From positions 310,001-374,000 of the forward strand of contig JABUFB010000009.1 in the NCBI GenBank assembly GCA_013314775.1: a stretch of 64,000 nucleotides of DNA, read 5' to 3'. The notes below the pieces were generated by a model. The model had not been told where the DNA came from and ran no database searches. It saw only the letters and a list, made by a program, of their open reading frames with translations. The position numbers and the translations under genes are program-made. Positions 1 through 64,000 of this stretch are shown in pieces (positions within the stretch are counted from its first letter, which is position 1; the number at the start of each line of letters is the position of its first letter). The stretch is from Armatimonadota bacterium (GTDB taxonomy: Bacteria > Armatimonadota > Zipacnadia > Zipacnadales > JABUFB01).

Positions 1-160
1 ACGAGCACACTGCGGTTTCCGGCGGGCATGATCCAAGCTCCTGGCGCGACATGATTGGGTGCAGAGGGCAATTCGTCGTTGGCCCCGCGAGACCCTCCGC
101 GCGGGAGGTTGCTATGCGGTGTGCGGGGAATTGGTGAACACGTCATCTAGGAGGCAGACC

Positions 161-1750
161 ATGACTGCCAGGAGCCGAGTTCTCACCTGCCTTGTGTTTG
201 CGGTGTGCTTAGCGACGTCAGGCCTCGCTGATACGACCAACCAGGACCCGCCGGAGGCGGGAGGAGGCACTCGGATGCCCAAACTCACCGGACCCCTTTT
301 CAACCAAGATTGTACCGATTTCTTCTACACGAACTACATCACCGAGGATAAGGACGCCGGGGCCGAGATAGACAGGTACTTCGACGTGCTGGCAGACGCA
401 GGAGTGAAGGTGCTGCTGATCAACACGAACGCTCGGAAGACCAATTACAAGAGCGAGGTGTGGGAGACCTTCTGGGATGGCTACGACCCGAAGGCCGGAG
501 ACGACCACCCCTTCATCCAGTCGCTCGGTCCCGGGGACACCGCGGGTTACCGGCGGATGACCCACAGCATGATGGAGATCGATCGGCAGGGCGTGGACTA
601 CCCGGCCCGAGTCATCGAGCGCTGCCGGGTGCGCGGGGTATCGCCGTGGATCAGCCTGCGCATGAATGACGTGCATTTCAATGACAACCTCGACCACCCT
701 TTCCACGGCGCAATCTGGCGCCAGGAAGAATTCCATCGCGGCGGCGGGGGCTACTACGGGCGCGGGCTGGACTACGCGCATGCCGAAGTGCGCGACCTGT
801 ATCGTGCGTTGATTGTTGAAAGCCTTGGACGCTACGACATGGACGGCCTGGAGCTGGATTTCATGCGGGAGCCTTACCTGTTCCGACCCGGCGCGGAGCA
901 GGAGGGCCGCGCGATCCTGACCCAGTGGATACGGGAGATAAGTGCTCTCGTCAAGGAGGCGGCCGAAAAGCGCGGACACCCGATCCTGCTTGGAGTGCGC
1001 ATGCCATCGCACGTGGAAGTGGCCCTAAGTTGGGGGCTTGACGCGCCGGCATGGGCCCGAGAGGGTCTGATCGACCTTGTGGTGGCGACTCCGCGCTGGG
1101 CCACGCTGGAGTATGACATGCCCCTCGGGGATTGGAAACAGGCGCTGGAGGGGACCGGCGTCACGCTGGCAGGTGGGCTGGAGATCCTGCACCGGCCAAT
1201 GCCTTCCGGTCCGGCGGTACCGGTGACCAGAGAACAGGCTGCCGGAGCCGCAACCGCGGTGCTTGCTGCCGGAGCCGACGCGGTCTACCTGTTCAACTAC
1301 TTCAGCCCTATCGCTAACAGCCCGGCCTGGACGCCCGAGGGGTACCGCACAACACTGAGCGCCATGTCCTCACTGGACGCGATCAGCGCCCTGCCCCGAA
1401 GGCATGCCATCACCTGGCGGGACATCGTCGGGTGCGGTGAACAGTACCAGGCGCCTCTTCCGGCCGAAGGCAAGAGCCTCTCGTTCCAAATCCCCACCGG
1501 ACCGAAGCCGGCCGACAACGCACGAGTCTGGGTCGAAGTCCATGTCGAGAAGCCCGACAGCCCGCCGATTGTCAGCCTCAACGGCAAGACCTGCAATCTG
1601 CGCGAGGGCGAGACCGGGGCGGCAGGGGCGCTCATTTACGATGCGCCGGCGAATGCGCTGCCGGGCATGCAGCGAGACACCGTTGGGATCGCCGCGGTCG
1701 GCGACGCAACGGTGAAAGTCATGGGCGTCGAGATCCGCATCGGGCCGTAG
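161..1750 (+). CDS. Secreted TIM-barrel putative glycoside hydrolase (GHL10-like)
   Basis: The 529-residue product starts with a clear Sec signal peptide (about residues 1-24, ending SGLAD). I chose the ATG at 161 because AGGAGG lies at 149-154, six bases upstream; an upstream in-frame GTG at 59 has no such site and would bury the signal. The mature part reads as a (beta/alpha)8 barrel. It contains a strand-end motif GLELDFMREP that resembles the catalytic-face acidic motif of GHL10/family-10-like glycosyl hydrolases, and a later segment in which a TIM-barrel strand ends in YLFNYF. A beta-rich C-terminal domain of about 110 residues follows. Substrate is unknown. The gene is alone on its strand and converges on the GH3 gene downstream. 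Family placement is inference from motif style, not an alignment. Confidence 0.75.
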   Translation: MTARSRVLTCLVFAVCLATSGLADTTNQDPPEAGGGTRMPKLTGPLFNQDCTDFFYTNYITEDKDAGAEIDRYFDVLADAGVKVLLINTNARKTNYKSEVWETFWDGYDPKAGDDHPFIQSLGPGDTAGYRRMTHSMMEIDRQGVDYPARVIERCRVRGVSPWISLRMNDVHFNDNLDHPFHGAIWRQEEFHRGGGGYYGRGLDYAHAEVRDLYRALIVESLGRYDMDGLELDFMREPYLFRPGAEQEGRAILTQWIREISALVKEAAEKRGHPILLGVRMPSHVEVALSWGLDAPAWAREGLIDLVVATPRWATLEYDMPLGDWKQALEGTGVTLAGGLEILHRPMPSGPAVPVTREQAAGAATAVLAAGADAVYLFNYFSPIANSPAWTPEGYRTTLSAMSSLDAISALPRRHAITWRDIVGCGEQYQAPLPAEGKSLSFQIPTGPKPADNARVWVEVHVEKPDSPPIVSLNGKTCNLREGETGAAGALIYDAPANALPGMQRDTVGIAAVGDATVKVMGVEIRIGP

Positions 1751-1766
1751 GAGCCGCAGCGTATGC

Positions 1767-1820
1767 CCGGTGGGTACAGGCACCGGTTCCGTATGGCCCT
1801 CGGAGCCGGACTTCAGTCCG
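1767..1820. terminator. Paired hairpins between convergent genes
   Basis: The 174-base gap between two converging genes holds two perfect inverted repeats. CCGGTG (1767-1772) pairs with CACCGG (1781-1786) over an 8-base loop, and CGGACTTCAGTCCG (1807-1820) is a 6-bp stem around TC. Neither is followed by a long T tract on either strand. A termination or mRNA-end role is inferred from position only. Confidence 0.4.
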
Positions 1821-1924
1821 CCATGAGTTTCGAATGCCAGTCCTCCACCAGGCGTTTGCAGGCACGCCCATCCCTTGGCTGTGAGCACTAGTTCGGGAAA
1901 TGTTTGCCCAGTTCGAGCGGGAAA

Positions 1925-3493
1925 TCACTTCCCGCGCTGCACCGTCACCGGCAGCTTCCCCGGACAGGTGCGCTTGCCCAGTGTCGCCTCGGCGACCGCG
2001 CGAAGTGTGAAGTCATCGCCGCCGTAGCCAATGACCACCGGCACACTGCCCGGCAAGTCTGACAGGGCGTAGGGCGACTCGAAGAGCATCATGGCGCGCA
2101 GCTTGTCCGAGGCTGCGACTTCCTGCCACATTGCTGCCTGAGTGCGGGGCAGGCGAACGCCTTCGCCTTTGTACGAGGTGATATGCGCGAAGGTAGCGCC
2201 GAGAATCGCGCTGGCGGAAGAGACTCTCTCGCGCACCCGAGCAAGATCCTCCGGGGTAGTGTTTTCGTCGCACACAATGGCGCTCCAGCCAGGCCTGTCA
2301 CAGACGGGCCCGGTCAGAGGATGCACCCCAGCCAGCGCCTTCCCGTCATGTTCGTCCGCAAGGCCTTTGCCATGGCGCACCGGGTCGTCGCAGATGACCA
2401 GCAGAGGCCGGTCGCCCAGTTCCAGGCCGCCCGCCGGAAGATCCCCCGAGAGCGTCACCGACGCCTCAGCCAGTCGTCGCCCCATGTCGTGCAGGACGCG
2501 GCGGATCTCGTCATCGGGGGGCAACGCAGGCGCCTGCAGCCGTCGGGCCTTGAGATTGCGCACCCGCGCGGCTGCTTCGCGCAGGCGAGATTCCGGGACG
2601 CGGCCATCCAAGCACGCGGCCACGACCGCTTCCACGGAATCCCCGGGCGGTCGCTTGTAGTCGATGAGTACCTGATCATGCCCAGCCGCGATAGCCATCC
2701 ATGCCGCCTGGGCGGAGTCGATGGTCAGCCGCAGACCCTCCATCCCCAGGGAATCGGTGAAGATTACGCCGTCGTATCCTTGCTGTTCGCGCAGTATTCC
2801 CGTGATGAGCTTGTGACTCACGGTGGCGCAGTTGTCGGGGTCCACGGCCGGCAGGAGCAGGTGCCCGGTCATGACACTCTCCAGCCCCGCCTGCCGGGCT
2901 ACGAGATACGGCGGCCACTCGATGGTCTCCAGATGCTGGCGGGAACACTCCACGGTGGGCAGGGAGATGTGACTGTCCACTGCCACGTCGCCGTGGCCCG
3001 GCCAGTGTTTGGCGCAGGGGTGCATCCCGGCCTCGATCATTCCGCGCACCACCGCTGCCCCGAGACGCCCGACCTGTTCCACGTTCTCGCCGAAGGAACG
3101 CACATTCACGATGGGGTTATCCGGGTTGGTGTTGACGTCCAGCACCGGGCTCCAGGTCACGTCGACGCCGAGACGCCGGCCTTCGAGCCCCACCGCGTAG
3201 CCCCAGTCGAAGGCCAGTTGCTCATCATCCGCCGCGCCGAGGGCCATTTGCGGCGGAACCGCGGTTCCGTCGGGTGCGAAGTAGCTCCCCGTCTCCAGGT
3301 CTGTCTGCAGCAGCAGGTATCCGGGAGCCATGGCGCGCAGTTCGGCCACGCGCTCGTGGATGTCAGCCCGCCCAACCTGGGAGTTGAGCACCGCGCCGGA
3401 AGAGATGAGCTCGTTCTCTTCGTCCTGGTACTGCACGGTATTGCGCAGGCAGAGCACTTCGGCCACCAGTGCCCGGATCTCCTGCTCGCTCAT
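1925..3493 (-). CDS. Glycoside hydrolase family 3, beta-N-acetylhexosaminidase-like (NagZ type)
   Basis: The 522-residue protein has the hallmark of the NagZ branch of GH3. KHWPGHGDVAVDSH at residues 162-175 carries the Asp/His pair that acts as acid/base, and FTDSLGMEG holds the nucleophile Asp247. This predicts retaining hydrolysis of terminal beta-N-acetylglucosamine or a related beta-sugar. A second alpha/beta domain follows (about residues 370-520). No signal peptide is seen, so it probably acts in the cytoplasm. I chose the ATG at 3493 because GGAG sits about 10 bases upstream; ATGs at 3520 and 3535 lack a ribosome site. It lies 58 bases downstream of the GH38-like gene on the same strand, so the two are probably co-transcribed. 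Exact substrate is not determined. Confidence 0.88.
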   Translation of the reverse strand: MSEQEIRALVAEVLCLRNTVQYQDEENELISSGAVLNSQVGRADIHERVAELRAMAPGYLLLQTDLETGSYFAPDGTAVPPQMALGAADDEQLAFDWGYAVGLEGRRLGVDVTWSPVLDVNTNPDNPIVNVRSFGENVEQVGRLGAAVVRGMIEAGMHPCAKHWPGHGDVAVDSHISLPTVECSRQHLETIEWPPYLVARQAGLESVMTGHLLLPAVDPDNCATVSHKLITGILREQQGYDGVIFTDSLGMEGLRLTIDSAQAAWMAIAAGHDQVLIDYKRPPGDSVEAVVAACLDGRVPESRLREAAARVRNLKARRLQAPALPPDDEIRRVLHDMGRRLAEASVTLSGDLPAGGLELGDRPLLVICDDPVRHGKGLADEHDGKALAGVHPLTGPVCDRPGWSAIVCDENTTPEDLARVRERVSSASAILGATFAHITSYKGEGVRLPRTQAAMWQEVAASDKLRAMMLFESPYALSDLPGSVPVVIGYGGDDFTLRAVAEATLGKRTCPGKLPVTVQRGK

Positions 3494-3551
3494 GCTTTTC
3501 ACACTCCAGATCGCGGTCATTCCGCGGTTGGTCATCTTCGGCAGGACGCAA

Positions 3552-6500
3552 TTATGTATTCAGCAGCCGCACTGTCAAGATCCGCCGCGGCGGTATCGTG
3601 ACCTGCACACGGTGCGGGGCGACACGAGACACGCTGCCGGGGTCGTCGGGCGCATAGCCTTCGGTGATGGTCGCGGGTTCGGCATCCGCGAGGCTGGTGA
3701 AATTGACCACGATCGCTGCATCCGCAACGCGAGGCGCTGGGTTCCACAAGCGAAGGATATGCCCCCGGCCATCTTCGGCGGGCTTCAGTGCAAGAGGCAC
3801 CAGCGGGTCGCCGGAGAGTTCCAGGAGGCTTGCGGACGTGGGCAGGCGGCCCTCGCGGCGGCGTTCGAGGAAGATGGTTCGCGCAGGGGTCATCTGGTCG
3901 AGGCCGATGCGACCTGCAAGCCCGTCATCCGGCGCCCCTGTGCGGCTTGTGAAGACGTGCCGGAACAGCACGCTGCCGGTCTGCGAGACGCTGAAGTTGG
4001 TGCCGAAGTTGTTGGTGAAGAGGGTCGAATACACCCACCCGTTGCGCACCTGCTCCAGCGCGATCGGTGGATGATGGGCCCTCGCCGGGACCCGGGCGCT
4101 GTGGGCGGGGGAGACATACCCCGGCCACAGGTCACCGAGGCAGACCAGGGGCGCGTCCAGGCTGGACCAGACAACTGCGCCGTCCGCCCCGGACACGCAG
4201 ACCCAGTCCTGCACCGCGAGGGTGTCCCAGTAAGCGCCGGGCAGGAAGTCCTCCACCGGGCTCACGCCGCTCAGGGCGCCCTGATAGCGGAACCTCGGTT
4301 GCTCAAACCGGAAAGGGAAAGCGAGGTGTGCGTCCAGCGCGGGGGTCGCATCCTTGAGCACTCGGGTGGCGAGTTCAACGCGTTTGATGCCCATCCGGAG
4401 CGTGATGGTCTGGGTGATTTGCGGATGCCCGGGCGCTGATCCGGTGCGGCGCAAGCGGCTGTAGACCGGCCCGGTGTGCTCGATGGTCCACGGGCCGAAC
4501 TGCGCCGGGATCGCCATCGCGTCGTCGGGCCCCCGGACCACGAAGTCTCCGAGTCCGTGGGGCGCGCCGTAATCAAGCAGTTCGCGGCCCGTCTCGCGGT
4601 CGATAAGGCTGGCGATGTGGCCGGACGCAGTAAGCTCCAGGCGGTAGTGATCGCTCTCAACCACCCGCGCGCAGACATCCAGGGCGACGACCTCCGGCAC
4701 GTCCGTTAGCGGCTTGAGCTCGTAGACGCGGTAGCCGCAGGCAGGGAGGTCGCGGGCCAGGAAATGCAGGTCGCTCAGCAGGCCCGAGGGGTGTTCCATG
4801 CCGCCGTAACGCAGGCCGCCGCGACCCAGGCCGACGCGTTCGGGAGCGAAGGGCACCGTCTCGGAGGCGTCCTCCACCGGCGCGATCTGGAAGTCCACGG
4901 CCTGTCTCGAGACCACATCCACAAGCTGGAATCTGCCCGCCACCAGCTCGGGCGGCGGGTGAGCATGCCAGCGGTCGGTCAGGGGCACGCCGCGGAGGAA
5001 GGTCTCCTCGTCCGAGGTCTTTGCGGGCAGGCGGGCCATAGTGCTGCCGCAGTTCTCGAACTCCCGCATCGGGGTGACCACGGGGACGCTGCGCATCCAC
5101 GGGAGCGGGTTGAAGACGGCGATGTAGAACCCCTCCCCCGGCAGGCGCACATGGTCGGCGATCCGCGCGATTGCAGTGTCCTCCACATTCCCGGCGATTG
5201 CCGCAGCCCGGTGTGCGTGGACGGCTTTCTCATGCTGGGAGGCCCTGCATCCCGGACCGCAGGGGAAATGGTGACCCCAGGTGTGCTCGTCGTGCCAGAG
5301 CACGTCCTCATAGGCTTCGTCCAGCGCATCCCCAGGATAGGCGAAGTCCGTCACCGCGGAGGCGAGAGACGCCAGACGCTCTGCGTTGAGCAGGTCGGTC
5401 TTGCCGGCCCGGTTGGTCGCAGTTGCCTCGGCGGTGGATCCAGCGCCCACGGGGTAATCCGGCCCCGGAAGCTCTCCACGGAAGACGGGCAGGTCATCGG
5501 GAAACTGGGAAGACAGGTCCTCAAAGAACATCGCGTTCGTGCTGAGGATCAGGCGCGGGTATGTCCACTTCGCGTTCCAGTCGCGCACCGTCCGGCAGTA
5601 GTCCTGGATGTACGGTGAATTGTCGCGGGCGCCCCCGATCACCGTCCAGCGCACGGTGCTGAAAGGGTATTCGGATTCCGAGAGTTCCTGGAGGCGGTCG
5701 GCGAGGCCCGGAAGGGACGGGTACGGGCCGCTTCCGGCGCCCGAGTTGTCCCACAAGAGGACCCGGCGACCAGAGGGCGCCTCCCACCAGAAGCAGCCGG
5801 GGCGGCCCTTCGGGAAGAGGGCATCGTCGTCCCAGAAAGATTGCATCGACGGCCGGCACCAGTCCCAGTAACGGGGCAGCGCGGGGCAAAAGATGCGAAT
5901 CCCCGCCTCGACCAGGATCTCCGCAAGACCCCAGCTCATGCCGGGCACGTCATTGTGTTCGGCGCTCGTGATGGCGAACCCATGCTCCCGGGCCAGCCGC
6001 GCCGATGGATACAAGCAGCGAATCAGGGACTCGTGCCCGCATAGTTCGGTGGTCATGTTGCCAAAGAGCGCGGTCAGTTCGAAACGCCCCTCGCGCAGGA
6101 GGGCGATCATCTTCGCAATCCGGTCAGCCGGGGCGCGCCGGAGGAACTCCAGGAGTGACCAGGCCTGCTCGATCACCAGCCGGAAACGGGACTCCTCGGG
6201 CCAGTCGGCAGTTGCCTCCGCCATGTCCAGGGCTGCATCGAGAAACTGCACATGCTCACGCAAGACAACGGATGCCAGGTTGGTGTAGCCAACATCGTGG
6301 TGCGAGCGTTGGGTCACGTGCACCGTCCATTTGCGCGGCGGATGCAGAGTGACTTCATGGGCAATGGACTCACGGCCCGGCACGCTGAGCGAGACGGTGA
6401 CCGGCGTGGCCTGCCGGGGAGCAGGGATGCGCAGTTCGTGAGTGGATTCGCCTCCCGCAATGTGAACGCGATCCGCCGCAAGCAGGTCGGCCGCACCCCT

Positions 6501-6629
6501 CATTTCCAGGGCAGCATCCGCGGGCAAGCCGCCGTTTTCGACGACCACGCGCACAATCTGGCGCAAATCACTCTCCGGCCCCGACAGGAACGCAGTGGGG
6601 GCGACCCGGGCAATGCGCAGGCTTGACAT
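3552..6629 (-). CDS. GH38-like alpha-mannosidase family protein
   Basis: The protein has 1025 residues, the usual size for a full GH38 enzyme with N-terminal catalytic, middle and C-terminal beta-sandwich domains. QRSHHDVGYT (residues 107-116) matches the H-x-D zinc motif that opens the GH38 catalytic domain (His110, Asp112). AEHNDVPGMSWG (223-234) and a later EHTWG segment match other conserved GH38 blocks. A beta-rich region precedes the catalytic domain. Where classical members have the nucleophile Asp, this protein reads T-T-E-L-C-G-H-E (about 193-200), so the nucleophile may be Glu or the activity may differ. No signal peptide is visible. The ATG at 6629 is preferred because the longer start would overlap the next gene. 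Likely co-transcribed with the GH3 gene. Confidence 0.85.
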   Translation of the reverse strand: MSSLRIARVAPTAFLSGPESDLRQIVRVVVENGGLPADAALEMRGAADLLAADRVHIAGGESTHELRIPAPRQATPVTVSLSVPGRESIAHEVTLHPPRKWTVHVTQRSHHDVGYTNLASVVLREHVQFLDAALDMAEATADWPEESRFRLVIEQAWSLLEFLRRAPADRIAKMIALLREGRFELTALFGNMTTELCGHESLIRCLYPSARLAREHGFAITSAEHNDVPGMSWGLAEILVEAGIRIFCPALPRYWDWCRPSMQSFWDDDALFPKGRPGCFWWEAPSGRRVLLWDNSGAGSGPYPSLPGLADRLQELSESEYPFSTVRWTVIGGARDNSPYIQDYCRTVRDWNAKWTYPRLILSTNAMFFEDLSSQFPDDLPVFRGELPGPDYPVGAGSTAEATATNRAGKTDLLNAERLASLASAVTDFAYPGDALDEAYEDVLWHDEHTWGHHFPCGPGCRASQHEKAVHAHRAAAIAGNVEDTAIARIADHVRLPGEGFYIAVFNPLPWMRSVPVVTPMREFENCGSTMARLPAKTSDEETFLRGVPLTDRWHAHPPPELVAGRFQLVDVVSRQAVDFQIAPVEDASETVPFAPERVGLGRGGLRYGGMEHPSGLLSDLHFLARDLPACGYRVYELKPLTDVPEVVALDVCARVVESDHYRLELTASGHIASLIDRETGRELLDYGAPHGLGDFVVRGPDDAMAIPAQFGPWTIEHTGPVYSRLRRTGSAPGHPQITQTITLRMGIKRVELATRVLKDATPALDAHLAFPFRFEQPRFRYQGALSGVSPVEDFLPGAYWDTLAVQDWVCVSGADGAVVWSSLDAPLVCLGDLWPGYVSPAHSARVPARAHHPPIALEQVRNGWVYSTLFTNNFGTNFSVSQTGSVLFRHVFTSRTGAPDDGLAGRIGLDQMTPARTIFLERRREGRLPTSASLLELSGDPLVPLALKPAEDGRGHILRLWNPAPRVADAAIVVNFTSLADAEPATITEGYAPDDPGSVSRVAPHRVQVTIPPRRILTVRLLNT

Positions 6630-6679
6630 GGGACATGCACCGCCAGTGGATGGATGAGTAACTGCACGGACCGCCGTTC

Positions 6680-7873
6680 TCAGAGACTGTCCAGCCAACC
6701 CTCAGCCAAGCGCGCGCCGTACACCTGTGGGTGGCCGCCGCGAGTAGATGCGAAAATGATCCACTTGTTGTCAGCGGTCATGTACGGGTGGGCGTGGGCC
6801 CACTGCTTGCCATCATAGACGGTGCGGGTGAAAGCGACGCGCTTGCAGTTGCCGGTTGCGAAGCTGCCCACGTACAGCGGGACGCCCTCCTCATTCGTGT
6901 CGCAGATGAAGTACCTGCCGCAGCGGGAGACACTGATGTGGTTGAAGCGCAGCTTGCCCTCGTACGCAGGCACAGGGCCGGGATCGCCCACTCTGGCGGT
7001 CCAGACGTTGGTGCGGCTGTCGGGGTCGGTGCCGGTGGAGAAGAAAATGCGGTCGGTGATGCCCACCCACGCCTCATGGCCGGTGGGGCGCGGCGTGTAA
7101 GGACGATCTGCTGGGAAAGGCTTCTCCTGCCCGCCGATCTCCAGTTCGCTCAGGAGCACCTGCTTCACGTCAGGCATCTGGTTGAGCTGAATCAGCACTC
7201 GATTGCGGCCGTCCAGGGAAAACTGCTCGTGCTTGGCGTGGTATCCGGGCTTGTCCAGAAGAATGCTCCATTCCCCGGTCTGTATGTCCAGCAGGTGAAC
7301 GTTGGAGGGAGCACCCTCATTGCTCACACTCACCGCGTAATAGCGGTGATCGGGCGAGACCGTACCGTAGCTGTAGTTGCCGCGTTCCGGCGGGAGCGGG
7401 GCCACGTTTTCCACCTGAAGCGTGAGGTAATTGCACCGGCGCAGCATGGGCACGCCGTCCACTGCCTGCCGGTAATACAGCCACTCGCCCCAGGCGTGGA
7501 AGGCCGGGAACGGCGGCTTGCCGACGAGCACGTCATGGCGCGAGCCGTCCACGAGGTCGAGAATGCTGATCCCGCCGGGCTGGTCGTCTGTGTTGTAGTA
7601 GCGGATGGCGATGCGTCGGCCGGTGGCGTCCCCGTAGGCCTGCTCGCCGTAGATATTGTCGGCCGGGCGCGGGTCAGCCCCGAGAAGGAACACCTGTGCG
7701 CCGCTGTCGGGGTCGATTTCGACGGGGTCTCCGAACACGTTCCTGCCTCCTGTGGGCGCCGCGTTGTCCGCGCCCTGTACTGTGGGCTGCTGCGCGCAAC
7801 ACGGCCACGATGCAATCACTGCCAGCGCCATCAGCCCGGTGCGCAGCACAAGCATTCGGTCTCGTCGGGACAT
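6680..7873 (-). CDS. Secreted beta-propeller protein, oligogalacturonide lyase (PL22)-like
   Basis: The 397-residue protein has a signal peptide (about residues 1-28, ending CCAQQ) and repeated TolB/WD40-like blades such as SPDHRYYAVS and TADNKWIIFAS. Blade motifs GHEAWVG and QWAHAHPYM match the histidine-bearing motifs of PL22 oligogalacturonide lyases, where His residues hold the metal near the cleavage site. That would mean beta-elimination of short pectin-derived uronides, but here the protein appears exported whereas classical PL22 enzymes are cytoplasmic or periplasmic. The start at 7873 is fixed by AGGAGG nine bases upstream. Alternatively it is a non-enzymatic TolB-like propeller. It is upstream of the GH38-like gene by 50 bases on the same strand. 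Confidence 0.7.
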   Translation of the reverse strand: MSRRDRMLVLRTGLMALAVIASWPCCAQQPTVQGADNAAPTGGRNVFGDPVEIDPDSGAQVFLLGADPRPADNIYGEQAYGDATGRRIAIRYYNTDDQPGGISILDLVDGSRHDVLVGKPPFPAFHAWGEWLYYRQAVDGVPMLRRCNYLTLQVENVAPLPPERGNYSYGTVSPDHRYYAVSVSNEGAPSNVHLLDIQTGEWSILLDKPGYHAKHEQFSLDGRNRVLIQLNQMPDVKQVLLSELEIGGQEKPFPADRPYTPRPTGHEAWVGITDRIFFSTGTDPDSRTNVWTARVGDPGPVPAYEGKLRFNHISVSRCGRYFICDTNEEGVPLYVGSFATGNCKRVAFTRTVYDGKQWAHAHPYMTADNKWIIFASTRGGHPQVYGARLAEGWLDSL

Positions 7874-7916
7874 CCGGGTCGCCTCCTGTCGCGGTACGGG
7901 CCAGGCTTCACACACT

Positions 7917-7980
7917 CAAGTCCAGGCAGATCGGTCATCCGAAGGTGCCGTGCTCCCGCGTCGATTGACGGCAGGACTTG
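7917..7980. repeat. Inverted repeat in the gap upstream of the propeller gene
   Basis: CAAGTCC (7917-7923) is the exact reverse complement of GGACTTG (7974-7980), with 50 bases between. The gap between the aldolase-like gene and the propeller gene holds nothing else recognisable. It could be the end hairpin of the upstream operon; no T tract supports a rho-independent terminator. Confidence 0.25.
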
Positions 7981-8032
7981 GAGCCGGCCACCGTCGGAAG
8001 CAGACACCCGACAAGCATACTGTGCCTTCGCG

Positions 8033-9073
8033 CTAACCTGCCTGCGCGGCATACTTCTGATACCCGAACAGCAGCATGAACTCCTTGCAGCGCGCCTTCA
8101 CGGCCGCGAACCACGCATCGCGGCGGGGGGCATTGGCGACGCTGGCCAGGGTGGGCTTCGCTGAGCCGTCAATGCTGAAGGCATCGCCCAGCATCCCCGC
8201 ATCCCGCAGGGCGGCCAGTTCATCGGCTGGCAGGATGCGGTCCAGGTCGCCCAGCACCTGCCGCGCAACAGCTTGACCACCTTTCACCGCAAGGGTGGTG
8301 AAGATATTGATCTTCACAATCCCGTCGCGGGTCAGGAGCGGCAGGTCGGTTTCGGCGACGGAGCTTGTCCCGTGCAGGCAGAGAATGGGGCCCACCGCGG
8401 CACGGATCTCCCGGGCGCGGTCCGACAGGTACTTCGCCGGAGGACCGGTACTGCGGTGCTCGGTGCCGACATCGGGTACGATGAGGTCGACGCCGGTCTC
8501 GCGCACGAAACGCTCCGCCTGCTCGACCGTCGTCGGTCCGCCGCCACCGTGGCCGACTTCCCCGGATTCCGAAAGCTCGGCCACCGCGCCTTCCACCAGC
8601 ACCCTCCCCGCCATGCGCTCCCGGTAAGCTGCCGTGAGCCGCATATTCTCTTCGAGCGGCCGCGCGCTGGCGTCATGCATCACTGAGGCGAACTGGTCGG
8701 CGAAGTCTTCCAGCAGGTCACCATCCAGCCACGGGAAAGCGTGGTCGAGGTGAGGCATCACCCGTAGACTGCGGTACGGGCTGTGCGGGCCGGTGAAGGC
8801 TTCCAGGTCCGAGAACATGAGCTGCGTTCCCAGCACCGGGTCGCCGCAGGCCGCAACCAGGCCGGCCTGACCACGGGCCGGATAGCGACCGGTCCAGGCG
8901 GGCACCACGGGCAGGTCATCCACGCCGATCTCCTGCGCGATTTCCAACGCTGCCGCCAGGACTGCTTCCAGGGTCTCGCGGTCCTCAGCGCAGAATGCCG
9001 GGAGAGCGATGCCTCGCGCGGCAGCGTCGGAATAGGCCTGCTTCACTTCCGTGTACTGCGTCACAAGAGGCAT
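8033..9073 (-). CDS. Class II fructose-bisphosphate aldolase family protein
   Basis: The 346-residue protein follows the class II (zinc) aldolase pattern. HLDHAF carries catalytic Asp110 and zinc ligand His111, GTEHRS gives His206, LHGTSS gives His234, and IVKINI (253-258) matches the phosphate-binding strand. All three zinc ligands are present, so it should be active. The downstream NIFTT replaces the usual N-x-D/T and GLVAACGD departs from the glycolytic enzyme, so the substrate may be another ketose phosphate such as tagatose-bisphosphate or a 2-keto sugar. The ATG at 9073 follows GGAG by about six bases; longer reading upstream overlaps the CoA-transferase. It sits 43 bases after that gene and may be the last gene of the CoA operon. 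Confidence 0.85.
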   Translation of the reverse strand: MPLVTQYTEVKQAYSDAAARGIALPAFCAEDRETLEAVLAAALEIAQEIGVDDLPVVPAWTGRYPARGQAGLVAACGDPVLGTQLMFSDLEAFTGPHSPYRSLRVMPHLDHAFPWLDGDLLEDFADQFASVMHDASARPLEENMRLTAAYRERMAGRVLVEGAVAELSESGEVGHGGGGPTTVEQAERFVRETGVDLIVPDVGTEHRSTGPPAKYLSDRAREIRAAVGPILCLHGTSSVAETDLPLLTRDGIVKINIFTTLAVKGGQAVARQVLGDLDRILPADELAALRDAGMLGDAFSIDGSAKPTLASVANAPRRDAWFAAVKARCKEFMLLFGYQKYAAQAG

Positions 9074-9116
9074 TGGGGTCTCCGTTACTTTCGGCCGGAT
9101 CGGGCGTTCGGCACCC

Positions 9117-10676
9117 TCAGCTGCACTCGGCGGCCAGTCCCATCTTCTCGTCCCGGAAAATGCGAGGGTCCATGGAGGGCACGTCGCCGGGCACATCGGG
9201 CCGGAAGTCCATGTGGGCCAGGATGTCGCGCTGCAGGTCAACGCCCGGCGCGATCTCCGACAGCACCAGCCTGCCATCAGTCAACTCAAACACGGCGCGC
9301 TCGGTGACGTACAGCACGTGCTGGCGCTTGTCCGCAGCATACTCGCCCGAGAAGGTGACGTGCTCCACCGCATTCACGAACTTGCGGTGCTTGCCCTCGG
9401 CGACGATGGTCAAGCGTCCGTGACCGGAAGCGATCTCCAGACCGCCTGCGGTAAAGGTGCCGCAGAAAACGACCTTGCGGGCTGTCTGGGTGATATTGAT
9501 GAAGCCGCCGCAACCTGCTACACGAGGGCCGAACTTGCTCACGTTCACGTTCCCTGCTGCATCCGCCTGGGCCATTCCGAGGAAGGCGACGTCCAGCCCG
9601 CCGCCATCGTAGAAGTCGAACTGCGAGGGCTGGTCGACGATGGCCTCCGGGTTCGCGGCCGCGCCGAAGGACAGACCGCCCGCGGGAACGCCTCCGATGG
9701 GGCCGGCTTCCACGGTCTGATTGAGGAAATGGGCGATGCCCTCCTCGTTCGCCACTGCTGCCACGCCCTCGGGCATGCCGATTCCGAGATTGATGATGTC
9801 TCCGGCAGAGAGTTCGAGGGCTGCCCGGCGGGCGATGATCTTCCGCTCGTCCATTGGCAGAGCGGGGATGCTGCCGAAGGGCACGCGCACATCGCCGCAG
9901 TAGGCCGGATTGTAGTCCTCCCCGAAAGTCTGCGCATGCTCACCGGGCCCAGCCACCGAGACTGCGTCTACGAGAATACCTGGCACCCGAACGTGCTGCG
10001 GCGGGAGGCTGCCCGCGGCTGCCACGCGCTTGACCTGCGCCAGCACCAGCCCTCCGCTGTTCCGGGCAGCCTGGGCGATGGCCAGCATTTCGCCGAAGAG
10101 CGCTTCGTGCTCCATGGTCATGTTCCCGCGTTCATCGGCCGTTGTGCCGCGAATGAGCCCGACATGTACCGGGAAAGCGCGGTAAAAGAGCCACTCGCGG
10201 CCGGCGAGTTCGATGACCTCCACCAAGTCTTCGGTGGTCTTGTCATTGAGCTTGCCGCCGCCATTGCGCGGGTCCACGAAGGTCTTCAGGCCGATATGGG
10301 TGATGAGCCCCGGGCGACCCGCGGCGATTTCGCGAAACAGGTGGCAGATCACGCCCTGCGGCCAGTTGTAGGCTTCGACCAGGCCCTGAACCGCGAGCTT
10401 TCCAAGGGCGGGACAAAGGCCCCAGTGTCCGCCGATGATCCGCTTCACCAGGCCCTCGTGGGCGAGATGATTGATGCCCCGACTTGCGCCGTCGCCCTGG
10501 CCGGCGGCGTAGACCACTGTGATGTCCCGCGGGTGGCCTTCTTCGAGGAACCGACGCTCGATGGCGCTGGTGAGCGCCTCGGGGTGCCCGGCGCCCACGA
10601 AGCCGCCGATGGCGATGGTTGCGCCATCGGGAATGCGTGCGACGGACTGGTCAACCGGCTGGAACTTCCCGGACAT
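9117..10676 (-). CDS. Propionate/acyl CoA-transferase, fused two-subunit form
   Basis: This 519-residue protein joins both CoA-transferase family I domains in one chain, as in Pct/YdiF enzymes. The N-terminal domain has [15 protein letters not shown] (residues 21-35). The C-terminal domain has NLGIGMPEG (296-304) and [10 protein letters not shown] (320-329), whose Glu323 is the expected catalytic residue that forms the glutamyl-CoA thioester. It would move CoA between short-chain acids such as acetate, propionate or acetoacetate. It acts in the cytoplasm. The start at 10676 has AGAGGAGG just upstream. It follows the SDR, HBD and thiolase genes on the same strand, which fits activation of acetoacetate or a hydroxy acid to its CoA ester. 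Confidence 0.93.
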
Positions 10677-10766
10677 ATGGTCCTCCTCTAAAGGGTCCCG
10701 ACGTGCTGCACGGCGACGGCGGACGGCATCCTCATCCTCTGCGCGTCGTAGCCGACGCGGATCCCC

Positions 10767-10807
10767 CTCTCCTTCGCCCGCTGGCCGGGTTCAGGATGAG
10801 GGGAGAG
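10767..10807. repeat. Hairpin repeat in the SDR/CoA-transferase gap
   Basis: CTCTCC (10767-10772) pairs with GGAGAG (10802-10807). Inside, CCCG-CTGGC-CGGG forms a second nested stem. The 214-base gap is otherwise empty and long for an operon whose other gaps are under 45 bases. The style, an imperfect GC-rich palindrome ending in C/T- and G/A-rich arms, resembles dispersed intergenic palindromes of other high-GC genomes; I see no second full copy in this window. Confidence 0.35.
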
Positions 10808-10890
10808 CGGCAACGGCTGGCAAGGTGACCGCAAGCGGCCACCCGGTAAGAGCCCCCACCCCAAAGACGGCGATAGCTCACGCAAGGCGG

Positions 10891-11658
10891 CTACATGTAC
10901 AGCCCGCCGTTTACCGAAAGCACGTGGCCGGTGATGTACTTCGCTGCATCGGATGCCAGGAACACCGCGGCGTCCGCGATTTCTTCCGCCTCACCCAGCC
11001 GGCCCATGGGTATGGATGCCAGCGTCTGCTCCAACGCCGCAGCGGGCATGGCCTGGACCATCTCCGTGTTGATAAACCCGGGCGCAATGGCGTTCACGGT
11101 GATGTTCCGCCGGGCCACTTCGCGCGCAAGGGACTTGGTGAACCCGATGAGCCCGGCCTTGCTGGCGGCGTAGTTCGCCTGGCCGATGTTCCCCGACAGC
11201 GCCACCACGGACGCGAGCGAGATGACCCGTCCGGACTGACGCTCGCGCATGTGATCAATGACTGCGCGGGTGCAGTGGAAGGCCCCTGTCAGATTCACCG
11301 CCAGCACCCGGTCCCAGGCGTCTTTGCTTAGCTTCTTCAGGGTGCTGTCGGCGGTTATACCCGCGTTATTGACCAGGATATCGAGCTTGCCGAAACGGTC
11401 GATAACCGCTTTCACCATAGCTTCCACGGCGTCGAGGTCGGTGACGTCAGCTTCCACGCAAAACGCATTGGCGCCGAGATCCCCGATCTCATCGGCCACC
11501 TGCTGCGCTTCGGCGGCGTTGTCGCGATCTGGCACCTTCACGTAATTGATGGCCACATCGCAGCCGGCCCGGGCGAAGGCGATGGCAATCGCGCGCCCTA
11601 TCCCCCGGGATGCGCCCGTGATCAGGGCGCTCTTGCCGTCGAGAGGCTTTGCCAACAT
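10891..11658 (-). CDS. SDR-family 3-oxoacyl reductase (FabG/PhaB-like)
   Basis: A 255-residue classical short-chain dehydrogenase. The cofactor motif TGASRGIG is at residues 14-21, NNAG at 97-100, and the catalytic set is Asn122, Ser150, Tyr163 and Lys167. The proline-glycine loop APGFINTEM and C-terminal SVNGGLYM match FabG/PhaB. It reduces a 3-oxoacyl thioester to the (R)-3-hydroxy form with NAD(P)H. Because it sits among CoA-handling genes rather than fab genes, acetoacetyl-CoA (PhaB role) is more likely than an acyl-ACP, but this is inference. No PHA synthase or phasin is in the window. Cytoplasmic. The preceding HBD gene is 24 bases away. Confidence 0.92.
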   Translation of the reverse strand: MLAKPLDGKSALITGASRGIGRAIAIAFARAGCDVAINYVKVPDRDNAAEAQQVADEIGDLGANAFCVEADVTDLDAVEAMVKAVIDRFGKLDILVNNAGITADSTLKKLSKDAWDRVLAVNLTGAFHCTRAVIDHMRERQSGRVISLASVVALSGNIGQANYAASKAGLIGFTKSLAREVARRNITVNAIAPGFINTEMVQAMPAAALEQTLASIPMGRLGEAEEIADAAVFLASDAAKYITGHVLSVNGGLYM

Positions 11659-11682
11659 GTCTGTAGCCGCCTTTCGCGGTGA

Positions 11683-12534
11683 TCAGTCCTCGTACTTGTA
11701 GAAACCCTCGCCGCTCTTGCGCCCCAGTTTCCCGCTCTTCACCATGTCCACGAGCACGGGTGGGACTCGGAAGCGTTCGTCGCGGGTATGATCCCACAAC
11801 GACTGGAGTAGTGCCAGGGTCACGTCCAGCCCCACCAGGTCGGCGGTGCGCAGCGGGCCCATCTTGTGCCCGAGACCCAGTTCCAGCGAGTCGTCAATCG
11901 CCTGAAGGTCAGCGCCGGCCTGCCAGGTATCGACGGCCGTCGCCACCAATGCTCCGAAAGCACGGTTCACCAGGAAACCGGGAATGTCGGGGGCAACCAC
12001 CGGCGTCTTGCCCAGGCGTTCGCACAGGGAGATGACGAAACGCGTGGTCTCCGGTGCGCTGCCTTGCCAGGGAATGACCTCCACCAGCTTCATGACCGGC
12101 ACCGGGTTGAAGAAGTGCATCCCCATGAAACGCTCGGGCCGGAAGCAGCAGGTCGCGAGTTCATGGATCGGCAGCGTGGACGTATTGCTGGTGATCACCG
12201 CATCGTGGCGAGCAAGACCGCAAATCCGCCGCAGCACCTCGGCCTTGACGTCGATGTTTTCGAAGACCGCTTCCACGATCCAATCGGCTTCGGAGATGGC
12301 TAGCTCATCGGTGTCCCAGTGGATGAGCGCTCGGGCGCCGTCAGCCTGAGCGGGCGTGAGCTTCTCACGCTCAACCGCGGTGTTCAGCGACCTGTCCAGC
12401 GCGCGCCGGCTGCGGTCCAGGGCTTCGGAACATGCATCCATCAGGGTCGCCTGGATTCCGGCCGTTGCCGCGACCTGGGCGATACCGGTGCCCATGGTCC
12501 CAGCGCCGATAATGCACATCGTCTTGACCTGCAT
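11683..12534 (-). CDS. 3-hydroxybutyryl-CoA dehydrogenase
   Basis: A 283-residue protein, the normal length for single-domain-pair HBD enzymes. The Rossmann motif GAGTMG lies at residues 10-15, the SNTS block at 116-119, and the catalytic pair is His140 (in MHFFNP) with Glu152; Asn143 follows. The C-terminal helical domain ends in LGRKSGEGFYKYED, typical of the family. It interconverts acetoacetyl-CoA and (S)-3-hydroxybutyryl-CoA with NAD(P)H. The ATG at 12534 is chosen because GGGGGAG precedes it and the Rossmann strand starts at once; reading further upstream gives no recognisable sequence. It lies 37 bases after the thiolase gene in the same operon. Confidence 0.94.
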   Translation of the reverse strand: MQVKTMCIIGAGTMGTGIAQVAATAGIQATLMDACSEALDRSRRALDRSLNTAVEREKLTPAQADGARALIHWDTDELAISEADWIVEAVFENIDVKAEVLRRICGLARHDAVITSNTSTLPIHELATCCFRPERFMGMHFFNPVPVMKLVEVIPWQGSAPETTRFVISLCERLGKTPVVAPDIPGFLVNRAFGALVATAVDTWQAGADLQAIDDSLELGLGHKMGPLRTADLVGLDVTLALLQSLWDHTRDERFRVPPVLVDMVKSGKLGRKSGEGFYKYED

Positions 12535-12571
12535 CGGTGTCTCCCCCTGACAGCTTACTGTTGTCTGCGGT

Positions 12572-13738
12572 TCAGACGCGCTCGATGGCCATAGCCATGC
12601 CCATGCCGCCGCCGACGCAGAGGGTGGCCAGACCCAGTGTGAGGTCACGCTTCTCCATCTCATACAGCAGGCTGGTGACGATACGCGCGCCGGTAGCGCC
12701 GATGGGATGCCCCAGGGCGATACCGCTACCATTCACGTTGACCCGCTCCTCGTCCAGCCCAAGGCCGCGCATCACCGCCAGCGCCTGCACCGCGAAGGCT
12801 TCGTTGAGCTCTACCAGTTCGAAATCGCTGATCTGGAGCTTGGCGATCTCACACAGCCTGCGGACGGCATCCACCGGGCCCATGCCCATGATGGCGGGCT
12901 CGACCCCTGCCCAGGAGGAAGCGACGATCCGGGCGCGTTGGGGCCAGCCCAGCTCGGCGGCACGCTCCGCCTCTGCCACGAGGAGCGCGCAGGCCCCGTC
13001 GTTGATCCCCGACGCATTGCCGGCGGTCACGCAGCCATCGGGGCGAAAGACGGGCTTGAGCTTCGCCAGGGCTTCCAGGGATGTCTCGCGGGGATGCTCA
13101 TCCACGCACAAGGGCTCATCCTTCGCACGCGGGACCGGGATGATCTCGTCGGCGAAGCGCCCGGTATCAATGGCGGACCGTGCGCGCTGCTGACTGCGCA
13201 GGGCCCAGGCATCCATCTCCTCCCGAGTGATCCCGGTTCGCGTGGCGATCTCCTCCGCCGTCTCGCCCATTCCCATTCCCGTCACCGGACAGCGCAGGCC
13301 CTCGTCCATGATGGCGTCGATCATGGTGATGCTGCCCAGCTTGTGTCCCCACCGGGCGTCCTTCACATAGAAGGGCGCATTGCTCATGCTCTCGGCCCCG
13401 CCGGCGATGAAGATTCGCCCCTCCCCCAGCATGATCGCCTGCCGGGCCATGTCGATGGCGCGCATGCCCGAGGCGCAGGCCATGTTCACTGTGACTCCGC
13501 AGACGCTGACCGGAAGTCCCGCCGCGATGGCGGCCTTTCGGGCGAGATTTCCGTCGGAACCGCCCTGGATTACCTGCCCGAAGAAGACCTCATCCACCTG
13601 GTCGGGCGGGATGTCATTACGCTCCACGAGGGCCTGGACGACGAGAGTAGCCAGACCACCCGCGGAATACTCAAGCAGCCCACCCCCGAAGCGGCCGATG
13701 GGGGTGCGGACGGCGTCGATGATCATCGTGGCAGGCAT
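12572..13738 (-). CDS. Acetyl-CoA C-acetyltransferase (thiolase)
   Basis: A 388-residue thiolase with all catalytic residues. Cys88 in NMACASG is the acyl-accepting nucleophile, His344 in ALGHPIGATG and Cys374 in LCVGGGMG complete the site. It condenses two acetyl-CoA to acetoacetyl-CoA or runs the reverse thiolysis. The start at 13738 has AGGAGG six bases upstream. It is the first gene of a five-gene minus-strand run (thiolase, HBD, SDR, CoA-transferase, aldolase-like) and is divergent from the beta-helix gene at 13981, so the 242-base gap should hold both promoters. Confidence 0.95.
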   Translation of the reverse strand: MPATMIIDAVRTPIGRFGGGLLEYSAGGLATLVVQALVERNDIPPDQVDEVFFGQVIQGGSDGNLARKAAIAAGLPVSVCGVTVNMACASGMRAIDMARQAIMLGEGRIFIAGGAESMSNAPFYVKDARWGHKLGSITMIDAIMDEGLRCPVTGMGMGETAEEIATRTGITREEMDAWALRSQQRARSAIDTGRFADEIIPVPRAKDEPLCVDEHPRETSLEALAKLKPVFRPDGCVTAGNASGINDGACALLVAEAERAAELGWPQRARIVASSWAGVEPAIMGMGPVDAVRRLCEIAKLQISDFELVELNEAFAVQALAVMRGLGLDEERVNVNGSGIALGHPIGATGARIVTSLLYEMEKRDLTLGLATLCVGGGMGMAMAIERV

Positions 13739-13980
13739 CTCTTCCTCCTGAAAAGGCCGCGGCATCCCACGGAACCTTCGCCTTCGCGCTCGTTTTTCCT
13801 GTGTCGGTGGTGGTCACGCTTTCCTTGCGCCAGATGGGTTTTCCTCTTTCTCCGACCAAAGACATAACCTCCGCCGGCATTGGAGGCTTCTAGAGATTAT
13901 CCTGTGAAAAGGTACGCGGCGGCGGGGCAGGGAAACGAATCGTGGTGATGCACTGATATCCCGCAACGGAGGAGCGAAAA

Positions 13981-16683
13981 ATGCTCGCCTGCAACTGGAC
14001 CGCAATGCTTCTTGCGATCGGCCTGCTCACTGCCATGGGCGCAGCCGGCGCCGCTCCAAAAGCACTTTACGTGTCTCCCGATGGCAATGACGCCGGGCCG
14101 GGCACGCAGGAGAGACCACTCGCCAGCCTTCAGGGTGCCCGAGACGCCATCCGGGCACTGAAGCAGGCCGGGCCACTGCCGGATGGCGGCGTTACCGTGT
14201 GGCTGCGCGAGGGGCTCTACGAGGTGAGCAATACTGTCGTGCTGGACGCACAGGATTCCGGCACCCCTGAAGCGCCCATCGTCTACCGGGCTTTCGAGGG
14301 CGAAAAGCCGGTCATCATCGGCGGGAAGGCCATTGTGGGCTGGCAGGTGCATGAAGGCGAAATCCTCAAGGCCGACGTGGCGGCTCTCGGCTTTCGGGAC
14401 ATCTACTTCCGCCAGCTTCTGTGCAACGGAGAGCGCATGCAACTGGCGCGGTACCCCAACTTCGACCCGGACAATTACGTGACCGGTGGCTGGGCATACG
14501 TGGACGGCGAGCCGATCCCCATGTACAAGAACATCCCCGATGAACCCCGGAACCTTCTGCACTACAAGGAAGCCGACGCTCGGGAATGGGCCAACCCGCA
14601 GGAGGGCGAGGTGATGGTGTTCCCGCGCTACAACTGGTGGAACAACATCATCCGCATCGCGGCCATTGACCGCGAGAAGCGCATCATCACTCTCGCGGCG
14701 GATGCCTCGTACCCAATCCGGCCAACGGACCGGTACTTCGTGCGTAACCTGCGCGAGGAACTGGACGCGCCGGGCGAGTGGTACCTTGACAGGGAAACCT
14801 GGACGCTCTACTTCTGGCCGCCCGAAGGCGCTGACCCGGATACCATGACCGTGTCCGCGCCGGTGGTGCGCACGATTCTCCAATTCCAGGAGGGAGCCGC
14901 CAATATCACTTTCCGCGGGTTCATCTTCGAGTGCGCCGAAGGCACCGCGATTTCCATGAACGGAGCCGAAAACTGCCTCATCGCTGCAAGCGTGGTGCGC
15001 AACGTAGGGGACTACAACGGATCGGGAATTGCGGTCAATGGCGGAAAGAACAACGGGGTCGTGGGGTGCGATATCCACCACGTGGGTCGCGATGGCATCA
15101 GCCTCAACGGGGGCAACCGCGAAACCCTCGAACCTGCGGGCAATTTCGCCGAGAACAACTATCTGCACCATACGGGGGTGTTCTACAAGCAGGGCGTGGG
15201 CGTGTCTCTCGGCGGGGTGGGCAACCGCGCGTCGCGCAATCTCATCCACGACTGCCCGCGCTTCGGCATTGTCTGGGGCGGCAATGACCATATCATCGAG
15301 CTGAACCACATCCGCCACGTGAACCTGGAGACCGCGGACTGCGGCGGCATCTACTGCTGGCAGGTGGACTGGACCAAGCGGGGCACCGAGATCCGCTACA
15401 ACTACCTGCATGACATCGTGGGCTTCGGCCAGGAGGGCGGCCGCTGGACCAGTCCCCACTTCAACTGGGGCATCTACCTGGACGATGGCACCTGCGGCAC
15501 CCATGTTCACGGGAACATTGTGGCGCGGACGATTCTGGGTGGCGCGCACGTTCACGGCGGCCGGGACAATGTGATCGAGAACAACATCTTCATCGACGGC
15601 CGGGACAGCCAGATGCAGTACAGCGGCTACGTGAAAGGCGGGCACCCGGTGCCGATGATGACCGAGACCTGGAACAAGTTTTCAGGCACCGAGGCGTATC
15701 TCAAGTACCCCGGTTACAAGGAGTTGACCGAGAGCCTCGAGGATGCCTGGCAGATGGCGGGCAATAAGTTCCTTCGCAATGTGGTCTGCTACAGCGAACC
15801 CACGGCGCACCTCTACGCCCACCACAATCTGCCCTTCGACAAGACGGAATCCGACTACAACGTAATCTGGCATGACGGGCACCCCATCCGCACGGGAGTG
15901 GCCACCATTGGCGAGCCAGTCGGACCCAATCTCGCGCCCAACCCGGGCTTCGAAGAGGGACAGCCCGGTGCTCTGCCCAGCGGCTGGGCGTGGCAGGTGC
16001 GGCCCAACGATTCGTGGGCGGGCATCGACGCCAACCGACCGGCAGCGGGCGAGAAAGCCGTGCGCATTGAGGGCAAGGGCACCATGACGGACTCCAGCGG
16101 TCAGGTGCTGCCCAGCAACTTCGTGAGCGAAGACATCCGGCTGGAACCGGGCAAGAGCTACCGTCTCACTGCGAAAGTCAGGGGAGAGGGTGAGGGGGTC
16201 ACCTTCGCCATCATGGCCCAGGCATACGTCCCGAACAAGTTCTTCTGGGCGGGTGGACGCCTGAGTGCGAAGGCAGGCCCGGAATGGACCGAGTTCGTGA
16301 CCGGCTTCCGCTTCCCGGCCAAAGGCGATTCAGACTGGAAAGAGGGCATGGAGCGTATCAAGATTCGTATCGACATCTCCCAGGGCACGGGCACCATCTG
16401 GGTGGATGAGGTCCAGCTGCAGGAGACGACGCCGGTGGATGAATGGCAGGCCTGGCAGAAGCTGGGGCTCGACCAGCACTCGGTGATCGCCGACCCGCTG
16501 TTCGTGGACCGGGCCAATGACGACTACCGTCTGAGGCCGGAGTCGCCCGCCTTCGCGATGGGCTTCAAGCCGATCCCGGTGGACAAGATCGGCCCGTACG
16601 AGGACGACCTGCGCGCTTCATGGCCGATTGTCGAGGCGGTCGGCGCCCGGGAACAGATGACGCTGGACTGGTCGAAACACTGA
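13981..16683 (+). CDS. Secreted right-handed parallel beta-helix protein with C-terminal CBM-like domain
   Basis: A 900-residue protein with a signal peptide (about 1-24, AAGA). LYVSPDGNDAGPGTQERPLASL (around 29-50, quoted in part) is the DUF1565-like opening found in NosD/pectate-lyase-like surface proteins. The middle (about 300-560) is a parallel beta-helix rich in N-x-I and G-I-x-L turns such as NYLHHTG and NHIRHV. Around residues 645-815 is a carbohydrate-binding-like jelly roll opening NLAPNPGFEEG and closing IWVDEVQLQE. The C-terminal tail DPLFVDRANDDYRL is also typical. Likely a polysaccharide lyase or hydrolase, or a surface binding protein; no catalytic residues can be assigned. The start follows GGAGGAG. 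The next gene begins 29 bases after its stop. Confidence 0.85.
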   Translation: MLACNWTAMLLAIGLLTAMGAAGAAPKALYVSPDGNDAGPGTQERPLASLQGARDAIRALKQAGPLPDGGVTVWLREGLYEVSNTVVLDAQDSGTPEAPIVYRAFEGEKPVIIGGKAIVGWQVHEGEILKADVAALGFRDIYFRQLLCNGERMQLARYPNFDPDNYVTGGWAYVDGEPIPMYKNIPDEPRNLLHYKEADAREWANPQEGEVMVFPRYNWWNNIIRIAAIDREKRIITLAADASYPIRPTDRYFVRNLREELDAPGEWYLDRETWTLYFWPPEGADPDTMTVSAPVVRTILQFQEGAANITFRGFIFECAEGTAISMNGAENCLIAASVVRNVGDYNGSGIAVNGGKNNGVVGCDIHHVGRDGISLNGGNRETLEPAGNFAENNYLHHTGVFYKQGVGVSLGGVGNRASRNLIHDCPRFGIVWGGNDHIIELNHIRHVNLETADCGGIYCWQVDWTKRGTEIRYNYLHDIVGFGQEGGRWTSPHFNWGIYLDDGTCGTHVHGNIVARTILGGAHVHGGRDNVIENNIFIDGRDSQMQYSGYVKGGHPVPMMTETWNKFSGTEAYLKYPGYKELTESLEDAWQMAGNKFLRNVVCYSEPTAHLYAHHNLPFDKTESDYNVIWHDGHPIRTGVATIGEPVGPNLAPNPGFEEGQPGALPSGWAWQVRPNDSWAGIDANRPAAGEKAVRIEGKGTMTDSSGQVLPSNFVSEDIRLEPGKSYRLTAKVRGEGEGVTFAIMAQAYVPNKFFWAGGRLSAKAGPEWTEFVTGFRFPAKGDSDWKEGMERIKIRIDISQGTGTIWVDEVQLQETTPVDEWQAWQKLGLDQHSVIADPLFVDRANDDYRLRPESPAFAMGFKPIPVDKIGPYEDDLRASWPIVEAVGAREQMTLDWSKH

Positions 16684-16712
16684 AGCACGGCAGCATCCCG
16701 GAGGTGGCCTCA

Positions 16713-18905
16713 ATGCCCCACTGGTTCACATCGGCACTGATCGTCGCCGCGTGCGCGTCGCTCTTTGCGCAGACGGACATTCCCAGCCTGGCGTGGGAGG
16801 AGCGGTCGGACTGGATCAACGTGCAGACGGACGTGACCCCCGGCGCGGTGGGTGACGGGCAGGCCGACGACACCCGGGCGATTCAGGCCGCGCTCAACAT
16901 GGGCGGACCCACCAAGTCGGTCTACCTGCCGCCGGGCACGTATCGGATCACCGACACCCTCACCATCACCGGGGCGGCGATTGGTTGCCTTGTTGTGGGG
17001 CACGGGCGAGACACACGGCTCATCTGGGACGGGCCTGAAGGCGGCCGGATGTTCTGGAGCAATGGCGTCGCCTACAGCCGGTTCGTCGGCCTGAGCTGGG
17101 ACGGTCAGGGCAAGGCGGCGGTGGGATTCGACCATGCGGCACAGCAGCGGTTCGAGACCGAAGTCCGCCACGAGCATGAGGCCTACCGCAACTTCACAGA
17201 GTGCGGTATCCGGGTGGGACATGAGCAGAAGATCGCCTCGGCGGAGATTCTCTACCGCAACTGCCTGTTTGAGAGCTGCGGCACGGGCATGGCATTCCTG
17301 ACCTTCAACGACTACGACAATACCGTGGATGAGTGCGAGTTCCGCAACTGCGGAGTGGGCATTCGCGACAATAAGGCAAACTTCTACGCGCGCAACTGCC
17401 ACTTCGAGGGCAGCCGCGAGGCGGACTTCATCGTGGGGAGCGAGCATGGCAGTTCCATCCGGCGCTGCACGTCACTGGGTTCGCGGCGTTTCGTGCGGGA
17501 AGTTGGCACCATCGCCCCGCTCACTATCCAGGACTGCCACGTTGCGCGCTGGACCGACCCCGACGGAGCAGTGCACCTCAACGGCAGCCCGGTGCTCATG
17601 TTCGACTGCGCCTTCACAGACCCGCCGTCGGACACGCCGCCGGTGCGACTGGTGAATGCGGGGCAGACGCTGTTTGTAAGCAATAACACACCTGAGCCGG
17701 TGGCCCGGCTGGTCGGGATCACGCCTGCCGCGAGGCTGTACGAAATCCCAGCGGGCAGTGGCGTCGGAGTGATCGATTCCGCCGAGCAGCGGTTCCTGCG
17801 CGACACAGCAAGGGTGCCCGGCAAGGTGTTCGACGCCGTCCGCGATTTCGGCGCGAAGGGGGACGGTAAGACCGACGACACCGCGGCGATCCAGGCGGCC
17901 ATTGATGCGGCCCGCGATGCCGGCGATAACGCCATCGCGTACCTGCCCAACGGCGCCTACGCCATCTCGGATACGCTGCGGGTAACAGGACGCGACTACA
18001 TCTTCGGGGGCGCCGGGTTTCGCTGCGGTCTTCTCTGGCGCGGCGAAGAAGGGCTGCCGATGGTGGAAGTGGACGGAGCCGAGGGCGTGACCCTCGCAAG
18101 CTTCGCGGCAGGCCATCACGACTCCGGCGCCATGAGGCACGGCGACGACATCCGGATTCTCTCCTCGTCGGGGCAGCCTTGCCGGGTGCTGCTGGACGAG
18201 GTCTATGCCTACGGGATGTACCAGAAGGCCCCCGATGCCCACGGAATCCGGATGCTGAACCTGCCTGCGGGGAGCGTGGTGGATGCGATGCATGTGCAGG
18301 GGAACCTGCACATCACCGGGAGCCAGCAGGCAACGCTGCTCTTTCGCACATCCTATGAGGGCACCATCACAGTTGAGGGCCCCGGTTCCGAGCGGGACGG
18401 GTTCCTCGGGTTCATGACGCGCTTGGCCACGCTGTCGAAGCCCACGCTGCGCATCCGCGACAACCATTCCATCGTCATGAGCGATTTCTACAACGAGCAG
18501 AGCGACCAGCACCTGGTGCTCGAGGGCGCGCCAGGGCAACCCGATGGCGCGGTGACCATCTGCGGGCCGAAAATGCACACGTTCACACAGGAGCCGGTGG
18601 TGGATATCCGCGACTACGGCGGGCGGGTGTACTACGGGCAGAGCCAGTTCTATGTCGAGCCGAAGGAACCGAAGTTCGTATCCAGTGGCACACGGCCGGT
18701 GCGGCTGATTCTCGCGGGCCACTTCTGGTACAACACGACGCCGATCTTCGAACTCGGTCCGGCGGTGACGCTCACCACCATCGGCAATCGCGGCGTGGCG
18801 GATCAGGGCGTGGATGACGGCGCTCTGGAAGCAATGGCCGCGGCGCTGGATGATCTGCGGCAACTGGGCGCAGTTGACCGCGAGTTGTCGCCGAACTGGC
18901 AGTGA
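16713..18905 (+). CDS. Secreted pectate-lyase-superfamily protein with two tandem beta-helix modules
   Basis: The 730-residue product starts at 16713, where GGAGGT is seven bases upstream and a signal peptide (to about residue 20, LFAQ) begins. Two copies of the Pectate_lyase_3 N-terminal signature are visible: GDGQADDTRAIQAAL near residue 47 and GDGKTDDTAAIQAAI near residue 383. Each is followed by beta-helix rungs, so the protein looks like an internal duplication of about 340 residues. GH28 polygalacturonases and phage tailspikes share this opening. No catalytic Asp set can be assigned confidently. It is the second gene of a two-gene unit with the preceding beta-helix protein, which suggests joint action on one polymer. 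Confidence 0.83.
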   Translation: MPHWFTSALIVAACASLFAQTDIPSLAWEERSDWINVQTDVTPGAVGDGQADDTRAIQAALNMGGPTKSVYLPPGTYRITDTLTITGAAIGCLVVGHGRDTRLIWDGPEGGRMFWSNGVAYSRFVGLSWDGQGKAAVGFDHAAQQRFETEVRHEHEAYRNFTECGIRVGHEQKIASAEILYRNCLFESCGTGMAFLTFNDYDNTVDECEFRNCGVGIRDNKANFYARNCHFEGSREADFIVGSEHGSSIRRCTSLGSRRFVREVGTIAPLTIQDCHVARWTDPDGAVHLNGSPVLMFDCAFTDPPSDTPPVRLVNAGQTLFVSNNTPEPVARLVGITPAARLYEIPAGSGVGVIDSAEQRFLRDTARVPGKVFDAVRDFGAKGDGKTDDTAAIQAAIDAARDAGDNAIAYLPNGAYAISDTLRVTGRDYIFGGAGFRCGLLWRGEEGLPMVEVDGAEGVTLASFAAGHHDSGAMRHGDDIRILSSSGQPCRVLLDEVYAYGMYQKAPDAHGIRMLNLPAGSVVDAMHVQGNLHITGSQQATLLFRTSYEGTITVEGPGSERDGFLGFMTRLATLSKPTLRIRDNHSIVMSDFYNEQSDQHLVLEGAPGQPDGAVTICGPKMHTFTQEPVVDIRDYGGRVYYGQSQFYVEPKEPKFVSSGTRPVRLILAGHFWYNTTPIFELGPAVTLTTIGNRGVADQGVDDGALEAMAAALDDLRQLGAVDRELSPNWQ

Positions 18906-19211
18906 AGAACGGGGCGAGAAGCCGTCGGGGTGGAAGGCCTTGCGGGACGGTGCTTCCTGGTGTACGCCCCCGTGGCGCAGGGCGCGCAAGCGAACTCATA
19001 TAATGCTCACTGCCACCCGAGACATGAGGGCGCGACAGCGTGTGCAGGCGGCAGACCGACTCAACTGCACCACGCCCGGAGGAAAGTGGTCGGTGAGTTC
19101 GAAGCGATACTCCCGGAGCTTCGGCCGCTCACGTCCCGTGGTGCATATCGGTCTCGGCATGATCCCGATCGGGCGAAGAGCGCCCGCGGCGATTGCTCCT
19201 GCACCACAAAC
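18906..19211. other. Gene-free stretch between convergent genes
   Basis: This 306-base gap has no convincing coding sequence. It contains a perfect TATAAT at 18999-19004 without a good -35 partner, a CCCGATCGGG palindrome at 19164-19173, and a GGGCG-AAGAG-CGCCC hairpin at 19171-19185 close to the end of the minus-strand gene. Nothing else is recognised. Confidence 0.5.
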
Positions 19212-20273
19212 CTACCGGCGGCGCTGCGCGGTGATCTCCACCGCCCGCTCAAGCAGGGCGTCGGCGGCATCGGGCGACGGCGCCGAAGTGATGATGAAGA
19301 GGCCTTCAGGACGAAGCTCCCTCACGGCGACTTCCACCTCGTCATAGGCAAGGAGCGCCACCACTCCTTTGCCACCCTCCTGGATGCGCCTGAACAGGTC
19401 CAGCCAGGCAAGGCCGGACTCCGCGCCGCTGCCGGGCGTCCACTGGATCGAGTGAATCCGGGGCATAGAGAGCAGCCGCGGCAGATGCTGCAAAGCGCCG
19501 GGGCCGTCCAGGTGGTAGTTGCAGCCGTCCAGCCAGTCGCACAACTCGTCCAGTTCCGGCGCCACAAACTCCTCGAACTGTGCTGGCGACAGCATGCACG
19601 ACACATCGCTCTGGAGCGTAACGCTCCGGCGCCATGGGCACCACAGGCCCAGCCAGCCACTGGAGCCCTCCTGGTGGTCCAGCATGTCGGCGATGCGATC
19701 GTACATGATATACCAGTTGTCCAGCAGTTTGCGTAGTGACCGCTTGACCTCGGCCGGGTGGTCGATCAGATCCATCAGGAACCGCTGGGTGCCCCGCAGG
19801 AGCGGCAGGTGGTCATTGGGCTGGTGCACGTTGGGCCAGCCGGTCATCCACTTGCCCTTCGAGACCTCTGCGCAGCGTTCCACGACGGCCAGCATGCGTC
19901 TCCAGGCCCAGTCATCTTCGCACAATTCCAGCGCTGGCTCGGGCTCCCAGGAATCGATGATCGGGTCCTGCCAAACGGTCTGCTGGCTGTAGTGCAAAGG
20001 CGCGCCGTACCCGAAGCAGTAGCCCACCATGAGTGAGGTGCCGGGCAGAGATTCCCCCCCGAAGTAGGTGGCCTCGTGTCCGGCGTCGTACCTCTCGGCC
20101 ACGTAATCCGGGTCGGTCCAGTACTCCTGCCAATCCGCTGCGGGCGGGATCGGACGCGCGGGTCTCAAAGGCGCGGTCACTGCGATGCAGGGTCGATCGA
20201 TGATCTGCATGTCCCAGTAGGCGAGGAGGCGTTCGCGGGCTTCCTGCCAGTTTTGTTTGTACGCAAGCTCCAT
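19212..20273 (-). CDS. Uroporphyrinogen-decarboxylase-fold (methyltransferase-like) protein
   Basis: A 353-residue protein of the UroD/methyltransferase TIM-barrel superfamily, closest in style to proteins often named trimethylamine corrinoid protein 2-like. The opening MELAYKQNWQEARERLLAYW and the late strand motif YHLDGPGA (His254, Asp256, Gly257) are the recognisable parts. In corrinoid methyltransferases MtaA/MtbA the matching place holds a zinc-binding H-x-C-G; here the Cys is Asp. I chose the ATG at 20273, preceded by AGGAG eight bases upstream, over ATGs at 20342 and 20321. No signal peptide. Its neighbours are a secreted esterase upstream and a convergent beta-helix gene. Reaction unknown. 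Confidence 0.75.
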   Translation of the reverse strand: MELAYKQNWQEARERLLAYWDMQIIDRPCIAVTAPLRPARPIPPAADWQEYWTDPDYVAERYDAGHEATYFGGESLPGTSLMVGYCFGYGAPLHYSQQTVWQDPIIDSWEPEPALELCEDDWAWRRMLAVVERCAEVSKGKWMTGWPNVHQPNDHLPLLRGTQRFLMDLIDHPAEVKRSLRKLLDNWYIMYDRIADMLDHQEGSSGWLGLWCPWRRSVTLQSDVSCMLSPAQFEEFVAPELDELCDWLDGCNYHLDGPGALQHLPRLLSMPRIHSIQWTPGSGAESGLAWLDLFRRIQEGGKGVVALLAYDEVEVAVRELRPEGLFIITSAPSPDAADALLERAVEITAQRRR

Positions 20274-20338
20274 CGCTCGGCTCCTGAGTGCGTGCTCCGG
20301 AGGCACGGTTTCGTAATGCATGCGGCGCCTGTCCCCCA

Positions 20339-20647
20339 TCACCGCCCCGACAGCTCTTCGCGCTCTCTCAGACGGTTCGCGGCAAGCACGTACGCCCGGA
20401 CGTCGTCAAGCCTCAGCGCGCGGTCCAGCATCAGCAGTTCGTCGGAGGTCAGCGCTGGATCGGGCTTGCCGTGAAGCGATGACTGTTCACCGAATCTGGC
20501 GACGATGATAGTCCCGCACAACCCGCCATCTTGGTCCTCCCGCGCCGTGAGACTGGCGTCCATTACGGTCTTCGGGCACGGGAATGGTTCGCCAATTGGG
20601 GGTCTGTACCTGCCTGGCGGCGGCAGTAGAACTTCCAGCGTCGGACT
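20339..20647 (-). pseudogene. Open frame of 102 codons continuing directly after the esterase stop, probable gene remnant
   Basis: Immediately after the TGA of the esterase gene (20648-20650) the same frame stays open for 102 codons to a stop at 20339. The first possible ATG is internal at 20563 and has no ribosome site. The end of the frame, with SDELLMLDRALRLDDVRAY, resembles the C-terminal LamG/concanavalin-like tail of the beta-helix protein encoded at 29870-32338 (AEVLIFNRSLRFDETEAV). I read it as the decayed 3' end of a secreted LamG-type gene or a rare C-terminal extension. It occupies most of the 374-base gap at 20274-20647; the rest shows nothing. Confidence 0.35.
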
Positions 20648-21568
20648 TCATTGAAGGGCCTGCCGGTAGAACTCCCAGTTGCTGTCCCCCAGACCATCGC
20701 GCACCTTCAGAGTGTCGTGCCCCACTCCGGGCACCACCGTGAAGCTGTGGGCAATGCGCAGATAATCCAGGTGCTCGTGAAACGCCAGGTTCGCCGGCAA
20801 CGTCTCGTCCAGTTCGCCGATCGCGAGCCTGAAGAGGATCTTGCCACGCACGGCGTCTGCATTTCGCTCGGCCAGGACCCACGGACTCACCTCGGTGAAG
20901 TAGTCGTGGTCACCGCCAAAGACAGCCTCGAGAAGGGTTTCGCGCTGGTGTTCGGTGATGCGAGGCCCATGATCGAGGACCCGCTGCATGGGTCCCGCAC
21001 CCATGGCCGAGACCGCGCAGAACAGTTCCGGGTACTTCAGACCGAAGCGTGCGGCGCCATAGCCACCCATGCTGAAGCCCTCGACGATCCGACGGTCGCG
21101 GGAGGCAATGGTGCGGTATGTGGCGTCGATGTGCGGTATGAGTTCCTTGATTAGAATCGTCTCCAGGGGCACAGTGCCGTCCTTCCAATCCACCCACATG
21201 CCCAGTGGGAGACCATTGGGGAAGACGACGATTGCCGGGGGCATCTTCCCTTCCAGCATGGCGGCCCGGAAGTGCTCGGACATCGGCCGGATGCACCCCA
21301 TCGGTCCGCCGCTGCCATGGAGCCAGTAGAGGACGGGGAACCTCCGTTCCGGTTCAACCTCATACCCTGGCGGCTTCAGCACAAAGTAGCTCACCGGTGA
21401 TCCAGCCGCTTCGCTCTGGAGCATTCCCTTCTCAACTCCCGGCGCCTGCACGTCGGGGACCACCCACCTGGGGGAGCGCATCCACTGGTCCGTCAGCGTC
21501 TGGCCGAAACCAGTCTCCAGCAGACACAGGGCCAGGGTCAGCGAAACAACGAGTGTGAACAGTCGCAT
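20648..21568 (-). CDS. Secreted alpha/beta-hydrolase esterase (CE1/esterase D type)
   Basis: A 306-residue protein with a signal peptide (about 1-22, ETGFGQ). The catalytic triad is readable: Ser166 in GFSMGGYG, Asp254 in GELDETLP and His284 in GVGHDT, and YWLHGSGG (81-88) forms the oxyanion strand. This is the pattern of the putative-esterase family that includes feruloyl and acetyl-xylan esterases, so removal of acyl groups from plant polysaccharides outside the cytoplasm is likely. The start follows GAGAGG by about nine bases. It lies 78 bases upstream of the AraC stop, on the same strand, and is followed in frame by a decayed extension. Confidence 0.85.
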   Translation of the reverse strand: MRLFTLVVSLTLALCLLETGFGQTLTDQWMRSPRWVVPDVQAPGVEKGMLQSEAAGSPVSYFVLKPPGYEVEPERRFPVLYWLHGSGGPMGCIRPMSEHFRAAMLEGKMPPAIVVFPNGLPLGMWVDWKDGTVPLETILIKELIPHIDATYRTIASRDRRIVEGFSMGGYGAARFGLKYPELFCAVSAMGAGPMQRVLDHGPRITEHQRETLLEAVFGGDHDYFTEVSPWVLAERNADAVRGKILFRLAIGELDETLPANLAFHEHLDYLRIAHSFTVVPGVGHDTLKVRDGLGDSNWEFYRQALQ

Positions 21569-21646
21569 CTGTGATGCCTCTCGTTTACGGCGGGCAGCGC
21601 CACGGTCACGTCCGCTTCCGAGTGACGAGACGACACCTGTGGCGGT

Positions 21647-22474
21647 TCACTCGGGCCCGGTCCAGGCACGCCGGTAGGCGGACGGACTGGCGCCACGTTT
21701 CCGCCTGAAGACGCGGCTGAAGTAGTGCACCGTTGCAAATCCGGTGCGGTCGGCCACCTGGGAGACGGTCAACCGGCCCTCACGCAGCAGTTCGGCAGCG
21801 CGGTCAAGTCGCACATCAATGACATAATCCATTGGGGGCCTTCCACAGACCGCACGGAAGATCTCGGCGAACCGCCGGGGCGACATTCCCGCTTCCCGTG
21901 CCAGTCCCTGGACAGTGAGCGGCTCGTGAAAGTGAAAATGGATATAGCGGCGAACCCGTATGATGGCCTCCTCATGCGCCGACTGCGCTCTTCCCGCAGC
22001 CGCTGCCCCTGCCGAACCCGCCAGCCTGCATACCCGCAGCAGGAACTCCTCCACCAGCAACGAACAGAGCCATTCCCAGCCAGGTTCACGGGCCGAGAAC
22101 TCATCGATGAGCTGACGCAAAGTCTCCATGAGGGCCGGGTCGCGCACGTCGCGCATAATCGCGGGGATGGTGGATAGTGCAAAGGGGATGCGGGCCCCGC
22201 GGCCGATCGAGAAACGCAACTCCCAGAGTTCCGGCTGCGTACCCGCATCGTCACGGGACGCGTGCTCTTCCCCGGGCTGGATCATGTACAGATCACGCGC
22301 CCGGACACCGTACCAGGCGTCTCCGATGCGCACCTGACCCTTTCCGCAGAGTACGTAAACCACCTGCCAGCTGCCGGGGTGCGCGTGCGGCGGGCCGATA
22401 AGCGCGGACGGGACGCAGTAGGAAGTGGCCTTTGTTACCTCAATCGGCGGTCGGGCGATGCGGGAGCCCGACAT
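21647..22474 (-). CDS. AraC-family transcriptional regulator
   Basis: A 275-residue regulator. The N-terminal half is a cupin-type sensor (GSWQVVYVLCGKGQVRIGD, then DLYMIQPGEEHA). The C-terminal 100 residues are the double helix-turn-helix, with LAREAGMSPRRFAEIFR and the second helix set ending VADRTGFATVHYFSRVFRR. It diverges from the Gfo/Idh-DegT-UroD-CE4 operon and therefore probably controls it in response to a sugar or derivative. Two direct repeats in the shared promoter region are a likely binding site. The start at 22474 has only a weak ribosome site. Cytoplasmic, DNA-binding. Confidence 0.92.
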   Translation of the reverse strand: MSGSRIARPPIEVTKATSYCVPSALIGPPHAHPGSWQVVYVLCGKGQVRIGDAWYGVRARDLYMIQPGEEHASRDDAGTQPELWELRFSIGRGARIPFALSTIPAIMRDVRDPALMETLRQLIDEFSAREPGWEWLCSLLVEEFLLRVCRLAGSAGAAAAGRAQSAHEEAIIRVRRYIHFHFHEPLTVQGLAREAGMSPRRFAEIFRAVCGRPPMDYVIDVRLDRAAELLREGRLTVSQVADRTGFATVHYFSRVFRRKRGASPSAYRRAWTGPE

Positions 22475-22488
22475 GGATCACACGCCCT

Positions 22489-22518
22489 TTGTGCAAACTA
22501 TTGGCAGAATTGTGCAAA
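22489..22518. promoter_or_regulatory. Candidate AraC operator: two direct 9-bp repeats 21 bp apart
   Basis: TTGTGCAAA occurs at 22489-22497 and again, same orientation, at 22510-22518. The 21-bp start-to-start distance is two helical turns, the geometry used by AraC-type activators at tandem half-sites. The repeats lie in the 113-base region between the divergent regulator and operon. The downstream copy is placed where it could overlap the -35 of the operon promoter. Confidence 0.65.
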
Positions 22519-22587
22519 GACTCGGGCGTCTATGTATGCCATAGTGAGCGGGAGTGTCAAGCCACTGAATTTCCGGGGGCACGCGCC

Positions 22588-23562
22588 ATGCTCAGAGCCG
22601 CAATCGTCGGCGGGGAAACACACATCGGCGAGATTACCGCTCTCGCGGGGAGCGCAATTCAGGTGGTCGGCTCCTGCGTTCGCCCCGACCAGCGCGAATG
22701 GGCGGAGACCACTTTCGGCGCTCCCGTGTTCGATGCGGTCGACCGGCTGCTTGCGGAAACCGCGCCGGATCTGGTGGCGGTCGCAAATGAGAATGACTTG
22801 AAGGCGAGTGCAGTACTGTCGGCGCTGAGCGCCGGCTGCGATGTCATTGTGGACAAGCCCCTCGCAATCACCGCGGATGAGCAGGCGCAGATCGAGAGAT
22901 TCCTGCGGGCACACCCCGAACGCCGAATGCTCATGCTGCTGACTCTGCGAGGGAACAGCGAGTACGCAGGCCTGCGCGAAGTCGTTCGGTCGAGCAGGAT
23001 CGGTGCCCCAGCATTCGTCGAGGTCCGCATGGCGGTGCAACTCAAGCGCGCCCAGCGCCCGCCGTGGTTTCTGGATGTCAGCCGGTCCGGCGGACTGTTC
23101 CTCGACCTGCTCATCCACGGGCTCGATCAGGTGGAGTGGATCACGGGGCAGCAGATCACCGTGCTAACCGGCGTGACGGGCAACTTGGGTGCGCCGGATG
23201 ATGAGAACCTGCGGGACCATGCTGCTGTTTTCTGCGAGTTGTCCGGCGGCGGAAGCGCACTGGTGGAGGGCCAGCGCATGCTCCCGGGAACCGTGGGCTC
23301 CGACTACCGGGTCACCGTTGCAGGCACAGAAGGCTTCGCGGACTTGCGGCTTGGCAAAGGCGTCACCCTCTCATCGCCGGAAGGAGCCGACATTCCGCTG
23401 CTGAGTCTGCCCCCGGCCCGGTCCGTGGTTGCCGACTGGCTGCAGGCTCCGGACGCCGAGATGTGTCTGGTTCCCCAGTCCGCATCAATTCGGGCCAATC
23501 GTCTGGCCCTTCTCGCTACTCAGTCAGCACTCGAGCACAGGCGTATTCCCGTCGATGCATGA
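22588..23562 (+). CDS. Gfo/Idh/MocA-family NAD(P)-dependent sugar dehydrogenase
   Basis: A 324-residue oxidoreductase. The N-terminal Rossmann fold opens MLRAAIVGG; its glycine loop is unusual (GGETHIG rather than G-x-G-x-x-G). DKP with Lys90 and the later segment GGLFLDLLIHGLDQ are the family catalytic motifs. It would oxidise a ring hydroxyl of a sugar or cyclitol to a keto group, or reduce a keto sugar. I start it at the ATG at 22588 because the Rossmann strand begins there. It is the first gene of the operon and 37 bases before an aminotransferase, a pairing known from amino-sugar and aminocyclitol pathways in which dehydrogenation precedes transamination. Confidence 0.88.
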   Translation: MLRAAIVGGETHIGEITALAGSAIQVVGSCVRPDQREWAETTFGAPVFDAVDRLLAETAPDLVAVANENDLKASAVLSALSAGCDVIVDKPLAITADEQAQIERFLRAHPERRMLMLLTLRGNSEYAGLREVVRSSRIGAPAFVEVRMAVQLKRAQRPPWFLDVSRSGGLFLDLLIHGLDQVEWITGQQITVLTGVTGNLGAPDDENLRDHAAVFCELSGGGSALVEGQRMLPGTVGSDYRVTVAGTEGFADLRLGKGVTLSSPEGADIPLLSLPPARSVVADWLQAPDAEMCLVPQSASIRANRLALLATQSALEHRRIPVDA

Positions 23563-23599
23563 GCCGACAAGCGTCCGGCGCACCCAAGGAGTGTCAGAC

Positions 23600-24841
23600 A
23601 TGTCCATTGACCGTGCCCTTTTCGGATCCGCAGCCGTCGCAAATCTCCGAGGCCAATTGCCCAATCCTTTCCCGCGCATCATGGGGCCCAACGCCATGGC
23701 GTACCTGCAGGAAGTCGTGGACAGCGGTCTCACGAGCGATCTCGTGGGACGTTTCGAGCGCGCCTTCGCAGAGACCCTCGGGGTGAAGCACTGTATCGCC
23801 ACCCCAGGCTGCACTCCCGCCCTGGCGATCCTGGCGGCGGCGTTCCCCTTTGAGCCGGGCGATGAGATCATCGTCAGCCCGATCACAGACTATGGCACAA
23901 TTCAGGGGCTCTTCCGGCAGGGGTTCATCCCGGTCTTCGCCGACACCGCGCCGGGCAGCGTGAACATCAGCGCGGACACCGTGGAAGCGGCCATCACCGA
24001 CCGCACCCGGGCGATCCTGTGCGTACACAAGACCGGAATCATCTGCGACATGGATCCGATCAACGCTCTGGCCGAGCGGCATGGGCTGATCGTGTACGAG
24101 GATGCCTGCCAGGGGGTTCTCAGCACTTACAAGGGGCACCCGGCGGGCACTCTGAGCACGGCCGGCGGGTTCTCCTTCGACTCCGAAAAAACCCTGGGCT
24201 CCGATGTGGGCGGTTGCGTGGTGACCGACGATGACCAGGTCGCCGAGCGCCTGCGTTTCGTGGGACACAGCCGGGGCGGACTGCAGAAACCGGGTTACGG
24301 CCGAATCCACACCGAGCCAGGCTACGCCTTTCGGATGCCCCAGTCCACCGCTGCGATCACCCTGGCACAACTGGAGATTATTCGCGAAAATGTGGCCCGA
24401 CGGGACGAGATGGCGCGACTGCTAACCTGCTTGATCAACGAGATTCCCGGCGTGCGCGCTCTGCCGATCCCCGACTACCAGGAGGTCTACTCCTGCTGGA
24501 TGTTCGGGATTACCCTGGAACCCGGGCAGTTCTCTTGCGACACCGCGAGCTTCGCCGCGCAGCTTGCCGAAGCCGGCATCCCCGGCGCGGGCATGGGGGC
24601 GTACTATCTGATGCCCGAGGCCTGCGTCTTCCTGGACGAGTACGCGCAAGCCCGGCGCTTCCCGTTCTCACAGCCGCCGGCAAGCCGCCGGTATAGCTAC
24701 GGCGCCCACAGCACTCCGGTCGCCGCAGAGTTCCTGCAGCGGTTCATCCGCTGGAGCACTTTCTGCGAGAAATACACCGAGGAGCACTGCAGTATCGCCG
24801 CGCAGATCATCCGAGCGGTTGCAGACGCGAACCGAGCCTGA
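23600..24841 (+). CDS. DegT/DnrJ/EryC1/StrS-family PLP-dependent sugar aminotransferase
   Basis: A 413-residue fold-type I aminotransferase. Lys197 in FDSEKTLGSD is the PLP-binding lysine, Asp168 in VYEDACQG contacts the pyridine ring, and ATPGCTPAL (67-75) is the phosphate-binding loop. Members transfer an amino group, usually from glutamate or glutamine, to a keto sugar or keto-inositol. The ATG at 23600 follows AGGAG by eight bases; upstream in-frame sequence overlaps the dehydrogenase. With the preceding dehydrogenase it forms an apparent oxidation-transamination pair. The acceptor cannot be told from sequence. Confidence 0.9.
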   Translation: MSIDRALFGSAAVANLRGQLPNPFPRIMGPNAMAYLQEVVDSGLTSDLVGRFERAFAETLGVKHCIATPGCTPALAILAAAFPFEPGDEIIVSPITDYGTIQGLFRQGFIPVFADTAPGSVNISADTVEAAITDRTRAILCVHKTGIICDMDPINALAERHGLIVYEDACQGVLSTYKGHPAGTLSTAGGFSFDSEKTLGSDVGGCVVTDDDQVAERLRFVGHSRGGLQKPGYGRIHTEPGYAFRMPQSTAAITLAQLEIIRENVARRDEMARLLTCLINEIPGVRALPIPDYQEVYSCWMFGITLEPGQFSCDTASFAAQLAEAGIPGAGMGAYYLMPEACVFLDEYAQARRFPFSQPPASRRYSYGAHSTPVAAEFLQRFIRWSTFCEKYTEEHCSIAAQIIRAVADANRA

Positions 24842-24853
24842 GGAGCCAGACCC

Positions 24854-25879
24854 ATGACTTCACGCGAACGAGTTCTTGCCGCGCTCCGCCGGGAGATCCC
24901 CGACCGCGTGCCCTGGATAGAGGGCATCGTCAGCGACGAGTTGGCAACGCGTCTGTGCGGCCGGAAGATCGACGTGAACTGGGACATCGCGCCGGACGGG
25001 ACGCCGGTGACATCGGGCGCATATCTCGCCGAACAGCAGAAGATCGTCTGCCGAGCCCTGGGCAAGGACAATATCAACTACAACGCCTTCGCACCGGTAT
25101 ACGCCGGGCGCACCAGCATGCAGGGCGTGGTAATCGTTGGGGAGGGACTCATCCACACCCGGGATGACCTGCAGAAGATGCAGTTTCCGGATATAGATGC
25201 CCCCGGTTTCCTGGACAGTGCGCGGGAGTTCATCGCCCACAAAGAGGATTTCTGCGCCATCGCCTGCATCCGGCTGGGTATCGGCGCGACGCTGATGAGC
25301 ATGGGCCTGGCAGCTTTCTCCTACGCCATGGCCGACGATCCGGACTTGATCGTGGAGATTCTGGAACGCTACGCGGACTGGACAATCCGGCTCGCACCGC
25401 GACTGGCCGAAATCGGCTTCGACCTCTTCTGGGCCTTCGACGACGTAGCCTTCAACAACGGCCCCATGTTCTCGCCGGTATTCTACCGGGAAACGGTTCT
25501 GCCGATACAGCAGCGCGCGGCCGCCGCCCTGGAACTGCCTCTCATCACCCACAGCGACGGGGACATGACCCCGATCCTCGACGACTGGCTGCAGCTCGGG
25601 CAGGCGGCGATCCACCCGATCCAGCCTGACGTGATGGACATCAACGCGGTCAAGGCCAGGTACGGCAATCGGATCTGCCTGGTGGGCAATATCTTTATGG
25701 ACGACCTGGTGCACAAGCAGCCGGCGGACATCCGTCGGCAGGTGTGCGACCGCATCCAGCGCATCGGTGCCGGCGGGGGATACATTATCTCTTCCTCCAA
25801 CAGCTTGACCGCCGACATGAAGGACGAGAACGTGCGCGCCATGGCCGACGCAATCCGGGAGTTCGGCGCATACGGGTAA
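24854..25879 (+). CDS. Uroporphyrinogen-decarboxylase-fold (methyltransferase-like) protein
   Basis: A 341-residue protein starting MTSRERVLAALRREIPDRVP, the standard opening of this UroD-like subfamily. Late in the barrel THSDGDM (His233, Ser234, Asp235, Gly236) occupies the place of the zinc motif H-x-C-G of corrinoid methyltransferases, with Asp in place of Cys. The sequence ends in a glycine-rich GAGGGYIISSSNSL segment typical of the family. It lies 12 bases after the aminotransferase and 37 before the deacetylase-like gene, so it belongs to this operon. True heme-pathway UroD is unlikely in this setting. The reaction is unknown; methyl transfer or a retro-aldol type chemistry on the operon's sugar are possibilities only. 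Confidence 0.8.
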   Translation: MTSRERVLAALRREIPDRVPWIEGIVSDELATRLCGRKIDVNWDIAPDGTPVTSGAYLAEQQKIVCRALGKDNINYNAFAPVYAGRTSMQGVVIVGEGLIHTRDDLQKMQFPDIDAPGFLDSAREFIAHKEDFCAIACIRLGIGATLMSMGLAAFSYAMADDPDLIVEILERYADWTIRLAPRLAEIGFDLFWAFDDVAFNNGPMFSPVFYRETVLPIQQRAAAALELPLITHSDGDMTPILDDWLQLGQAAIHPIQPDVMDINAVKARYGNRICLVGNIFMDDLVHKQPADIRRQVCDRIQRIGAGGGYIISSSNSLTADMKDENVRAMADAIREFGAYG

Positions 25880-25916
25880 CATCGGCGTGGCGACATCCAC
25901 TGGGAGGATCCTGCAC

Positions 25917-26957
25917 ATGCCCCCGAAGACGACGCCCTGTGTCACGCCCTGCACCTGGCTCTATGACGCGCCCTTCGCGTATTCCATGACCTACGACGAG
26001 GGCACCGTCGACGCCCTGGCCAATGCACTGCCAATCCACGAGAAGTTCGGATTCCCCGGCCACGTGGACGTGGTTGCCGGGCAACTCGGCCGGCAGCGGA
26101 AGGCTTACGGCAGTTCCCTCAACGCATACGTGCACATGAGCGCGGACGAGTTGCGCTTCCTCCTGGACAAAGGCTGGGGCGTGGGCAATCACTCATGGTC
26201 TCACTACGTCTACCCGCTGCAGCCGGGGCTAGACCTCTGGCGCGAGATCGTCTGGAGCAAGTATCGTCTCGAAGACGCCCTGGACCACCCGGTGCGCATC
26301 TTCACGCTGCCGAATGACAAGTACAATTACGCGCCGGTCATCGACCTCGTGAAGCAGCACTATCTCGCCTGCGCGTACATCGATGGCGCGCCTAACCGCG
26401 AGAATTTCGACCTGCACAAGATCGGCAACTTCATGGTGGCATCGGGCGAGATCCATTCAGCGTATGACTGGAAGCGCGAATTGCTCACCCACAACCTGGA
26501 TCTGGGATTCCTGCTGGGATCATGGCTGTATGAAACCTCGCATCTGGTGATGTGGGATGTGCCGCAAGCGCACAAGTGCATCACGCCGGAAGACCTCACG
26601 CGGCGTTTTGAGAAGCTGCGGGAGATCTCGGGAGGGGCGCTGTGGGCTGCAAAACCCGACGATGTGGTGGACTACGTTCTTCTGCGGAGGGCATTGACCG
26701 TGGAGGTGATCGAGGCGGCTGAGCGAAGCCTGACTTTCGAACTGCGGGGGGACTGGCCGGTGGGCGTGATCAGCAGTCGCTTGAGCTTCCGCGTGTCGGG
26801 TCTGCCGGCGTCGAGAGAGTGCGCGGTGTCCCTCCAGCCATCTCCGCTGCCCGGCGGTGCTCTGCGGTCACAGGTCTACGGGTGCGAAAAGCGGGGCAGG
26901 GACTTCATCGTGACCCTGGACGCGGTTCCGGGAGTGAAGGTGACAGTGAGAGTCTGA
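25917..26957 (+). CDS. Polysaccharide deacetylase-like (CE4) protein
   Basis: A 346-residue protein with a CE4/NodB-like catalytic core. SMTYDEGT (residues 23-30) stands for the usual T-F-D-D-G, giving Asp27 as base and Glu28 in the place of the metal-binding Asp; GNHSWSH (90-96) gives metal ligands His92 and His96. A beta-rich C-terminal domain of about 85 residues follows. CE4 enzymes remove N- or O-acetyl groups from sugars. I prefer the ATG at 25917, nine bases after GGGAGG, to a GTG at 25887. No signal peptide is seen, so a cytoplasmic small substrate fits better than a wall polymer. Last gene of the operon. Confidence 0.78.
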   Translation: MPPKTTPCVTPCTWLYDAPFAYSMTYDEGTVDALANALPIHEKFGFPGHVDVVAGQLGRQRKAYGSSLNAYVHMSADELRFLLDKGWGVGNHSWSHYVYPLQPGLDLWREIVWSKYRLEDALDHPVRIFTLPNDKYNYAPVIDLVKQHYLACAYIDGAPNRENFDLHKIGNFMVASGEIHSAYDWKRELLTHNLDLGFLLGSWLYETSHLVMWDVPQAHKCITPEDLTRRFEKLREISGGALWAAKPDDVVDYVLLRRALTVEVIEAAERSLTFELRGDWPVGVISSRLSFRVSGLPASRECAVSLQPSPLPGGALRSQVYGCEKRGRDFIVTLDAVPGVKVTVRV

Positions 26958-26979
26958 TCGCCGTTGAGCCCGAACAAGA

Positions 26980-27019
26980 CCGCCCGCCCGGAGTCTGGTT
27001 TGACTCGCCGGGCGGGCGG
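26980..27019. terminator. Strong bidirectional terminator hairpin
   Basis: CCGCCCGCCCGG (26980-26991) is perfectly complementary to CCGGGCGGGCGG (27008-27019), and GAGTC/GACTC extend the stem inward around a short loop with one bulged base. It lies in the 86-base gap between two convergent genes. There is no T tract, so it may act as a mRNA-end barrier or need Rho, but the stem is the strongest in the window. Confidence 0.75.
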
Positions 27020-27043
27020 CATTGTCTGTGACGCCACTTCAGG

Positions 27044-28369
27044 CTACCAGGTCACGCTCTTGAAGGTGGGCAGATGAGGCTTGTTCTTCTTGAGCATGGC
27101 CTTGACCATGTCCTTGATCTCCTGCAGACCGAGCACCGCCGAGCAGAGCGGGTCGTAACAGCAGGCCTGGTAGACCAGTTCGGGATTGCCGGTCAGTGCG
27201 GCTTCCACAGCCATCTCTTCCACTGCAACGCTTTGAGCGACCATGGGCTGTACGCTCTGGGGAAGAGCTCCCACGTGGACAGGATTCAGGCTATTGCGGG
27301 AGGCGAAAACGGGCACCTCCACGCAGCAGCGGTCGGGTAGATTGGTGATGATCCCGGTGTTCGGCACATTCCCGTTGAACTGGAAGATCTCACCACCCAT
27401 CCAGGCATTGATGATGGACGCGGCGTACTCATGCCCGCGGCTGAGATTGAGCGGCTCGGGGTTTTCCAGCCACGCGATGATGTCCTTCTTCCAGTCCTTC
27501 TCTCGCTTGAGGTAGTGCTTGAGGATGTACGCATGCTCGCCCGGGTTCCATCCCGTGCCATCCTTGCAGAACTTTTCGATGAGGTCGGGGCGCTTGCGGA
27601 ACCATGCGTTGTATTCGGAATTGTGGCCACTGGATTCGGTGACATAGTATCCGAAGGCCAGGAACATCTCATTGCGCACCTGCTCGTGCATGTATATTTC
27701 CTTCTTTTTCATGGCCTTGCGCAGGTCCGGATAGATGTCCCGGCCCTTGTGCTCGAGCTTGAGAAAGAAGGACAGGTGGTTGATGCCCGCGCAGACATAG
27801 TCCAGTTCTGCCGGCGGGACTTTCGCCCAGTTGGCAAGCATCGCCGCGGTGCCCTGGACCGAGTGGCACAGGCCGCTGACGGCAACCTTCGTCTCGCGCT
27901 GCATGGCCCGGCAGAGCATGGCCATGGGGTTGGTGTAGTTGAGCATGACCGCGCGGGGGCAGAGCTCTTCCATGTCCTTGGCAATGCTCACCATTACGGG
28001 GATAGTGCGCAGAGCACGGAAGATCCCGGCGACGCTGCGGGTATCGCCCACGTTCATATCCACGCCGTACTTCATGGGGATCTCGATATCGTGCCGCCAG
28101 ACCTGCACGCCGCCCGCGAGAATGGTGACGAGCACGGCATCGGCTCCGTCCAGTGCCTCGCGTCGATCCATGGTGGATGTCACAGTGGCCGGGTACTTGC
28201 CTTCGTCCACGATCCGCTGCACCGCGCGGGTGCTGTACTCGAGACGCTCAGGGTCGATGTCCATGAGCGCGAGTTCCGCGTTCTCCAGCAGCGGGAATGT
28301 GAGAATGTCTTTGACCAACGTACGCGTGAAACCAAAACTCCCGGCCCCGATGAAGGCGATCTTCGGCAT
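27044..28369 (-). CDS. Glycoside hydrolase family 4 (alpha-galactosidase/alpha-glucosidase/galacturonidase type)
   Basis: A 441-residue GH4 enzyme. The NAD-binding loop IGAGSFGF starts at residue 7, MDIDP (36-40) binds the adenosine ribose, NYTNPMA (144-150) and GLCHSVQG (166-173, with Cys168-His169) hold the divalent metal with His198 in [10 protein letters not shown]4 enzymes use NAD and Mn2+ in an oxidation-elimination mechanism to cleave alpha-glycosides in the cytoplasm. The C-H-S form of the metal motif is seen in AglA/MelA-type and alpha-galacturonidase members; I cannot choose between them. The ATG at 28369 follows GGAGGT and begins the Rossmann fold. It is 175 bases after the UroD-fold gene upstream. 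Confidence 0.92.
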
Positions 28370-28544
28370 CAGACAGACCTCCGGTGTGATTGAGCTCGCG
28401 GCGAGAGGCGACCCTCCCGGCCCGCGAACGATAGCCGCGCGGTGTGAGCACTGGCACAGGCAGTGGACGATTGCGGCTGCAGCCAGCACCATACACCAAG
28501 CGGGCCGCAGAGTCCAACCTGACCTGAAGTCCAAATATCCGGCG

Positions 28545-29609
28545 CTAACCGTACTGTCCGTGTTCCAGCGCCAGGTCCATCCACAGGCAGTATGAGTCGT
28601 AACTGATGGTCGGCGGGACGGAATGGTCGGACTGGTGGATGTACCCGCCGCCGACTTTCGCCGTCTCGATCTTGCTCACCACCTCGTGCTCGATGAGGGC
28701 ACGGTCCCCGGTGGCGAGGATATCCATGTTGATATTGCCGAAGAAGCTGATGCGGTCGCCGTAAAGCGGCTTGAGTTCCCGGACATCGTTCCCCTGCCGG
28801 GCTTCGAGCGGCTCGATGCAGTCGAACCCGGCCTCGATCAGCAGGGGGATGAACTGGCGTACGTCACCGTCGCAGTGGAGGATCAGGAACATGTCGTTCT
28901 CATGGCAAAGGCGGGCGTATTCCCTGTGGTAGTCCATCATCAGCGCCCGGTAGCTCGCCGGAGAGAAGAGCATCCCGCCGCGGTAGCACAGGTCTGAGGA
29001 GAAAAGAATGCCGTCAGGTCGGTAGCCTTCTGACAGCAATTGCCGGGTCATCTGCAGAGCCAATGTCGCCTGGGCCTCGAGCATTTCCGCGAACAGATCG
29101 GGATCCATGCCCAGGGTGAGCAGCGCGTTCTCCATCCCGAGGGTGCTGATTGTCCACCAGACCGGCTCGCCGGGGCTGATGGTGCAGAAGGTCCCGGCGT
29201 CCGCGTAGGCCTGGATCGCCTGCCGCACGCCGTCACTGATGCGCGCCGGATCGGGGGCCAGCCGTTCGCGGTAACGCTCCCAGTCGGCACGGGTCTTGAT
29301 CAGGAAGTCCACCTCGCAGGGCGTCCCATACCGGGTCTTCCAGCTCTTGTGTGCCACGCCGTCGGAGTCGCGCTCGATGATCCAGTCGTCGCTCTCGTCC
29401 ACGGTTTCCTTCGGCAGGCGAAGGCTGTTGTCCAGGCCGACGTTGGCGAAACCGTCGAGATCGAACAGTTCGTGGGGCGACTTGTCCGCGGGCATTCCTT
29501 CCTGCCGCCAGCGTGCAAGGGTGTCAGGCCAGTAGGACTGCTCGCAACGCGGAACGCGGTCGGGTTCCTGTCGGCGGAGGGCAGTGCGGATGCGTTCTCG
29601 TGAGGTCAT
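28545..29609 (-). CDS. Uroporphyrinogen-decarboxylase-fold (methyltransferase-like) protein
   Basis: A 354-residue protein with the same opening as the 24854 gene ([20 protein letters not shown]). The zinc-site region reads LHCDGDV with His245, Cys246, Asp247 and Gly248, so the conserved Cys of MtaA/MtbA is again Asp, although a Cys is one place away. SFFGNINMD and [12 protein letters not shown] follow as in the family. I start at 29609 because upstream in-frame sequence runs into the repeat-rich gap and shows no family similarity. It lies upstream of the GH4 gene. Substrate unknown. Confidence 0.8.
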
Positions 29610-29766
29610 GCGGAGCCCCCGGGAAGTGATGGTGGTTATGCGGCACAGGCAATGCGGGCGAGACGGCCGCGCCACGCGAAGGGCGAAGCAACGCGAAAGG
29701 CATGGCCACCCGAAGGACGGTGAGCGGGATGCTCACCTCGTGCGCCCGTCAGGACGCTCGGATCGA

Positions 29767-29860
29767 AGGTCCCCCAGCCCTGGGTTGCAACCCGATGCAC
29801 GGACGCTCAAGCTACGCGGCGGAGGCGGGGGACCTCGCGCAGGCCGACCGTCCCGGTCGG
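29767..29860. repeat. Cluster of three perfect palindromes in a 260-base intergenic gap
   Basis: AGGTCCCCC (29767-29775) pairs exactly with GGGGGACCT (29827-29835). Inside the loop is the 12-bp palindrome GGGTTGCAACCC (29782-29793), and just beyond is CCGACCG-TCC-CGGTCGG (29844-29860). The element sits between the end of the beta-helix gene (29870) and the start of the UroD-fold gene (29609), both on the minus strand. It could be a folded RNA, terminator or dispersed palindromic repeat. Confidence 0.6.
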
Positions 29861-29869
29861 CACAGGGGT

Positions 29870-32338
29870 CTACCCCTTCGGCTCCAGGCCCCATTTCTCG
29901 GTCAGGTAGTTGAGCACTGCTTCGGTCTCGTCGAACCGCAAGGAGCGGTTGAAAATCAAGACCTCGGCCACGTCCCCTCCGAGAGCCTGTCCATTCACCG
30001 CCGACGCCCCCAGCACCGTGACAGTGCTCAGGCTCGCGCCGTCACGCTGCTGGTGGATGAACACCTGCGCAGGCCAGGTTGCCGGCTTGTCTCTGCCCGG
30101 AGCGCCGATCATCCAGTTGGGCAGCACCCATTCCTGCCCTTCGCCGTTGAAGCTGGCGATGATGCGTTGCCAGGACGGCCCGGTCTCCTCCAGTGCCTGG
30201 GACACCACGAACACCGCGAGCGGCCCGGGGGCGCCACCCATATCGGCCACTCGCAGGCTTCCTGTACCGTTCCCGCGCACCACCGGCAGACCGTTGAGGC
30301 CATCCGAGACCAGCTTCACGCTCCCACCGGGCAGCGCAGGAATGGCCACCCGTCCTTCGGGCGATTTGTCGTGCCACGCAGTGACGACGCTGTCGGCGCC
30401 CAATTCAAGCGTATCCCTGTCTGCCGCGTCAAGCCACAGTGCCAGGCCCTGGGTGATCATGGTTTCACTGGTGATCGGCGGGTGCGGGCTGTAGGACAGA
30501 TCGCGCACAGGGGGTTCCGGTGCGTCAGGGTCAGCCCAATCGGCTCCGGCGGTCCACTTCGGGCCACTGAACTCGTATGCGCCCAGGTCAGGCGCGGCTC
30601 CCGTGAATCCGTCGGTGATGCCCTCGATCACGATGCCTGCATCAATCGCGGCTGACCCGGCCACAGGGTAGCCGTCGCGATCCACCGCTCCGGCGGCGTT
30701 GTGGTGCAGTTCAGGCCCCAGCTGGCCCTGCACGAACTGCGCCGCGCTCTTCGGGTCCATCGCCTCGTTCACCAGATTGTTGATGATCCGCGTGCCCTGC
30801 ATGGTGGGGGTGTACGCGGAGTAGCAGAATGTGCCGAAAGGCTCGCGCACCTGCTGGATCGTATTGTTGCAGACCAGGTGGTTTATGGCATCACTGTTCA
30901 GTCGGATGCCGCTGCCCGTGCAGTTCCAGATCAGGTTGTGATGTACGATGAAGTTCTTGTCGAAGTTATCGAGGTAGATGCCCACGGTACTGTGGCCCAG
31001 ATTGTCATGCACCCAGTTGTACGCGATCACCCCGCCTTCACCATCCGTACCCCAGGCATATATCGCGCCGGAATCATTGTTCAGCATGTTGGTATGGAAG
31101 ATGTCGCAATACTCGATTCGAATGCGCTTGCTTCCGTGGTGCTGGACATTGTCGCGCCCGGTGCGGGAGATGGTGCAGTGCGAGACCACCGCGCCCACAG
31201 ATCGCGTGAGGTCCAGGCCGCCGCGGCCGGAACCCACGTAATTGACGTCGCGGATGATGCAGTTGGAAAGCCGGTTGTCCTCGCCCGCCATCTGCAGACC
31301 GGTGGTGGCCGCGCCGTAGATCAGGCAGCGCCGCCATTCGTTGGCCTTCCCGGTAATGACGTTGCGCACCGGCGGCAGCTTCCCCGATTCCCACGCTCGC
31401 ACGTGCTCCGAGTACCGCAGGCGGCAGTCGTCCAGCAGGCAGCCCTGGGCATCAGCCATGTTCACCCCGGCGCCGATGATCTCGAGGCCGCTGATCTCGA
31501 TGTTCGCCAGCTTGCTCAGGTCCGCGGCGTAATCCCGCTGTTTCACTTCGATAGTGTGACCGGAGGGCGCAGAACCATCGGGCAGCCACAGGTAGACAGC
31601 CCCTTTCTCCTCGTCCAGGAACCATTCGCCCGGGCTGTCCAGGCCCGCGAGAGCGCCGAAAAGCAGGTATGGATTGCCCGCCTGGGGCTTGTAGGGGTCT
31701 GAGGTGTGGTACTTGTCTTTCACTTTCTGCTCGGTGGTCACGTCAAACCGGAGCGACTTGCCCGGCTGGTACTCGGTGACCCGGCGCGTCATGCTCACCC
31801 AGCGTGATCCCGGCCAGAAGAGGACCACCGCACCGTTCCAGTCGCCATCAGGCAGGTTGGCGTCGGCCAGTACCTCGTATCCGGTGCCCGGGCCCATGGT
31901 GGCGCGGTTGTATTCCATGAGGCTCCCCGGCGGAGTATTGGGCCACCGTGCCTCGGGCATCATGGTGCCGTCCACGAATAACTGCGTGAACTTCAGATCG
32001 GTGGAGAGCCGGTAGATTCTGCCGTCATGCTGCTCCCAGTGACCCTCAAGCGGATCAGCTCCGGAAAGCGTGACCCTCTGGCCGACCTGGGCGCGGAAAC
32101 AGATTGGTCTGCCCGGTTCGCCTGATCGCGCGGGCTTGAGGACCTCGCGGTAGGTGCCTGCGGCAAGGGTCACGGTGTCTCCCGGCGATGCGACCGCGCA
32201 AGCCTTCGAAAGGGTCTTCCAGGGTGCGGCTTCAGCGCCTGAGCCGTCGTCATTGCCCCTGGGGGAAACAAAGTACTCCGCGGCCAAGGCGTGGGCATAC
32301 GACATCAGAATTGTAAGCGCGACGAAGCGTACGATCAT
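29870..32338 (-). CDS. Secreted right-handed beta-helix protein with C-terminal concanavalin-like domain
   Basis: An 822-residue protein with a signal peptide (about 1-20, AHALAA). EYFVSPRGNDDGSGAEAAPW is the DUF1565-like opening. Residues about 250-520 form a beta-helix with many conserved turns (NCIIRDVNYVGSGRGG, HCTISRTGRDN). The C-terminal 190 residues start LALWLDAADRDTL and end in EVLIFNRSLRFDETEAVLNYL, a concanavalin/LamG-like module found in planctomycete-type surface proteins. Domain order parallels the 13981 protein apart from the last domain. A GTG at 32347 is an alternative start three codons upstream. Likely a polysaccharide lyase/hydrolase or adhesin; catalytic residues cannot be assigned. 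It follows the propeller fusion gene by 35 bases. Confidence 0.84.
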   Translation of the reverse strand: MIVRFVALTILMSYAHALAAEYFVSPRGNDDGSGAEAAPWKTLSKACAVASPGDTVTLAAGTYREVLKPARSGEPGRPICFRAQVGQRVTLSGADPLEGHWEQHDGRIYRLSTDLKFTQLFVDGTMMPEARWPNTPPGSLMEYNRATMGPGTGYEVLADANLPDGDWNGAVVLFWPGSRWVSMTRRVTEYQPGKSLRFDVTTEQKVKDKYHTSDPYKPQAGNPYLLFGALAGLDSPGEWFLDEEKGAVYLWLPDGSAPSGHTIEVKQRDYAADLSKLANIEISGLEIIGAGVNMADAQGCLLDDCRLRYSEHVRAWESGKLPPVRNVITGKANEWRRCLIYGAATTGLQMAGEDNRLSNCIIRDVNYVGSGRGGLDLTRSVGAVVSHCTISRTGRDNVQHHGSKRIRIEYCDIFHTNMLNNDSGAIYAWGTDGEGGVIAYNWVHDNLGHSTVGIYLDNFDKNFIVHHNLIWNCTGSGIRLNSDAINHLVCNNTIQQVREPFGTFCYSAYTPTMQGTRIINNLVNEAMDPKSAAQFVQGQLGPELHHNAAGAVDRDGYPVAGSAAIDAGIVIEGITDGFTGAAPDLGAYEFSGPKWTAGADWADPDAPEPPVRDLSYSPHPPITSETMITQGLALWLDAADRDTLELGADSVVTAWHDKSPEGRVAIPALPGGSVKLVSDGLNGLPVVRGNGTGSLRVADMGGAPGPLAVFVVSQALEETGPSWQRIIASFNGEGQEWVLPNWMIGAPGRDKPATWPAQVFIHQQRDGASLSTVTVLGASAVNGQALGGDVAEVLIFNRSLRFDETEAVLNYLTEKWGLEPKG

Positions 32339-32373
32339 GGTGGGCACCAGCTCTCACGCTCCCGTGACGTCCT

Positions 32374-35300
32374 TTACCGGCCCGCAAAGCAACGAACCGT
32401 CCCGTCCATTCCGGCCATGTACAGGTTGCCGCTCGCGGCAGCGAGGCCATCCCAGACGGGGATGGTGTCCAGCCGCAACTCGGAGACTGTCGAACCATCC
32501 GCCGCGGAGACGACCATGAGCATTCCGCCACGTCTGCCGGCGATTGCCTCCTCCTGGGCAGCAAGGAGCCGTTCTGTCTCGGGATCTGCGATTGCCTTCA
32601 GCGCGGAGGGCTCGTCGATCAGGTCTTCCGGCCCGGCAACGAACAGTGCCCGGGGGGTAGCCACCATGCCGCGCACGAGGACCGGGACCTTCCGCGCCCA
32701 CTCGTACCGGACGTTGGTTTCGACGGCTCCCGGGAGCTTGCCCGAGAAGCCCAAAGCGCCGCTGATACGGCCGTCCACGCGGACCGCACCCTCAATCGAA
32801 CCGTCGTTCCGGTTGCCCGAGAAGTCACTCGCCCCGCCCGCATCGTACTTGTGGTACAGGACGAGGGTGGCGCTCTCCTCCTGCGCCGGTTCGGTCGCGG
32901 CAGCCAGGGCGCGGATTGCGGCTTCCGAGAGTTCGCCCCGGTAGATGCGGACCTCATCGATGGCGCCCTTGAAGGGGAAGGCGTTGGTGTAATCTCCCAC
33001 GCAACTGCTCTCATCCGCGCCTATCTGCAGTGCATCGGCGGGGTCCCTCGGGATCAGCCTGGCTCCGGTAGTCACTCCTACGAGACTACCGTCCACGTAT
33101 AGGCGCAGCTCGCCCTTGGCAGTGAGCGTGCCTGTCAGGTGCATCCAGCCCTCAGATGCTTCGGCCCCAGACTCAACCTCCCACCGCTTGTTGTCGGCGG
33201 TGACAGCGAAGCGCGGAACGCCGTCCTTCAGATACAGCGCATAGCCCAGGATGCCACCACCACGCGCGAGCACCACCCCGTCGGGCGCTTCGGCGCGGAT
33301 CCACGCCGCCACTGTTAGCGGAGCATTGGCGGGATTGAGGCTCTCCGACTTCTCGACCCGCACGATGGAGCCTTCTACGACCGGCTCCTCGGGGGCTGCT
33401 CCCTCCAGTGGCGAAGCATAGAGCTGGTGCTCAAGGGGAGTGGTCCACTTGAAGTACTGGGGCTCGCGGCCGTACCCGAACACGTGGCGACCGTCGAAAG
33501 ACAAGATCTTCCCCGTAGGCGTCTGTTTGCCTGCGAGATAGTAAGCGTTCCAGCCGCCCTCGAAGCTTCGTCCGTACACCCAGTAGGAGCGGTGGAACCA
33601 GGTGCCATCCAGGAAGCCGATGGGGGAGAACAAATGCCGGGTTTCGCCCTGTTGAACCCGTGCGTGGGTGCCGAGTTTCCCGGTGGGCAGCGTCATGTCT
33701 AGCCGCTTGCCCTCCATGTCGAACACCTGGGAGCGCATGTAGACATGCTTCCCATCGGATGAAAGCACGTCGGGCAGGCCAACAGGCATGCCCAGTCTGA
33801 CCACATCGGCCTGGATGCTCTGGCCGGTGTGCGGGTTGGTTTCGTCCAGCAATTCCTCCGAGATGAGTTCTCCGGTGCGGGCGTTCACACGGCACAGGTG
33901 CATGCCCCCGTCCAGGAAAACCGACCGTCCTGCCACGGCATAGACAATCCCATCCTGCACCAGCACGCTGCCATGAAGAGGCCAGCGCGATTCAAGTTGC
34001 TCGAAGGCCACGATTCGCTGGTCTTCGGGAGCGGCCCTGAAGCGCCAGATCAAAGCGCCGTCACTGGCGCGCAGGCAGTACAGCCAGCCGTCCGCACAAC
34101 CGAAGATCGCTGTTCCGTCGTGGATCGTCGGAGGTGAGTCCACGCGCCCGCCGGCCGTGTAAGCCCACACGACCTCGCCGCTGGTGTAGTCCAGGGCGTA
34201 GACGGTGTGGGCATCGGTAGCGGCTACGAACACCAGACCGTCCGACACCGTGACCGTGCTCAGCGGGCCACCGAGGTCGCGCTTCCAGGTTTCGCTCAGG
34301 TTCGCGCCTATCGTTTCCGATGTTGCCCCGCTGCGCTTCGAATCATGGCGGTACGTGGGCCAGCTATTGACGGGATCGGCGCGGGACATCGCCACCGGCC
34401 CGGTGTTGGCTTCGTATGCCGGGCCTCGTTCCAGTCGAGCACGGGCGTCAGGAGGGCTGGGCGTATGAGCACCGGCGCTCAGGGCACACAGGCCGAACAG
34501 CTTCGCCTCCGGATAGCAGATGCAGTTGTGGGGTGGGGTATACACCAGCCCGTTGGCAGGCATGATCCCGTACAGGCATCCGCCACGGGTCCAGTGGTTG
34601 ATGTCCCAGTGGCCGGTCTGCGGGTCGATGAACTCTGTCCCCGTGCGGGCTACCATGAGATACTTGCTGGTGGCCTTGCCCCGGTAGCAGCGGTGATGGA
34701 ACCAGTAGGTCTCCACGTCCGCTTTCTCGTAATGCTTCACGATCCTTCCAGTATGTAGATCGCGCCCTGTTACCGCGCCGGGCAGGCTGCCGTTGGAGAC
34801 TCCGGCGTACCAGACCACCCCGTCGATCACGAACACATCCTCGGGGGAGCTGTAACCCGACGGCGGGTGCTCGGCGGACCACAGCACGCGGCCCGTCGCG
34901 GCATCGAAGGCGGTGATGGTATCCGACTTGGTGGCGCCGCCGGTGGACTTGACCAGCCCGGACTCCTCCCCCCCGGCGAAAAGCACCACGCCATCCCGCA
35001 CCACCAGCGTCGGCGCGAAGAATGACATGAGGCGCTTCACCAGTGGGGCATCGGGAGAGGTCCACTGCACACTGCCGTCAGTCCGACCAAGGCATACCAG
35101 CTGTTTACCGTCGTGGAAGTACACTCGCGCCTCATCCACGGCCAGCGTGAGCGGAACCACGCTGGTCTGGCGCTCCCAGAGAATCCTGCCGCTGCCGGCA
35201 TCCACGGCCATGACGCGCTTGGCCTCGCCGGTCCACCAGGGGCGCTCCACTGCCGCGGGGTTGGTGTACTTGTCCATGTCCAGCGCCGGGTCGGCCGACA

Positions 35301-36261
35301 GGAACAGCACTCCGTTCGAGAACAGGATTTCCTCAGTGCCGCGGGTGTCGTCGTAGGTGCGGACAGTCTCGCCGGTGCGGGCGTCAATTGCGGTGACTGG
35401 AACGTCGATGCCCAGCGTGGCGTAGACGGTATCCGCCGACGCCACCAGTCTGCGGGGAAGCTGCGCAGGCCCGCTCTTCAGCGGCCAAAGACGAGTCTGC
35501 CAGTCGGGGATCGGTTTCTTCCACAGGACCACGCCATTGAAGGCATCGCGGGCAACGAGGGACCATTTCGAGGGCAGGATGATCGAACTTGTGGGGCCCT
35601 CGTCGAAAATGTAGAAGACCCTCCCGGCGGCGGAGACCATGCCAGACAGCGCGGCAATGCGGTCATGGTGCCGCGACCAGCGCGGGCTGCCGATCCATTG
35701 GAGCGAACTCGGCGGTCCGATGCGCGTATCCTTCGCCACCGCATTGTTGCCGGCATCGTGCAGGTAGTGGGTCCATTCGTCGATATCAGCGGGCCAGGGC
35801 TTGTCATCCCGGTTCCAGGAGGCTCCCTCGCGCACCATCGTGACGCCTAGAGGCGCCAATACCCGGTTCACTTCAGGCTCCAGCTCCGGCGGCAGAGTGT
35901 CGGCGATGATGAGGTTCACCAACCCATCGGCGAGAGGCAGGCGGACGCCATCCCATGAGCCTGCGGTGACCCTTCCGTACAGGCCTGCCGCCAGCACATG
36001 GCGCCGGGCCTCGGCCACCCGCGTGGGATTGGTGTCGAGGACATGCACCAGGAAGGGTGCTTCGCGCGCGAGAGCGACGGCAAGGCCCCAGTCGCTGCCG
36101 CCGATTACCAGAGCCACCCCGCCGGGTATTGCGGACCGGTCCAGGATCAGCCGCGCAGGGCCTGACGGCACGTCGCCATCGGCGGCCGGCGTCAACGCTT
36201 GACCAAAGAGACAGGTCAACGCAAGCACCAGCACCGTAACGCCCCGGAAAAGGTGAGACAA
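32374..36261 (-). CDS. Secreted fusion: methyltransferase-like domain, PQQ-type beta-propeller with inserted LamG domain
   Basis: A 1295-residue protein. I start it at a TTG at 36261 because GAAGGAG precedes it by about eight bases and a signal peptide (LFRGVTVLVLALTCLFGQAL) begins at once. Residues about 27-137 look like a Rossmann methyltransferase core: GVALVIGGSDWGLAVAL, then HVLDTNPTRVAEAR with the acidic end of strand 2. About 140-950 are PQQ-like propeller blades (repeated A-x-D-x-x-T-G-x-x-x-W, such as AFDAATGRVLWSA and ALDYTSGEVVWAY). A LamG domain (about 960-1127, with GAIDEVRIYRGEL) then precedes one last blade-like segment ending MDGTVRCFAGR. Catalysis by the exported methyltransferase-like part is doubtful; function unknown. 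Confidence 0.82.
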   Translation of the reverse strand: MSHLFRGVTVLVLALTCLFGQALTPAADGDVPSGPARLILDRSAIPGGVALVIGGSDWGLAVALAREAPFLVHVLDTNPTRVAEARRHVLAAGLYGRVTAGSWDGVRLPLADGLVNLIIADTLPPELEPEVNRVLAPLGVTMVREGASWNRDDKPWPADIDEWTHYLHDAGNNAVAKDTRIGPPSSLQWIGSPRWSRHHDRIAALSGMVSAAGRVFYIFDEGPTSSIILPSKWSLVARDAFNGVVLWKKPIPDWQTRLWPLKSGPAQLPRRLVASADTVYATLGIDVPVTAIDARTGETVRTYDDTRGTEEILFSNGVLFLSADPALDMDKYTNPAAVERPWWTGEAKRVMAVDAGSGRILWERQTSVVPLTLAVDEARVYFHDGKQLVCLGRTDGSVQWTSPDAPLVKRLMSFFAPTLVVRDGVVLFAGGEESGLVKSTGGATKSDTITAFDAATGRVLWSAEHPPSGYSSPEDVFVIDGVVWYAGVSNGSLPGAVTGRDLHTGRIVKHYEKADVETYWFHHRCYRGKATSKYLMVARTGTEFIDPQTGHWDINHWTRGGCLYGIMPANGLVYTPPHNCICYPEAKLFGLCALSAGAHTPSPPDARARLERGPAYEANTGPVAMSRADPVNSWPTYRHDSKRSGATSETIGANLSETWKRDLGGPLSTVTVSDGLVFVAATDAHTVYALDYTSGEVVWAYTAGGRVDSPPTIHDGTAIFGCADGWLYCLRASDGALIWRFRAAPEDQRIVAFEQLESRWPLHGSVLVQDGIVYAVAGRSVFLDGGMHLCRVNARTGELISEELLDETNPHTGQSIQADVVRLGMPVGLPDVLSSDGKHVYMRSQVFDMEGKRLDMTLPTGKLGTHARVQQGETRHLFSPIGFLDGTWFHRSYWVYGRSFEGGWNAYYLAGKQTPTGKILSFDGRHVFGYGREPQYFKWTTPLEHQLYASPLEGAAPEEPVVEGSIVRVEKSESLNPANAPLTVAAWIRAEAPDGVVLARGGGILGYALYLKDGVPRFAVTADNKRWEVESGAEASEGWMHLTGTLTAKGELRLYVDGSLVGVTTGARLIPRDPADALQIGADESSCVGDYTNAFPFKGAIDEVRIYRGELSEAAIRALAAATEPAQEESATLVLYHKYDAGGASDFSGNRNDGSIEGAVRVDGRISGALGFSGKLPGAVETNVRYEWARKVPVLVRGMVATPRALFVAGPEDLIDEPSALKAIADPETERLLAAQEEAIAGRRGGMLMVVSAADGSTVSELRLDTIPVWDGLAAASGNLYMAGMDGTVRCFAGR

Positions 36262-36453
36262 GGTGATCGCTCCTTCGTCCGCCTCCGGTTCAGGCGCGCG
36301 GATCAGACGGCTAATATGAGGCTTTCCGCTCGCAGCCCGATTCTCCTGCAACGCCCCGGCCGGCAAGTGGGCAGGTGCGCCTCGAGAAACGGGGAATCAG
36401 TATGGTCACAGCGGGTATTACCCCGAGCACATGCAATTTCGGGAGTGGTCAAC

Positions 36454-39400
36454 ATGCGACAAGGTGCACCGTGGGTCAGCCCCACCGTGAGCCTTCTTGT
36501 CCTGACAGTGCTGGGCTTCGGTTGCTCATGGGCCGAGGGCCTGCGGCCCCAGAAGAACCTGGTGTCCAATGGGAGCTTCGAGCACGAGGAGGACGGCGTG
36601 CCTGTTGGATGGGAGTGGTTGCCGGACCGGGCGCAGGGCACGCTGACTGTGGATGAGACCGTGAGCCACACGGGTAAGCGCTCGATCAGAATCACAAACA
36701 AGGCGGCGCGTGAGCCCCACGTCTACAGCCGTCTGCGCCGTTACCTTTCGCTGGAACCCGGCGAGACCTATACCATCTCCTGCTACGTGCGCAGTGAAGA
36801 CCCGGGTGTGGCGTGGATCGGCGGCGGAGACGGCTGGCACATTCGCAAGCCGCTCCCAGCCACCGGTGAGCAATGGCAGCGCGTATCGACCACCTTCACC
36901 GCCACCCCGGCGGAACGCAGTTTCGAGCTGATGATCCTCACCGAAAGCCCCACGGAGGGCATCTGGGTGGACGACGTGCAGGTCGAGTTGGGGAATGTCC
37001 CGACCGAGTTCGACCCGCTGGAGCCCCTTCAGCCGGGCACGTCTCAGCTCAATCTGCGTCCCATGAAACTACAACCGAATCTCCTGCCGAACTCATCCTT
37101 CGAAGAGGTGGACGGCAACAGGCCCCGCCACTGGCTCTGGGACCAGCGCAACACCGACGCCACCCTCACCGTGGACAGCGAGGTATCGCGCTCCGGGAAG
37201 AATTCGGTGCGCATTACCAATAGCACGCCTTTCGGCGCCCATGTCTACGGGATTCTCAACCTCCTCAGCGGGGTGACGGTGAAACCGGATACCACGTACA
37301 CGATCTCGTGCTACATCAAGGGCAGCAGCATCGGGACCGCGTGGATCGGCGGCGCTACAGGCTGGCGGGTGCGCGCCCTGTTCCCGCGCAAGTTGGACGC
37401 CGGCTGGCAACGCGTGGTGCGCAGTTTCACCACGGAAGGCGACGAAACCACAATCCCGGTGATGATCGTCACCGAGAGCCCCACCGAGACATTCTGGGTA
37501 GATGATCTCCAGCTGGTGGAGGGACCCGAGCCTATGCCGTACCTCGGCCCGGACCAGGACGACAAGCCTCTGCTGGAGATGGAGTTCGCAAAGCCCTTGC
37601 CGCTCCTTTATCGGGGCACCGCGCTCCTACCTGTCTGGAACCAGACACAATTCCCGCGGGACCAGTACACCTTCGCCGGGCGCGAACTGTGGACCGACGG
37701 GCTCTTATACCTGCCGAACACACTGCGCGACGCGGAACTCACCCTTCGACTGATGGGCCCGGATGACGGTGAGCTCGCAGCAGAGACGCGCAAGGGAAAT
37801 CTGGATGCCGGGGCCTACAGGGTGGCATTCGGCTGGGGTACCGGGACGACGCCGGGCGGAAGAGTGACGCTGGACGTCAGCCTCAAAGGTGCCCGGACCG
37901 ACGATGGACGGGTGGTGGCAACCCAGACGCGAATCGCGCGCGAGGTGATTACGGCCGGAAATATCGAGGCCGTCCTGGCGCGCGTGGAGGCGCTCAGCGA
38001 AAGGCTTGCCGCCCACGTTGACGCTCTGCGAGCGCAGGGGAAGGATCCTGCGTATCCCCTGGTGACCCTCACCATTCTGCGGAACTTCCTGGAATACGCC
38101 CGGGAAGATCTGTTCCGTGGTGAACAGGCGCGCGCCTACGACGCGGCATTGCAGATGGAGGCGATGGCGAAGCAGGCGCTGGAACGCGCGTATCTCCCAC
38201 CGGTGCCACGCTTTGTAACTCCCGGCGAGGGCAGGCCGATCACGGTGGACGGCCCGGCGCTGATAGGGACCGTCCGCTGGCCTGACGGGCGCCTGGAAGA
38301 AGGGCGTCCGGTGCAGTTCGTGGGTCACGGCCATTTCGGGTCGGTGCGGCGCGATGTGGAGAAGTTCCCGGGCTATGGGATGAATATCATTCAAATCGAG
38401 TTCGGCCCCAACTCCGTGCTTACCGATGAGAACACGGTCTCCACGGCGGCCATCGACTCCTTCCTGCAGGTTGCCGACCGCGCGGCGAAGGCAGGCGTAT
38501 CCATCAACCTGCTCTTGAGCCCCCACTATTTCCCAAACTGGGCCATGAACAAGTGGCCTGAACTCAGGGATTGCACCGGCGGGTTCTTCGGCTACTGCGT
38601 GCATGCCCCCGAGGCCAGGGCGGTGCTCGAGAAGTTCCTGCGCATCGTGATCCCGCGCATCAAGGACCACCCGGCGCTGCACAGCCTGTGCTTGTCCAAT
38701 GAGCCGCTGAGCATTGACAGTGTGAACTGCCACACGCTGCCCGGTCAGTGGCACGACTGGCTCCGCGAGCAACACGGCACCATTCAGCGGCTGAATGAGC
38801 GTTGGGGAACGGACTATGCGGACTTCGACGCCATCCCGATCCCTCCCGCGAACTTCACCCCCCAGCCAATCACTTACGACTTCGTCAGGTTCAACACGGA
38901 GATATTCGCAGGCTTCCACGCATGGATGGCCGGGATCATTCGCGAGATGGCGCCGGAGATTCCGCTGCATGCCAAGATCATGATCGGCGCGCATTTCAGC
39001 CGACATACCCATGGCCCGTGGAGCATCGACCCGGAGTTGTTCGGCCGCCTGAGCGACATCAACGGCAACGACAGCTGGAAGACCTACAGCGCCCGCGGTG
39101 ACTGGGCGGCCAATTGGCAGAGCGAGATCATGGGCTACGACTTCCAGCGCAGTGTGGCGGACAAGCCTATCTTCAACTCGGAGAACCACATCATCCCCGA
39201 CCGCAACCAGGACTTCGTGCCGCCAGAGTACATCTCCAACGTCTACTGGCAGGGCTCAGTTCACGGGCAGAGCGCGACAACCACCTGGGTGTGGGAGCGA
39301 ACATTCGACCCCACCAGCGACTTCGCCGGGAGCATTATGCACCGGCCGGCCTGCACCGAGGCCCTGGGCCAGACGGCGCTGGATCTCATGCGCCTGGCGC

Positions 39401-40080
39401 CTGAAATCACCGCCCTTCAGAGTCTGAAGCCGCCGGTGGTCCTTCTCTGGTCTCAGGCATCGGTGGTGTACGGAGACGAGCACCTGGGCGCTCTCGGCCG
39501 GGTGTTCCAAGGGATGAACTTCAGCGGCGTGCGCCTGGGGTTCGTGACGGAGCGACAACTCAGGGAGTATGCCGAGAGTGGCGAGATGCCGCTGTCCCTG
39601 CAGGGCGCGAAAGTGGTCGTAGTCCCCCGGGTGACCCACACTCCGGATAGCACGCTGGCGGGCCTGAAGCGCTTCACCGAATCCGGCGGGAATGTGGTGC
39701 AGGTGGGCGAGTGCTTCACCAGGGACGAGTACGATCGCGAGCGTGGTGCGAACATGATCGGCGAACAGGCGGACCTGCCGCTCTCGTCCGAGGCCGTGCA
39801 TGCGTGGGCACAGACGCGCTTTGCCGACTGGGGCATCTCGCGGGATGCGCTCCTGCTCTCCCCCGAGGATGATACGCCGGCCTGGGGCGTGGAATATGTG
39901 ACGGCGCAAGTCGATGGCCGCAGAGTCGTGAACATCGCGAACTACCGGGCCGAACCGGTGAAGGTGAGACTGCTGGTGAACGGGCAGCCGCGCAGCGGGA
40001 TGGACCTGATCACCGGCGCCGAAGTGCCGGCGGAGTTCGAAGCCCCGGTGCTGCGGCCCATGCTGATTGAGCTGCGGTGA
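36454..40080 (+). CDS. Secreted GH42-like beta-galactosidase-type enzyme with two N-terminal CBM-like domains
   Basis: A 1208-residue protein, signal peptide about 1-27. Two tandem carbohydrate-binding-like jelly rolls follow: NLVSNGSFEHEEDG to IWVDDVQVE (about 34-185) and NLLPNSSFEEVDG to FWVDDLQLV (about 208-355); they share many positions and look duplicated. The catalytic barrel is clan GH-A, GH42-like: SLCLSNEPL supplies acid/base Glu750 and IFNSENHI the nucleophile Glu910. A Rossmann-like trimerisation-type domain follows (VVVVPRVTHTPD region) and a small C-terminal sandwich. It would cleave beta-galactosides or similar outside the cytoplasm. The start follows GGGAG by nine bases. First of four same-strand sugar genes; its stop overlaps the region just before the GH36 gene. 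Confidence 0.85.
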   Translation: MRQGAPWVSPTVSLLVLTVLGFGCSWAEGLRPQKNLVSNGSFEHEEDGVPVGWEWLPDRAQGTLTVDETVSHTGKRSIRITNKAAREPHVYSRLRRYLSLEPGETYTISCYVRSEDPGVAWIGGGDGWHIRKPLPATGEQWQRVSTTFTATPAERSFELMILTESPTEGIWVDDVQVELGNVPTEFDPLEPLQPGTSQLNLRPMKLQPNLLPNSSFEEVDGNRPRHWLWDQRNTDATLTVDSEVSRSGKNSVRITNSTPFGAHVYGILNLLSGVTVKPDTTYTISCYIKGSSIGTAWIGGATGWRVRALFPRKLDAGWQRVVRSFTTEGDETTIPVMIVTESPTETFWVDDLQLVEGPEPMPYLGPDQDDKPLLEMEFAKPLPLLYRGTALLPVWNQTQFPRDQYTFAGRELWTDGLLYLPNTLRDAELTLRLMGPDDGELAAETRKGNLDAGAYRVAFGWGTGTTPGGRVTLDVSLKGARTDDGRVVATQTRIAREVITAGNIEAVLARVEALSERLAAHVDALRAQGKDPAYPLVTLTILRNFLEYAREDLFRGEQARAYDAALQMEAMAKQALERAYLPPVPRFVTPGEGRPITVDGPALIGTVRWPDGRLEEGRPVQFVGHGHFGSVRRDVEKFPGYGMNIIQIEFGPNSVLTDENTVSTAAIDSFLQVADRAAKAGVSINLLLSPHYFPNWAMNKWPELRDCTGGFFGYCVHAPEARAVLEKFLRIVIPRIKDHPALHSLCLSNEPLSIDSVNCHTLPGQWHDWLREQHGTIQRLNERWGTDYADFDAIPIPPANFTPQPITYDFVRFNTEIFAGFHAWMAGIIREMAPEIPLHAKIMIGAHFSRHTHGPWSIDPELFGRLSDINGNDSWKTYSARGDWAANWQSEIMGYDFQRSVADKPIFNSENHIIPDRNQDFVPPEYISNVYWQGSVHGQSATTTWVWERTFDPTSDFAGSIMHRPACTEALGQTALDLMRLAPEITALQSLKPPVVLLWSQASVVYGDEHLGALGRVFQGMNFSGVRLGFVTERQLREYAESGEMPLSLQGAKVVVVPRVTHTPDSTLAGLKRFTESGGNVVQVGECFTRDEYDRERGANMIGEQADLPLSSEAVHAWAQTRFADWGISRDALLLSPEDDTPAWGVEYVTAQVDGRRVVNIANYRAEPVKVRLLVNGQPRSGMDLITGAEVPAEFEAPVLRPMLIELR

Positions 40081-40124
40081 GGGGTAGGTCTCGGACACTG
40101 CCTCCCGACGGGAGAGTGATATCC

Positions 40125-42620
40125 TTGCACCTGGCGGCGGTGATTGTGTTGTCGATGATCCCGAATTTCGCCCATGCCGTGACCGCAACAGCCGACGAGA
40201 TGCACCAGATGAGGGCCTGGGTAGCTGCGAAGCTGTCCGCGACACAACCGGAGCCCCCCGGTCACGGGTCACTCACAGTGCTGGCGAACAACGACGTCAT
40301 CCAGAAGAACGGGCGGCTCGGAGCTGCGCTGAACATCGCCGGGAAGGAGTACCGAGACGGACTGTTCACCCACGCCCGGAGCGAGGTGGTGGTCACACTC
40401 CCCGGCCCGGGCAGGCGCTTTGAGGCCACCGTGGGGGTGGACTCTAATGCCCAGACAATCGGCGGCCGCGGCAGCGTGGAGTTCATCGTCCGCGCGCAGG
40501 AGACCGAACTGTTCCGCTCGCCTGTGATGCGCGAGGGTATGGCGGGCATACCGGTGAGTGTGGATCTCGCCGGAAGGCAGGAATTGACCCTTGAAGTTAC
40601 CGACGGCGGCGACGACATCTCCTGCGACCAGGCCGACTGGGCCCAGGCGCGAGTTCTGCTGCACGATGGCCAGATCATCAGGCTCGCTGACTTGCCGGTC
40701 ATCGACCCGCGCGTGCCGGGTCCCGATCCGGCGCCACCGTTCTCCTTCGTCTACGCCGGAAAACCGTCGGCGGAGCTTCTCCCGTCCTGGTCAGTCGAGC
40801 GCACCGAGACCGCGCTTGACGAGAACCGCGTCCAGCGCATCATGACCTGCCGCGACCCGCAGACCGACCTGTCGATCCGCTGCGTATCTGTCGAGTACAG
40901 GGACTTCCCGGTGGTGGAGTGGACGGTCTACCTGCGCAATGAGGGCGAGGCGGACACCCCGTTGCTCGAGGACATCCAGGCGCTGGACTGGACCGCACAG
41001 CGCTGGACGTTCCCGCCTGCTCCGGGTTGCGAATGGTCACTGCACCACTTCACGGGCACCCCGTGCACACCCCGGGACTACGAGCCCCATGTAACTGAAC
41101 TGGGCGAAGCTTCGAGCAAGCGCATCGCCGCTGCGGGAGGTCGCCCCACCAATTCAGACCTGTGCTACTTCAACCTCGAACAGCCCGACAGCGCCGGAGT
41201 TATCATCGCGTTGGGCTGGCCGGGACAGTGGGCGGCGACTTTCGAACGCACCGGGCCGACGGGCCTCCGTGTGCGGGCCGGGCAGGAACTCACACACCTG
41301 GTGCTGCATCCCGGCGAGGAAATCCGCACGCCACTGGTTGCGCTACTGTTCTGGAAAGGTGACTGGATCCGCGGACAAAACCTGTGGCGGCGCTGGATGG
41401 TTGCCCATAATCTCCCCCGGCCCGGTGGTGAGCTCCCCGGACCGATGCTGGGTGCCTGTAGTTCCCACCAGTTCGGCGAGATGATCCACGCAAACGACGC
41501 CAACCAGAAGCTGTTCGTGGACCGCTATCTGGAGGAGGGCATCAAGCCCGACTACTGGTGGATGGACGCGGGCTGGTACATCAACGACGGCACTTGGCCC
41601 AACACGGGAACCTGGGAAGTAGATACGAGGCGGTTCCCGGGCGGCCTGCGATCCATCTCCGACCACGCCCGGGCGAAAGGTATCAAGACCCTGGTGTGGT
41701 TTGAGCCGGAACGGGTCACGCCCAACACGTGGCTGTCGAATGAGCGCCAGGAATGGCTTCTGGGCGATCCCGGCGGCACCCAGCTACTGAACCTGGGCAA
41801 TCCCGAAGCCCGCCAGTGGCTGACCGACCACGTAGACTCCTTGCTCAGGACCCAGGGCATCGACCTGTACCGGCAGGACTTCAACATGGACCCTCTCGGG
41901 TTCTGGCGAGGCAACGATGCGCCGGACCGCCAGGGGATCACGGAGATCCGCCACGTCGAGGGATACCTTGCGTACTGGGACGAGCTTCGACGACGGCACC
42001 CGGACATGCTCATCGACTCTTGCGCCAGCGGCGGCCGGCGCAATGACTTGGAGACCCTGCGCCGCGCGGTGCCACTCCTGCGCAGCGACTGGCTGCTGGA
42101 GCCCGTTTCCCAGCAGGCACACACCTACGGAATCGCCCACTGGTATCCGTACTGGGGCACCGGCGTGAACTCATCCGACGCGTACCTGCACCGCAGCGTC
42201 CTCTGCCCATGGATGATCCTGTGCTACGACGTGCGCCGCGAGGACATCGACTACGAATCAGTTCGGCGACTGTTCGCACAATGGCGCCAGGTGGCGCCGG
42301 ATGTAATGCATGGCGACTACTACCCCATCACATCCTGGAGCCTCGCACCTGATGTCTGGATGGCCTGGCAATTCGACCGCCCGGAGCTTGGTCGCGGCGT
42401 GGTGCAGGTGTTCCGCCGCGACCAGAGCATCTACGAGGCGGCCCGGCTGCGTCTGAGGGGCCTGGATGGCAAGGCGCGGTATGAAGTGCGCGACCTTGAC
42501 GCCGAGGGCGCAGTTGAACTCTCGGGCGAGGAGCTCATGGACCGCGGGCTGCCGGTGGCCATCGATGACCGGCCCGGCTCGCGGATTTACGTGTACCGGA
42601 AGCTCGACGAAACCTATTGA
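40125..42620 (+). CDS. GH36 alpha-galactosidase with N-terminal NPCBM domain, secreted
   Basis: An 831-residue enzyme. I start at TTG 40125, nine bases after GGGAG, because a signal peptide (HLAAVIVLSMIPNFAHA) begins there; a GTG at 40077 overlapping the preceding stop is the alternative. Residues about 45-185 are an NPCBM domain (IAGKEYRDGLFTHA, then WAQARVLL). The GH36 core has WFEPERV, the nucleophile Asp585 in LYRQDFNMD and acid/base Asp631 in DSCASGGRRND, all intact, so it should release alpha-linked galactose with retention. It follows the GH42-like gene by 44 bases and precedes the mannonate-dehydratase-like gene by 16, so these are co-transcribed. Confidence 0.92.
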   Translation: MHLAAVIVLSMIPNFAHAVTATADEMHQMRAWVAAKLSATQPEPPGHGSLTVLANNDVIQKNGRLGAALNIAGKEYRDGLFTHARSEVVVTLPGPGRRFEATVGVDSNAQTIGGRGSVEFIVRAQETELFRSPVMREGMAGIPVSVDLAGRQELTLEVTDGGDDISCDQADWAQARVLLHDGQIIRLADLPVIDPRVPGPDPAPPFSFVYAGKPSAELLPSWSVERTETALDENRVQRIMTCRDPQTDLSIRCVSVEYRDFPVVEWTVYLRNEGEADTPLLEDIQALDWTAQRWTFPPAPGCEWSLHHFTGTPCTPRDYEPHVTELGEASSKRIAAAGGRPTNSDLCYFNLEQPDSAGVIIALGWPGQWAATFERTGPTGLRVRAGQELTHLVLHPGEEIRTPLVALLFWKGDWIRGQNLWRRWMVAHNLPRPGGELPGPMLGACSSHQFGEMIHANDANQKLFVDRYLEEGIKPDYWWMDAGWYINDGTWPNTGTWEVDTRRFPGGLRSISDHARAKGIKTLVWFEPERVTPNTWLSNERQEWLLGDPGGTQLLNLGNPEARQWLTDHVDSLLRTQGIDLYRQDFNMDPLGFWRGNDAPDRQGITEIRHVEGYLAYWDELRRRHPDMLIDSCASGGRRNDLETLRRAVPLLRSDWLLEPVSQQAHTYGIAHWYPYWGTGVNSSDAYLHRSVLCPWMILCYDVRREDIDYESVRRLFAQWRQVAPDVMHGDYYPITSWSLAPDVWMAWQFDRPELGRGVVQVFRRDQSIYEAARLRLRGLDGKARYEVRDLDAEGAVELSGEELMDRGLPVAIDDRPGSRIYVYRKLDETY

Positions 42621-42636
42621 CCGGGAGACCCAATGG

Positions 42637-43635
42637 ATGAAGCTGTGTGATGATCTGCACGACCAGTCCGATGAGTTCATCCAGTTCCTCAGCCAGGTTG
42701 GCGTGGAATGTGTGAAGATCACCGGGGCAAAACTCATGCCCCCGAAAGGCTGCGGCGTGGTCTCCCGCGACGTCATCCGCCACTTGCAGGACCGCCTCGA
42801 GAAGCACGGCATCACCCTGGACGTATTCCTCCTGCCCCAGGGTCCCGAGACCCAGTACTGGAACGCGCGCTTCGGCCGGCCCGAGCGCGACCGGGAGATT
42901 GAGGATGTCTGCCAGACCATCGCGGTCTGCGGCGAGTGCGGCATCCCGGTGGTGGAGTGGACCTGGAGCATCATCGATGTCTGGGGCAGCGAATCCGGTC
43001 CCTACGCGCGCGGCGGAGCGATTACCCGGCGCTACGATTACGACAAGATCAAGCACATCCCGCCCGAACCGGGTTACGCTGTGGATGCCGACGAGATGTG
43101 GGAGCGTCTCGAGTATTTCCTGGTGCGAATCGTGCCTGCGGCGGAGCAGGCGGGAGTGCGCCTGGCTTTCCACATTCAGGACCCGCCCCAGACCCCGTGT
43201 CTCAAGGGCGAGGCCCGGATCATCAGCGACTTCGAGGGCATGAAGCGCCTCGTGGAACTGGTGGACAGCCCGGCGAATGGGCTGAACATCTGCCAGGGGT
43301 CTTTGGCCGAACAGTGCGGCGCGGACGTGCTCAGCATCGTGCGGTATTTCGGGGTGCGGGACAAGATCAACCACGTACACTTCCGCAATGTGCGCGGCTC
43401 CTGCCCACGGTTCGACGAGACCTTCATCGACGATGGCGACGTGGACATGATCGAAGCCATGCGGGTATACCACGAGATCGGCTACCGGTACGCGATCATG
43501 CCCGACCACTGGCCGAAGCTGGCGGGAGACACGCCGCTGGGGCTGGCTTCTCGCGCCTATGCCCACGGGTATATCAAGGCGGCGATGCAGGCAGTGGGCG
43601 CCAAACCACGGACCGCCGGGTGCGCGGTGGGCTGA
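42637..43635 (+). CDS. Mannonate-dehydratase-like (UxuA family) protein
   Basis: A 332-residue TIM-barrel protein of the UxuA family. The metal site is readable: His179 in FHIQDPP (usual H-P-D-D-P), Cys219 in LNICQGS, His246 in NHVHFRN and Asp290 in MPDHWP. UxuA removes water from D-mannonate to give 2-keto-3-deoxygluconate in uronate breakdown. The changed H-I-Q-D-P motif suggests a different but related sugar acid. The ATG at 42637 is the only one in frame near the GGGAG ribosome site. Position between a GH36 gene and a nucleoside-hydrolase-like gene points to processing of a released sugar. Cytoplasmic. Confidence 0.82.
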   Translation: MKLCDDLHDQSDEFIQFLSQVGVECVKITGAKLMPPKGCGVVSRDVIRHLQDRLEKHGITLDVFLLPQGPETQYWNARFGRPERDREIEDVCQTIAVCGECGIPVVEWTWSIIDVWGSESGPYARGGAITRRYDYDKIKHIPPEPGYAVDADEMWERLEYFLVRIVPAAEQAGVRLAFHIQDPPQTPCLKGEARIISDFEGMKRLVELVDSPANGLNICQGSLAEQCGADVLSIVRYFGVRDKINHVHFRNVRGSCPRFDETFIDDGDVDMIEAMRVYHEIGYRYAIMPDHWPKLAGDTPLGLASRAYAHGYIKAAMQAVGAKPRTAGCAVG

Positions 43636-43659
43636 ATACGCTCAGGAAAGGATGCTTCC

Positions 43660-44637
43660 ATGCCCACTGGCTCCCCTGTGCAACTCATCCTGGACACCGA
43701 TATCGACACCGACTGCGACGATGCAGGGGCCCTGGCGGTCCTGCATGCCCTGGCGAACCGGGGCGAGGCCGAACTGCTGGGCGTGATCTGCAGCGTACCC
43801 GTGCCCTGGACCGCCCTCTGCGCCGCGGCGATCAATGAGGCCTGCGGGCGAAGCGACATCCCGGTGGGACTCCTTGACCTGCCGGAGGAGGAGCGCGAGA
43901 CCCTTTACGGGCGATATCTCTACCATCGGGGCAGGTCGACGGACGGAACGGTGCGGCCCTTGTACAACGAAGTGATTGGGCGCGAGTGGCAGGAGGCGAA
44001 CCCAGACTGGCGGCCCCGAGAGGCGGTGAGTCTGTACCGGGATCTGCTGTCGCGGGCACCCGAGGTGAGCGTCACCGTCTGCGCCATCGGCGGGCTATCC
44101 GCGCTGGGCAGACTCCTGGATTCCGGCCCCGATGAGCACAGCCCGCTAACCGGCGAGGACCTGGTTAGGACGAAGGTGAATCGCCTGGTCACCATGGCCG
44201 AGAGCTTCTACCCGTCCGGCGCAGACAGCTTCAACTGGACACTGGACCGGCAGGCCAGCGCGCGGGTGATCAATGACTGGCCCGCACCCATCACGGTCAG
44301 TCACGCAGGCCGCAGTGTGCTGACAGGGCCCCGTTTCCTGCAGGCCGCGCCGGAAAGCCACCCGGTTGCCCGGGCGCTGCGGATCTGGTTCGGCGACCGG
44401 GAGCCGGCGCGCTCAAGCTGGGACCAACTGGCGGCTATCGTTGCGGTGCGCGGTGGAGCGGGACTGTTCGCGGAGCACGGCGGCAATGGCCTCGGGTTCG
44501 ACCCCGAGACTGGTACGCACGAGTACCTTCCGCTTCAGCCCGGCAAGCCGGAACGCACCTGGCTGGAGCCGCTGGTGGATGATGCGGCGATGTCCAAGGC
44601 GGTGGAGAACCTGATGGTCGAGGCGCTGCGGGTGTAG
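43660..44637 (+). CDS. Nucleoside-hydrolase-like (IunH family) protein
   Basis: A 325-residue protein with the family hallmark DTDIDTDCDDAGAL (residues 12-25), the Asp cluster that binds Ca2+ and ribose, and a later NWTLDRQAS that matches the N-x-x-x-D ribose-binding segment. Classical members hydrolyse purine or pyrimidine ribonucleosides. Many relatives in polysaccharide-degrading bacteria sit in sugar gene clusters and act on unknown glycosides, as may be the case here, since no nucleoside genes are nearby. The start has AGGAAAGGA upstream. It ends the plus-strand run of sugar genes. Confidence 0.83.
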   Translation: MPTGSPVQLILDTDIDTDCDDAGALAVLHALANRGEAELLGVICSVPVPWTALCAAAINEACGRSDIPVGLLDLPEEERETLYGRYLYHRGRSTDGTVRPLYNEVIGREWQEANPDWRPREAVSLYRDLLSRAPEVSVTVCAIGGLSALGRLLDSGPDEHSPLTGEDLVRTKVNRLVTMAESFYPSGADSFNWTLDRQASARVINDWPAPITVSHAGRSVLTGPRFLQAAPESHPVARALRIWFGDREPARSSWDQLAAIVAVRGGAGLFAEHGGNGLGFDPETGTHEYLPLQPGKPERTWLEPLVDDAAMSKAVENLMVEALRV

Positions 44638-44650
44638 CAGGGCAACTGTG

Positions 44651-44868
44651 CTACTGCGCCCCAACCACCTGCAGGTCGAGTGTGAGGGTGACCCCAGGTC
44701 TGAATGGCCCGCCGGCCACGAAGAGCACACCCTCGGACCCAGTCCACCCCGGCGCGGTATTCCAGTTGCTCAGGTCGGCGAAGGTGTCTTCGAAGAGGAC
44801 ATCCTGGGCGTGCCCCCTGAGGCGACCGCGAACAAGGCGGCAAAGCAGACAGCCGTGAGGTTCCGCAC
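44651..44868 (-). pseudogene. Frameshifted remnant of a small secreted protein
   Basis: A signal peptide (VRNLTAVCFAALFAVAS from a GTG at 44868, with GGGAAG upstream) is read in one frame; the following mature part (HAQDVLFEDTFADLSNW...) continues in another frame to a stop at 44651. The frames meet at the five-C run on the plus strand at 44813-44817. One extra G on the coding strand there would give a continuous signal-AQ-mature protein of about 72 residues. The mature opening resembles secreted LamG or DUF1080-type domains, so it is also cut short at the 3' end. It could be real decay or a base-call error. Confidence 0.55.
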
Positions 44869-44902
44869 GGCAACCGCTTCCCATGTGACCAGCAGTGAGT
44901 TT

Positions 44903-47608
44903 TCAGTATAGTGGCGGCCCGGAGTTGGGCACGAGGTCGTCCGCGCCCAATTGCGCCACAGTCTCACCGTTGCGGATGCAGGAGAGTTGCGTCGCCGACG
45001 TCTCGTCCCGGGCGGCTTCCCAGCGCCAGGTGTCGGTGGCGCCATCACAGGTGACGGTGATCTGGGCTGCATCGGGCCCCTGAGCTGCGAGAGTGACTCC
45101 CGGATCACACTGACCCCACGGGTCGAGAAGCGTCGCCAGCCGCCATTGCGCTCCGGCGGCCTTCAAACGGATTTGCCGGAAACCGAGGGGCTCCCCGCGA
45201 TTGTCGGCGGGGGAATCCACGACAGCGCTCTCGAAGGGCAGGTCCGAGCCGACGTACACCGGGCAGGCTGCATTTCCGTTGGTCAGCCGCCAGGCTCTCT
45301 CATGGGCGTCCGCCTCCTCGATGGATGGTGCCTGCAGCAACCACGTAATGTCAACTGGAGCGGCTCCTCGAATATCATCCAAGACCAGGATATAGCGGCC
45401 TGGCATCCAGATGAAGGTCCTTCGGAAACGCTGCAGGCCCCGGTAGGCCTTCCCGGCCTCGCCGTCGGCGATAGTGAACTGCGGCGTGTTCCGCCAGGCA
45501 ACCACCCGGGCCACCGTGTTCATGTCCACGTTGCGGACTGGCTGCATCCAGTGGCCCGAACCCTCTCCGATCTGGCCCTTACCGTTGACGAGAATTGTGT
45601 TGTGCGATGCGGTCTGCTTGTTGTAGGCATAGCGATCATCTTCGGCCAGCATTGCGCCGCCGGCGAAGAGTGTGAACATGCCGCAGTCCGGGTCATCATG
45701 GGCAATGTTGATGTACTTACCCGTCTCATTGCGGAAGTCGTTCAGCGTCACGCCCCCGTAGGGCCCGCACTTGAACATCGCGGCCACGGCATCGGGCCCC
45801 CAACCGTCACGCACCAGCGCCAGGCCGAGATCGGGGTACAGAGCATTGACAGGCACCTTCTCGATCGAACCCTTCAGCGACGGGTCATACCAGATGACCG
45901 AGAACCAGCCGTAGTTGAAGCTGGTCTCCGGGTCGGCCGTGTGGAACTGCATCAGGGCATCCTGCAGGTCCCCGAGTTCGTGAACAGCGGTGCACCTGAA
46001 TGCATAGTCATTGATGAACCCGGTGCCCCCCGCATCGCCGAAGCAGAAAGCGTCGGTAAATCCCGGAAGCAAGGTGTGCATACGAAAAAGCGGGTTGTTC
46101 CTAAAGTAGGCGTGACTCAGGAACTCGGTCCCGAAGCAACGGTCCGCAGCGTCGAAGGCCAGCAACAGGTAGGGCATCCCGAACACCATGTACGAAGGTG
46201 ATTCGTGGCAGCTACCGTCCTCGGGAAGCCACTGGTGTACGAACTCCAGTTCCTCGCGAGTCTTGGACAGAATCCACTCCCAGCCGGGGCCGTCGCCCGC
46301 GATTGCCAGGGCGCAGAGGGTCAGACCGGCATCCCGGTGCCAACGGTGGTTGTTCTGTGGATCCGACTGCCAGTAGCCTGTGTCCTTGTTTCCGTTGAGG
46401 TGCCCGCCGTAGTACTGCCACCGCGCATGGTTCAGGAGCTTGCGCCGGAACTGTTCGCGGAATTCGGCAGGCAGACTGTCGTACAGCCAGTCGTAGGCCA
46501 GCGCAGCGCCGACCATGATATTCGCCGCACCCATCCCGCTGTTTCGTTCGCTGGTGGTCTCCCAGTCGGGCGTCTCCAGGAACTTGCGCATGAACCCGAC
46601 GGCATTGTCCAGAGATGCCTTTTCGCCCGTGAGCACGTAATGCAGGGCCACTGTGGGCAGGCGCCAGACTCCCTGGCGCTGGGCATCGGTGGCGTCGGTG
46701 ACCCATCGGGTATGGTCGGGCGGTTTGCAGGCTTGCAGGTAGGCCAGCATCTTGTCGAAGAAGACCTTGGACGGCCCGGCGATACGCTCTTTCATGGCCG
46801 GAATATCCTCGGCCGAGAAGAGCAAGCGGGGGTGCCTGCCCCGCAGTTCGGGGACGATGTCCACCGGCTTGTCGGGCGCGGGATCGGTTGTCGGTACCAC
46901 CGGCGGTGGGGGCGGAGGAGGCACGGGGGTGGCTGTCATCGGGCCGCCGAGTTGCACGGTGATGTCATCCACCCAGATCGTATGCGCGGGCGCTTTCATC
47001 TCGTCGCCGAACAGGGCAATGCCGCGAAAGCCCCTGAACTGGGTCTTGTTCCAGTCGAAGCGCGGCGTGCGGGCGTTCACGTCCGTGCCGTCGATGCTGA
47101 TCGACAGGCCCTTCGCGGCGTCCATGGTGAAGGTCCAGCGATGCCAGGCAGGGTCGCGGCGAACACCCAGGTATTGCACGTTGAACCATGTGGTTTTCTG
47201 GTCGGAATCCGAGGCGCAGTAGGTGGTGTCCCCCGAAAGGTACGGGGCATACAGAGCACCCACGACCAGCACACGACCGTCGCTCTGGATCAGCCCCCAA
47301 CGCGGTCCCACCCGACGGTCCTTGGGGTTGTCAGGCTTCGCACAGTCGTCATAGACCCACATCTCGACCACGCCGGAGCCGTCCTCATCACGCAGGGGGA
47401 GAACAGCTTTCGCCCCCGGCCCGATACGCAGCGAGCCGCCCACCTCACCGCCCCGACTGCGCGTGACATCAAGACTGGCGTCGCCGTCAATCTGCCAGCC
47501 CTCCAGTGCGGTGTCGGCGGCGAAGTCCATAGTCATGTCGGCGTTCACGCAGACGCAGAGCGCCAGCGAAAGCAGAGCGTTCAGTCTCGCTATCTCACGC
47601 CAGTTCAT
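44903..47608 (-). CDS. Secreted heparinase II/III-family protein with N-terminal concanavalin-like domain
   Basis: A 901-residue protein. The start at 47608 has GGGAGG nine bases upstream and opens a signal peptide (LNALLSLALCVCVNA). Residues about 25-225 are a concanavalin-like sandwich (FAADTALEGWQIDG, WVDDITVQLG). A Pro-rich linker with seven or more consecutive Pro joins it to an alpha/alpha-toroid opening HPRLLFSAEDIPAMKERI. The C-terminal beta-sheet domain of heparinase II/III has NIAHDDPDCGMFTLFAGGAMLAEDD and ASHNTILVNGKGQ. Such lyases cut uronate-containing polysaccharides by beta-elimination; many relatives have unknown substrate. It is followed after 35 bases by the frameshifted remnant. 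Confidence 0.85.
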   Translation of the reverse strand: MNWREIARLNALLSLALCVCVNADMTMDFAADTALEGWQIDGDASLDVTRSRGGEVGGSLRIGPGAKAVLPLRDEDGSGVVEMWVYDDCAKPDNPKDRRVGPRWGLIQSDGRVLVVGALYAPYLSGDTTYCASDSDQKTTWFNVQYLGVRRDPAWHRWTFTMDAAKGLSISIDGTDVNARTPRFDWNKTQFRGFRGIALFGDEMKAPAHTIWVDDITVQLGGPMTATPVPPPPPPPVVPTTDPAPDKPVDIVPELRGRHPRLLFSAEDIPAMKERIAGPSKVFFDKMLAYLQACKPPDHTRWVTDATDAQRQGVWRLPTVALHYVLTGEKASLDNAVGFMRKFLETPDWETTSERNSGMGAANIMVGAALAYDWLYDSLPAEFREQFRRKLLNHARWQYYGGHLNGNKDTGYWQSDPQNNHRWHRDAGLTLCALAIAGDGPGWEWILSKTREELEFVHQWLPEDGSCHESPSYMVFGMPYLLLAFDAADRCFGTEFLSHAYFRNNPLFRMHTLLPGFTDAFCFGDAGGTGFINDYAFRCTAVHELGDLQDALMQFHTADPETSFNYGWFSVIWYDPSLKGSIEKVPVNALYPDLGLALVRDGWGPDAVAAMFKCGPYGGVTLNDFRNETGKYINIAHDDPDCGMFTLFAGGAMLAEDDRYAYNKQTASHNTILVNGKGQIGEGSGHWMQPVRNVDMNTVARVVAWRNTPQFTIADGEAGKAYRGLQRFRRTFIWMPGRYILVLDDIRGAAPVDITWLLQAPSIEEADAHERAWRLTNGNAACPVYVGSDLPFESAVVDSPADNRGEPLGFRQIRLKAAGAQWRLATLLDPWGQCDPGVTLAAQGPDAAQITVTCDGATDTWRWEAARDETSATQLSCIRNGETVAQLGADDLVPNSGPPLY

Positions 47609-47655
47609 GATCTCGAACCTCCCTCGGAGTCGCAGGGCAGCAGCCGTCGATCGCG

Positions 47656-48210
47656 CTAACCGCTCCATTCCTGCTCGACGATGGAGCGCCCGGCGGCTTC
47701 GATTGCCGCGATCTTGTAAGCCCTGTTGCGTCGCGTCACGGTGATCAGGTCCGCCACGCGCACCCCGGTGTGGGCCGCGATACGGTTCATTACTTCAAGG
47801 CACCAGCTTGTGCCCCCACCAGACCCTCCCGCCGCCGCGATGCCCACGAAGTCCTTGCCCTGGAGGGGATTGTCGCCGGGGCCCACCTTGCAGCGGCGCA
47901 AGCGGTCCAGGAAGGTCTTGGCGCGTTCCGCCAGATCGCCGAAGTACACCGGATTGGCCAGCACCCAGACATCGGCGGCGAAGATGGCTTCGCGCAGGCG
48001 CTGGAAATCATCGTCAATGACGCAGCGGGCTTCCGACCGGCAGATTCCCCACCCGCGGTCGCACTGACGGCAGGCCTGGATCGCATGGTCACACAGGTGC
48101 ACCAGTTCCACTTCAGCGCCCGCCTCCGCGGCGCCCTTGCAAAAGGCTTCGGCACAGGCCGCGGTGAGACCGTCCTTGTTGGGGCTTGCATTCCAGACGA
48201 GAACTCTCAT
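47656..48210 (-). CDS. Flavodoxin-like NAD(P)H-dependent FMN reductase
   Basis: A 184-residue cytoplasmic protein with the flavodoxin-like opening VLVWNASPNKDG, which binds the FMN phosphate, and WVLANPVYFGD as the second flavin loop. A four-Cys region (ACRQCDRGWGIC, then RC) resembles iron-sulfur flavoproteins or the Cys-rich variant of the NADPH-FMN reductase family, so it may carry a cluster or metal. It would transfer electrons to small acceptors. Start follows GGAGG by about nine bases. It lies 47 bases upstream of the heparinase gene on the same strand; no functional link is evident. Confidence 0.85.
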   Translation of the reverse strand: MRVLVWNASPNKDGLTAACAEAFCKGAAEAGAEVELVHLCDHAIQACRQCDRGWGICRSEARCVIDDDFQRLREAIFAADVWVLANPVYFGDLAERAKTFLDRLRRCKVGPGDNPLQGKDFVGIAAAGGSGGGTSWCLEVMNRIAAHTGVRVADLITVTRRNRAYKIAAIEAAGRSIVEQEWSG

Positions 48211-48399
48211 CCCTATCGCCTCCAGTCAGTTCAGCCAGACTCACACACCGCACGTGTCTATTCGCTGGATACTTGCTCACGCCCTGCAGGCCCAACCCCG
48301 CGGATGCGCCAAGCCAAGGAGCGTCTCCGGCCAAGTGCAGAGAGCCACGCATCTTTCCTATTCTGACAACTGTGCGGGATTGTGGGTATAACGGCGCGG

Positions 48400-48428
48400 T
48401 TGACAAGGGCATTTTCGTCGTGTATGAA
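48400..48428 (+). promoter_or_regulatory. Near-consensus sigma70 promoter
   Basis: TTGACA at 48400-48405 and TATGAA at 48423-48428 are separated by exactly 17 bases. This is a perfect -35 and a 4-of-6 -10 (TATAAT). Transcription should start near 48435, about 35 bases before the aminotransferase ATG. It is the best promoter I can find in the window. Confidence 0.8.
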
Positions 48429-48445
48429 ACAGTCAGAAACAATCA
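48426..48445 (+). promoter_or_regulatory. Candidate DeoR operator: two tandem 10-bp repeats
   Basis: GAAACAGTCA (48426-48435) is followed directly by GAAACAATCA (48436-48445), nine of ten bases alike. They overlap the -10 and the expected transcription start, so a bound repressor would block the promoter. DeoR-family regulators are known to bind tandem GAAA-type repeats, and such a regulator is the second gene of the operon. Confidence 0.6.
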
Positions 48446-48469
48446 CTAACGCTCAACAAGCGAGATTTC

Positions 48470-50035
48470 ATGATACAGTTCACATTCGCTGATGTTGCTT
48501 ACTCCCTGAGTGATCTGGCCGGTGAGGGATACGTACAGGCAGCATGCCAGGCACGCGCGGCGTTGTCCGGAGAGAGCTTTTCTGAGCTACTCGACACAGC
48601 GCGCAAGCGCGTATCCTTTTATCCTGCTGCCTGGCATGAACGTTTGCTCGAGCGCCTGCCGGAAGTAGGGCAAAAGGTCTGCGACGGACTGGACACCAGC
48701 GCTGCCGGCGCGGGAAGTCAGGCCTTCACAGCGGCAACCAACGCCGCTGCCGCGCCACTCACCGGCTACGGGCTCTTCCGAGTCGGGGAAGACGGCCGCT
48801 TGTACCTGCTTACCAAGAGCGAGCACTACCACACGCCCCTGGGCCACTCTTTCCCGGGATACGAACTGCTGGAGATCGCACGGAGCCTCGGCATTCCCAA
48901 CGCCACGCACAACAACACGAGGGGGCACATTACGCGGCTCTTGGAAGAGGAGCTGGTGCGCGCGGCACACGGGCTTGATCGACGCGATGCTCCGGGACTA
49001 CAGACCGTGCTTGCGGACCGGTCGCTGAACGGCCTGAACCGCGTCCTGAACCTCGAGACCGGGAGCCTTGCGGTGGAGGCCGGGGTGAAGATGATGCTGG
49101 CCCGGTTCTACCGGGTTCAGGACGACTCACCCGAGCCAGTGTATAGTGGCCGCGTTCCCGTATTCCTGGTGATGGGCAATGACGATGGTGGCCTGCTCGC
49201 CAATTACCACGGGACTACGGTGCTGACCCAGATCTTGCGCGGGATGTGGCCGGGGCTTGCCGAATCCCTGACCGGCTGTGAGACGCTTCGCGTGTGTCCG
49301 ATCAGACCCAACCGCGTTGAGGACCTGGAAGACGCTTTCGCGCAGTTCGAGCAGCCGCCGTACAAAATCGCGGGATTCATCCACGAAATTGTGATGATGA
49401 ACTATGGGGCCGTGGTCCTGGCCCGCGAGTTCCTGCACCGCGCGTATGAACTGTGCGCCCAGTGCGACGTGCCCACGATGGTGGATGAGATCCAGTCCTG
49501 CCTGTGGGCTCCCGGGCTGTTTCAGTATCGCGAGTACGGACTGAAGCCTTCCATGGTGGTGCTTGGCAAGGGGTTCCCGGGCGGAGAGTATCCGGCTTCG
49601 CGTCTACTTTTCAGCGCCGGGATGGACTCCCTTCCCCAATTCGGCGCGCTGGTCACAAACGGACAGGAGGAACTTGCTTCACTGGCGTATCTCGTGACCA
49701 TGCGCTGGGCTCAGGATAACGGGGATGCGGTCGGCGCCATCGGGGATGAGTACGAGGCCGGTCTTCGTGAACTGGCCGCGAGGCATCCGGAGACGGTGGC
49801 TGGTATCAATGGCAGGCGGCACATGGGCGGCATCGCGTTCCGCGACCTGCAGACGGCGAAAGCCTTCACCTCGCTCCTGAACGCCCGCGGACTAGACATC
49901 AGCGTCCAGACATACAAATCCGAGTGTCCGCCGACAGCCTTGACCAAACTGCCGATCACCGTATGCCGCAAAGTGGTGGGTTTTGTGATTGACCGCATCG
50001 CCGAAGCGCTGGACCAGGTCAAGGGAGGCGTATGA
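48470..50035 (+). CDS. Class III-type PLP-dependent aminotransferase
   Basis: A 521-residue protein, longer than the usual 420-460 of the family because of an extra N-terminal stretch of about 110 residues. PTMVDEIQSCLW is the family D-E-x-Q block that contacts PLP, and VVLGKGFPGGEYPAS holds the expected Schiff-base Lys367. VFLVMGNDDGGLLANYHGTT covers the phosphate-loop region and departs from the common G-S-E-A form, so the substrate may be unusual. It would transaminate a terminal amino group or isomerise an amino group. Strong promoter and tandem repeats precede it. Its stop overlaps the ATG of the DeoR gene (ATGA), so the two are translationally coupled. Confidence 0.82.
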   Translation: MIQFTFADVAYSLSDLAGEGYVQAACQARAALSGESFSELLDTARKRVSFYPAAWHERLLERLPEVGQKVCDGLDTSAAGAGSQAFTAATNAAAAPLTGYGLFRVGEDGRLYLLTKSEHYHTPLGHSFPGYELLEIARSLGIPNATHNNTRGHITRLLEEELVRAAHGLDRRDAPGLQTVLADRSLNGLNRVLNLETGSLAVEAGVKMMLARFYRVQDDSPEPVYSGRVPVFLVMGNDDGGLLANYHGTTVLTQILRGMWPGLAESLTGCETLRVCPIRPNRVEDLEDAFAQFEQPPYKIAGFIHEIVMMNYGAVVLAREFLHRAYELCAQCDVPTMVDEIQSCLWAPGLFQYREYGLKPSMVVLGKGFPGGEYPASRLLFSAGMDSLPQFGALVTNGQEELASLAYLVTMRWAQDNGDAVGAIGDEYEAGLRELAARHPETVAGINGRRHMGGIAFRDLQTAKAFTSLLNARGLDISVQTYKSECPPTALTKLPITVCRKVVGFVIDRIAEALDQVKGGV

Positions 50036-50790
50036 CTCCCCGGCAACAGGCGATCCTGGAGCAGCTTCGAAGCGGCAGGGAACTGTCGGTGGAGGAGCTT
50101 GCGCAGCAGTTTCAGGTCTCGGCGGTCACGATCCGCCGAGACCTGGACGCCCTGGCCCGGCAGGGCCCGATCACACGCACCCACGGCGGAGCGCTTCTGT
50201 CGCGAGCAGGCATTATCGAGTTCAGTTTCCGGGAGCGCGCGCAGGAGTGTATCGAGCAGAAGCGGGCCATCGCGCGGCACGTGGCGGGGGTAGTGCGACC
50301 GGGGATGACGGTGGTGCTCGATACGGGAACAACAACCCTGGAGGTTGCGCGAGCGATCGCGGGAACGCCGCGAATCTCCGTGATTACCAGTTCGCTGGCC
50401 ATCGCGTCAGCACTGCAGGCCCACGACAACCTGGAACTCATTCTGCTCGGGGGCAGAGTGCGGAAGGAGAGCCCGGATCTCGCAGGCTCTCTGACCGAAG
50501 ACAATTTGCGCCTCTTCCGGCCCGACCTTGCGATTCTTGGCGCCGATGCGGTGGACAAAGCTGGCACATACACCTCGGACCTGGGGGTGGCGGCGATCTC
50601 GAGAGCAATGATTGACGGTGCGGGTGAGACGTGGCTCGTGGTGGACAGCAGCAAGTTCTCCCGCCGCGCGCTGGTGCAGTTTGCGGACTGGAGAAAGTTC
50701 GATCACGTGGTGACCGACACCGGGCTGACACGCAAGGACCGCAAGTGGCTTACCAAGGCGGTTCCTGACGTGCGAATTGTGGAAACGTAA
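50032..50790 (+). CDS. DeoR/GlpR-family transcriptional regulator
   Basis: A 252-residue regulator. The N-terminal helix-turn-helix is LSVEELAQQFQVSAVTIRRDLDAL (quoted in part, about residues 18-42), with the diagnostic THGGA wing after it. The C-terminal sensor has DTGTTTLEVARAI (phosphate-sugar loop) and later LGADAVDKAGTYTSD. Family members repress catabolic operons and release DNA on binding a phosphorylated sugar. It overlaps the aminotransferase stop by four bases and probably controls this operon through the tandem repeats at 48426-48445. Cytoplasmic. Confidence 0.94.
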   Translation: MTPRQQAILEQLRSGRELSVEELAQQFQVSAVTIRRDLDALARQGPITRTHGGALLSRAGIIEFSFRERAQECIEQKRAIARHVAGVVRPGMTVVLDTGTTTLEVARAIAGTPRISVITSSLAIASALQAHDNLELILLGGRVRKESPDLAGSLTEDNLRLFRPDLAILGADAVDKAGTYTSDLGVAAISRAMIDGAGETWLVVDSSKFSRRALVQFADWRKFDHVVTDTGLTRKDRKWLTKAVPDVRIVET

Positions 50791-50815
50791 CCTGTCTCGG
50801 CAAGGAGCCGTCCAA

Positions 50816-51394
50816 ATGCAACTGGTGATGATGAAACACAGCCTCGAGGGTCTGCCGCCAGTGGAACTGCCGCAGGGGTATGAACTGAGGCATTTCGTGC
50901 CTGGCGATGAGGCAGGCTGGGAGGCGGTGATGGCCGCGTCTTTCGGCCAGAAAGAGCCGGCCTGGAGCTTCCGCGATGTCATGGGACGCGATGCCGCCTG
51001 CTCACCGGAGCGAGTGCTTCTTGTCACCTGTCGCGGGCAAGCGGTTGCCACCGCGTCGGCCTGGTACCGACCCGAGTGGGGCATCGAGACCGGCTACGTT
51101 CACTACGTGGCCGCGGACCCGGCGCACTCCGGCAAGAAACTCGGGCACATGGTTTCACTGGCGGTGTTGCACCGGTTCGTGTTCGAGGGACGCACACGCG
51201 CGGTGCTGCAGACCGACGACTTTCGAGCGCCCGCCATCAAGACTTACCTCCGGCTGGGCTTCGAGCCGTGGCTCGTCGAAGAAGACCAGCGGCAACGCTG
51301 GCGCGTTGTGTTCGAGACCAACCGCCTGCAACCACTTTGCCCGAATTGGGAAGAGATCATCAAGGGTTCGATACACACCATGCCGGGCGCCTGA
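50816..51394 (+). CDS. GNAT-family N-acetyltransferase
   Basis: A 192-residue acetyltransferase. The acetyl-CoA motif is seen as VHYVAADPAHSGKKLGHMVSLAVL, a variant of the R/Q-x-x-G-x-G/A loop, followed by AIKTYLRLGFEP which is the motif B helix. I prefer the ATG at 50816, eight bases after AGGAG, to an ATG at 50777 that overlaps the DeoR gene. The substrate is probably an amine. As the third gene behind an aminotransferase and its regulator, it may acetylate the amino compound handled by that enzyme; this is inference. Confidence 0.85.
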   Translation: MQLVMMKHSLEGLPPVELPQGYELRHFVPGDEAGWEAVMAASFGQKEPAWSFRDVMGRDAACSPERVLLVTCRGQAVATASAWYRPEWGIETGYVHYVAADPAHSGKKLGHMVSLAVLHRFVFEGRTRAVLQTDDFRAPAIKTYLRLGFEPWLVEEDQRQRWRVVFETNRLQPLCPNWEEIIKGSIHTMPGA

Positions 51395-51418
51395 TGCCTC
51401 CTGCGCAAGTCACGCGAA

Positions 51419-54400
51419 TCATTCCTGGAGCAGGCGGCCCAGCTCGCCCGTGAAATCTGCATCCAGGCGCCCCAGGAACTCGTCCCAATCCGACGCATAC
51501 CTGTACAACGCCATCGCGGCCAGCTTCTTGGTCACGATGGCGTTTCTGTATGCCTGCAGTTCGGGCTTGCCGAGAATCCGCATCACCTTCGCCGGTCCTA
51601 GGTGCTCCATGAGTACTGCGGGAACATACCGTGCGATGATCTCTCGTACCAGTGACGAACGGCGCAGGATCTCCTCAATGCGCTGGTAGAGCAACTGCTG
51701 CAGGGACAGAAGCTGTTCGCTGGTCTGAATTGACAGCGAGTAGAGCGGCGTCCCGGTCTTCTCGTGCAAGGAAAGCAGCATGCGAGTCTCGGCCACAGCA
51801 TTTGCCGCAATGAGTTCCAGCACCGACCGGATCAGCCCCGAGCGCGTCTGGGCATTGCGGACCAGGAAGGGCTCGTAGTCTTCCCCCAGCAGGAACGCGC
51901 TCAGAACCTCAGCGATGGCGCTACAGGTCACCCCGCCCTTGTTGGCCGATGAGTCCTTGATCTGCACGATCCCGGTCTCGCGGGCGATGTGCTCGCGTGA
52001 AGTATCGTCAAAGAAGACGTTGGCCCCCTCGACAATGACCTTGAGTTCTCGGAAATTGGCGATGAACTGGCTCACGTTCTCGCCATTCACAGTGTCTTTG
52101 AACCCCCCACACGGAACAAAAGCAGTGATGTTTGCCTCCGCGAGGTAGCGACGCACCTCGGGGTTGCACAAGAAGTTGCGGTGGAAGAAGGCGCCGTCGG
52201 GCACGAGTGTCCCGTCGGGGAGTCGCACGGCCCCGGCTTGCCGAGGGACCCTGAACCCGCGAGGCCCCAGGAGTTCCAGAGGGTAACCCATGGTATCGAC
52301 TCTCGGTGCCGTGTGCCGGGCGAAGGCGAGTTCCATGAGCGTTTGACGGTCCAGGCCGTCAGGGTCGAAGAGAACGGAACCGCCGTCGATGACCAGGCAG
52401 ATGCGCCCTTTGAAGGACTGTATCTGGTTGGCGCCCAGGTCACCGTCAGGGCCGCCGGTCATCATCAGATTGGTCTCGGCCTCGTCGAGACCGACATGAT
52501 CGAGGACAGTGCGGAGGGTAGTCATGACGCCCATTGTGGTCATGCCGCTGGCGTCGATCTCATCCCCAATCTCCCGGTAGATGAGCGACGTGTCCGGGGT
52601 GGTCAGCACCGGCACGCCCTCGATCTGCAGTTCGGTCCCTGCACTGCCACGGGACACCAGGCCGAAGACGCGGCGGTCGTGGGTGATGCCATAGACATCG
52701 TGGGGGATGCCGAAGCTCTTGCCGGTGGTGACTGTGCGCCAGTGCCGATCGCCTCGTTCACGGGCGCGATAGGCGACGGCGTCCATAAGCCCCGCGGTCC
52801 CCTCATCCGGGCCGAAGAAGACCCGTTCGGATTTGCCGAGGTAGTCGATGACCTCCTCGCAGGGCTGGGTGAGATCCATAACGCCTTCGGTGAAGTCAAG
52901 CATACACCGGAGGCCATCGCGCGGGAACTCAGGATGAGGCACAATGACGCCCTTGGCCCCACTCTCGGCGATGTCTTTGTGTTTGAGACGCTGCGCGACC
53001 GGCCCGAGCGCGTAGTTGAGCAGTGGCATGTTGTCCAGCTCGTCGTCATAGTTGCCGGGGGTAACCCGGATCAGACGCACGCCGCCGCGGGCCACGTCTT
53101 CGGCCCGCATGTGTGTGGCCGTCGCGTAGAAGCCCAGGACGAAGAAGAGACCGTACACGGGTCCGGGAAAGACCAGGGGGTCGAGGATCGCGGAGTCCAG
53201 ACGGAAGGCGTGGGAACGTTTCTCCCGCTTGTAGAAATTGGTCTTCTGGACGTGGGTCACCAGATTCGCCATGAAACTCATGATGTCGAACCCGGTCCGA
53301 TTGTCGACGAAAGAGATTGCCGCCTGCCGGCGAAAATCCTCGATCTCCCGCCGGAGGGTCGAGGGCTTCGGGCGACTCCTGTGGGCCGGGTTGAACTTGC
53401 GGTCGAACAAGCCGAAAAGGCGCTTTATCAGGTCAGGACTCTCGCGCACCGTGTCCAGTACCCACCTGCGCGTGTACTCGGAACGGCTGGATTCAAACAC
53501 GCGGTGGGCAAAGGCGTCGCGAAGTTCCTTCCGCGCCAGCCCATTCATGATGTGCAGGTCGGTCTGCAGTCCCTTGTGGATGAAGCTGTGCACGAAAGCT
53601 GCCGCAGCGGTGGCGAAAAGATACTCCTGGAAGTCAAGCTGCCCGGACACGTACATGATGTCGAGGTCACCGGTCTGGATGGCGAGGAAGGACTGGAGAT
53701 TGGCCACCGCCTTGGACAGTGCGGTGGCTGAATGCTTCCCGTCAAGGTAGAGCGAACAGATGGATTCCAGCCGCCCGGTGACGCCGCGATATGTCTCCCA
53801 GTACGCGCGACGCAGGACGATCCCCAGGTCTTCCATCATCCGGCGGATCACCGGCAGGGCTGAGTGGCTGAAGTCATCGGCGAACATGATGCGGGTCTCA
53901 CCGGTGGGTTTGGCTGAGGAGACTTCCACCAGTGGCACCGCTGCTGCCGCGCAGCGTTTCAGGAATTTGATGTAGCGCCGCCGGGTGTCTTCCGGCACCG
54001 CGGGGTCCTGCTGGAAGGCGAAGAGGTCTTCCGGCCTATCCCCCGGTCGCAGCGGTGGAGGCACCTGCGGGTGGATGATATAGGTGTAGTAGGAGCTCTC
54101 GGGGCTGAAGTAGTACTCAACCCGATTGCCGTTCATCACCGAGTCGAGCACCGCCTCCATGCGGTCGCGACTCTGGGGAGTTGCGATACGCGCCTGAACG
54201 CCCCCGTCGATGTCGAACCGCGCCTCAGCTACCTCGCCTCGCAAGACCACTTCGTCATCCTCGCGCACGAGGATGTTGTTCGCAACAGCGCGCAAGACCC
54301 GCTTCAGAGCATCCCTTGAGATATTGCGGAAGAAGTACTCTGCGAGGCCGAGCTGGGTGAGCAGCACCCCGGCGGCAGCATTGACGCAGCGAGCGGTGAG

Positions 54401-54517
54401 CAGGCCCTCGCTGGCAAGCTCAATCACGGTCTCATAGAGCATCCGCGGGTCGAGCCCCATCGCCTCTGCCCGGTCGATGACAGATCCTGTTCTGCACGTC
54501 CCACGTTCGAACTTCAT
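51419..54517 (-). CDS. Large NAD-dependent glutamate dehydrogenase
   Basis: A 1032-residue enzyme, close to the 115-kDa class of NAD-specific glutamate dehydrogenase and shorter than the 1600-residue GDH180 class. The catalytic domain has ARGGVRLIR, GAKGVIVPHPEF and the family motif DEGTAGLMD; the Rossmann part has GANVFFDD and QIKDSSANKGGVT. It deaminates glutamate to 2-oxoglutarate and ammonium with NAD. The N-terminal 400 residues are a regulatory extension. The start has GGGAGGG about eight bases upstream. It diverges from the GntR gene with a 127-base gap between them and ends 24 bases from the convergent GNAT gene. It likely serves nitrogen catabolism. Confidence 0.9.
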   Translation of the reverse strand: MKFERGTCRTGSVIDRAEAMGLDPRMLYETVIELASEGLLTARCVNAAAGVLLTQLGLAEYFFRNISRDALKRVLRAVANNILVREDDEVVLRGEVAEARFDIDGGVQARIATPQSRDRMEAVLDSVMNGNRVEYYFSPESSYYTYIIHPQVPPPLRPGDRPEDLFAFQQDPAVPEDTRRRYIKFLKRCAAAAVPLVEVSSAKPTGETRIMFADDFSHSALPVIRRMMEDLGIVLRRAYWETYRGVTGRLESICSLYLDGKHSATALSKAVANLQSFLAIQTGDLDIMYVSGQLDFQEYLFATAAAAFVHSFIHKGLQTDLHIMNGLARKELRDAFAHRVFESSRSEYTRRWVLDTVRESPDLIKRLFGLFDRKFNPAHRSRPKPSTLRREIEDFRRQAAISFVDNRTGFDIMSFMANLVTHVQKTNFYKREKRSHAFRLDSAILDPLVFPGPVYGLFFVLGFYATATHMRAEDVARGGVRLIRVTPGNYDDELDNMPLLNYALGPVAQRLKHKDIAESGAKGVIVPHPEFPRDGLRCMLDFTEGVMDLTQPCEEVIDYLGKSERVFFGPDEGTAGLMDAVAYRARERGDRHWRTVTTGKSFGIPHDVYGITHDRRVFGLVSRGSAGTELQIEGVPVLTTPDTSLIYREIGDEIDASGMTTMGVMTTLRTVLDHVGLDEAETNLMMTGGPDGDLGANQIQSFKGRICLVIDGGSVLFDPDGLDRQTLMELAFARHTAPRVDTMGYPLELLGPRGFRVPRQAGAVRLPDGTLVPDGAFFHRNFLCNPEVRRYLAEANITAFVPCGGFKDTVNGENVSQFIANFRELKVIVEGANVFFDDTSREHIARETGIVQIKDSSANKGGVTCSAIAEVLSAFLLGEDYEPFLVRNAQTRSGLIRSVLELIAANAVAETRMLLSLHEKTGTPLYSLSIQTSEQLLSLQQLLYQRIEEILRRSSLVREIIARYVPAVLMEHLGPAKVMRILGKPELQAYRNAIVTKKLAAMALYRYASDWDEFLGRLDADFTGELGRLLQE

Positions 54518-54629
54518 GGGTGACCCTCCCTGCAGCTAACGACGACTCGCCGGATCTAACGCCTTCGCTTTGGCGGAAGACAAAGTGGGCGGACGCATGG
54601 AATGAGACTGGACTTCCCAATGCTTTTCG

Positions 54630-54644
54630 TATATTGTATACAGT
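54630..54644 (+). promoter_or_regulatory. Candidate GntR operator and -10 element touching the start codon
   Basis: TGTATACA (54635-54642) is a perfect palindrome of the kind bound by FCD-type GntR regulators. TATATT (54630-54635) overlaps it as a possible -10, with CTGGAC 16 bases upstream as a poor -35. The regulator ATG begins at 54645, two bases after the palindrome, and no ribosome site precedes it, so the message may be leaderless. Confidence 0.55.
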
Positions 54645-55319
54645 ATGCAAAGACCCGGTCAACCTATTCCACGCACATCCCTTGCACAACAGGTCGCGGA
54701 AGCTCTCTTCCAGCGTCTGGTGAACGGAGACCTGCAGCCCGGGGACCACCTGGGCGAGATCGAACTCGCAGAGGAGCTGCAGGTTAGTCGGACACCTGTC
54801 CGGGAAGCAATTCTCCACCTCGCAGCACTCGGCCTCCTGCAGAGGGACACTCATCGGGGCTCCCGGGTGGCGCAACCCTCCGTCCCGGAGCTTGTACAGG
54901 TGTACGAGGTGCGCGAGAGTCTCGAGGGGCTCGCAGCACGGCTTTTCGCGGAACGCGCCGGGCCCATACAGCGCCAGGAGCTGTTCCAGACCCGCCGCGA
55001 ACTAGAGCTTGCGCGTTCCAGGAAAGACGCCCTGGGAGTTCGAGTGCTGGACTTCAATCTGCATCGCCAGATCATTCGCGGTTGCGACAACAGGTACCTT
55101 GGCAGCGCGGGCTATGCGGAATCCCTCATGCTTCTGGCATATCTCGTGCGCGATAGAAGTCTAAGCATCTTGCCGGGTCTCGCGCCGCAACCCCATGATC
55201 CCCACGTTGCCTTGATGGCCGCCATAGAAGCCCACGACGGCGACGAGGCGGAAGCCGCAATGCGCGCCCACATCCGCGGCACCCGCATGATGCTCAGTGC
55301 AGTCATCGATGACCAATAG
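54645..55319 (+). CDS. GntR-family transcriptional regulator (FCD subfamily)
   Basis: A 224-residue regulator. The winged helix-turn-helix is at about residues 12-75 (LAQQVAEALFQRLVNGDLQPG, then LAEELQVSRTPVREAILHL). The all-helical FCD sensor follows (about 80-215), with Asp and His residues such as DFNLHRQIIRGCDN that usually bind a metal and a small carboxylate. It heads a same-strand series of sugar genes and diverges from the glutamate dehydrogenase gene; it may govern either or both, and its own start via the TGTATACA site. The start ATG is the only one in frame at the head of the domain. Confidence 0.93.
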   Translation: MQRPGQPIPRTSLAQQVAEALFQRLVNGDLQPGDHLGEIELAEELQVSRTPVREAILHLAALGLLQRDTHRGSRVAQPSVPELVQVYEVRESLEGLAARLFAERAGPIQRQELFQTRRELELARSRKDALGVRVLDFNLHRQIIRGCDNRYLGSAGYAESLMLLAYLVRDRSLSILPGLAPQPHDPHVALMAAIEAHDGDEAEAAMRAHIRGTRMMLSAVIDDQ

Positions 55320-55378
55320 CGGTCACACTGCCTACAATCCACTATATCCCCGCCCAATCGTCCGCGAGGTCACCCACC

Positions 55379-56515
55379 ATGCCCAAAGCCGAAATGACCG
55401 GAAAGGAACGTCTGATGACTGCCGTCCGACACGAGGAGCCCGACCGGGTGCCCATCTGCCCGCGCATCAACTGGGCGTGGCTGGATCCGGACAAGAGCCA
55501 CAGGCTCGAGGAGCTTTACGCGCCGGTCATCGACCCCATGGAGATCCTCACCGGCACCACCCCCAACTATATCATCACCTACCCCGAGCAGTACGATCTG
55601 CCCGACGTGCGTGTGGACACAACGCGATACCAGGAGGACGAATACCAGGTGGTGGAGCGGGTCTTTCACACGCCTGCCGGCAAGCTCTCGGACCGCACGA
55701 AAATCCCGCCATCAGGCCGGGAATATGGGATGTCGCCGAACCCGATCAAGACCGAGTATCTTGTGAAGAGCCGCGAGGACATTCCTGCGCTGCGGTACAT
55801 TCTGCCGGAGATCGAAGGCAACTACGACCATGCAGTGGCGCGAATGCGAGAACTCGGGGACCGCGGGGTGGTCATGGTCAATGTGTACAGTGAGCTCTGC
55901 CACCAGGCGGGCGATGTGCGGGACATGCAGGACATCATGATGGACTACTACCTCGATCGGCCGTTCTTCGATGAGCTGCTGGGACTGTTCCAGGAGCGCA
56001 CCATGGCCGAGACGAAAGCCGTCATGGAGGCCGGGGTGGAGTGGGTCTTCGCAAACTGCTACTACAACAGCATCTCGGCGGGATGGTCGCCGGCGATCTT
56101 CGAGGAGGTATTCGTACCGCACATCACCGCTCAGGTGGACCTCGTGCACAGCTACGGCGGATATGTGGACTACTATGACGATGGGCACCTGTCGAAGAGC
56201 ATGGGGCTTATCGCGGACTGCGGGGTGGATGTGCTGGAGACGTGTACCCCGCCACCCGTGTGCGATTTCGACCTGCAGGAGGCGAAGGCGACCATCGGGG
56301 AGAAGGTGACACTGAAGGGCTATGTGGACCTGCTCTACGTGGTGAAGCGGGGCACGCCGGAGTTGGTGGAGCAGACTGTGGCGCAAGCGATGGAGATTGC
56401 CAAGCCCGGAGGCGGGTTCATCATCGGCAGCAGCGACAGCTTCCGCGAGGGCACTCCGCCCGAGAATATACACGCATACTTCCAGAGTTGCCTGAAGTAT
56501 GGGGTGTATGACTAG
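55379..56515 (+). CDS. Uroporphyrinogen-decarboxylase-fold (methyltransferase-like) protein
   Basis: A 378-residue member of the UroD-like superfamily (opening MTGKERLMTAVRHEEPDRVP after six residues). The metal-site region reads YYDDGHL (Tyr266, Asp267, Asp268, Gly269, His270) rather than H-x-C-G, the most divergent of the four copies here. LKGYVDLLY and GGGFIIGSSDSF are the usual late barrel strands. It is 59 bases after the GntR gene and 14 bases before the heparinase-like gene, so it is probably part of that operon. Substrate unknown. Confidence 0.8.
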   Translation: MPKAEMTGKERLMTAVRHEEPDRVPICPRINWAWLDPDKSHRLEELYAPVIDPMEILTGTTPNYIITYPEQYDLPDVRVDTTRYQEDEYQVVERVFHTPAGKLSDRTKIPPSGREYGMSPNPIKTEYLVKSREDIPALRYILPEIEGNYDHAVARMRELGDRGVVMVNVYSELCHQAGDVRDMQDIMMDYYLDRPFFDELLGLFQERTMAETKAVMEAGVEWVFANCYYNSISAGWSPAIFEEVFVPHITAQVDLVHSYGGYVDYYDDGHLSKSMGLIADCGVDVLETCTPPPVCDFDLQEAKATIGEKVTLKGYVDLLYVVKRGTPELVEQTVAQAMEIAKPGGGFIIGSSDSFREGTPPENIHAYFQSCLKYGVYD

Positions 56516-56529
56516 CAGGAGAGTATTTG

Positions 56530-58449
56530 ATGAGCGATCCGAGCGTCACAGGCCTGCGAGTTGCGAGCAAAGCCGTTGCCGTACTGGTCTGGGCGGTGGT
56601 TTTCGTGCGGAGCGCATCACCGTCGGCGGCGCAGGACATCCTGCCCCAGGACTGGGGACCAATCTGGCAGGTGCAACTTCCCGACAAGGAGCGGCACCCG
56701 TCGCTCTTCTTTGACGAGAGCGATCGCACACGCATGCTGGAGCGCACCAAACAACGGCCCACGGACTACTGGTGGCGCAGTTTCGCGAGCGCCGGATATC
56801 GGAGCGCCGCTGCGATGCGCTGGTGGTTGCTGGGCGACGAAGCGGATGCGCAGAAAGCACGTGACGATCTCGTGGGCAAACCGATCTGGCGCGAGCCAGG
56901 CCACGGATACCTGGAGCCCAGTTCCCACCGGTTCGCGGACTACGTGCTGGCGTATGATATTCTGGCGAGTTGGCCCGGACTGAGCGATGAGGATGAGAAG
57001 CTGATCCGCGACAGGATCGCGGCCGAAGCAGACCACTATTACAGCGTGATGGACGGCGTGCCCGGGGGGTGCAACTACGGGAACCAGCGCACGCTGGCCG
57101 CGTCGGCTCTCGGATTGGCCGCGCTGGCATTGTGCGAATACCAGGACAGCCCCCGCGGGCCGCTGGCGTGGATGACCCGCGCCCTGTATCAGACCCGCCG
57201 CGAGGAGAACTGGTGGTTCTTCCGCCCTGGTGGGCATTTCGTGGAGGGTCTCGGATACACGGACTACATGGGCTGCCTGTTCGTGCCCTTCGTGATCGCG
57301 TACGAACGCGCCACAGGGAAGTATCTGTTCGAAGACCAGAGGCTGCGCGAATGGCTTACTTTCGCCGCTTACCAGACCACCGCACAGGGCGAGATGATCC
57401 CCTGGGGCACGTGCGAGACGGGTCGAGTCGTGCGTTTCTTCGCGCTGCTGTCCAATCAGCATTACGGCCGTGACCTTGCGCCCCTGTTCAACTGGGCATT
57501 CAACTGGCACACGGCCAGCCCCCACATATTCCACGTGCCATTGGCCCTTTCGGTCTGGGAGGAACACGTGCCGGGGGAGATGCCTCCCGCGTCCAGGGAT
57601 TTCGGCCCGTCCCAGACGGTCGTGCTACGCGACAATTGGGGACATGAGACAGTCAGCGTTTGGTTCGCCGGGAAGGATCCGACCTGGCCGCTGAAGTACC
57701 GGTACGGCACCTATAGCCAGGGCGACGCCGGTCACTTTGTTGTGGCCGGTTGGGACGAGATACTCGCGGCGGACTCCGGCTACGACCACTGGAAGAGCCA
57801 CGACTACTTCGGCTCGGAATTCCACAATGTACTGCTTATCGACGGCAAGGGCCCACAGCAGGACACGCCGGGCGAGATGTCGGCGATAGACACGGACGGT
57901 CCTGTGAAGCACGCCACGGTGACCGTATCGTACCAGGGCTGCACAATTCGCCGCACACTGGCCCTTGTGCGTGGGAGGTACGTTCTGGTGGTGGATCGAG
58001 TGCAGGCTGACGCGGAGCATGAGTATGCGTGGCAGGTGCGTTCCAGTTGCCCGCCCGATGCGGAGGGCTGTTCACAGTCTGAGCGCAGCGTGACCTGGCC
58101 GGGCCTGGATGCTTTGGAATGGCGCACGCTGAAGCCGGGCAGGACGCAGCTTACCACGGTGGCGCCGCCATTCGCGTCGCTGTCGGTGGAGAAGGGGCGC
58201 TGGATGCCCATTTCCAGCAGGCCGGAATTCACCAACCAGGTGGCTATCGCGCGTTGGAAAGCGGGTTCGACGACCTCACTTTTCGCCCTGATCCCCAATC
58301 TCCGTGATGCGGCGGACGTGTCGTGGGAGGCAGAAGATGACGGTCTCATCATCGCGGGACCAGGATGGACGGACCACGTGGGCGTCGTCAGCGATGTGCT
58401 TGCGATCCGGTCCGAAAGCGGCGATCTGAGGGAGGAGCTGGGTATATAG
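56530..58449 (+). CDS. Secreted heparinase II/III-like protein
   Basis: A 639-residue protein with signal peptide (about 1-33, SAAQ). The first half is an alpha-helical toroid (ERHPSLFFDESDRTRMLERT; then FADYVLAYDIL and GGCNYGNQRTLAASALGLAAL). The second half has the heparinase II/III beta domain: YRYGTYSQGDAGHFVVAGWDEI and EFHNVLLIDGKGP, where the His and Tyr are the family's presumed base and acid. I start at ATG 56530 after AGGAGAG; a TTG at 56527 is one codon upstream. Likely a lyase on acidic polysaccharide, shorter than the 44903 protein because it lacks the N-terminal sandwich. Confidence 0.83.
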   Translation: MSDPSVTGLRVASKAVAVLVWAVVFVRSASPSAAQDILPQDWGPIWQVQLPDKERHPSLFFDESDRTRMLERTKQRPTDYWWRSFASAGYRSAAAMRWWLLGDEADAQKARDDLVGKPIWREPGHGYLEPSSHRFADYVLAYDILASWPGLSDEDEKLIRDRIAAEADHYYSVMDGVPGGCNYGNQRTLAASALGLAALALCEYQDSPRGPLAWMTRALYQTRREENWWFFRPGGHFVEGLGYTDYMGCLFVPFVIAYERATGKYLFEDQRLREWLTFAAYQTTAQGEMIPWGTCETGRVVRFFALLSNQHYGRDLAPLFNWAFNWHTASPHIFHVPLALSVWEEHVPGEMPPASRDFGPSQTVVLRDNWGHETVSVWFAGKDPTWPLKYRYGTYSQGDAGHFVVAGWDEILAADSGYDHWKSHDYFGSEFHNVLLIDGKGPQQDTPGEMSAIDTDGPVKHATVTVSYQGCTIRRTLALVRGRYVLVVDRVQADAEHEYAWQVRSSCPPDAEGCSQSERSVTWPGLDALEWRTLKPGRTQLTTVAPPFASLSVEKGRWMPISSRPEFTNQVAIARWKAGSTTSLFALIPNLRDAADVSWEAEDDGLIIAGPGWTDHVGVVSDVLAIRSESGDLREELGI

Positions 58450-58490
58450 ATCGTCACACCGTGCGAGAATCCAAGGAAAGGTCTCTCACA

Positions 58491-59309
58491 ATGAGTATCC
58501 CCGCAGGCATCCGTATCCACGTCGTGTCGGCATGCCTGCTGCTGACTTCGACATCAATCGCGCCCGCTGACAACTGGTCCTGGGCGAAGTATGGCATTCC
58601 GGAGAGCGACCTCCCCACCTGTATCCCCCTCGAGCGCACCGACTGGGCCAGTGCGTACCACACTGTGATGCTCGCCCGGGAACCCAGAGAGAACGCGCGG
58701 GTGATCTTCCTGGGCGACTCCATCACCATGATGTGGAGGTCGCAGTCCGGTTACGAGGGTGGCACGCGCGTGTGGGATGAGTACTACGCGCCGTTGGGCG
58801 CTGCAAACCTGGGCATTTCGGGCGACCGAACCGAGCACATTCTCTGGCGAATCACCGCCGGCGGCGATCTCGACGGCTTGAGCCCGAAGGTGCTGGTACT
58901 GCTCATCGGCATCAATAACCTGCTGCAGGGGAGCACCCCGGAACATACCGCGGCGGGCATCACCACCATTGTCAACTACCTGCGGAACAAGCTGCCCGAG
59001 ACCAGGATACTTGTGCTCGGAATCTTCCCGTGCTGGGAGAAGCCGGACCACCCCATCCGCGAGAAGGTCCGCCAGACCAACGCGTTCATCAGCCGCCTCG
59101 CCGACCGGGAGCGGGTCTTCTATCTCGATTTCGGCCACCGTTTCGTGGAGCCCGACGGGACCATCAAGCGCGAGAAACTGCGGGACCTGCTGCACCTCTC
59201 CGAATACGGCTACCGCATCTGGGCCGAGGCCATGCAGGCGCACCTGATGGACCTGCTTGAGAACGAGGGCAAGGGCGACATGTGGGGCGCGCTACCCGAC
59301 AAGGAGTGA
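58491..59309 (+). CDS. Secreted SGNH/GDSL esterase
   Basis: A 272-residue SGNH hydrolase with signal peptide (about 1-26). Block I is FLGDSITMM (Ser77), block II NLGISGDRTE (Gly109), block III LIGINN (Asn142), block V RDLLHLSEYGY (Asp232, His235), so the tetrad is complete. It resembles the platelet-activating-factor acetylhydrolase-like group that removes acetyl groups from sugars. It probably deacetylates the polysaccharide handled by the neighbouring heparinase-like protein. The ATG at 58491 follows AAGGAAAGG; upstream in-frame sequence overlaps the preceding gene. Confidence 0.9.
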   Translation: MSIPAGIRIHVVSACLLLTSTSIAPADNWSWAKYGIPESDLPTCIPLERTDWASAYHTVMLAREPRENARVIFLGDSITMMWRSQSGYEGGTRVWDEYYAPLGAANLGISGDRTEHILWRITAGGDLDGLSPKVLVLLIGINNLLQGSTPEHTAAGITTIVNYLRNKLPETRILVLGIFPCWEKPDHPIREKVRQTNAFISRLADRERVFYLDFGHRFVEPDGTIKREKLRDLLHLSEYGYRIWAEAMQAHLMDLLENEGKGDMWGALPDKE

Positions 59310-59318
59310 CCGCAGGCA

Positions 59319-60923
59319 ATGGTGTGGTCAATGGCGATTGCTTCCGGGCTGCTGTTCCTCGCGGCCTGCGCCGGAGCGCAGGGACACGGGAACCCCATGC
59401 CCGTCGGTGTCGATGACGCCGGCGCGACACGGTGGATCGGAGACGACCCGGCAGCCCAGGATGCCTTCGAAAAGATCGGGTTCGACTTCCTCATGTACCA
59501 CTTCTGGGGCGAGGCGAAGATCGCGGACGTTGAGCGTATGGATCGCTGGGCATCCGAAGGCGGGCACCGCTACTTCCTCAACCACGAAAATGCCACCGCC
59601 GGGCGCGTCCCTGGTGACCCTGCTGTCTACCACAAGCCCGGCTGGTTCTTCCAGCCCTCGAGAGAGTACGTAGAGCGCTGCCTGCAGTCTCCGTACTTCA
59701 TGGGGTTTTGCTACGACGAGTGCGAGCACTGGATCTGCAACGGTGTGAACGTGACCGGTGGAGGAGAGTTCAAGCCCCATTTCCACGACGCCGAAGGCGA
59801 GACGCTGCAGGAGGCTTACCAGGGGAACCTGCGCAATATCGGGATACTCATGGATCGCGTCTTCCCTGGTTTCGCGGAACGTGCGAGGGAGCCCGGGAAG
59901 CTGCCCATTGTGAGTACCGAGAACGTCTTCCCGATCCTGCAACACCTCTTCGCCCGGGCCGGCATGGTGCAGATGCCCAAGCTGCTCAAGGAAACGATCA
60001 CGCCGGTGACGCTGGCGATGGCAATGGGTGCGGCGAAGCAGTACGGCGTTCAGCACTGGACATCGGTGGACCTGTGGGGCCCGGGCGGCTACCCGGGCCA
60101 TTCTCCGGAGGAACTGCGCTCGGCCCTGCTGATCGCCTACTGGACCGGCTCCGAAGCCACCTACATCGAGAACTTCAACTACCAGGGCAGTCTGTACTCG
60201 CCGGAGGGGGGCAGAGCGGTCCTCTCGCCATACGGAGAGGTCGCCCGGGAGTTCATCCGCGAGTACCTGCCGGCAAACCCGCGACGCCTGAGGTTCGAGC
60301 AGTTCGCGCCGGAGATCATCATCGTGCGGTTCCCTGATTCTGACTGGGGGCAGGAAAACCCCGGGCCGTGGATCAGGCGCAATCTCTACGGCGCCAGTAA
60401 CCTGGAGCCTGACGCCGATACCCGCTACTGGATCAAAGTCTGGCACGTGATCTCCCACGGCACGATTCCCCCGGTGGCGCTGAACTACAACACCCATCTC
60501 GGCATCCCGTACCGTGTGCTCTTCCCTGCGAACGACGTGGCGGTGTACGACCACCTGGCCGCTGATCCAGCGCTGTATCGGAGCGCGAGACTGGTGTTCC
60601 TGGTGGGCAAGCAGGTGAGCCCGGAGTGCCTCGCCACACTGCGCGCATTGAGCGAGAACGGCCTGACGGTGGTGTCCACGAGCAGGCTTGCACCGCCGGA
60701 GTTCGCGGGCCCAGGAGATGCTGGAGTCACGGCGCACGCGACGGGAACGGGGCGCTGGGTCGTGACCGACGACGTGACACTTCCGGCAGTGCGCGAGATC
60801 CTGCAGCCGTACCTGGGCAAGCCGGACGAGTTGCGGTACGTGTTCGGCGAGACAGAAGTTGTGTTCACCACACCTGACGACCCCACGCGGGTGCAGGTGT
60901 CAGTGCGGGAAGTGAAGGACTGA
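59319..60923 (+). CDS. Secreted TIM-barrel-like protein, unknown function
   Basis: A 534-residue protein with a signal peptide (about 1-21, AGAQ). I do not recognise a named family. Visible features are an aromatic-rich N-terminal part (GFDFLMYHFWG, YFMGFCYDECEHW), which fits a TIM-barrel with acidic strand ends (D-E-C-E), and a C-terminal half with a Rossmann-like strand set (ARLVFLVGKQVSPE; TVVSTSRLAPPE) as seen in trimerisation domains of GH42-like enzymes. The Glu in YDECEH and in YIENFN are catalytic candidates. It begins nine bases after the SGNH gene stop and ends 21 bases before the GxGYxYP gene. Possibly a new glycosidase family. Confidence 0.7.
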   Translation: MVWSMAIASGLLFLAACAGAQGHGNPMPVGVDDAGATRWIGDDPAAQDAFEKIGFDFLMYHFWGEAKIADVERMDRWASEGGHRYFLNHENATAGRVPGDPAVYHKPGWFFQPSREYVERCLQSPYFMGFCYDECEHWICNGVNVTGGGEFKPHFHDAEGETLQEAYQGNLRNIGILMDRVFPGFAERAREPGKLPIVSTENVFPILQHLFARAGMVQMPKLLKETITPVTLAMAMGAAKQYGVQHWTSVDLWGPGGYPGHSPEELRSALLIAYWTGSEATYIENFNYQGSLYSPEGGRAVLSPYGEVAREFIREYLPANPRRLRFEQFAPEIIIVRFPDSDWGQENPGPWIRRNLYGASNLEPDADTRYWIKVWHVISHGTIPPVALNYNTHLGIPYRVLFPANDVAVYDHLAADPALYRSARLVFLVGKQVSPECLATLRALSENGLTVVSTSRLAPPEFAGPGDAGVTAHATGTGRWVVTDDVTLPAVREILQPYLGKPDELRYVFGETEVVFTTPDDPTRVQVSVREVKD

Positions 60924-60944
60924 ACCCGGAAAGGCTGGGGCGCC

Positions 60945-63875
60945 ATGTTGTTCAGTCGACTGTTGCCCATCGCCGCCATTGCCGCCACTCTTGGGGGCGG
61001 AGAAGCACAGTACGTCACACCCGGAGTCTCTCCGGGAAGCTCTGTCGTCTTCGACGCCCGGCAGCTGGACTGGGATGAGCGCTGCACCGCGGAGGCCTTG
61101 CAGGGGCTTGTGAACCGGAGCGGCCCGCGGCTCTTCCTGCACGGGGGCGCGGCCTACGAACAGCGCTGGCTGGATATCTACGCCGAACGGGCGGGCCTGA
61201 AGTACGAGCGCCTGTCCGGACTGCGGAACCTGCTGGCCCGATTCGGCGGGGAGACAGGCGGGCTTGTGGTGTACGACCCGACGCAAGACGCGAGCCGTTA
61301 CGTGGCCATCACTCTCGCGGGCGTGGAAGGGCTGATCCCGGTGTCCACGACGGTGCTGGAGGGCCGGTCGCCGGGGATGAGGCCAACCGGTGAATGGGGC
61401 GGCGCTGATTTCGTGCTCCAGAGTCCTGCCGAACTCCAGTCGTGGCGCAGAGCCGCAAACCCGGTGCTGTCCGTGGAATCCGGGAAAGGGTTGTGGGTGC
61501 AGGAAGGCAACCCCACAGCCGCCAGCCCCTGGAGCTTCATCTCAATTGGGCCGGTGCTGGTGGACCTGGATCGGTACCCGTTTCTCGAAGCCGATGTGGC
61601 CGAGCTCCAGGGCGAGGGCGCGGGCTGGCAGATCAAGCTCACCTGGGACCGCGATGGGAGTGGGCATGTGAGCGGCGGCGAGGATGACCTGTGCCTACCC
61701 CTGAGACGTGAGCCGGGTCTTGTCAGGTGGAACATCAACGAACTGACCGGTCTGCGCGGGAAGCACGCCTTCGCACTGGTGCAGTTGCATGTGCTCGGAG
61801 AAGGGGCGAAGGTGCTCTGGCGACGGGTGCGGTTCGTGTCGCAGAATGGGCAGTCCGCAGATGAGCTTCCTGCCCAGCCCTTGGATACCGCGAAGTTGCC
61901 TGTCAAACATGACCTGCGCGGACAGTTCACGGACACCATCAGCGCGTACGAATGGGCGCTGCGCGAACTGATGCCGAAGTGCAGCCGCAGACTGGCACAC
62001 ACCGTGAACGGCGGGCAGGTCGACGGGATCAACGTGGGCGTCTGCGGGCCGATGTCCGGGTTCGACTGGCAGACCCAGAACCGGGGCTTCGTGTTCAACC
62101 TCGGATGCACCGCGGAGAAGCGGGTCAGCTATGGGACCGTGTGCGGCGGAAGCCCGGAGCAGGCCGCAATGTACGAGCGCATCCTTGACGCCCTGGAGAC
62201 TCCTGCGCAGATCAACGGCTATGGTGACCCCGAGGGCGAATGGTGCCAGCTTCTCAGCCGGCACGGCCACTACTCCTTCCACGCATTCACAAACTGGAGT
62301 TTTCACAACAAGGTCCCCTGCGCGCGGAGTCGATTTGAGCAACGGGCCAACTTCGTGCCCGAGACCACGGAGCCGGAGACCGAACGCTTCTACGTCTGCT
62401 TCATGACCAGCGAGGGCGACACCATGAAGGGGCCGATCCCCTTCTTCTATGACAGCTGGTTCGACCAGGCACGCGGGAAGGTGCCGGTGAACTGGGGCAT
62501 CAACCCGCTCATGGCTGAGCTTTTCCCGGCCATGCTGGACTACTACTATGATACCGCGACGCCGGAGGATTACTTTTTCGTGGGCTGCTCCGGCGCGGGG
62601 TACTGCTACCCTGACGACATGAAGGACCTGGACCGGTTTGCCCGGCACACGGCGGAGGCCTGTGCCAATGCCGGAACCCCGGTCATTGACCTGTGGGGAG
62701 CTTCGCGGCCTGACGTGCAGGAAAAGTACGCGACGATCACGCGGCCTCTGGGCATGACGGTGAACTGCGCCCCCGCCCGGCTAAAGCTGCTCTCCGACGG
62801 CACGCCGGTGGCCTACCATGAGCTTGCCTACTGGCAGACCGACGGGCTGGATGGGGCTCCCTGGTCCCGCGTCTTCGCCACCGAAGATGGGCGCCGGAAG
62901 GGCGTTGAACGGATCGTGACGAGGATCGAGGACATCGCGGCCCGGCACCAGCCGCCCTTCGTGATCCTGGTCTACGGCGACCTGCACTCGTACCCACAGC
63001 ACGCAACGCTGTACAAGGACATTGCCGACGCGCTGGACCCGCGGCGCTTCAAGCCCGCGCGACTCGATGAGGCGATGGCAGGAATCCGCAAATGGGCCTA
63101 TGGTCGCGTGGTGATGGGCTCCGAAGGCATCAACGAGCGGCTGTCGTGGGCGGCGCTGGAAGGCGTGCCGACACGCATCCCATTGACACTGAGCAGTGGG
63201 TGCCAGGAGCCCACTGTAGCGATGATACAGGTGCGCGCCGGGGCCACTAAGTGCTCGGCCCGAGTGCCACTGGAGGCCCGACAGACGCGGCAGGTGGAGG
63301 ACCTCGTGCTAGCAGTGGCCAGAGGCGAAAAGGCCGACACGGCGCGCGTTACCCTTCGTGCGGCCGGACGGACCCAGCGCTCCCGTGCGGCCCTGTGTGT
63401 GGTGCCGTGCGTTGCTGATATCGACCGCGCGACCTTCGCCGCCTGCTGGAGCGCCACCGCGCTGAACCGGTCCATGGGGGGTGCTGTCAGCGACCCCGCG
63501 GCGCTCTGGGGCAGGGCCTGGGGCTCTCCGGAGCTTCCCGCGAAGCCAGGCTGCATGATCTACGGGCCCTATGCTCCGATGCCGGCGGGGCGCTACCTGG
63601 TGGCCTTCCGGGTGATGCTGTCGAAAAGCGCGACCACCGACCCGGATGTGCATCTGGCAACGCTGGACGTCCACGCGGGTGGGTATGGCGGCATCGCGAA
63701 GGTCTGCGGGCAGGCGGATCTCCGCCGCCGAGACTTCGCGGAAGCTGGCGCATGGCAGTGGTTCACGGTGCAGACCGATTGGCCGGGATTGCCGAGCCTC
63801 ATGGAAACCCGGGTCACCTGGCATGCCCGGGCGCCGATCGTTGTCGACCGCGTCGCGGTTTTCCGGTTGGACTGA
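60945..63875 (+). CDS. Secreted GxGYxYP-family putative glycoside hydrolase
   Basis: A 976-residue protein with a signal peptide (about 1-22). The family-naming motif is intact as G-A-G-Y-C-Y-P at residues 550-556, following FVGCS, and SEGDTMKGPIPFF (about 486) is the conserved metal/acidic segment nearby. Family members are found with glycan-degrading genes in Bacteroidetes and Planctomycetes but have no assigned reaction. The N-terminal 320 residues are unrelated in feel, with a sandwich-like part that includes DADxD-like DRDGSGHVSGGEDD. The C-terminal 200 residues are beta-rich. It ends the same-strand series that begins at the GntR gene. Confidence 0.85.
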   Translation: MLFSRLLPIAAIAATLGGGEAQYVTPGVSPGSSVVFDARQLDWDERCTAEALQGLVNRSGPRLFLHGGAAYEQRWLDIYAERAGLKYERLSGLRNLLARFGGETGGLVVYDPTQDASRYVAITLAGVEGLIPVSTTVLEGRSPGMRPTGEWGGADFVLQSPAELQSWRRAANPVLSVESGKGLWVQEGNPTAASPWSFISIGPVLVDLDRYPFLEADVAELQGEGAGWQIKLTWDRDGSGHVSGGEDDLCLPLRREPGLVRWNINELTGLRGKHAFALVQLHVLGEGAKVLWRRVRFVSQNGQSADELPAQPLDTAKLPVKHDLRGQFTDTISAYEWALRELMPKCSRRLAHTVNGGQVDGINVGVCGPMSGFDWQTQNRGFVFNLGCTAEKRVSYGTVCGGSPEQAAMYERILDALETPAQINGYGDPEGEWCQLLSRHGHYSFHAFTNWSFHNKVPCARSRFEQRANFVPETTEPETERFYVCFMTSEGDTMKGPIPFFYDSWFDQARGKVPVNWGINPLMAELFPAMLDYYYDTATPEDYFFVGCSGAGYCYPDDMKDLDRFARHTAEACANAGTPVIDLWGASRPDVQEKYATITRPLGMTVNCAPARLKLLSDGTPVAYHELAYWQTDGLDGAPWSRVFATEDGRRKGVERIVTRIEDIAARHQPPFVILVYGDLHSYPQHATLYKDIADALDPRRFKPARLDEAMAGIRKWAYGRVVMGSEGINERLSWAALEGVPTRIPLTLSSGCQEPTVAMIQVRAGATKCSARVPLEARQTRQVEDLVLAVARGEKADTARVTLRAAGRTQRSRAALCVVPCVADIDRATFAACWSATALNRSMGGAVSDPAALWGRAWGSPELPAKPGCMIYGPYAPMPAGRYLVAFRVMLSKSATTDPDVHLATLDVHAGGYGGIAKVCGQADLRRRDFAEAGAWQWFTVQTDWPGLPSLMETRVTWHARAPIVVDRVAVFRLD

Positions 63876-63886
63876 CAGCCGGGCCA

Positions 63887-64000
63887 CTATCCCGCGGGTG
63901 CGTAGACCCTCAGATCATCCAGGGCGCACGGAGACCGGATCGCCCGGATAGAGCTCGCGCCGCTGCGCGGGCTGTGAGACAAGGGGCCTGCCGGCGAATT
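63887..64000 (-). CDS. C-terminal end of a gene running off the right edge, LamG-like tail
   Basis: Thirty-seven codons remain open on the minus strand from the edge to a TAG at 63887-63889. The last residues read CALDDLRVYAPAG, similar to the G-A-I-D-E-V-R-I-Y end of the LamG domain at 32880-33380. It converges with the GxGYxYP gene across a gap of 11 bases. Too short for a firm call. Confidence 0.4.
   Translation of the reverse strand, partial: NSPAGPLSHSPRSGASSIRAIRSPCALDDLRVYAPAG

Follow-up and report, generated by a model that had tools for sequence, protein, structure and literature searches.

Four UroD-fold proteins encoded in a 64,000-nucleotide stretch of DNA from an Armatimonadota bacterium (here called the window) carry an Asp in place of a zinc-binding Cys of the coenzyme M methyltransferases MtaA and MtbA. 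With some reservation, we favor the reading that they are UroD-fold MT I enzymes, probably O-demethylases of sugar-related compounds, that share one corrinoid protein (CP). The first-pass annotation of the window had taken the Asp to mean that corrinoid chemistry was abandoned. That proposal was not supported: the genome encodes a CP and RACo, and UroDs with HxDG or DxDG motifs occur in CP operons of relatives. Because a carboxylate variant of the site is in print and a CP co-occurs, a departure from corrinoid chemistry is unsupported.

The four reading frames are open at the positions originally named, and each contains the motif ascribed to it: 19212 (19212..20342, minus strand; HLDG at residue 277), 24854 (24854..25879, plus strand; HSDG at residue 233), 28545 (28545..29675, minus strand; HCDG at residue 267), and 55379 (55379..56515, plus strand; YDDG at residue 266), in which the His of the motif is missing as well. 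The true start is likely near 20273 for 19212 (MELAYKQNW) and near 29609 for 28545 (MTSRERI). MtaA/MtbA-type S-methyltransferases have a His-Cys-Cys zinc site. Profile alignment to the solved MtaA (4ay7) placed the H-s-D-G of the Asp set over H-I-C-G, confirming that Asp takes the place of the zinc Cys, and the position of the third MtaA Cys, which we take to be a zinc ligand, is occupied by Asn in 24854, His in 28545, and Asp in 55379. It is plausible that zinc binding in the same way as in MtaA is ruled out at the Asp-type site. The MtaA/MtbA-type model TIGR01463 gave 62.7, 36.0, and 40.9 bits for the three proteins that match Pfam (cut-off, 235.4) and did not match 19212. Judged by sequence, the four would fall outside the MtaA/MtbA type by both the His-Cys-Cys site and the TIGR01463 cut-off.

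The assignment of all four to the UroD fold was upheld. Three match Pfam URO-D (24854, 9.7e-24; 28545, 2.5e-13; 55379, 4.5e-17), and no Pfam or NCBIfam family matched 19212. The AlphaFold2 model of 19212 (mean pLDDT, 90.2) had MtaA 4ay7 as its best Foldseek match (E 7.3e-9), and VIA-align compared the two with a Z of 18.3 and an rmsd of 3.5 (295 aligned); the term therefore applies to 19212 too, and the idea that this protein is not a UroD at all, given its lack of a Pfam match, was ruled out. The model of 24854 (pLDDT, 92.8) also had MtaA 4ay7 as its best Foldseek match (E 9.1e-18). The 19212 family has four members in the genome, and its motif is beyond chance, since H, D, and G are invariant in 25/25 family members.

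That the four are porphyrin decarboxylases (true UroD/HemE) is a reading to which we give almost no credence. The Pfam family name points that way, as do Z scores of about 30 against HemE structures, on a par with MtaA; however, the N-terminal R-Q/E-A-G-R signature, presumably the UroD substrate-binding signature, is present in 6w2o and missing from 78/78 Pfam-matched UroDs of the genome (19212 lies outside that set). None of the nine of these 78 that were tried reached the hemE cut-off, and the best Pfam E value in the genome is 1e-65, versus 1e-120 or better for HemE-like proteins of relatives. The idea that D-G, as part of a K-D-G stretch, fills the Cys column in human UROD was also dropped: the bacterial UroDs 4wsh and 3cyv have F-T-K-G there, so that in these bacterial enzymes Lys, not Asp, fills the column.

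Although the Asp is real, the four proteins do not form the special set first proposed. The genome holds 78 Pfam UroD reading frames, and with 19212 added (n = 79), the Cys column is D in 39, C in 33, H in 3, E in 2, and S and T in 1 each, the motif classes being drawn from a single MAFFT alignment in which the proteins diverge strongly. Asp appears to have arisen repeatedly: on a quickly built tree with weak deep branches and the motif columns left in, the fewest C/D changes number 14 over 95 C/D rows, and the residue appears to flip even inside one subfamily. The closest paralogue of 28545 (HCDG) in the genome is of the HCCG type. PMC10418091 describes a carboxylate (Asp/Glu) in place of the zinc Cys in UroD-superfamily O-methyltransferases, and Asp at the metal site is a common, already described variation. 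If the corrinoid reading is right, an Asp in place of the Cys should not be taken as a sign that corrinoid chemistry was lost. The C/D swaps within this genome are well suited to relating ligand type to S-, O-, or other methyl donors. Among the 78 UroDs, seven had other UroDs nearby (7 genes) and six had Gfo/Idh-like genes nearby (7 genes); no recurring partner gene beyond these was found.

As the first-pass annotation had stated, the window contains neither a CP nor an activator. The genome has a single PF02607 protein, a stand-alone CP (G000:C9, about 41 kb) identified by TIGR02370 as a methyltransferase cognate corrinoid protein (219 bits; cut-off, 215.3). The one RACo of the genome, with all four RACo domains present, adjoins it, so that the CP and the reductive activator of corrinoid-dependent MT I enzymes are both encoded. 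On piece L063, the CP spans 11058-11720 and RACo 11770-13668, both on the minus strand. No UroD was seen beside the CP-RACo pair on its 19-kb piece (C9:41 kb), and apart from this lone locus, no CP was found near the 78 UroDs on the sequence pieces examined. CP gene linkage was found in relatives, for the 19212 family and the 28545 subfamily, and not in the genome itself.

The distribution of RACo follows that of UroD across the phylum. Among 121 Armatimonadota genomes, in which UroD counts are lower bounds because no more than about 15 to 18 candidates were scored per genome, RACo was present in 81/82 with at least three UroD matches versus 1/39 with fewer. The co-occurrence is concordant inside four families (f12, f16, f24, and f25) and was also seen in Planctomycetota (13/16 versus 12/83). 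RACo was not found in G089, which has at least 10 UroDs, and the Planctomycetota exceptions G177, G197, and G209 are without RACo at lower bounds of 5 to 18 UroDs. The explanation that RACo is there only for the Wood-Ljungdahl CFeSP was rejected because a strong match to CFeSP (PF03599, E below 1e-90) occurs in just 23/121 genomes and is missing from ours, and because the remaining 98 still show the link (RACo in 58/59 with at least three UroDs versus 1/39 with fewer). An anaerobic lifestyle could be an alternative cause of the co-occurrence.

Operons of relatives place Asp-type UroDs next to CP genes. The L155 operon is CP-MtaB-HLDG, with the HLDG protein 33% identical to 19212 (E 3e-56); L156 and L157 are CP-MtaB-DCDG-RACo-HTDG, with the HTDG protein 71% identical to C11_27436 of our genome; L158 is CP-HcyMT-DCDG-DUF1638-HTDG-HICG-RACo; and L204 is CP-MtaB-fucosidase-HVDG-HSDG-HTDG-Gfo/Idh-HLCG-HCCG-HcyMT-DCDG. 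Members of the 19212 family are in the CP-MtaB operons of L155 and L204. In a set of 40 loci examined for this family, a CP was present in one (L204) and an MT II homologue in one; L155 is outside that set and comes from separately chosen stretches. The 28545 protein shares a subfamily with UroDs from the operons of L158, L159, and L161 (33 to 36% identity) and groups with their HTDG/HSDG proteins in the tree (a 22-row starred clade). Each of the 10 genomes that encode a 24854 orthologue has RACo, and none of the 10 orthologue loci has a CP on the sequence pieces examined. No close operonic relative was found for 55379, which is 16 to 30% identical to operonic UroDs over longer aligned stretches. 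The first-pass annotation had named a co-occurring corrinoid protein gene as evidence against its reading; such a gene does co-occur, at the genome and family level for 19212 and 28545. For 24854, only co-occurrence ties the protein to a corrinoid partner, and for 55379 homology is the sole tie.

An Asp-type UroD stands beside a CP or RACo in 8/20 chosen stretches, which is not a frequency because the stretches were picked for RACo, CP, or UroD on the same contig or for few UroDs in the genome. Cys-type UroDs are also in the L158 to L161, L164, and L204 operons, and the Asp-type proteins there could therefore be accessory. Asp-type UroDs alone were found only in L155, L156, and L157, where the MtaB beside them is a possible methyl donor enzyme. 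Several CP clusters contain a homocysteine S-methyltransferase (PF02574), and our genome is without any second PF02607 protein. Both observations fit the improbable reading that CP-RACo is a split methionine synthase and that the UroDs merely share a cobalamin-using lifestyle; however, full-length MetH is also present in several RACo genomes (e.g., G077, G096, and G112), and in L155, L156, and L204 the UroD genes lie directly against genes of the CP cluster or overlap them.

The proposed link to sugars was borne out by the neighboring genes. Upstream of 24854 are a Gfo/Idh/MocA oxidoreductase (22432..23562, plus strand) and, 12 bp away, a DegT/DnrJ aminotransferase (23429..24841, plus strand), each kept at 4/10 orthologue loci; a polysaccharide deacetylase-like gene (25887..26957, plus strand) follows 7 bp downstream. 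A GH4 glycosidase (27044..28534, minus strand; Pfam Glyco_hydro_4, 8.5e-54) lies 10 bp downstream of 28545 and a beta-helix protein (29870..32347, minus strand) upstream. The 55379 frame is preceded by a GntR/FCD regulator (54645..55319, plus strand) and followed after 11 bp by a heparinase II/III-like protein (56527..58449, plus strand). In relatives, the fucosidase of L204 is an alpha-L-fucosidase. A different reading is that Asp-type UroDs left corrinoid chemistry and use Asp as an acid/base in some undescribed conversion of sugars or sugar acids that needs no corrinoid. It is favored by the close packing of the genes with those for GH4, Gfo/Idh, DegT, and heparinase-like proteins, by the keeping of Gfo/Idh and DegT beside 24854, and by the absence of a CP beside the UroDs of the genome and at 10/10 loci of 24854 orthologues (on the pieces examined). 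We consider this reading unlikely, given that CP operons contain Asp-type relatives of both 19212 and 28545, that the residue appears to flip between C and D at least 14 times, and that all 10 genomes with 24854 have RACo.

For the preferred reading, corrinoid-dependent demethylation, we infer methyl transfer by these four, one shared CP, an O-methyl sugar substrate, and the part played by metal as follows. Each enzyme would bind one methylated, probably O-methylated, sugar-related compound, with the leaving heteroatom held or oriented by the pocket at the end of the H/D/Y-x-D/C-G strand, where Asp would stand in for the thiolate found in S-type enzymes, whether or not a metal is bound. The methyl group would pass to the Co(I) corrinoid of the CP, kept active by the adjacent RACo, and then to tetrahydrofolate, perhaps via a single MtgA/AcsE-like pterin-binding protein (C2:36520), or alternatively to homocysteine, as in relatives.

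More tentatively, and with less than even confidence, the whole set may form a hub-and-spoke system, in which about 80 dispersed UroD-fold enzymes with varied ligands would act on differing O-methylated sugars or uronates through one CP and one RACo. The ligand sets in such a system would include H-C-H, H-D-N, H-D-H, D-D-H, and others; the substrates would come from polysaccharide breakdown, and the range would cover Armatimonadota and some Planctomycetota. If this is true, a very large number of MT I paralogues depend on a single carrier protein, and anaerobes feeding on methylated glycans own a corrinoid route for methyl removal. Corrinoid-dependent sugar demethylation would then give anaerobes a new way into methylated glycans. 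In the open-licence PMC literature, nothing was found on corrinoid demethylation of sugars or polysaccharides or on UroD with Armatimonadota, UroD expansions, or UroD paralogues.

The proteins resemble several known systems in part. They share the fold of the soluble coenzyme M methyltransferases MtaA and MtbA (4ay7), and their x-D-G aligns with the zinc H-x-C-G; however, Asp stands for Cys, the third zinc Cys is replaced, and use of coenzyme M is not indicated. PMC13222342 describes MtvB, OdmB, VdmB, and CdmB as UroD-superfamily MT I enzymes paired with a CP and a reductive activator, some of them without zinc. The window proteins belong to the same superfamily as these O-demethylase and chloromethane MT I enzymes, although the sequence match to CdmB (9rui) is weak (E 0.0063), and the genes here are scattered and lie in a sugar-gene context, with about 80 paralogues to a single CP. 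In CmuA, UroD and corrinoid domains work together, and such fusions occur in relatives (L214 to L216); the window proteins, in contrast, are without a corrinoid domain, and the fusions seen are of the HICG type. Type 1 mlp clusters, as described in PMC10418091, combine several UroD-type methyltransferases with a CP and an activator and are His-Cys-Cys and sulfur/selenium linked, whereas the UroDs of our genome are mostly not His-Cys-Cys and are sugar linked.

As the first-pass annotation had claimed, the UroD-fold genes at 19212, 24854, 28545 and 55379 carry the motifs HLDG, HSDG, HCDG and YDDG, with Asp at the column of the MtaA zinc Cys. Three match Pfam URO-D (24854, E = 9.7e-24; 28545, 2.5e-13; 55379, 4.5e-17), and 19212 had no match in Pfam or NCBIfam. 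A profile built from 30 Asp-type sequences was searched against solved structures; MtaA (4ay7) was the top match (E = 6.2e-26), and the profile's H-s-D-G aligned onto H-I-C-G of MtaA; the column assignment was right. MtaA was also the first Foldseek match for AlphaFold2 models of 24854 (mean pLDDT 92.8; E = 9.1e-18) and 19212 (mean pLDDT 90.2; E = 7.3e-9). In VIA-align, the MtaA and HemE structures were tied for both 24854 (Z 30.5, rmsd 3.4, 319 aligned) and 19212 (Z 18.3, rmsd 3.5, 295 aligned). The motif directly follows strand 230-233 in the 24854 model. The point of interest lies outside the window, in a very large UroD family and its phylum-wide tie to one corrinoid protein (CP) and its reductive activator (RACo).

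The 6.12-Mb genome, in which the window spans C9:310001-374000, contains 79 PF01208 matches, representing 78 reading frames, and the 19212 family has four members; the UroD set is thus about eighty, not four. Among named records, those most similar to 24854 come from Armatimonadota or Candidatus Zipacnadia MAGs. In one alignment of the 78 frames plus 19212, the Cys column was occupied by Asp in 39 sequences and by Cys in 33, with His in 3, Glu in 2, and Ser and Thr in one each (motif classes: HxCG, 30; HxDG, 22; DxDG, 10; others, 17). The column of the further Cys of MtaA, which we take to be a zinc ligand, held C in only 4 of the 30 HxCG proteins and H in 12; it was H in all 10 DxDG proteins and H, N or D in 6, 5 and 3 of the 22 HxDG proteins. 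The classical His-Cys-Cys set is therefore the exception in this genome. A quick tree built from 104 proteins requires at least 14 switches between C and D (counted over 95 rows), and the own-genome paralogue closest to 28545 (HCDG) carries HCCG (99% SH-aLRT); the Asp is therefore labile and does not mark a separate group. Asp at this site is a common variant already described in print: passages of PMC10418091 give His-Cys-Cys as the zinc ligands of UroD-superfamily S-methyltransferases and report that one or both Cys are swapped for Glu, Asp or noncoordinating residues in the O-methyltransferases. The best PF01208 E value among the 79 matches was 1e-65, versus 1e-120 or better for HemE-like proteins in relatives, so this genome seems, from sequence scores, to lack a true HemE.

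A single PF02607 protein was found in the genome, a CP of 221 aa (TIGR02370, 219.1 bits; cutoff, 215.3) that adjoins a 633-aa RACo. The PF01208 search gave no UroD on that piece. The UroDs are scattered over the genome, which counts against a corrinoid reading. Four further PF02310 matches all lie in longer open frames (458 to 558 aa). The only methyltransferase-II (MT II) candidate is a 281-aa PF00809 protein at C2:36520; a second PF00809 match is much stronger (1.5e-88). On contig C8, an MttB-family protein (L055:8075-9544; PF06253, 4e-31), another kind of corrinoid methyltransferase, lies near two UroDs. Also on C8, a 423-aa family with no Pfam or NCBIfam match (L081:11921-13189) has three members near four UroDs and is perhaps another UroD-like family.

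The tie to RACo was assessed in 121 Armatimonadota genomes split at three UroD matches. Of the 82 genomes with at least three matches, 81 have RACo, versus 1 of the 39 with fewer (Fisher P = 4e-29, kinship among genomes ignored), the exceptions being G089 (10 UroDs, RACo not found) and G112 (1 UroD, RACo present). Families f12, f16, f24 and f25 hold both states and are concordant save for G112 in f12; f21 is discordant through G089 only. A strong match to CFeSP, the Wood-Ljungdahl corrinoid protein, occurred in 23 of the 121 genomes, all with at least two RACo copies, and the other 59 RACo genomes have one each, except G072. Without the 23, RACo was present in 58 of 59 versus 1 of 39 genomes (table: 58, 1, 1, 38). 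RACo occurs in each of the ten genomes that encode an orthologue of 24854. Among 99 Planctomycetota, the counts were 13 of 16 versus 12 of 83; G177, G197 and G209 break the rule, having 5 to 18 or more UroDs and no RACo found, and would use another activator or none.

Twenty stretches around RACo or CP in relatives were picked for RACo, CP or UroD on the same contig or for a few-UroD genome, and the eight in which Asp-type UroDs occur together with CP or RACo (L155 to L161 and L164) do not represent a frequency. L158 encodes, on one strand, CP, homocysteine methyltransferase, UroD DCDG, DUF1638, UroD HTDG, UroD HICG and RACo. L156 and L157 encode CP, MtaB, UroD DCDG, RACo and UroD HTDG, the last 71% identical to own-genome C11_27436 (HTDG). 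In L155, a pectate-lyase-like gene overlaps the CP gene, which is followed by MtaB, a 19212-family HLDG protein (33% identity to 19212 over 354 columns; E = 3e-56), homocysteine methyltransferase and DUF1638. DUF1638 proteins recur in CP-UroD-RACo clusters (L155, L158, L159, L161 and L164). L204, from 40 fetched loci of the 19212 family, encodes on one strand, with many gene overlaps, CP, MtaB, alpha-L-fucosidase (PF01120, 5.5e-106), 19212-family HVDG, UroDs HSDG and HTDG, Gfo/Idh, UroDs HLCG and HCCG, homocysteine methyltransferase, UroD DCDG and a further, partial UroD. The CPs of L155 to L161 and L204 are 50 to 60% identical to the own-genome CP. Gene 28545 shows 33 to 36% full-length identity to UroDs HTDG/HSDG from L158, L159 and L161 and shares a starred 22-row clade with them on the quick tree; the best matches of 24854 to operonic UroDs were 27 to 37%, often partial, and those of 55379 were weaker. 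Also against a corrinoid reading, CP was found at none of ten 24854 orthologue loci and at only 1 of 40 19212-family loci. Cys-type UroDs also occur in L158 to L161, L164 and L204, so in these loci the Asp-type proteins may have an accessory role.

In the window, a GH4 gene lies 10 bp from 28545, a heparinase-like gene abuts 55379, and 24854 sits within a Gfo/Idh-DegT-UroD-deacetylase-like array, of which Gfo/Idh and DegT are each kept at 4 of 10 orthologue loci. Given these neighbors, the L204 fucosidase and the L155 pectate-lyase-like gene, our best guess is that the substrates are O-methylated sugars or uronates. The words methyltransferase, corrinoid and uroporphyrinogen are absent from the main text of the Zipacnadia paper (PMC10290634). 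Passages of PMC13222342 describe CdmB as a zinc-free UroD-superfamily corrinoid methyltransferase and name MtvB, OdmB and VdmB as relatives. Other arrangements occur among the relatives: L166:6692-9449 (G009) and L167:6579-9355 (G118) encode a second, different CP, of a kind absent from the own genome by PF02607 search, followed by two MtaA-like Cys-type UroDs. In L214 (G041), L215 (G028) and L216 (G014), UroD HICG and a corrinoid domain are fused in one open frame of 586 to 606 aa, an architecture like that of CmuA.

Follow-up and report, generated by a model that had tools for sequence, protein, structure and literature searches.

The analysed window is a stretch of 64,000 nucleotides from a genome of 6.1 Mb in 37 contigs (G000), and the named relatives of its group belong to the Armatimonadota, including 'Candidatus Zipacnadia' bins. 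The window contains a candidate operon of four genes with a divergently transcribed AraC-type regulator (Table 1). With the best-supported starts, the gaps between the four genes are 37, 12 and 37 bases, and 113 bases separate the regulator from the first gene. For the CE4 gene, the ATG codon preceded by GGAGG was chosen as the start, and a GTG codon at 25887 is less likely. The first-pass annotation, which gave the gaps as 12-75 bases, was right about four tight same-strand genes and a divergent AraC gene, as borne out by the open reading frames and Pfam assignments. The AraC protein is 46% identical to the one encoded at the same place in another genome (G193, locus L040). Computed folding of the region 3' of the CE4 gene yielded a strong hairpin of 16 pairs (-39.1 kcal/mol). 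The terminator proposed earlier at this position is therefore likely, although not a canonical one, as no T-run was found at the hairpin in the scan. A scan for a sigma-70-like promoter of the operon found none.

Table 1. Genes and signals of the candidate operon (positions in the window)
Feature	Position	Strand	Assignment and remarks
AraC-family regulator	21647..22474	-	Pfam HTH_18, AraC_binding; divergent from operon
Gfo/Idh/MocA-type oxidoreductase	22588..23562	+	Pfam; DKP and GGLFLDLLIHGLD motifs; module B
DegT-type PLP aminotransferase	23600..24841	+	Pfam, 232.6 bits; core gene
UroD-superfamily protein (URO-D)	24854..25879	+	Pfam; His233-Asp235-Asn316 site; module B; putative O-demethylating methyltransferase
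CE4/NodB-type (polysaccharide-deacetylase type) hydrolase	25917..26957	+	Pfam; divergent paralogue of core CE4
Strong hairpin, probable terminator without T-run	26980..27019	+	Fold z -4.3; between convergent genes

The aminotransferase gene is the core gene of a widely conserved set. Its product belongs to the DegT/DnrJ/EryC1/StrS family (232.6 bits against a Pfam cut-off of 19.8), and orthologues that are 65-79% identical occur in 18 of the 41 genomes of the order, and no further full-length match lies much above 37% identity. In a sample of 201 genomes of the phylum, an orthologue was present in 31. A DegT-family profile search retrieved 80 loci of other genomes, whose titles point to uncultured bacteria from about ten phyla: Armatimonadetes/Armatimonadota, Latescibacterota, Gemmatimonadetes/Gemmatimonadota, Hydrogenedentota, Planctomycetota/Phycisphaerae, Caldilineaceae/Chloroflexi (Chloroflexota), Lentisphaerae, Kiritimatiellae, Omnitrophota and others. 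These taxon names are the depositors' bin labels, some of which look doubtful. Across the phyla, the orthologues share about 62-81% identity, the PLP-binding Lys and the Asp are kept in 80 of 80 sequences, and the Gln in 79 of 80.

The conserved core of these loci consists of DegT, a CE4-type hydrolase and an isochorismatase-like protein, here called IsoX. Counting up to five genes away from DegT, a CE4 family is present in 58 of 81 loci and IsoX in 37 of 81, always on the strand of DegT. Over whole loci, either of two types of CE4 gene occurs in 66 of 85 and IsoX in 39 of 85, and 12 of the 85 have neither within reach, although such absences are soft because genes were called with a simple codon-position heuristic. 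The association between CE4 and IsoX across the fetched loci did not rise above the expectation from their own frequencies, so both appear to follow DegT and not each other. Within the order, the trimmed neighbourhoods of the 18 DegT orthologues contain IsoX (12), CE4 (9), UroD (6) and Gfo/Idh (5). Equally trimmed neighbourhoods of DegT paralogues contained no other member (0/12), and the same was observed for UroD paralogues (0/30, of which 20 were equally trimmed and 10 had wider flanks). Taken together, the conservation of the orthologues and the paralogue controls rule out chance clustering of four common families, and they support the earlier view of a coherent, regulated set of Gfo/Idh, DegT, UroD and CE4 members. 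The composition of the unit has nonetheless to be redrawn. The first-pass annotation had named the right parts and expected all four genes to stay together in related genomes. The orthologues do keep overlapping company there, and the refuting condition that the annotation had set did not arise, but the exact order Gfo/Idh, DegT, UroD, CE4 was seen only in the window, and the conserved unit is DegT, CE4 and IsoX, to which Gfo/Idh and UroD are added.

IsoX is absent from the window operon and present on another contig of the same genome (C8:980038-980811), where its neighbour is a CE4 gene of the canonical kind that shares 69% identity with the CE4 of locus L043; this copy rules out a loss of IsoX from the genome. 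IsoX lacks the full Asp-Lys-Cys triad of isochorismatase-type hydrolases: the Cys is kept in 35 of 35 sequences, but the Asp is replaced by His and the Lys is missing. The CE4 gene of the window is related to the core CE4 but has diverged from it; it shares 72% identity with that of L126, 62% with that of L116 and 55% with that of L144.

The Gfo/Idh and UroD genes form a second group, often together with a second CE4 gene and a subtilase-like gene. This group, referred to as module B, joins the core in Armatimonadota and in one Kiritimatiellae bin. Within the 201-genome sample, Gfo/Idh orthologues are 58-65% identical in seven further genomes. Five genomes of the order have UroD orthologues at 81-92% identity, and another class has one at 63%; below these comes a gap down to 40% and then many paralogues mostly at 29-35%. 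With 79 UroD-family matches in the window genome, a UroD gene beside some other gene is not remarkable by itself, and the real test is whether the orthologue is found in the company seen here. The UroD orthologues, overall 59-92% identical, do keep overlapping gene company in other genomes. Among the 85 loci, Gfo/Idh orthologues occur in seven and UroD in eight, and all seven Gfo/Idh loci also contain UroD. Four loci (L040, L041, L042 and L093) share the order Gfo/Idh, DegT, IsoX, UroD; further on in L041 follow a subtilase-like gene and a window-type CE4 at 72% identity.

Most core loci have no Gfo/Idh and UroD orthologues, and hence module B and the core need not act on one molecule. Module B is also separable, as in G122 one contig carries Gfo/Idh-UroD and another DegT, and in G011 Gfo/Idh-CE4-S8 stands apart from DegT. 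These genomes speak for two unrelated pathways, DegT/CE4/IsoX and Gfo/Idh/UroD, that merely share a neighbourhood after operon shuffling in polysaccharide-degrading Armatimonadota. We regard such a coincidence as quite improbable. In L116 and L144 the module B genes are again found with DegT, along with the subtilase-like and CE4 genes, in a shuffled order. Moreover, DegT is present in each of the seven sample genomes that have UroD, compared with 31 of all 201 (p about 1e-6) and with 18 of 41 within the order (p about 0.001), both values ignoring relatedness.

For the UroD protein, superfamily membership follows from Pfam PF01208 (84.5 bits, cut-off 23.9) and from a predicted model (pLDDT 92) with the UroD fold, which aligns with superfamily members at VIA Z 29.8-30.8 over about 320 residues. 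The first Foldseek match of the model was the Methanosarcina mazei methyltransferase 4ay7 (E 4e-17), and the VIA Z is about equal for UroD and for 4ay7 (29.8). Residues His233, Asp235 and Asn316 are invariant in 29 sequences; at this site 4ay7 has His-Cys-Cys, and the GHG His of HemE (4wsh) aligns with Asn316. That substitution and the missing RQAGRY motif (the N-terminus reads DRVPWIEGIV) exclude a HemE identity. The protein has the superfamily fold in common with the MtaA/CmuA methyltransferases and with O-demethylases of the VdmB/OdmB type. It differs from MtaA/CmuA in having His-Asp-Asn for His-Cys-Cys and in reaching 62.7 bits against the NCBIfam cut-off of 235.4, which excludes a thiol methyltransferase of this kind; in addition, the operon has no corrinoid gene. 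According to a published comparison (PMC10418091), UroD-type S-methyltransferases use His-Cys-Cys, whereas in O-methyltransferases carboxylates or non-ligands stand where the Cys would be; the His-Asp site fits the latter description. Judged by these residues, the His-Asp-Asn site resembles those of O-demethylases, and the protein is a putative member of that class. The same site is very varied among 50 UroD proteins of the window genome. This genome has one PF02607 corrinoid protein, encoded directly beside the one corrinoid activase and beside no UroD gene; an activase occurs in 41 of 41 genomes of the order. The lone corrinoid protein and its activase permit, without proving, corrinoid-dependent demethylation by the UroD proteins.

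The CE4 protein has the features of its family: a TFDD-type motif in the form TYDE (Asp as base, Glu for the second Asp), the HxxxH pair in the form HSxxH, and a late catalytic His, all kept in 58-59 of 59 sequences. Its predicted model (pLDDT 92.7) matches CE4 folds with Z up to 21 and has a beta-rich C-terminal part; no signal peptide is recognisable on the window protein. The closest folds are a Bacteroides ovatus deacetylase (4dwe), a viral turret domain, and PuuE allantoinase with its relatives (Z 18.6, 18.2 and 17.8 for PuuE and PuuE-like chains), with peptidoglycan deacetylases ranking behind the PuuE group. With PuuE allantoinase among the nearest folds of the model, the substrate may be other than an N-acyl sugar.

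The neighbours of the core are rich in further hydrolases. CN-hydrolase genes were found in 12 loci and creatininase genes in eight, besides C45 acylases, M20 peptidases, amidohydrolases, APH-type kinases and MR/MLE enolases. A peptide-like substrate would also suit the peptidase-like neighbours (S8, M14, M20 and C45). The pathway might accordingly break down a peptide-like, hydantoin-like or ureido nitrogen compound, with CE4 acting as a PuuE-like allantoinase or imidase, IsoX and the neighbouring enzymes cutting further C-N bonds, and DegT taking the last amino group. In addition to the fold matches and the hydrolases, an arginase-family gene (seen once) and a class V aminotransferase with M20 and CE4 in Caldilineaceae loci are in line with this. 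It is somewhat unlikely as an overall explanation, given that the nearest DegT enzymes of known structure use keto-sugars or inososes and that Gfo/Idh and the sugar-type ABC importers fit a polyol better. Among these solved relatives of DegT, perosamine synthases rank nearest and inosose aminotransferases lower.

As to the direction of the pathway, DegT can transaminate either way. The Caldilineaceae loci contain a solute-binding protein, encoded at 4526-5854 of locus L133, and two sugar-type permeases, forming an ABC importer, just upstream of DegT, and a LacI-type regulator is present in four core loci. No nucleotide-sugar or glycosyltransferase family occurs among the 25 most frequent of 111 neighbour families (94 operon neighbours), which, in line with the first-pass annotation, argues against an O-antigen or nucleotide-sugar cluster. 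The first-pass annotation held a catabolic direction to be equally possible. Catabolism is indeed possible, but the two directions are not on an equal footing: the sugar importers, the LacI and AraC regulators and the varied C-N (amide) hydrolases beside the core favour it over biosynthesis. In that case, the changing hydrolases may each open another kind of conjugate, all of these conjugates having one nitrogen-bearing part in common.

Biosynthesis of an amino sugar or aminocyclitol natural product would use the same enzymes in another sense, with Gfo/Idh oxidising, DegT transaminating, CE4 deacylating and UroD transferring a methyl group. Gfo/Idh together with DegT is an established route to kanosamine and to streptidine-type cyclitols, the DegT protein matches perosamine synthase and inosose aminotransferases, and methyltransferase, PhyH and APH genes lie beside the core in three Latescibacterota loci. 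Biosynthesis nonetheless seems unlikely to us, as the neighbour families listed include no recurrent glycosyltransferase or nucleotide-sugar family, and importers and hydrolases stand beside the core instead.

Several known systems combine some of these enzymes, the closest in its way of working, as an analogy and with no claim of membership, being rhizopine catabolism. There, MocA acts as the Gfo/Idh-type enzyme and MocDEF as the demethylase. The resemblance would consist in an aminotransferase (MosB), the MocA oxidoreductase and the demethylation of an O-methylated aminocyclitol, and would be one of enzyme roles. Synthesis and catabolism of rhizopine (3-O-methyl-scyllo-inosamine) involve mosB and mocRABCDEF (PMC10107442). 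In contrast to that system, the window has AraC in place of MocR and UroD in place of the MocDEF demethylase, and CE4 and IsoX are extra in the window and core set; neither MocR nor the binding protein MocB nor MocDEF was noticed in the surroundings of the core. The pair of DegT and a CE4-type enzyme is also found in lipid A modification, as ArnB and the deformylase ArnD. ArnD is among the CE4 fold matches, and ArnB is the best NCBIfam match of DegT, but at 154 bits against a cut-off of 631; no ArnA, ArnC or ArnT was noticed near the core, and none of the named DegT equivalogs (ArnB, PseC, WecE, DesI and others) was reached. In the kanosamine operon ntdABC, a Gfo/Idh enzyme (NtdC) is likewise encoded together with a DegT aminotransferase (NtdA). 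NtdA is only a distant match to the window DegT, the operon has no phosphatase, and ntd has no CE4, IsoX or UroD. No gene of the set has a characterised orthologue, all named-family scores being far below cut-off.

Our tentative choice among these explanations is that the core and module B together serve the inducible cytoplasmic catabolism of an N-acylated, possibly O-methylated amino sugar or cyclitol. A small N-acylated compound resembling a sugar or cyclitol would be imported, and its amide would be cleaved by the CE4-type enzymes. UroD would then take off an O-methyl group by way of the one corrinoid protein and activase that the cell has, Gfo/Idh would oxidise the freed hydroxyl to a ketone, and DegT would transaminate, with the amino group either lost or shifted, which would let the carbon skeleton enter sugar metabolism. 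This order of steps is presumptive. The catalytic residues of DegT and CE4 are intact. The amino-sugar or aminocyclitol pathway of the first-pass annotation thus stays plausible as a substrate class, which we too infer, while the gene set given for it was incomplete. A broader version appears doubtful at best: that some ten uncultured phyla share an undescribed pathway in which O-methylated, N-acylated amino sugars or aminocyclitols are degraded with an oxygen-independent demethylation, and that about 79 substrate-specific O-demethylases, the UroD protein among them, all deliver to a single corrinoid protein and activase.

A literature search found no account of a gene cluster of DegT, isochorismatase and polysaccharide deacetylase, and no paper that combines any three of these families and uroporphyrinogen decarboxylase; neither uroporphyrinogen nor amino sugar comes up in the Zipacnadia paper. 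The gene set is real, conserved and made of known enzyme families, and the combination is apparently undescribed. The strong conservation of the DegT core across phyla, in a combination that none of the papers searched names, points to a widespread, yet unnamed nitrogen-bearing substrate in lakes, groundwater, sediments and sponges. The UroD partner, in turn, offers a concrete entry to the role of the dozens of UroD paralogues in Armatimonadota.

The window's own genome (G000) holds 79 matches to the UroD family, whereas only one corrinoid protein (PF02607) was found, directly adjoined by the genome's single corrinoid activase (RACo). The second UroD gene of the window, which carries the site HCDG...SDHS, adjoins a GH4 glycosidase gene. 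The protein encoded at 19212-20342 of the window lacks a Pfam match and groups with a gene (10938-12035) of locus L109, two positions from a DegT orthologue, and an arginase-family gene (L093:10211-10633) follows the UroD orthologue in another genome, G205.

Coordinates of the additional features (C8 and C9, contigs of G000; L numbers, fetched loci)
Feature	Position
Second UroD gene	window 28545-29675
Adjoining GH4 glycosidase gene	window 27044-28534
Third UroD gene	window 55379-56515
PF02607 corrinoid protein/RACo site	G000 C9:41456-42521 (L184:7055-9668)
Subtilase-like gene next to module B (Gfo/Idh and UroD)	L041:2443-3822; L039:5872-7350
IsoX family members	L041:8238-9050 and 34 relatives; G000 C8:980038-980811

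The isochorismatase-like IsoX family lacks the Lys and has His at the Asp position, with the catalytic Cys retained. In the subtilase-like gene adjoining module B, the catalytic Ser position is occupied by Cys, because GGCMA replaces the GTSMA of subtilisins.
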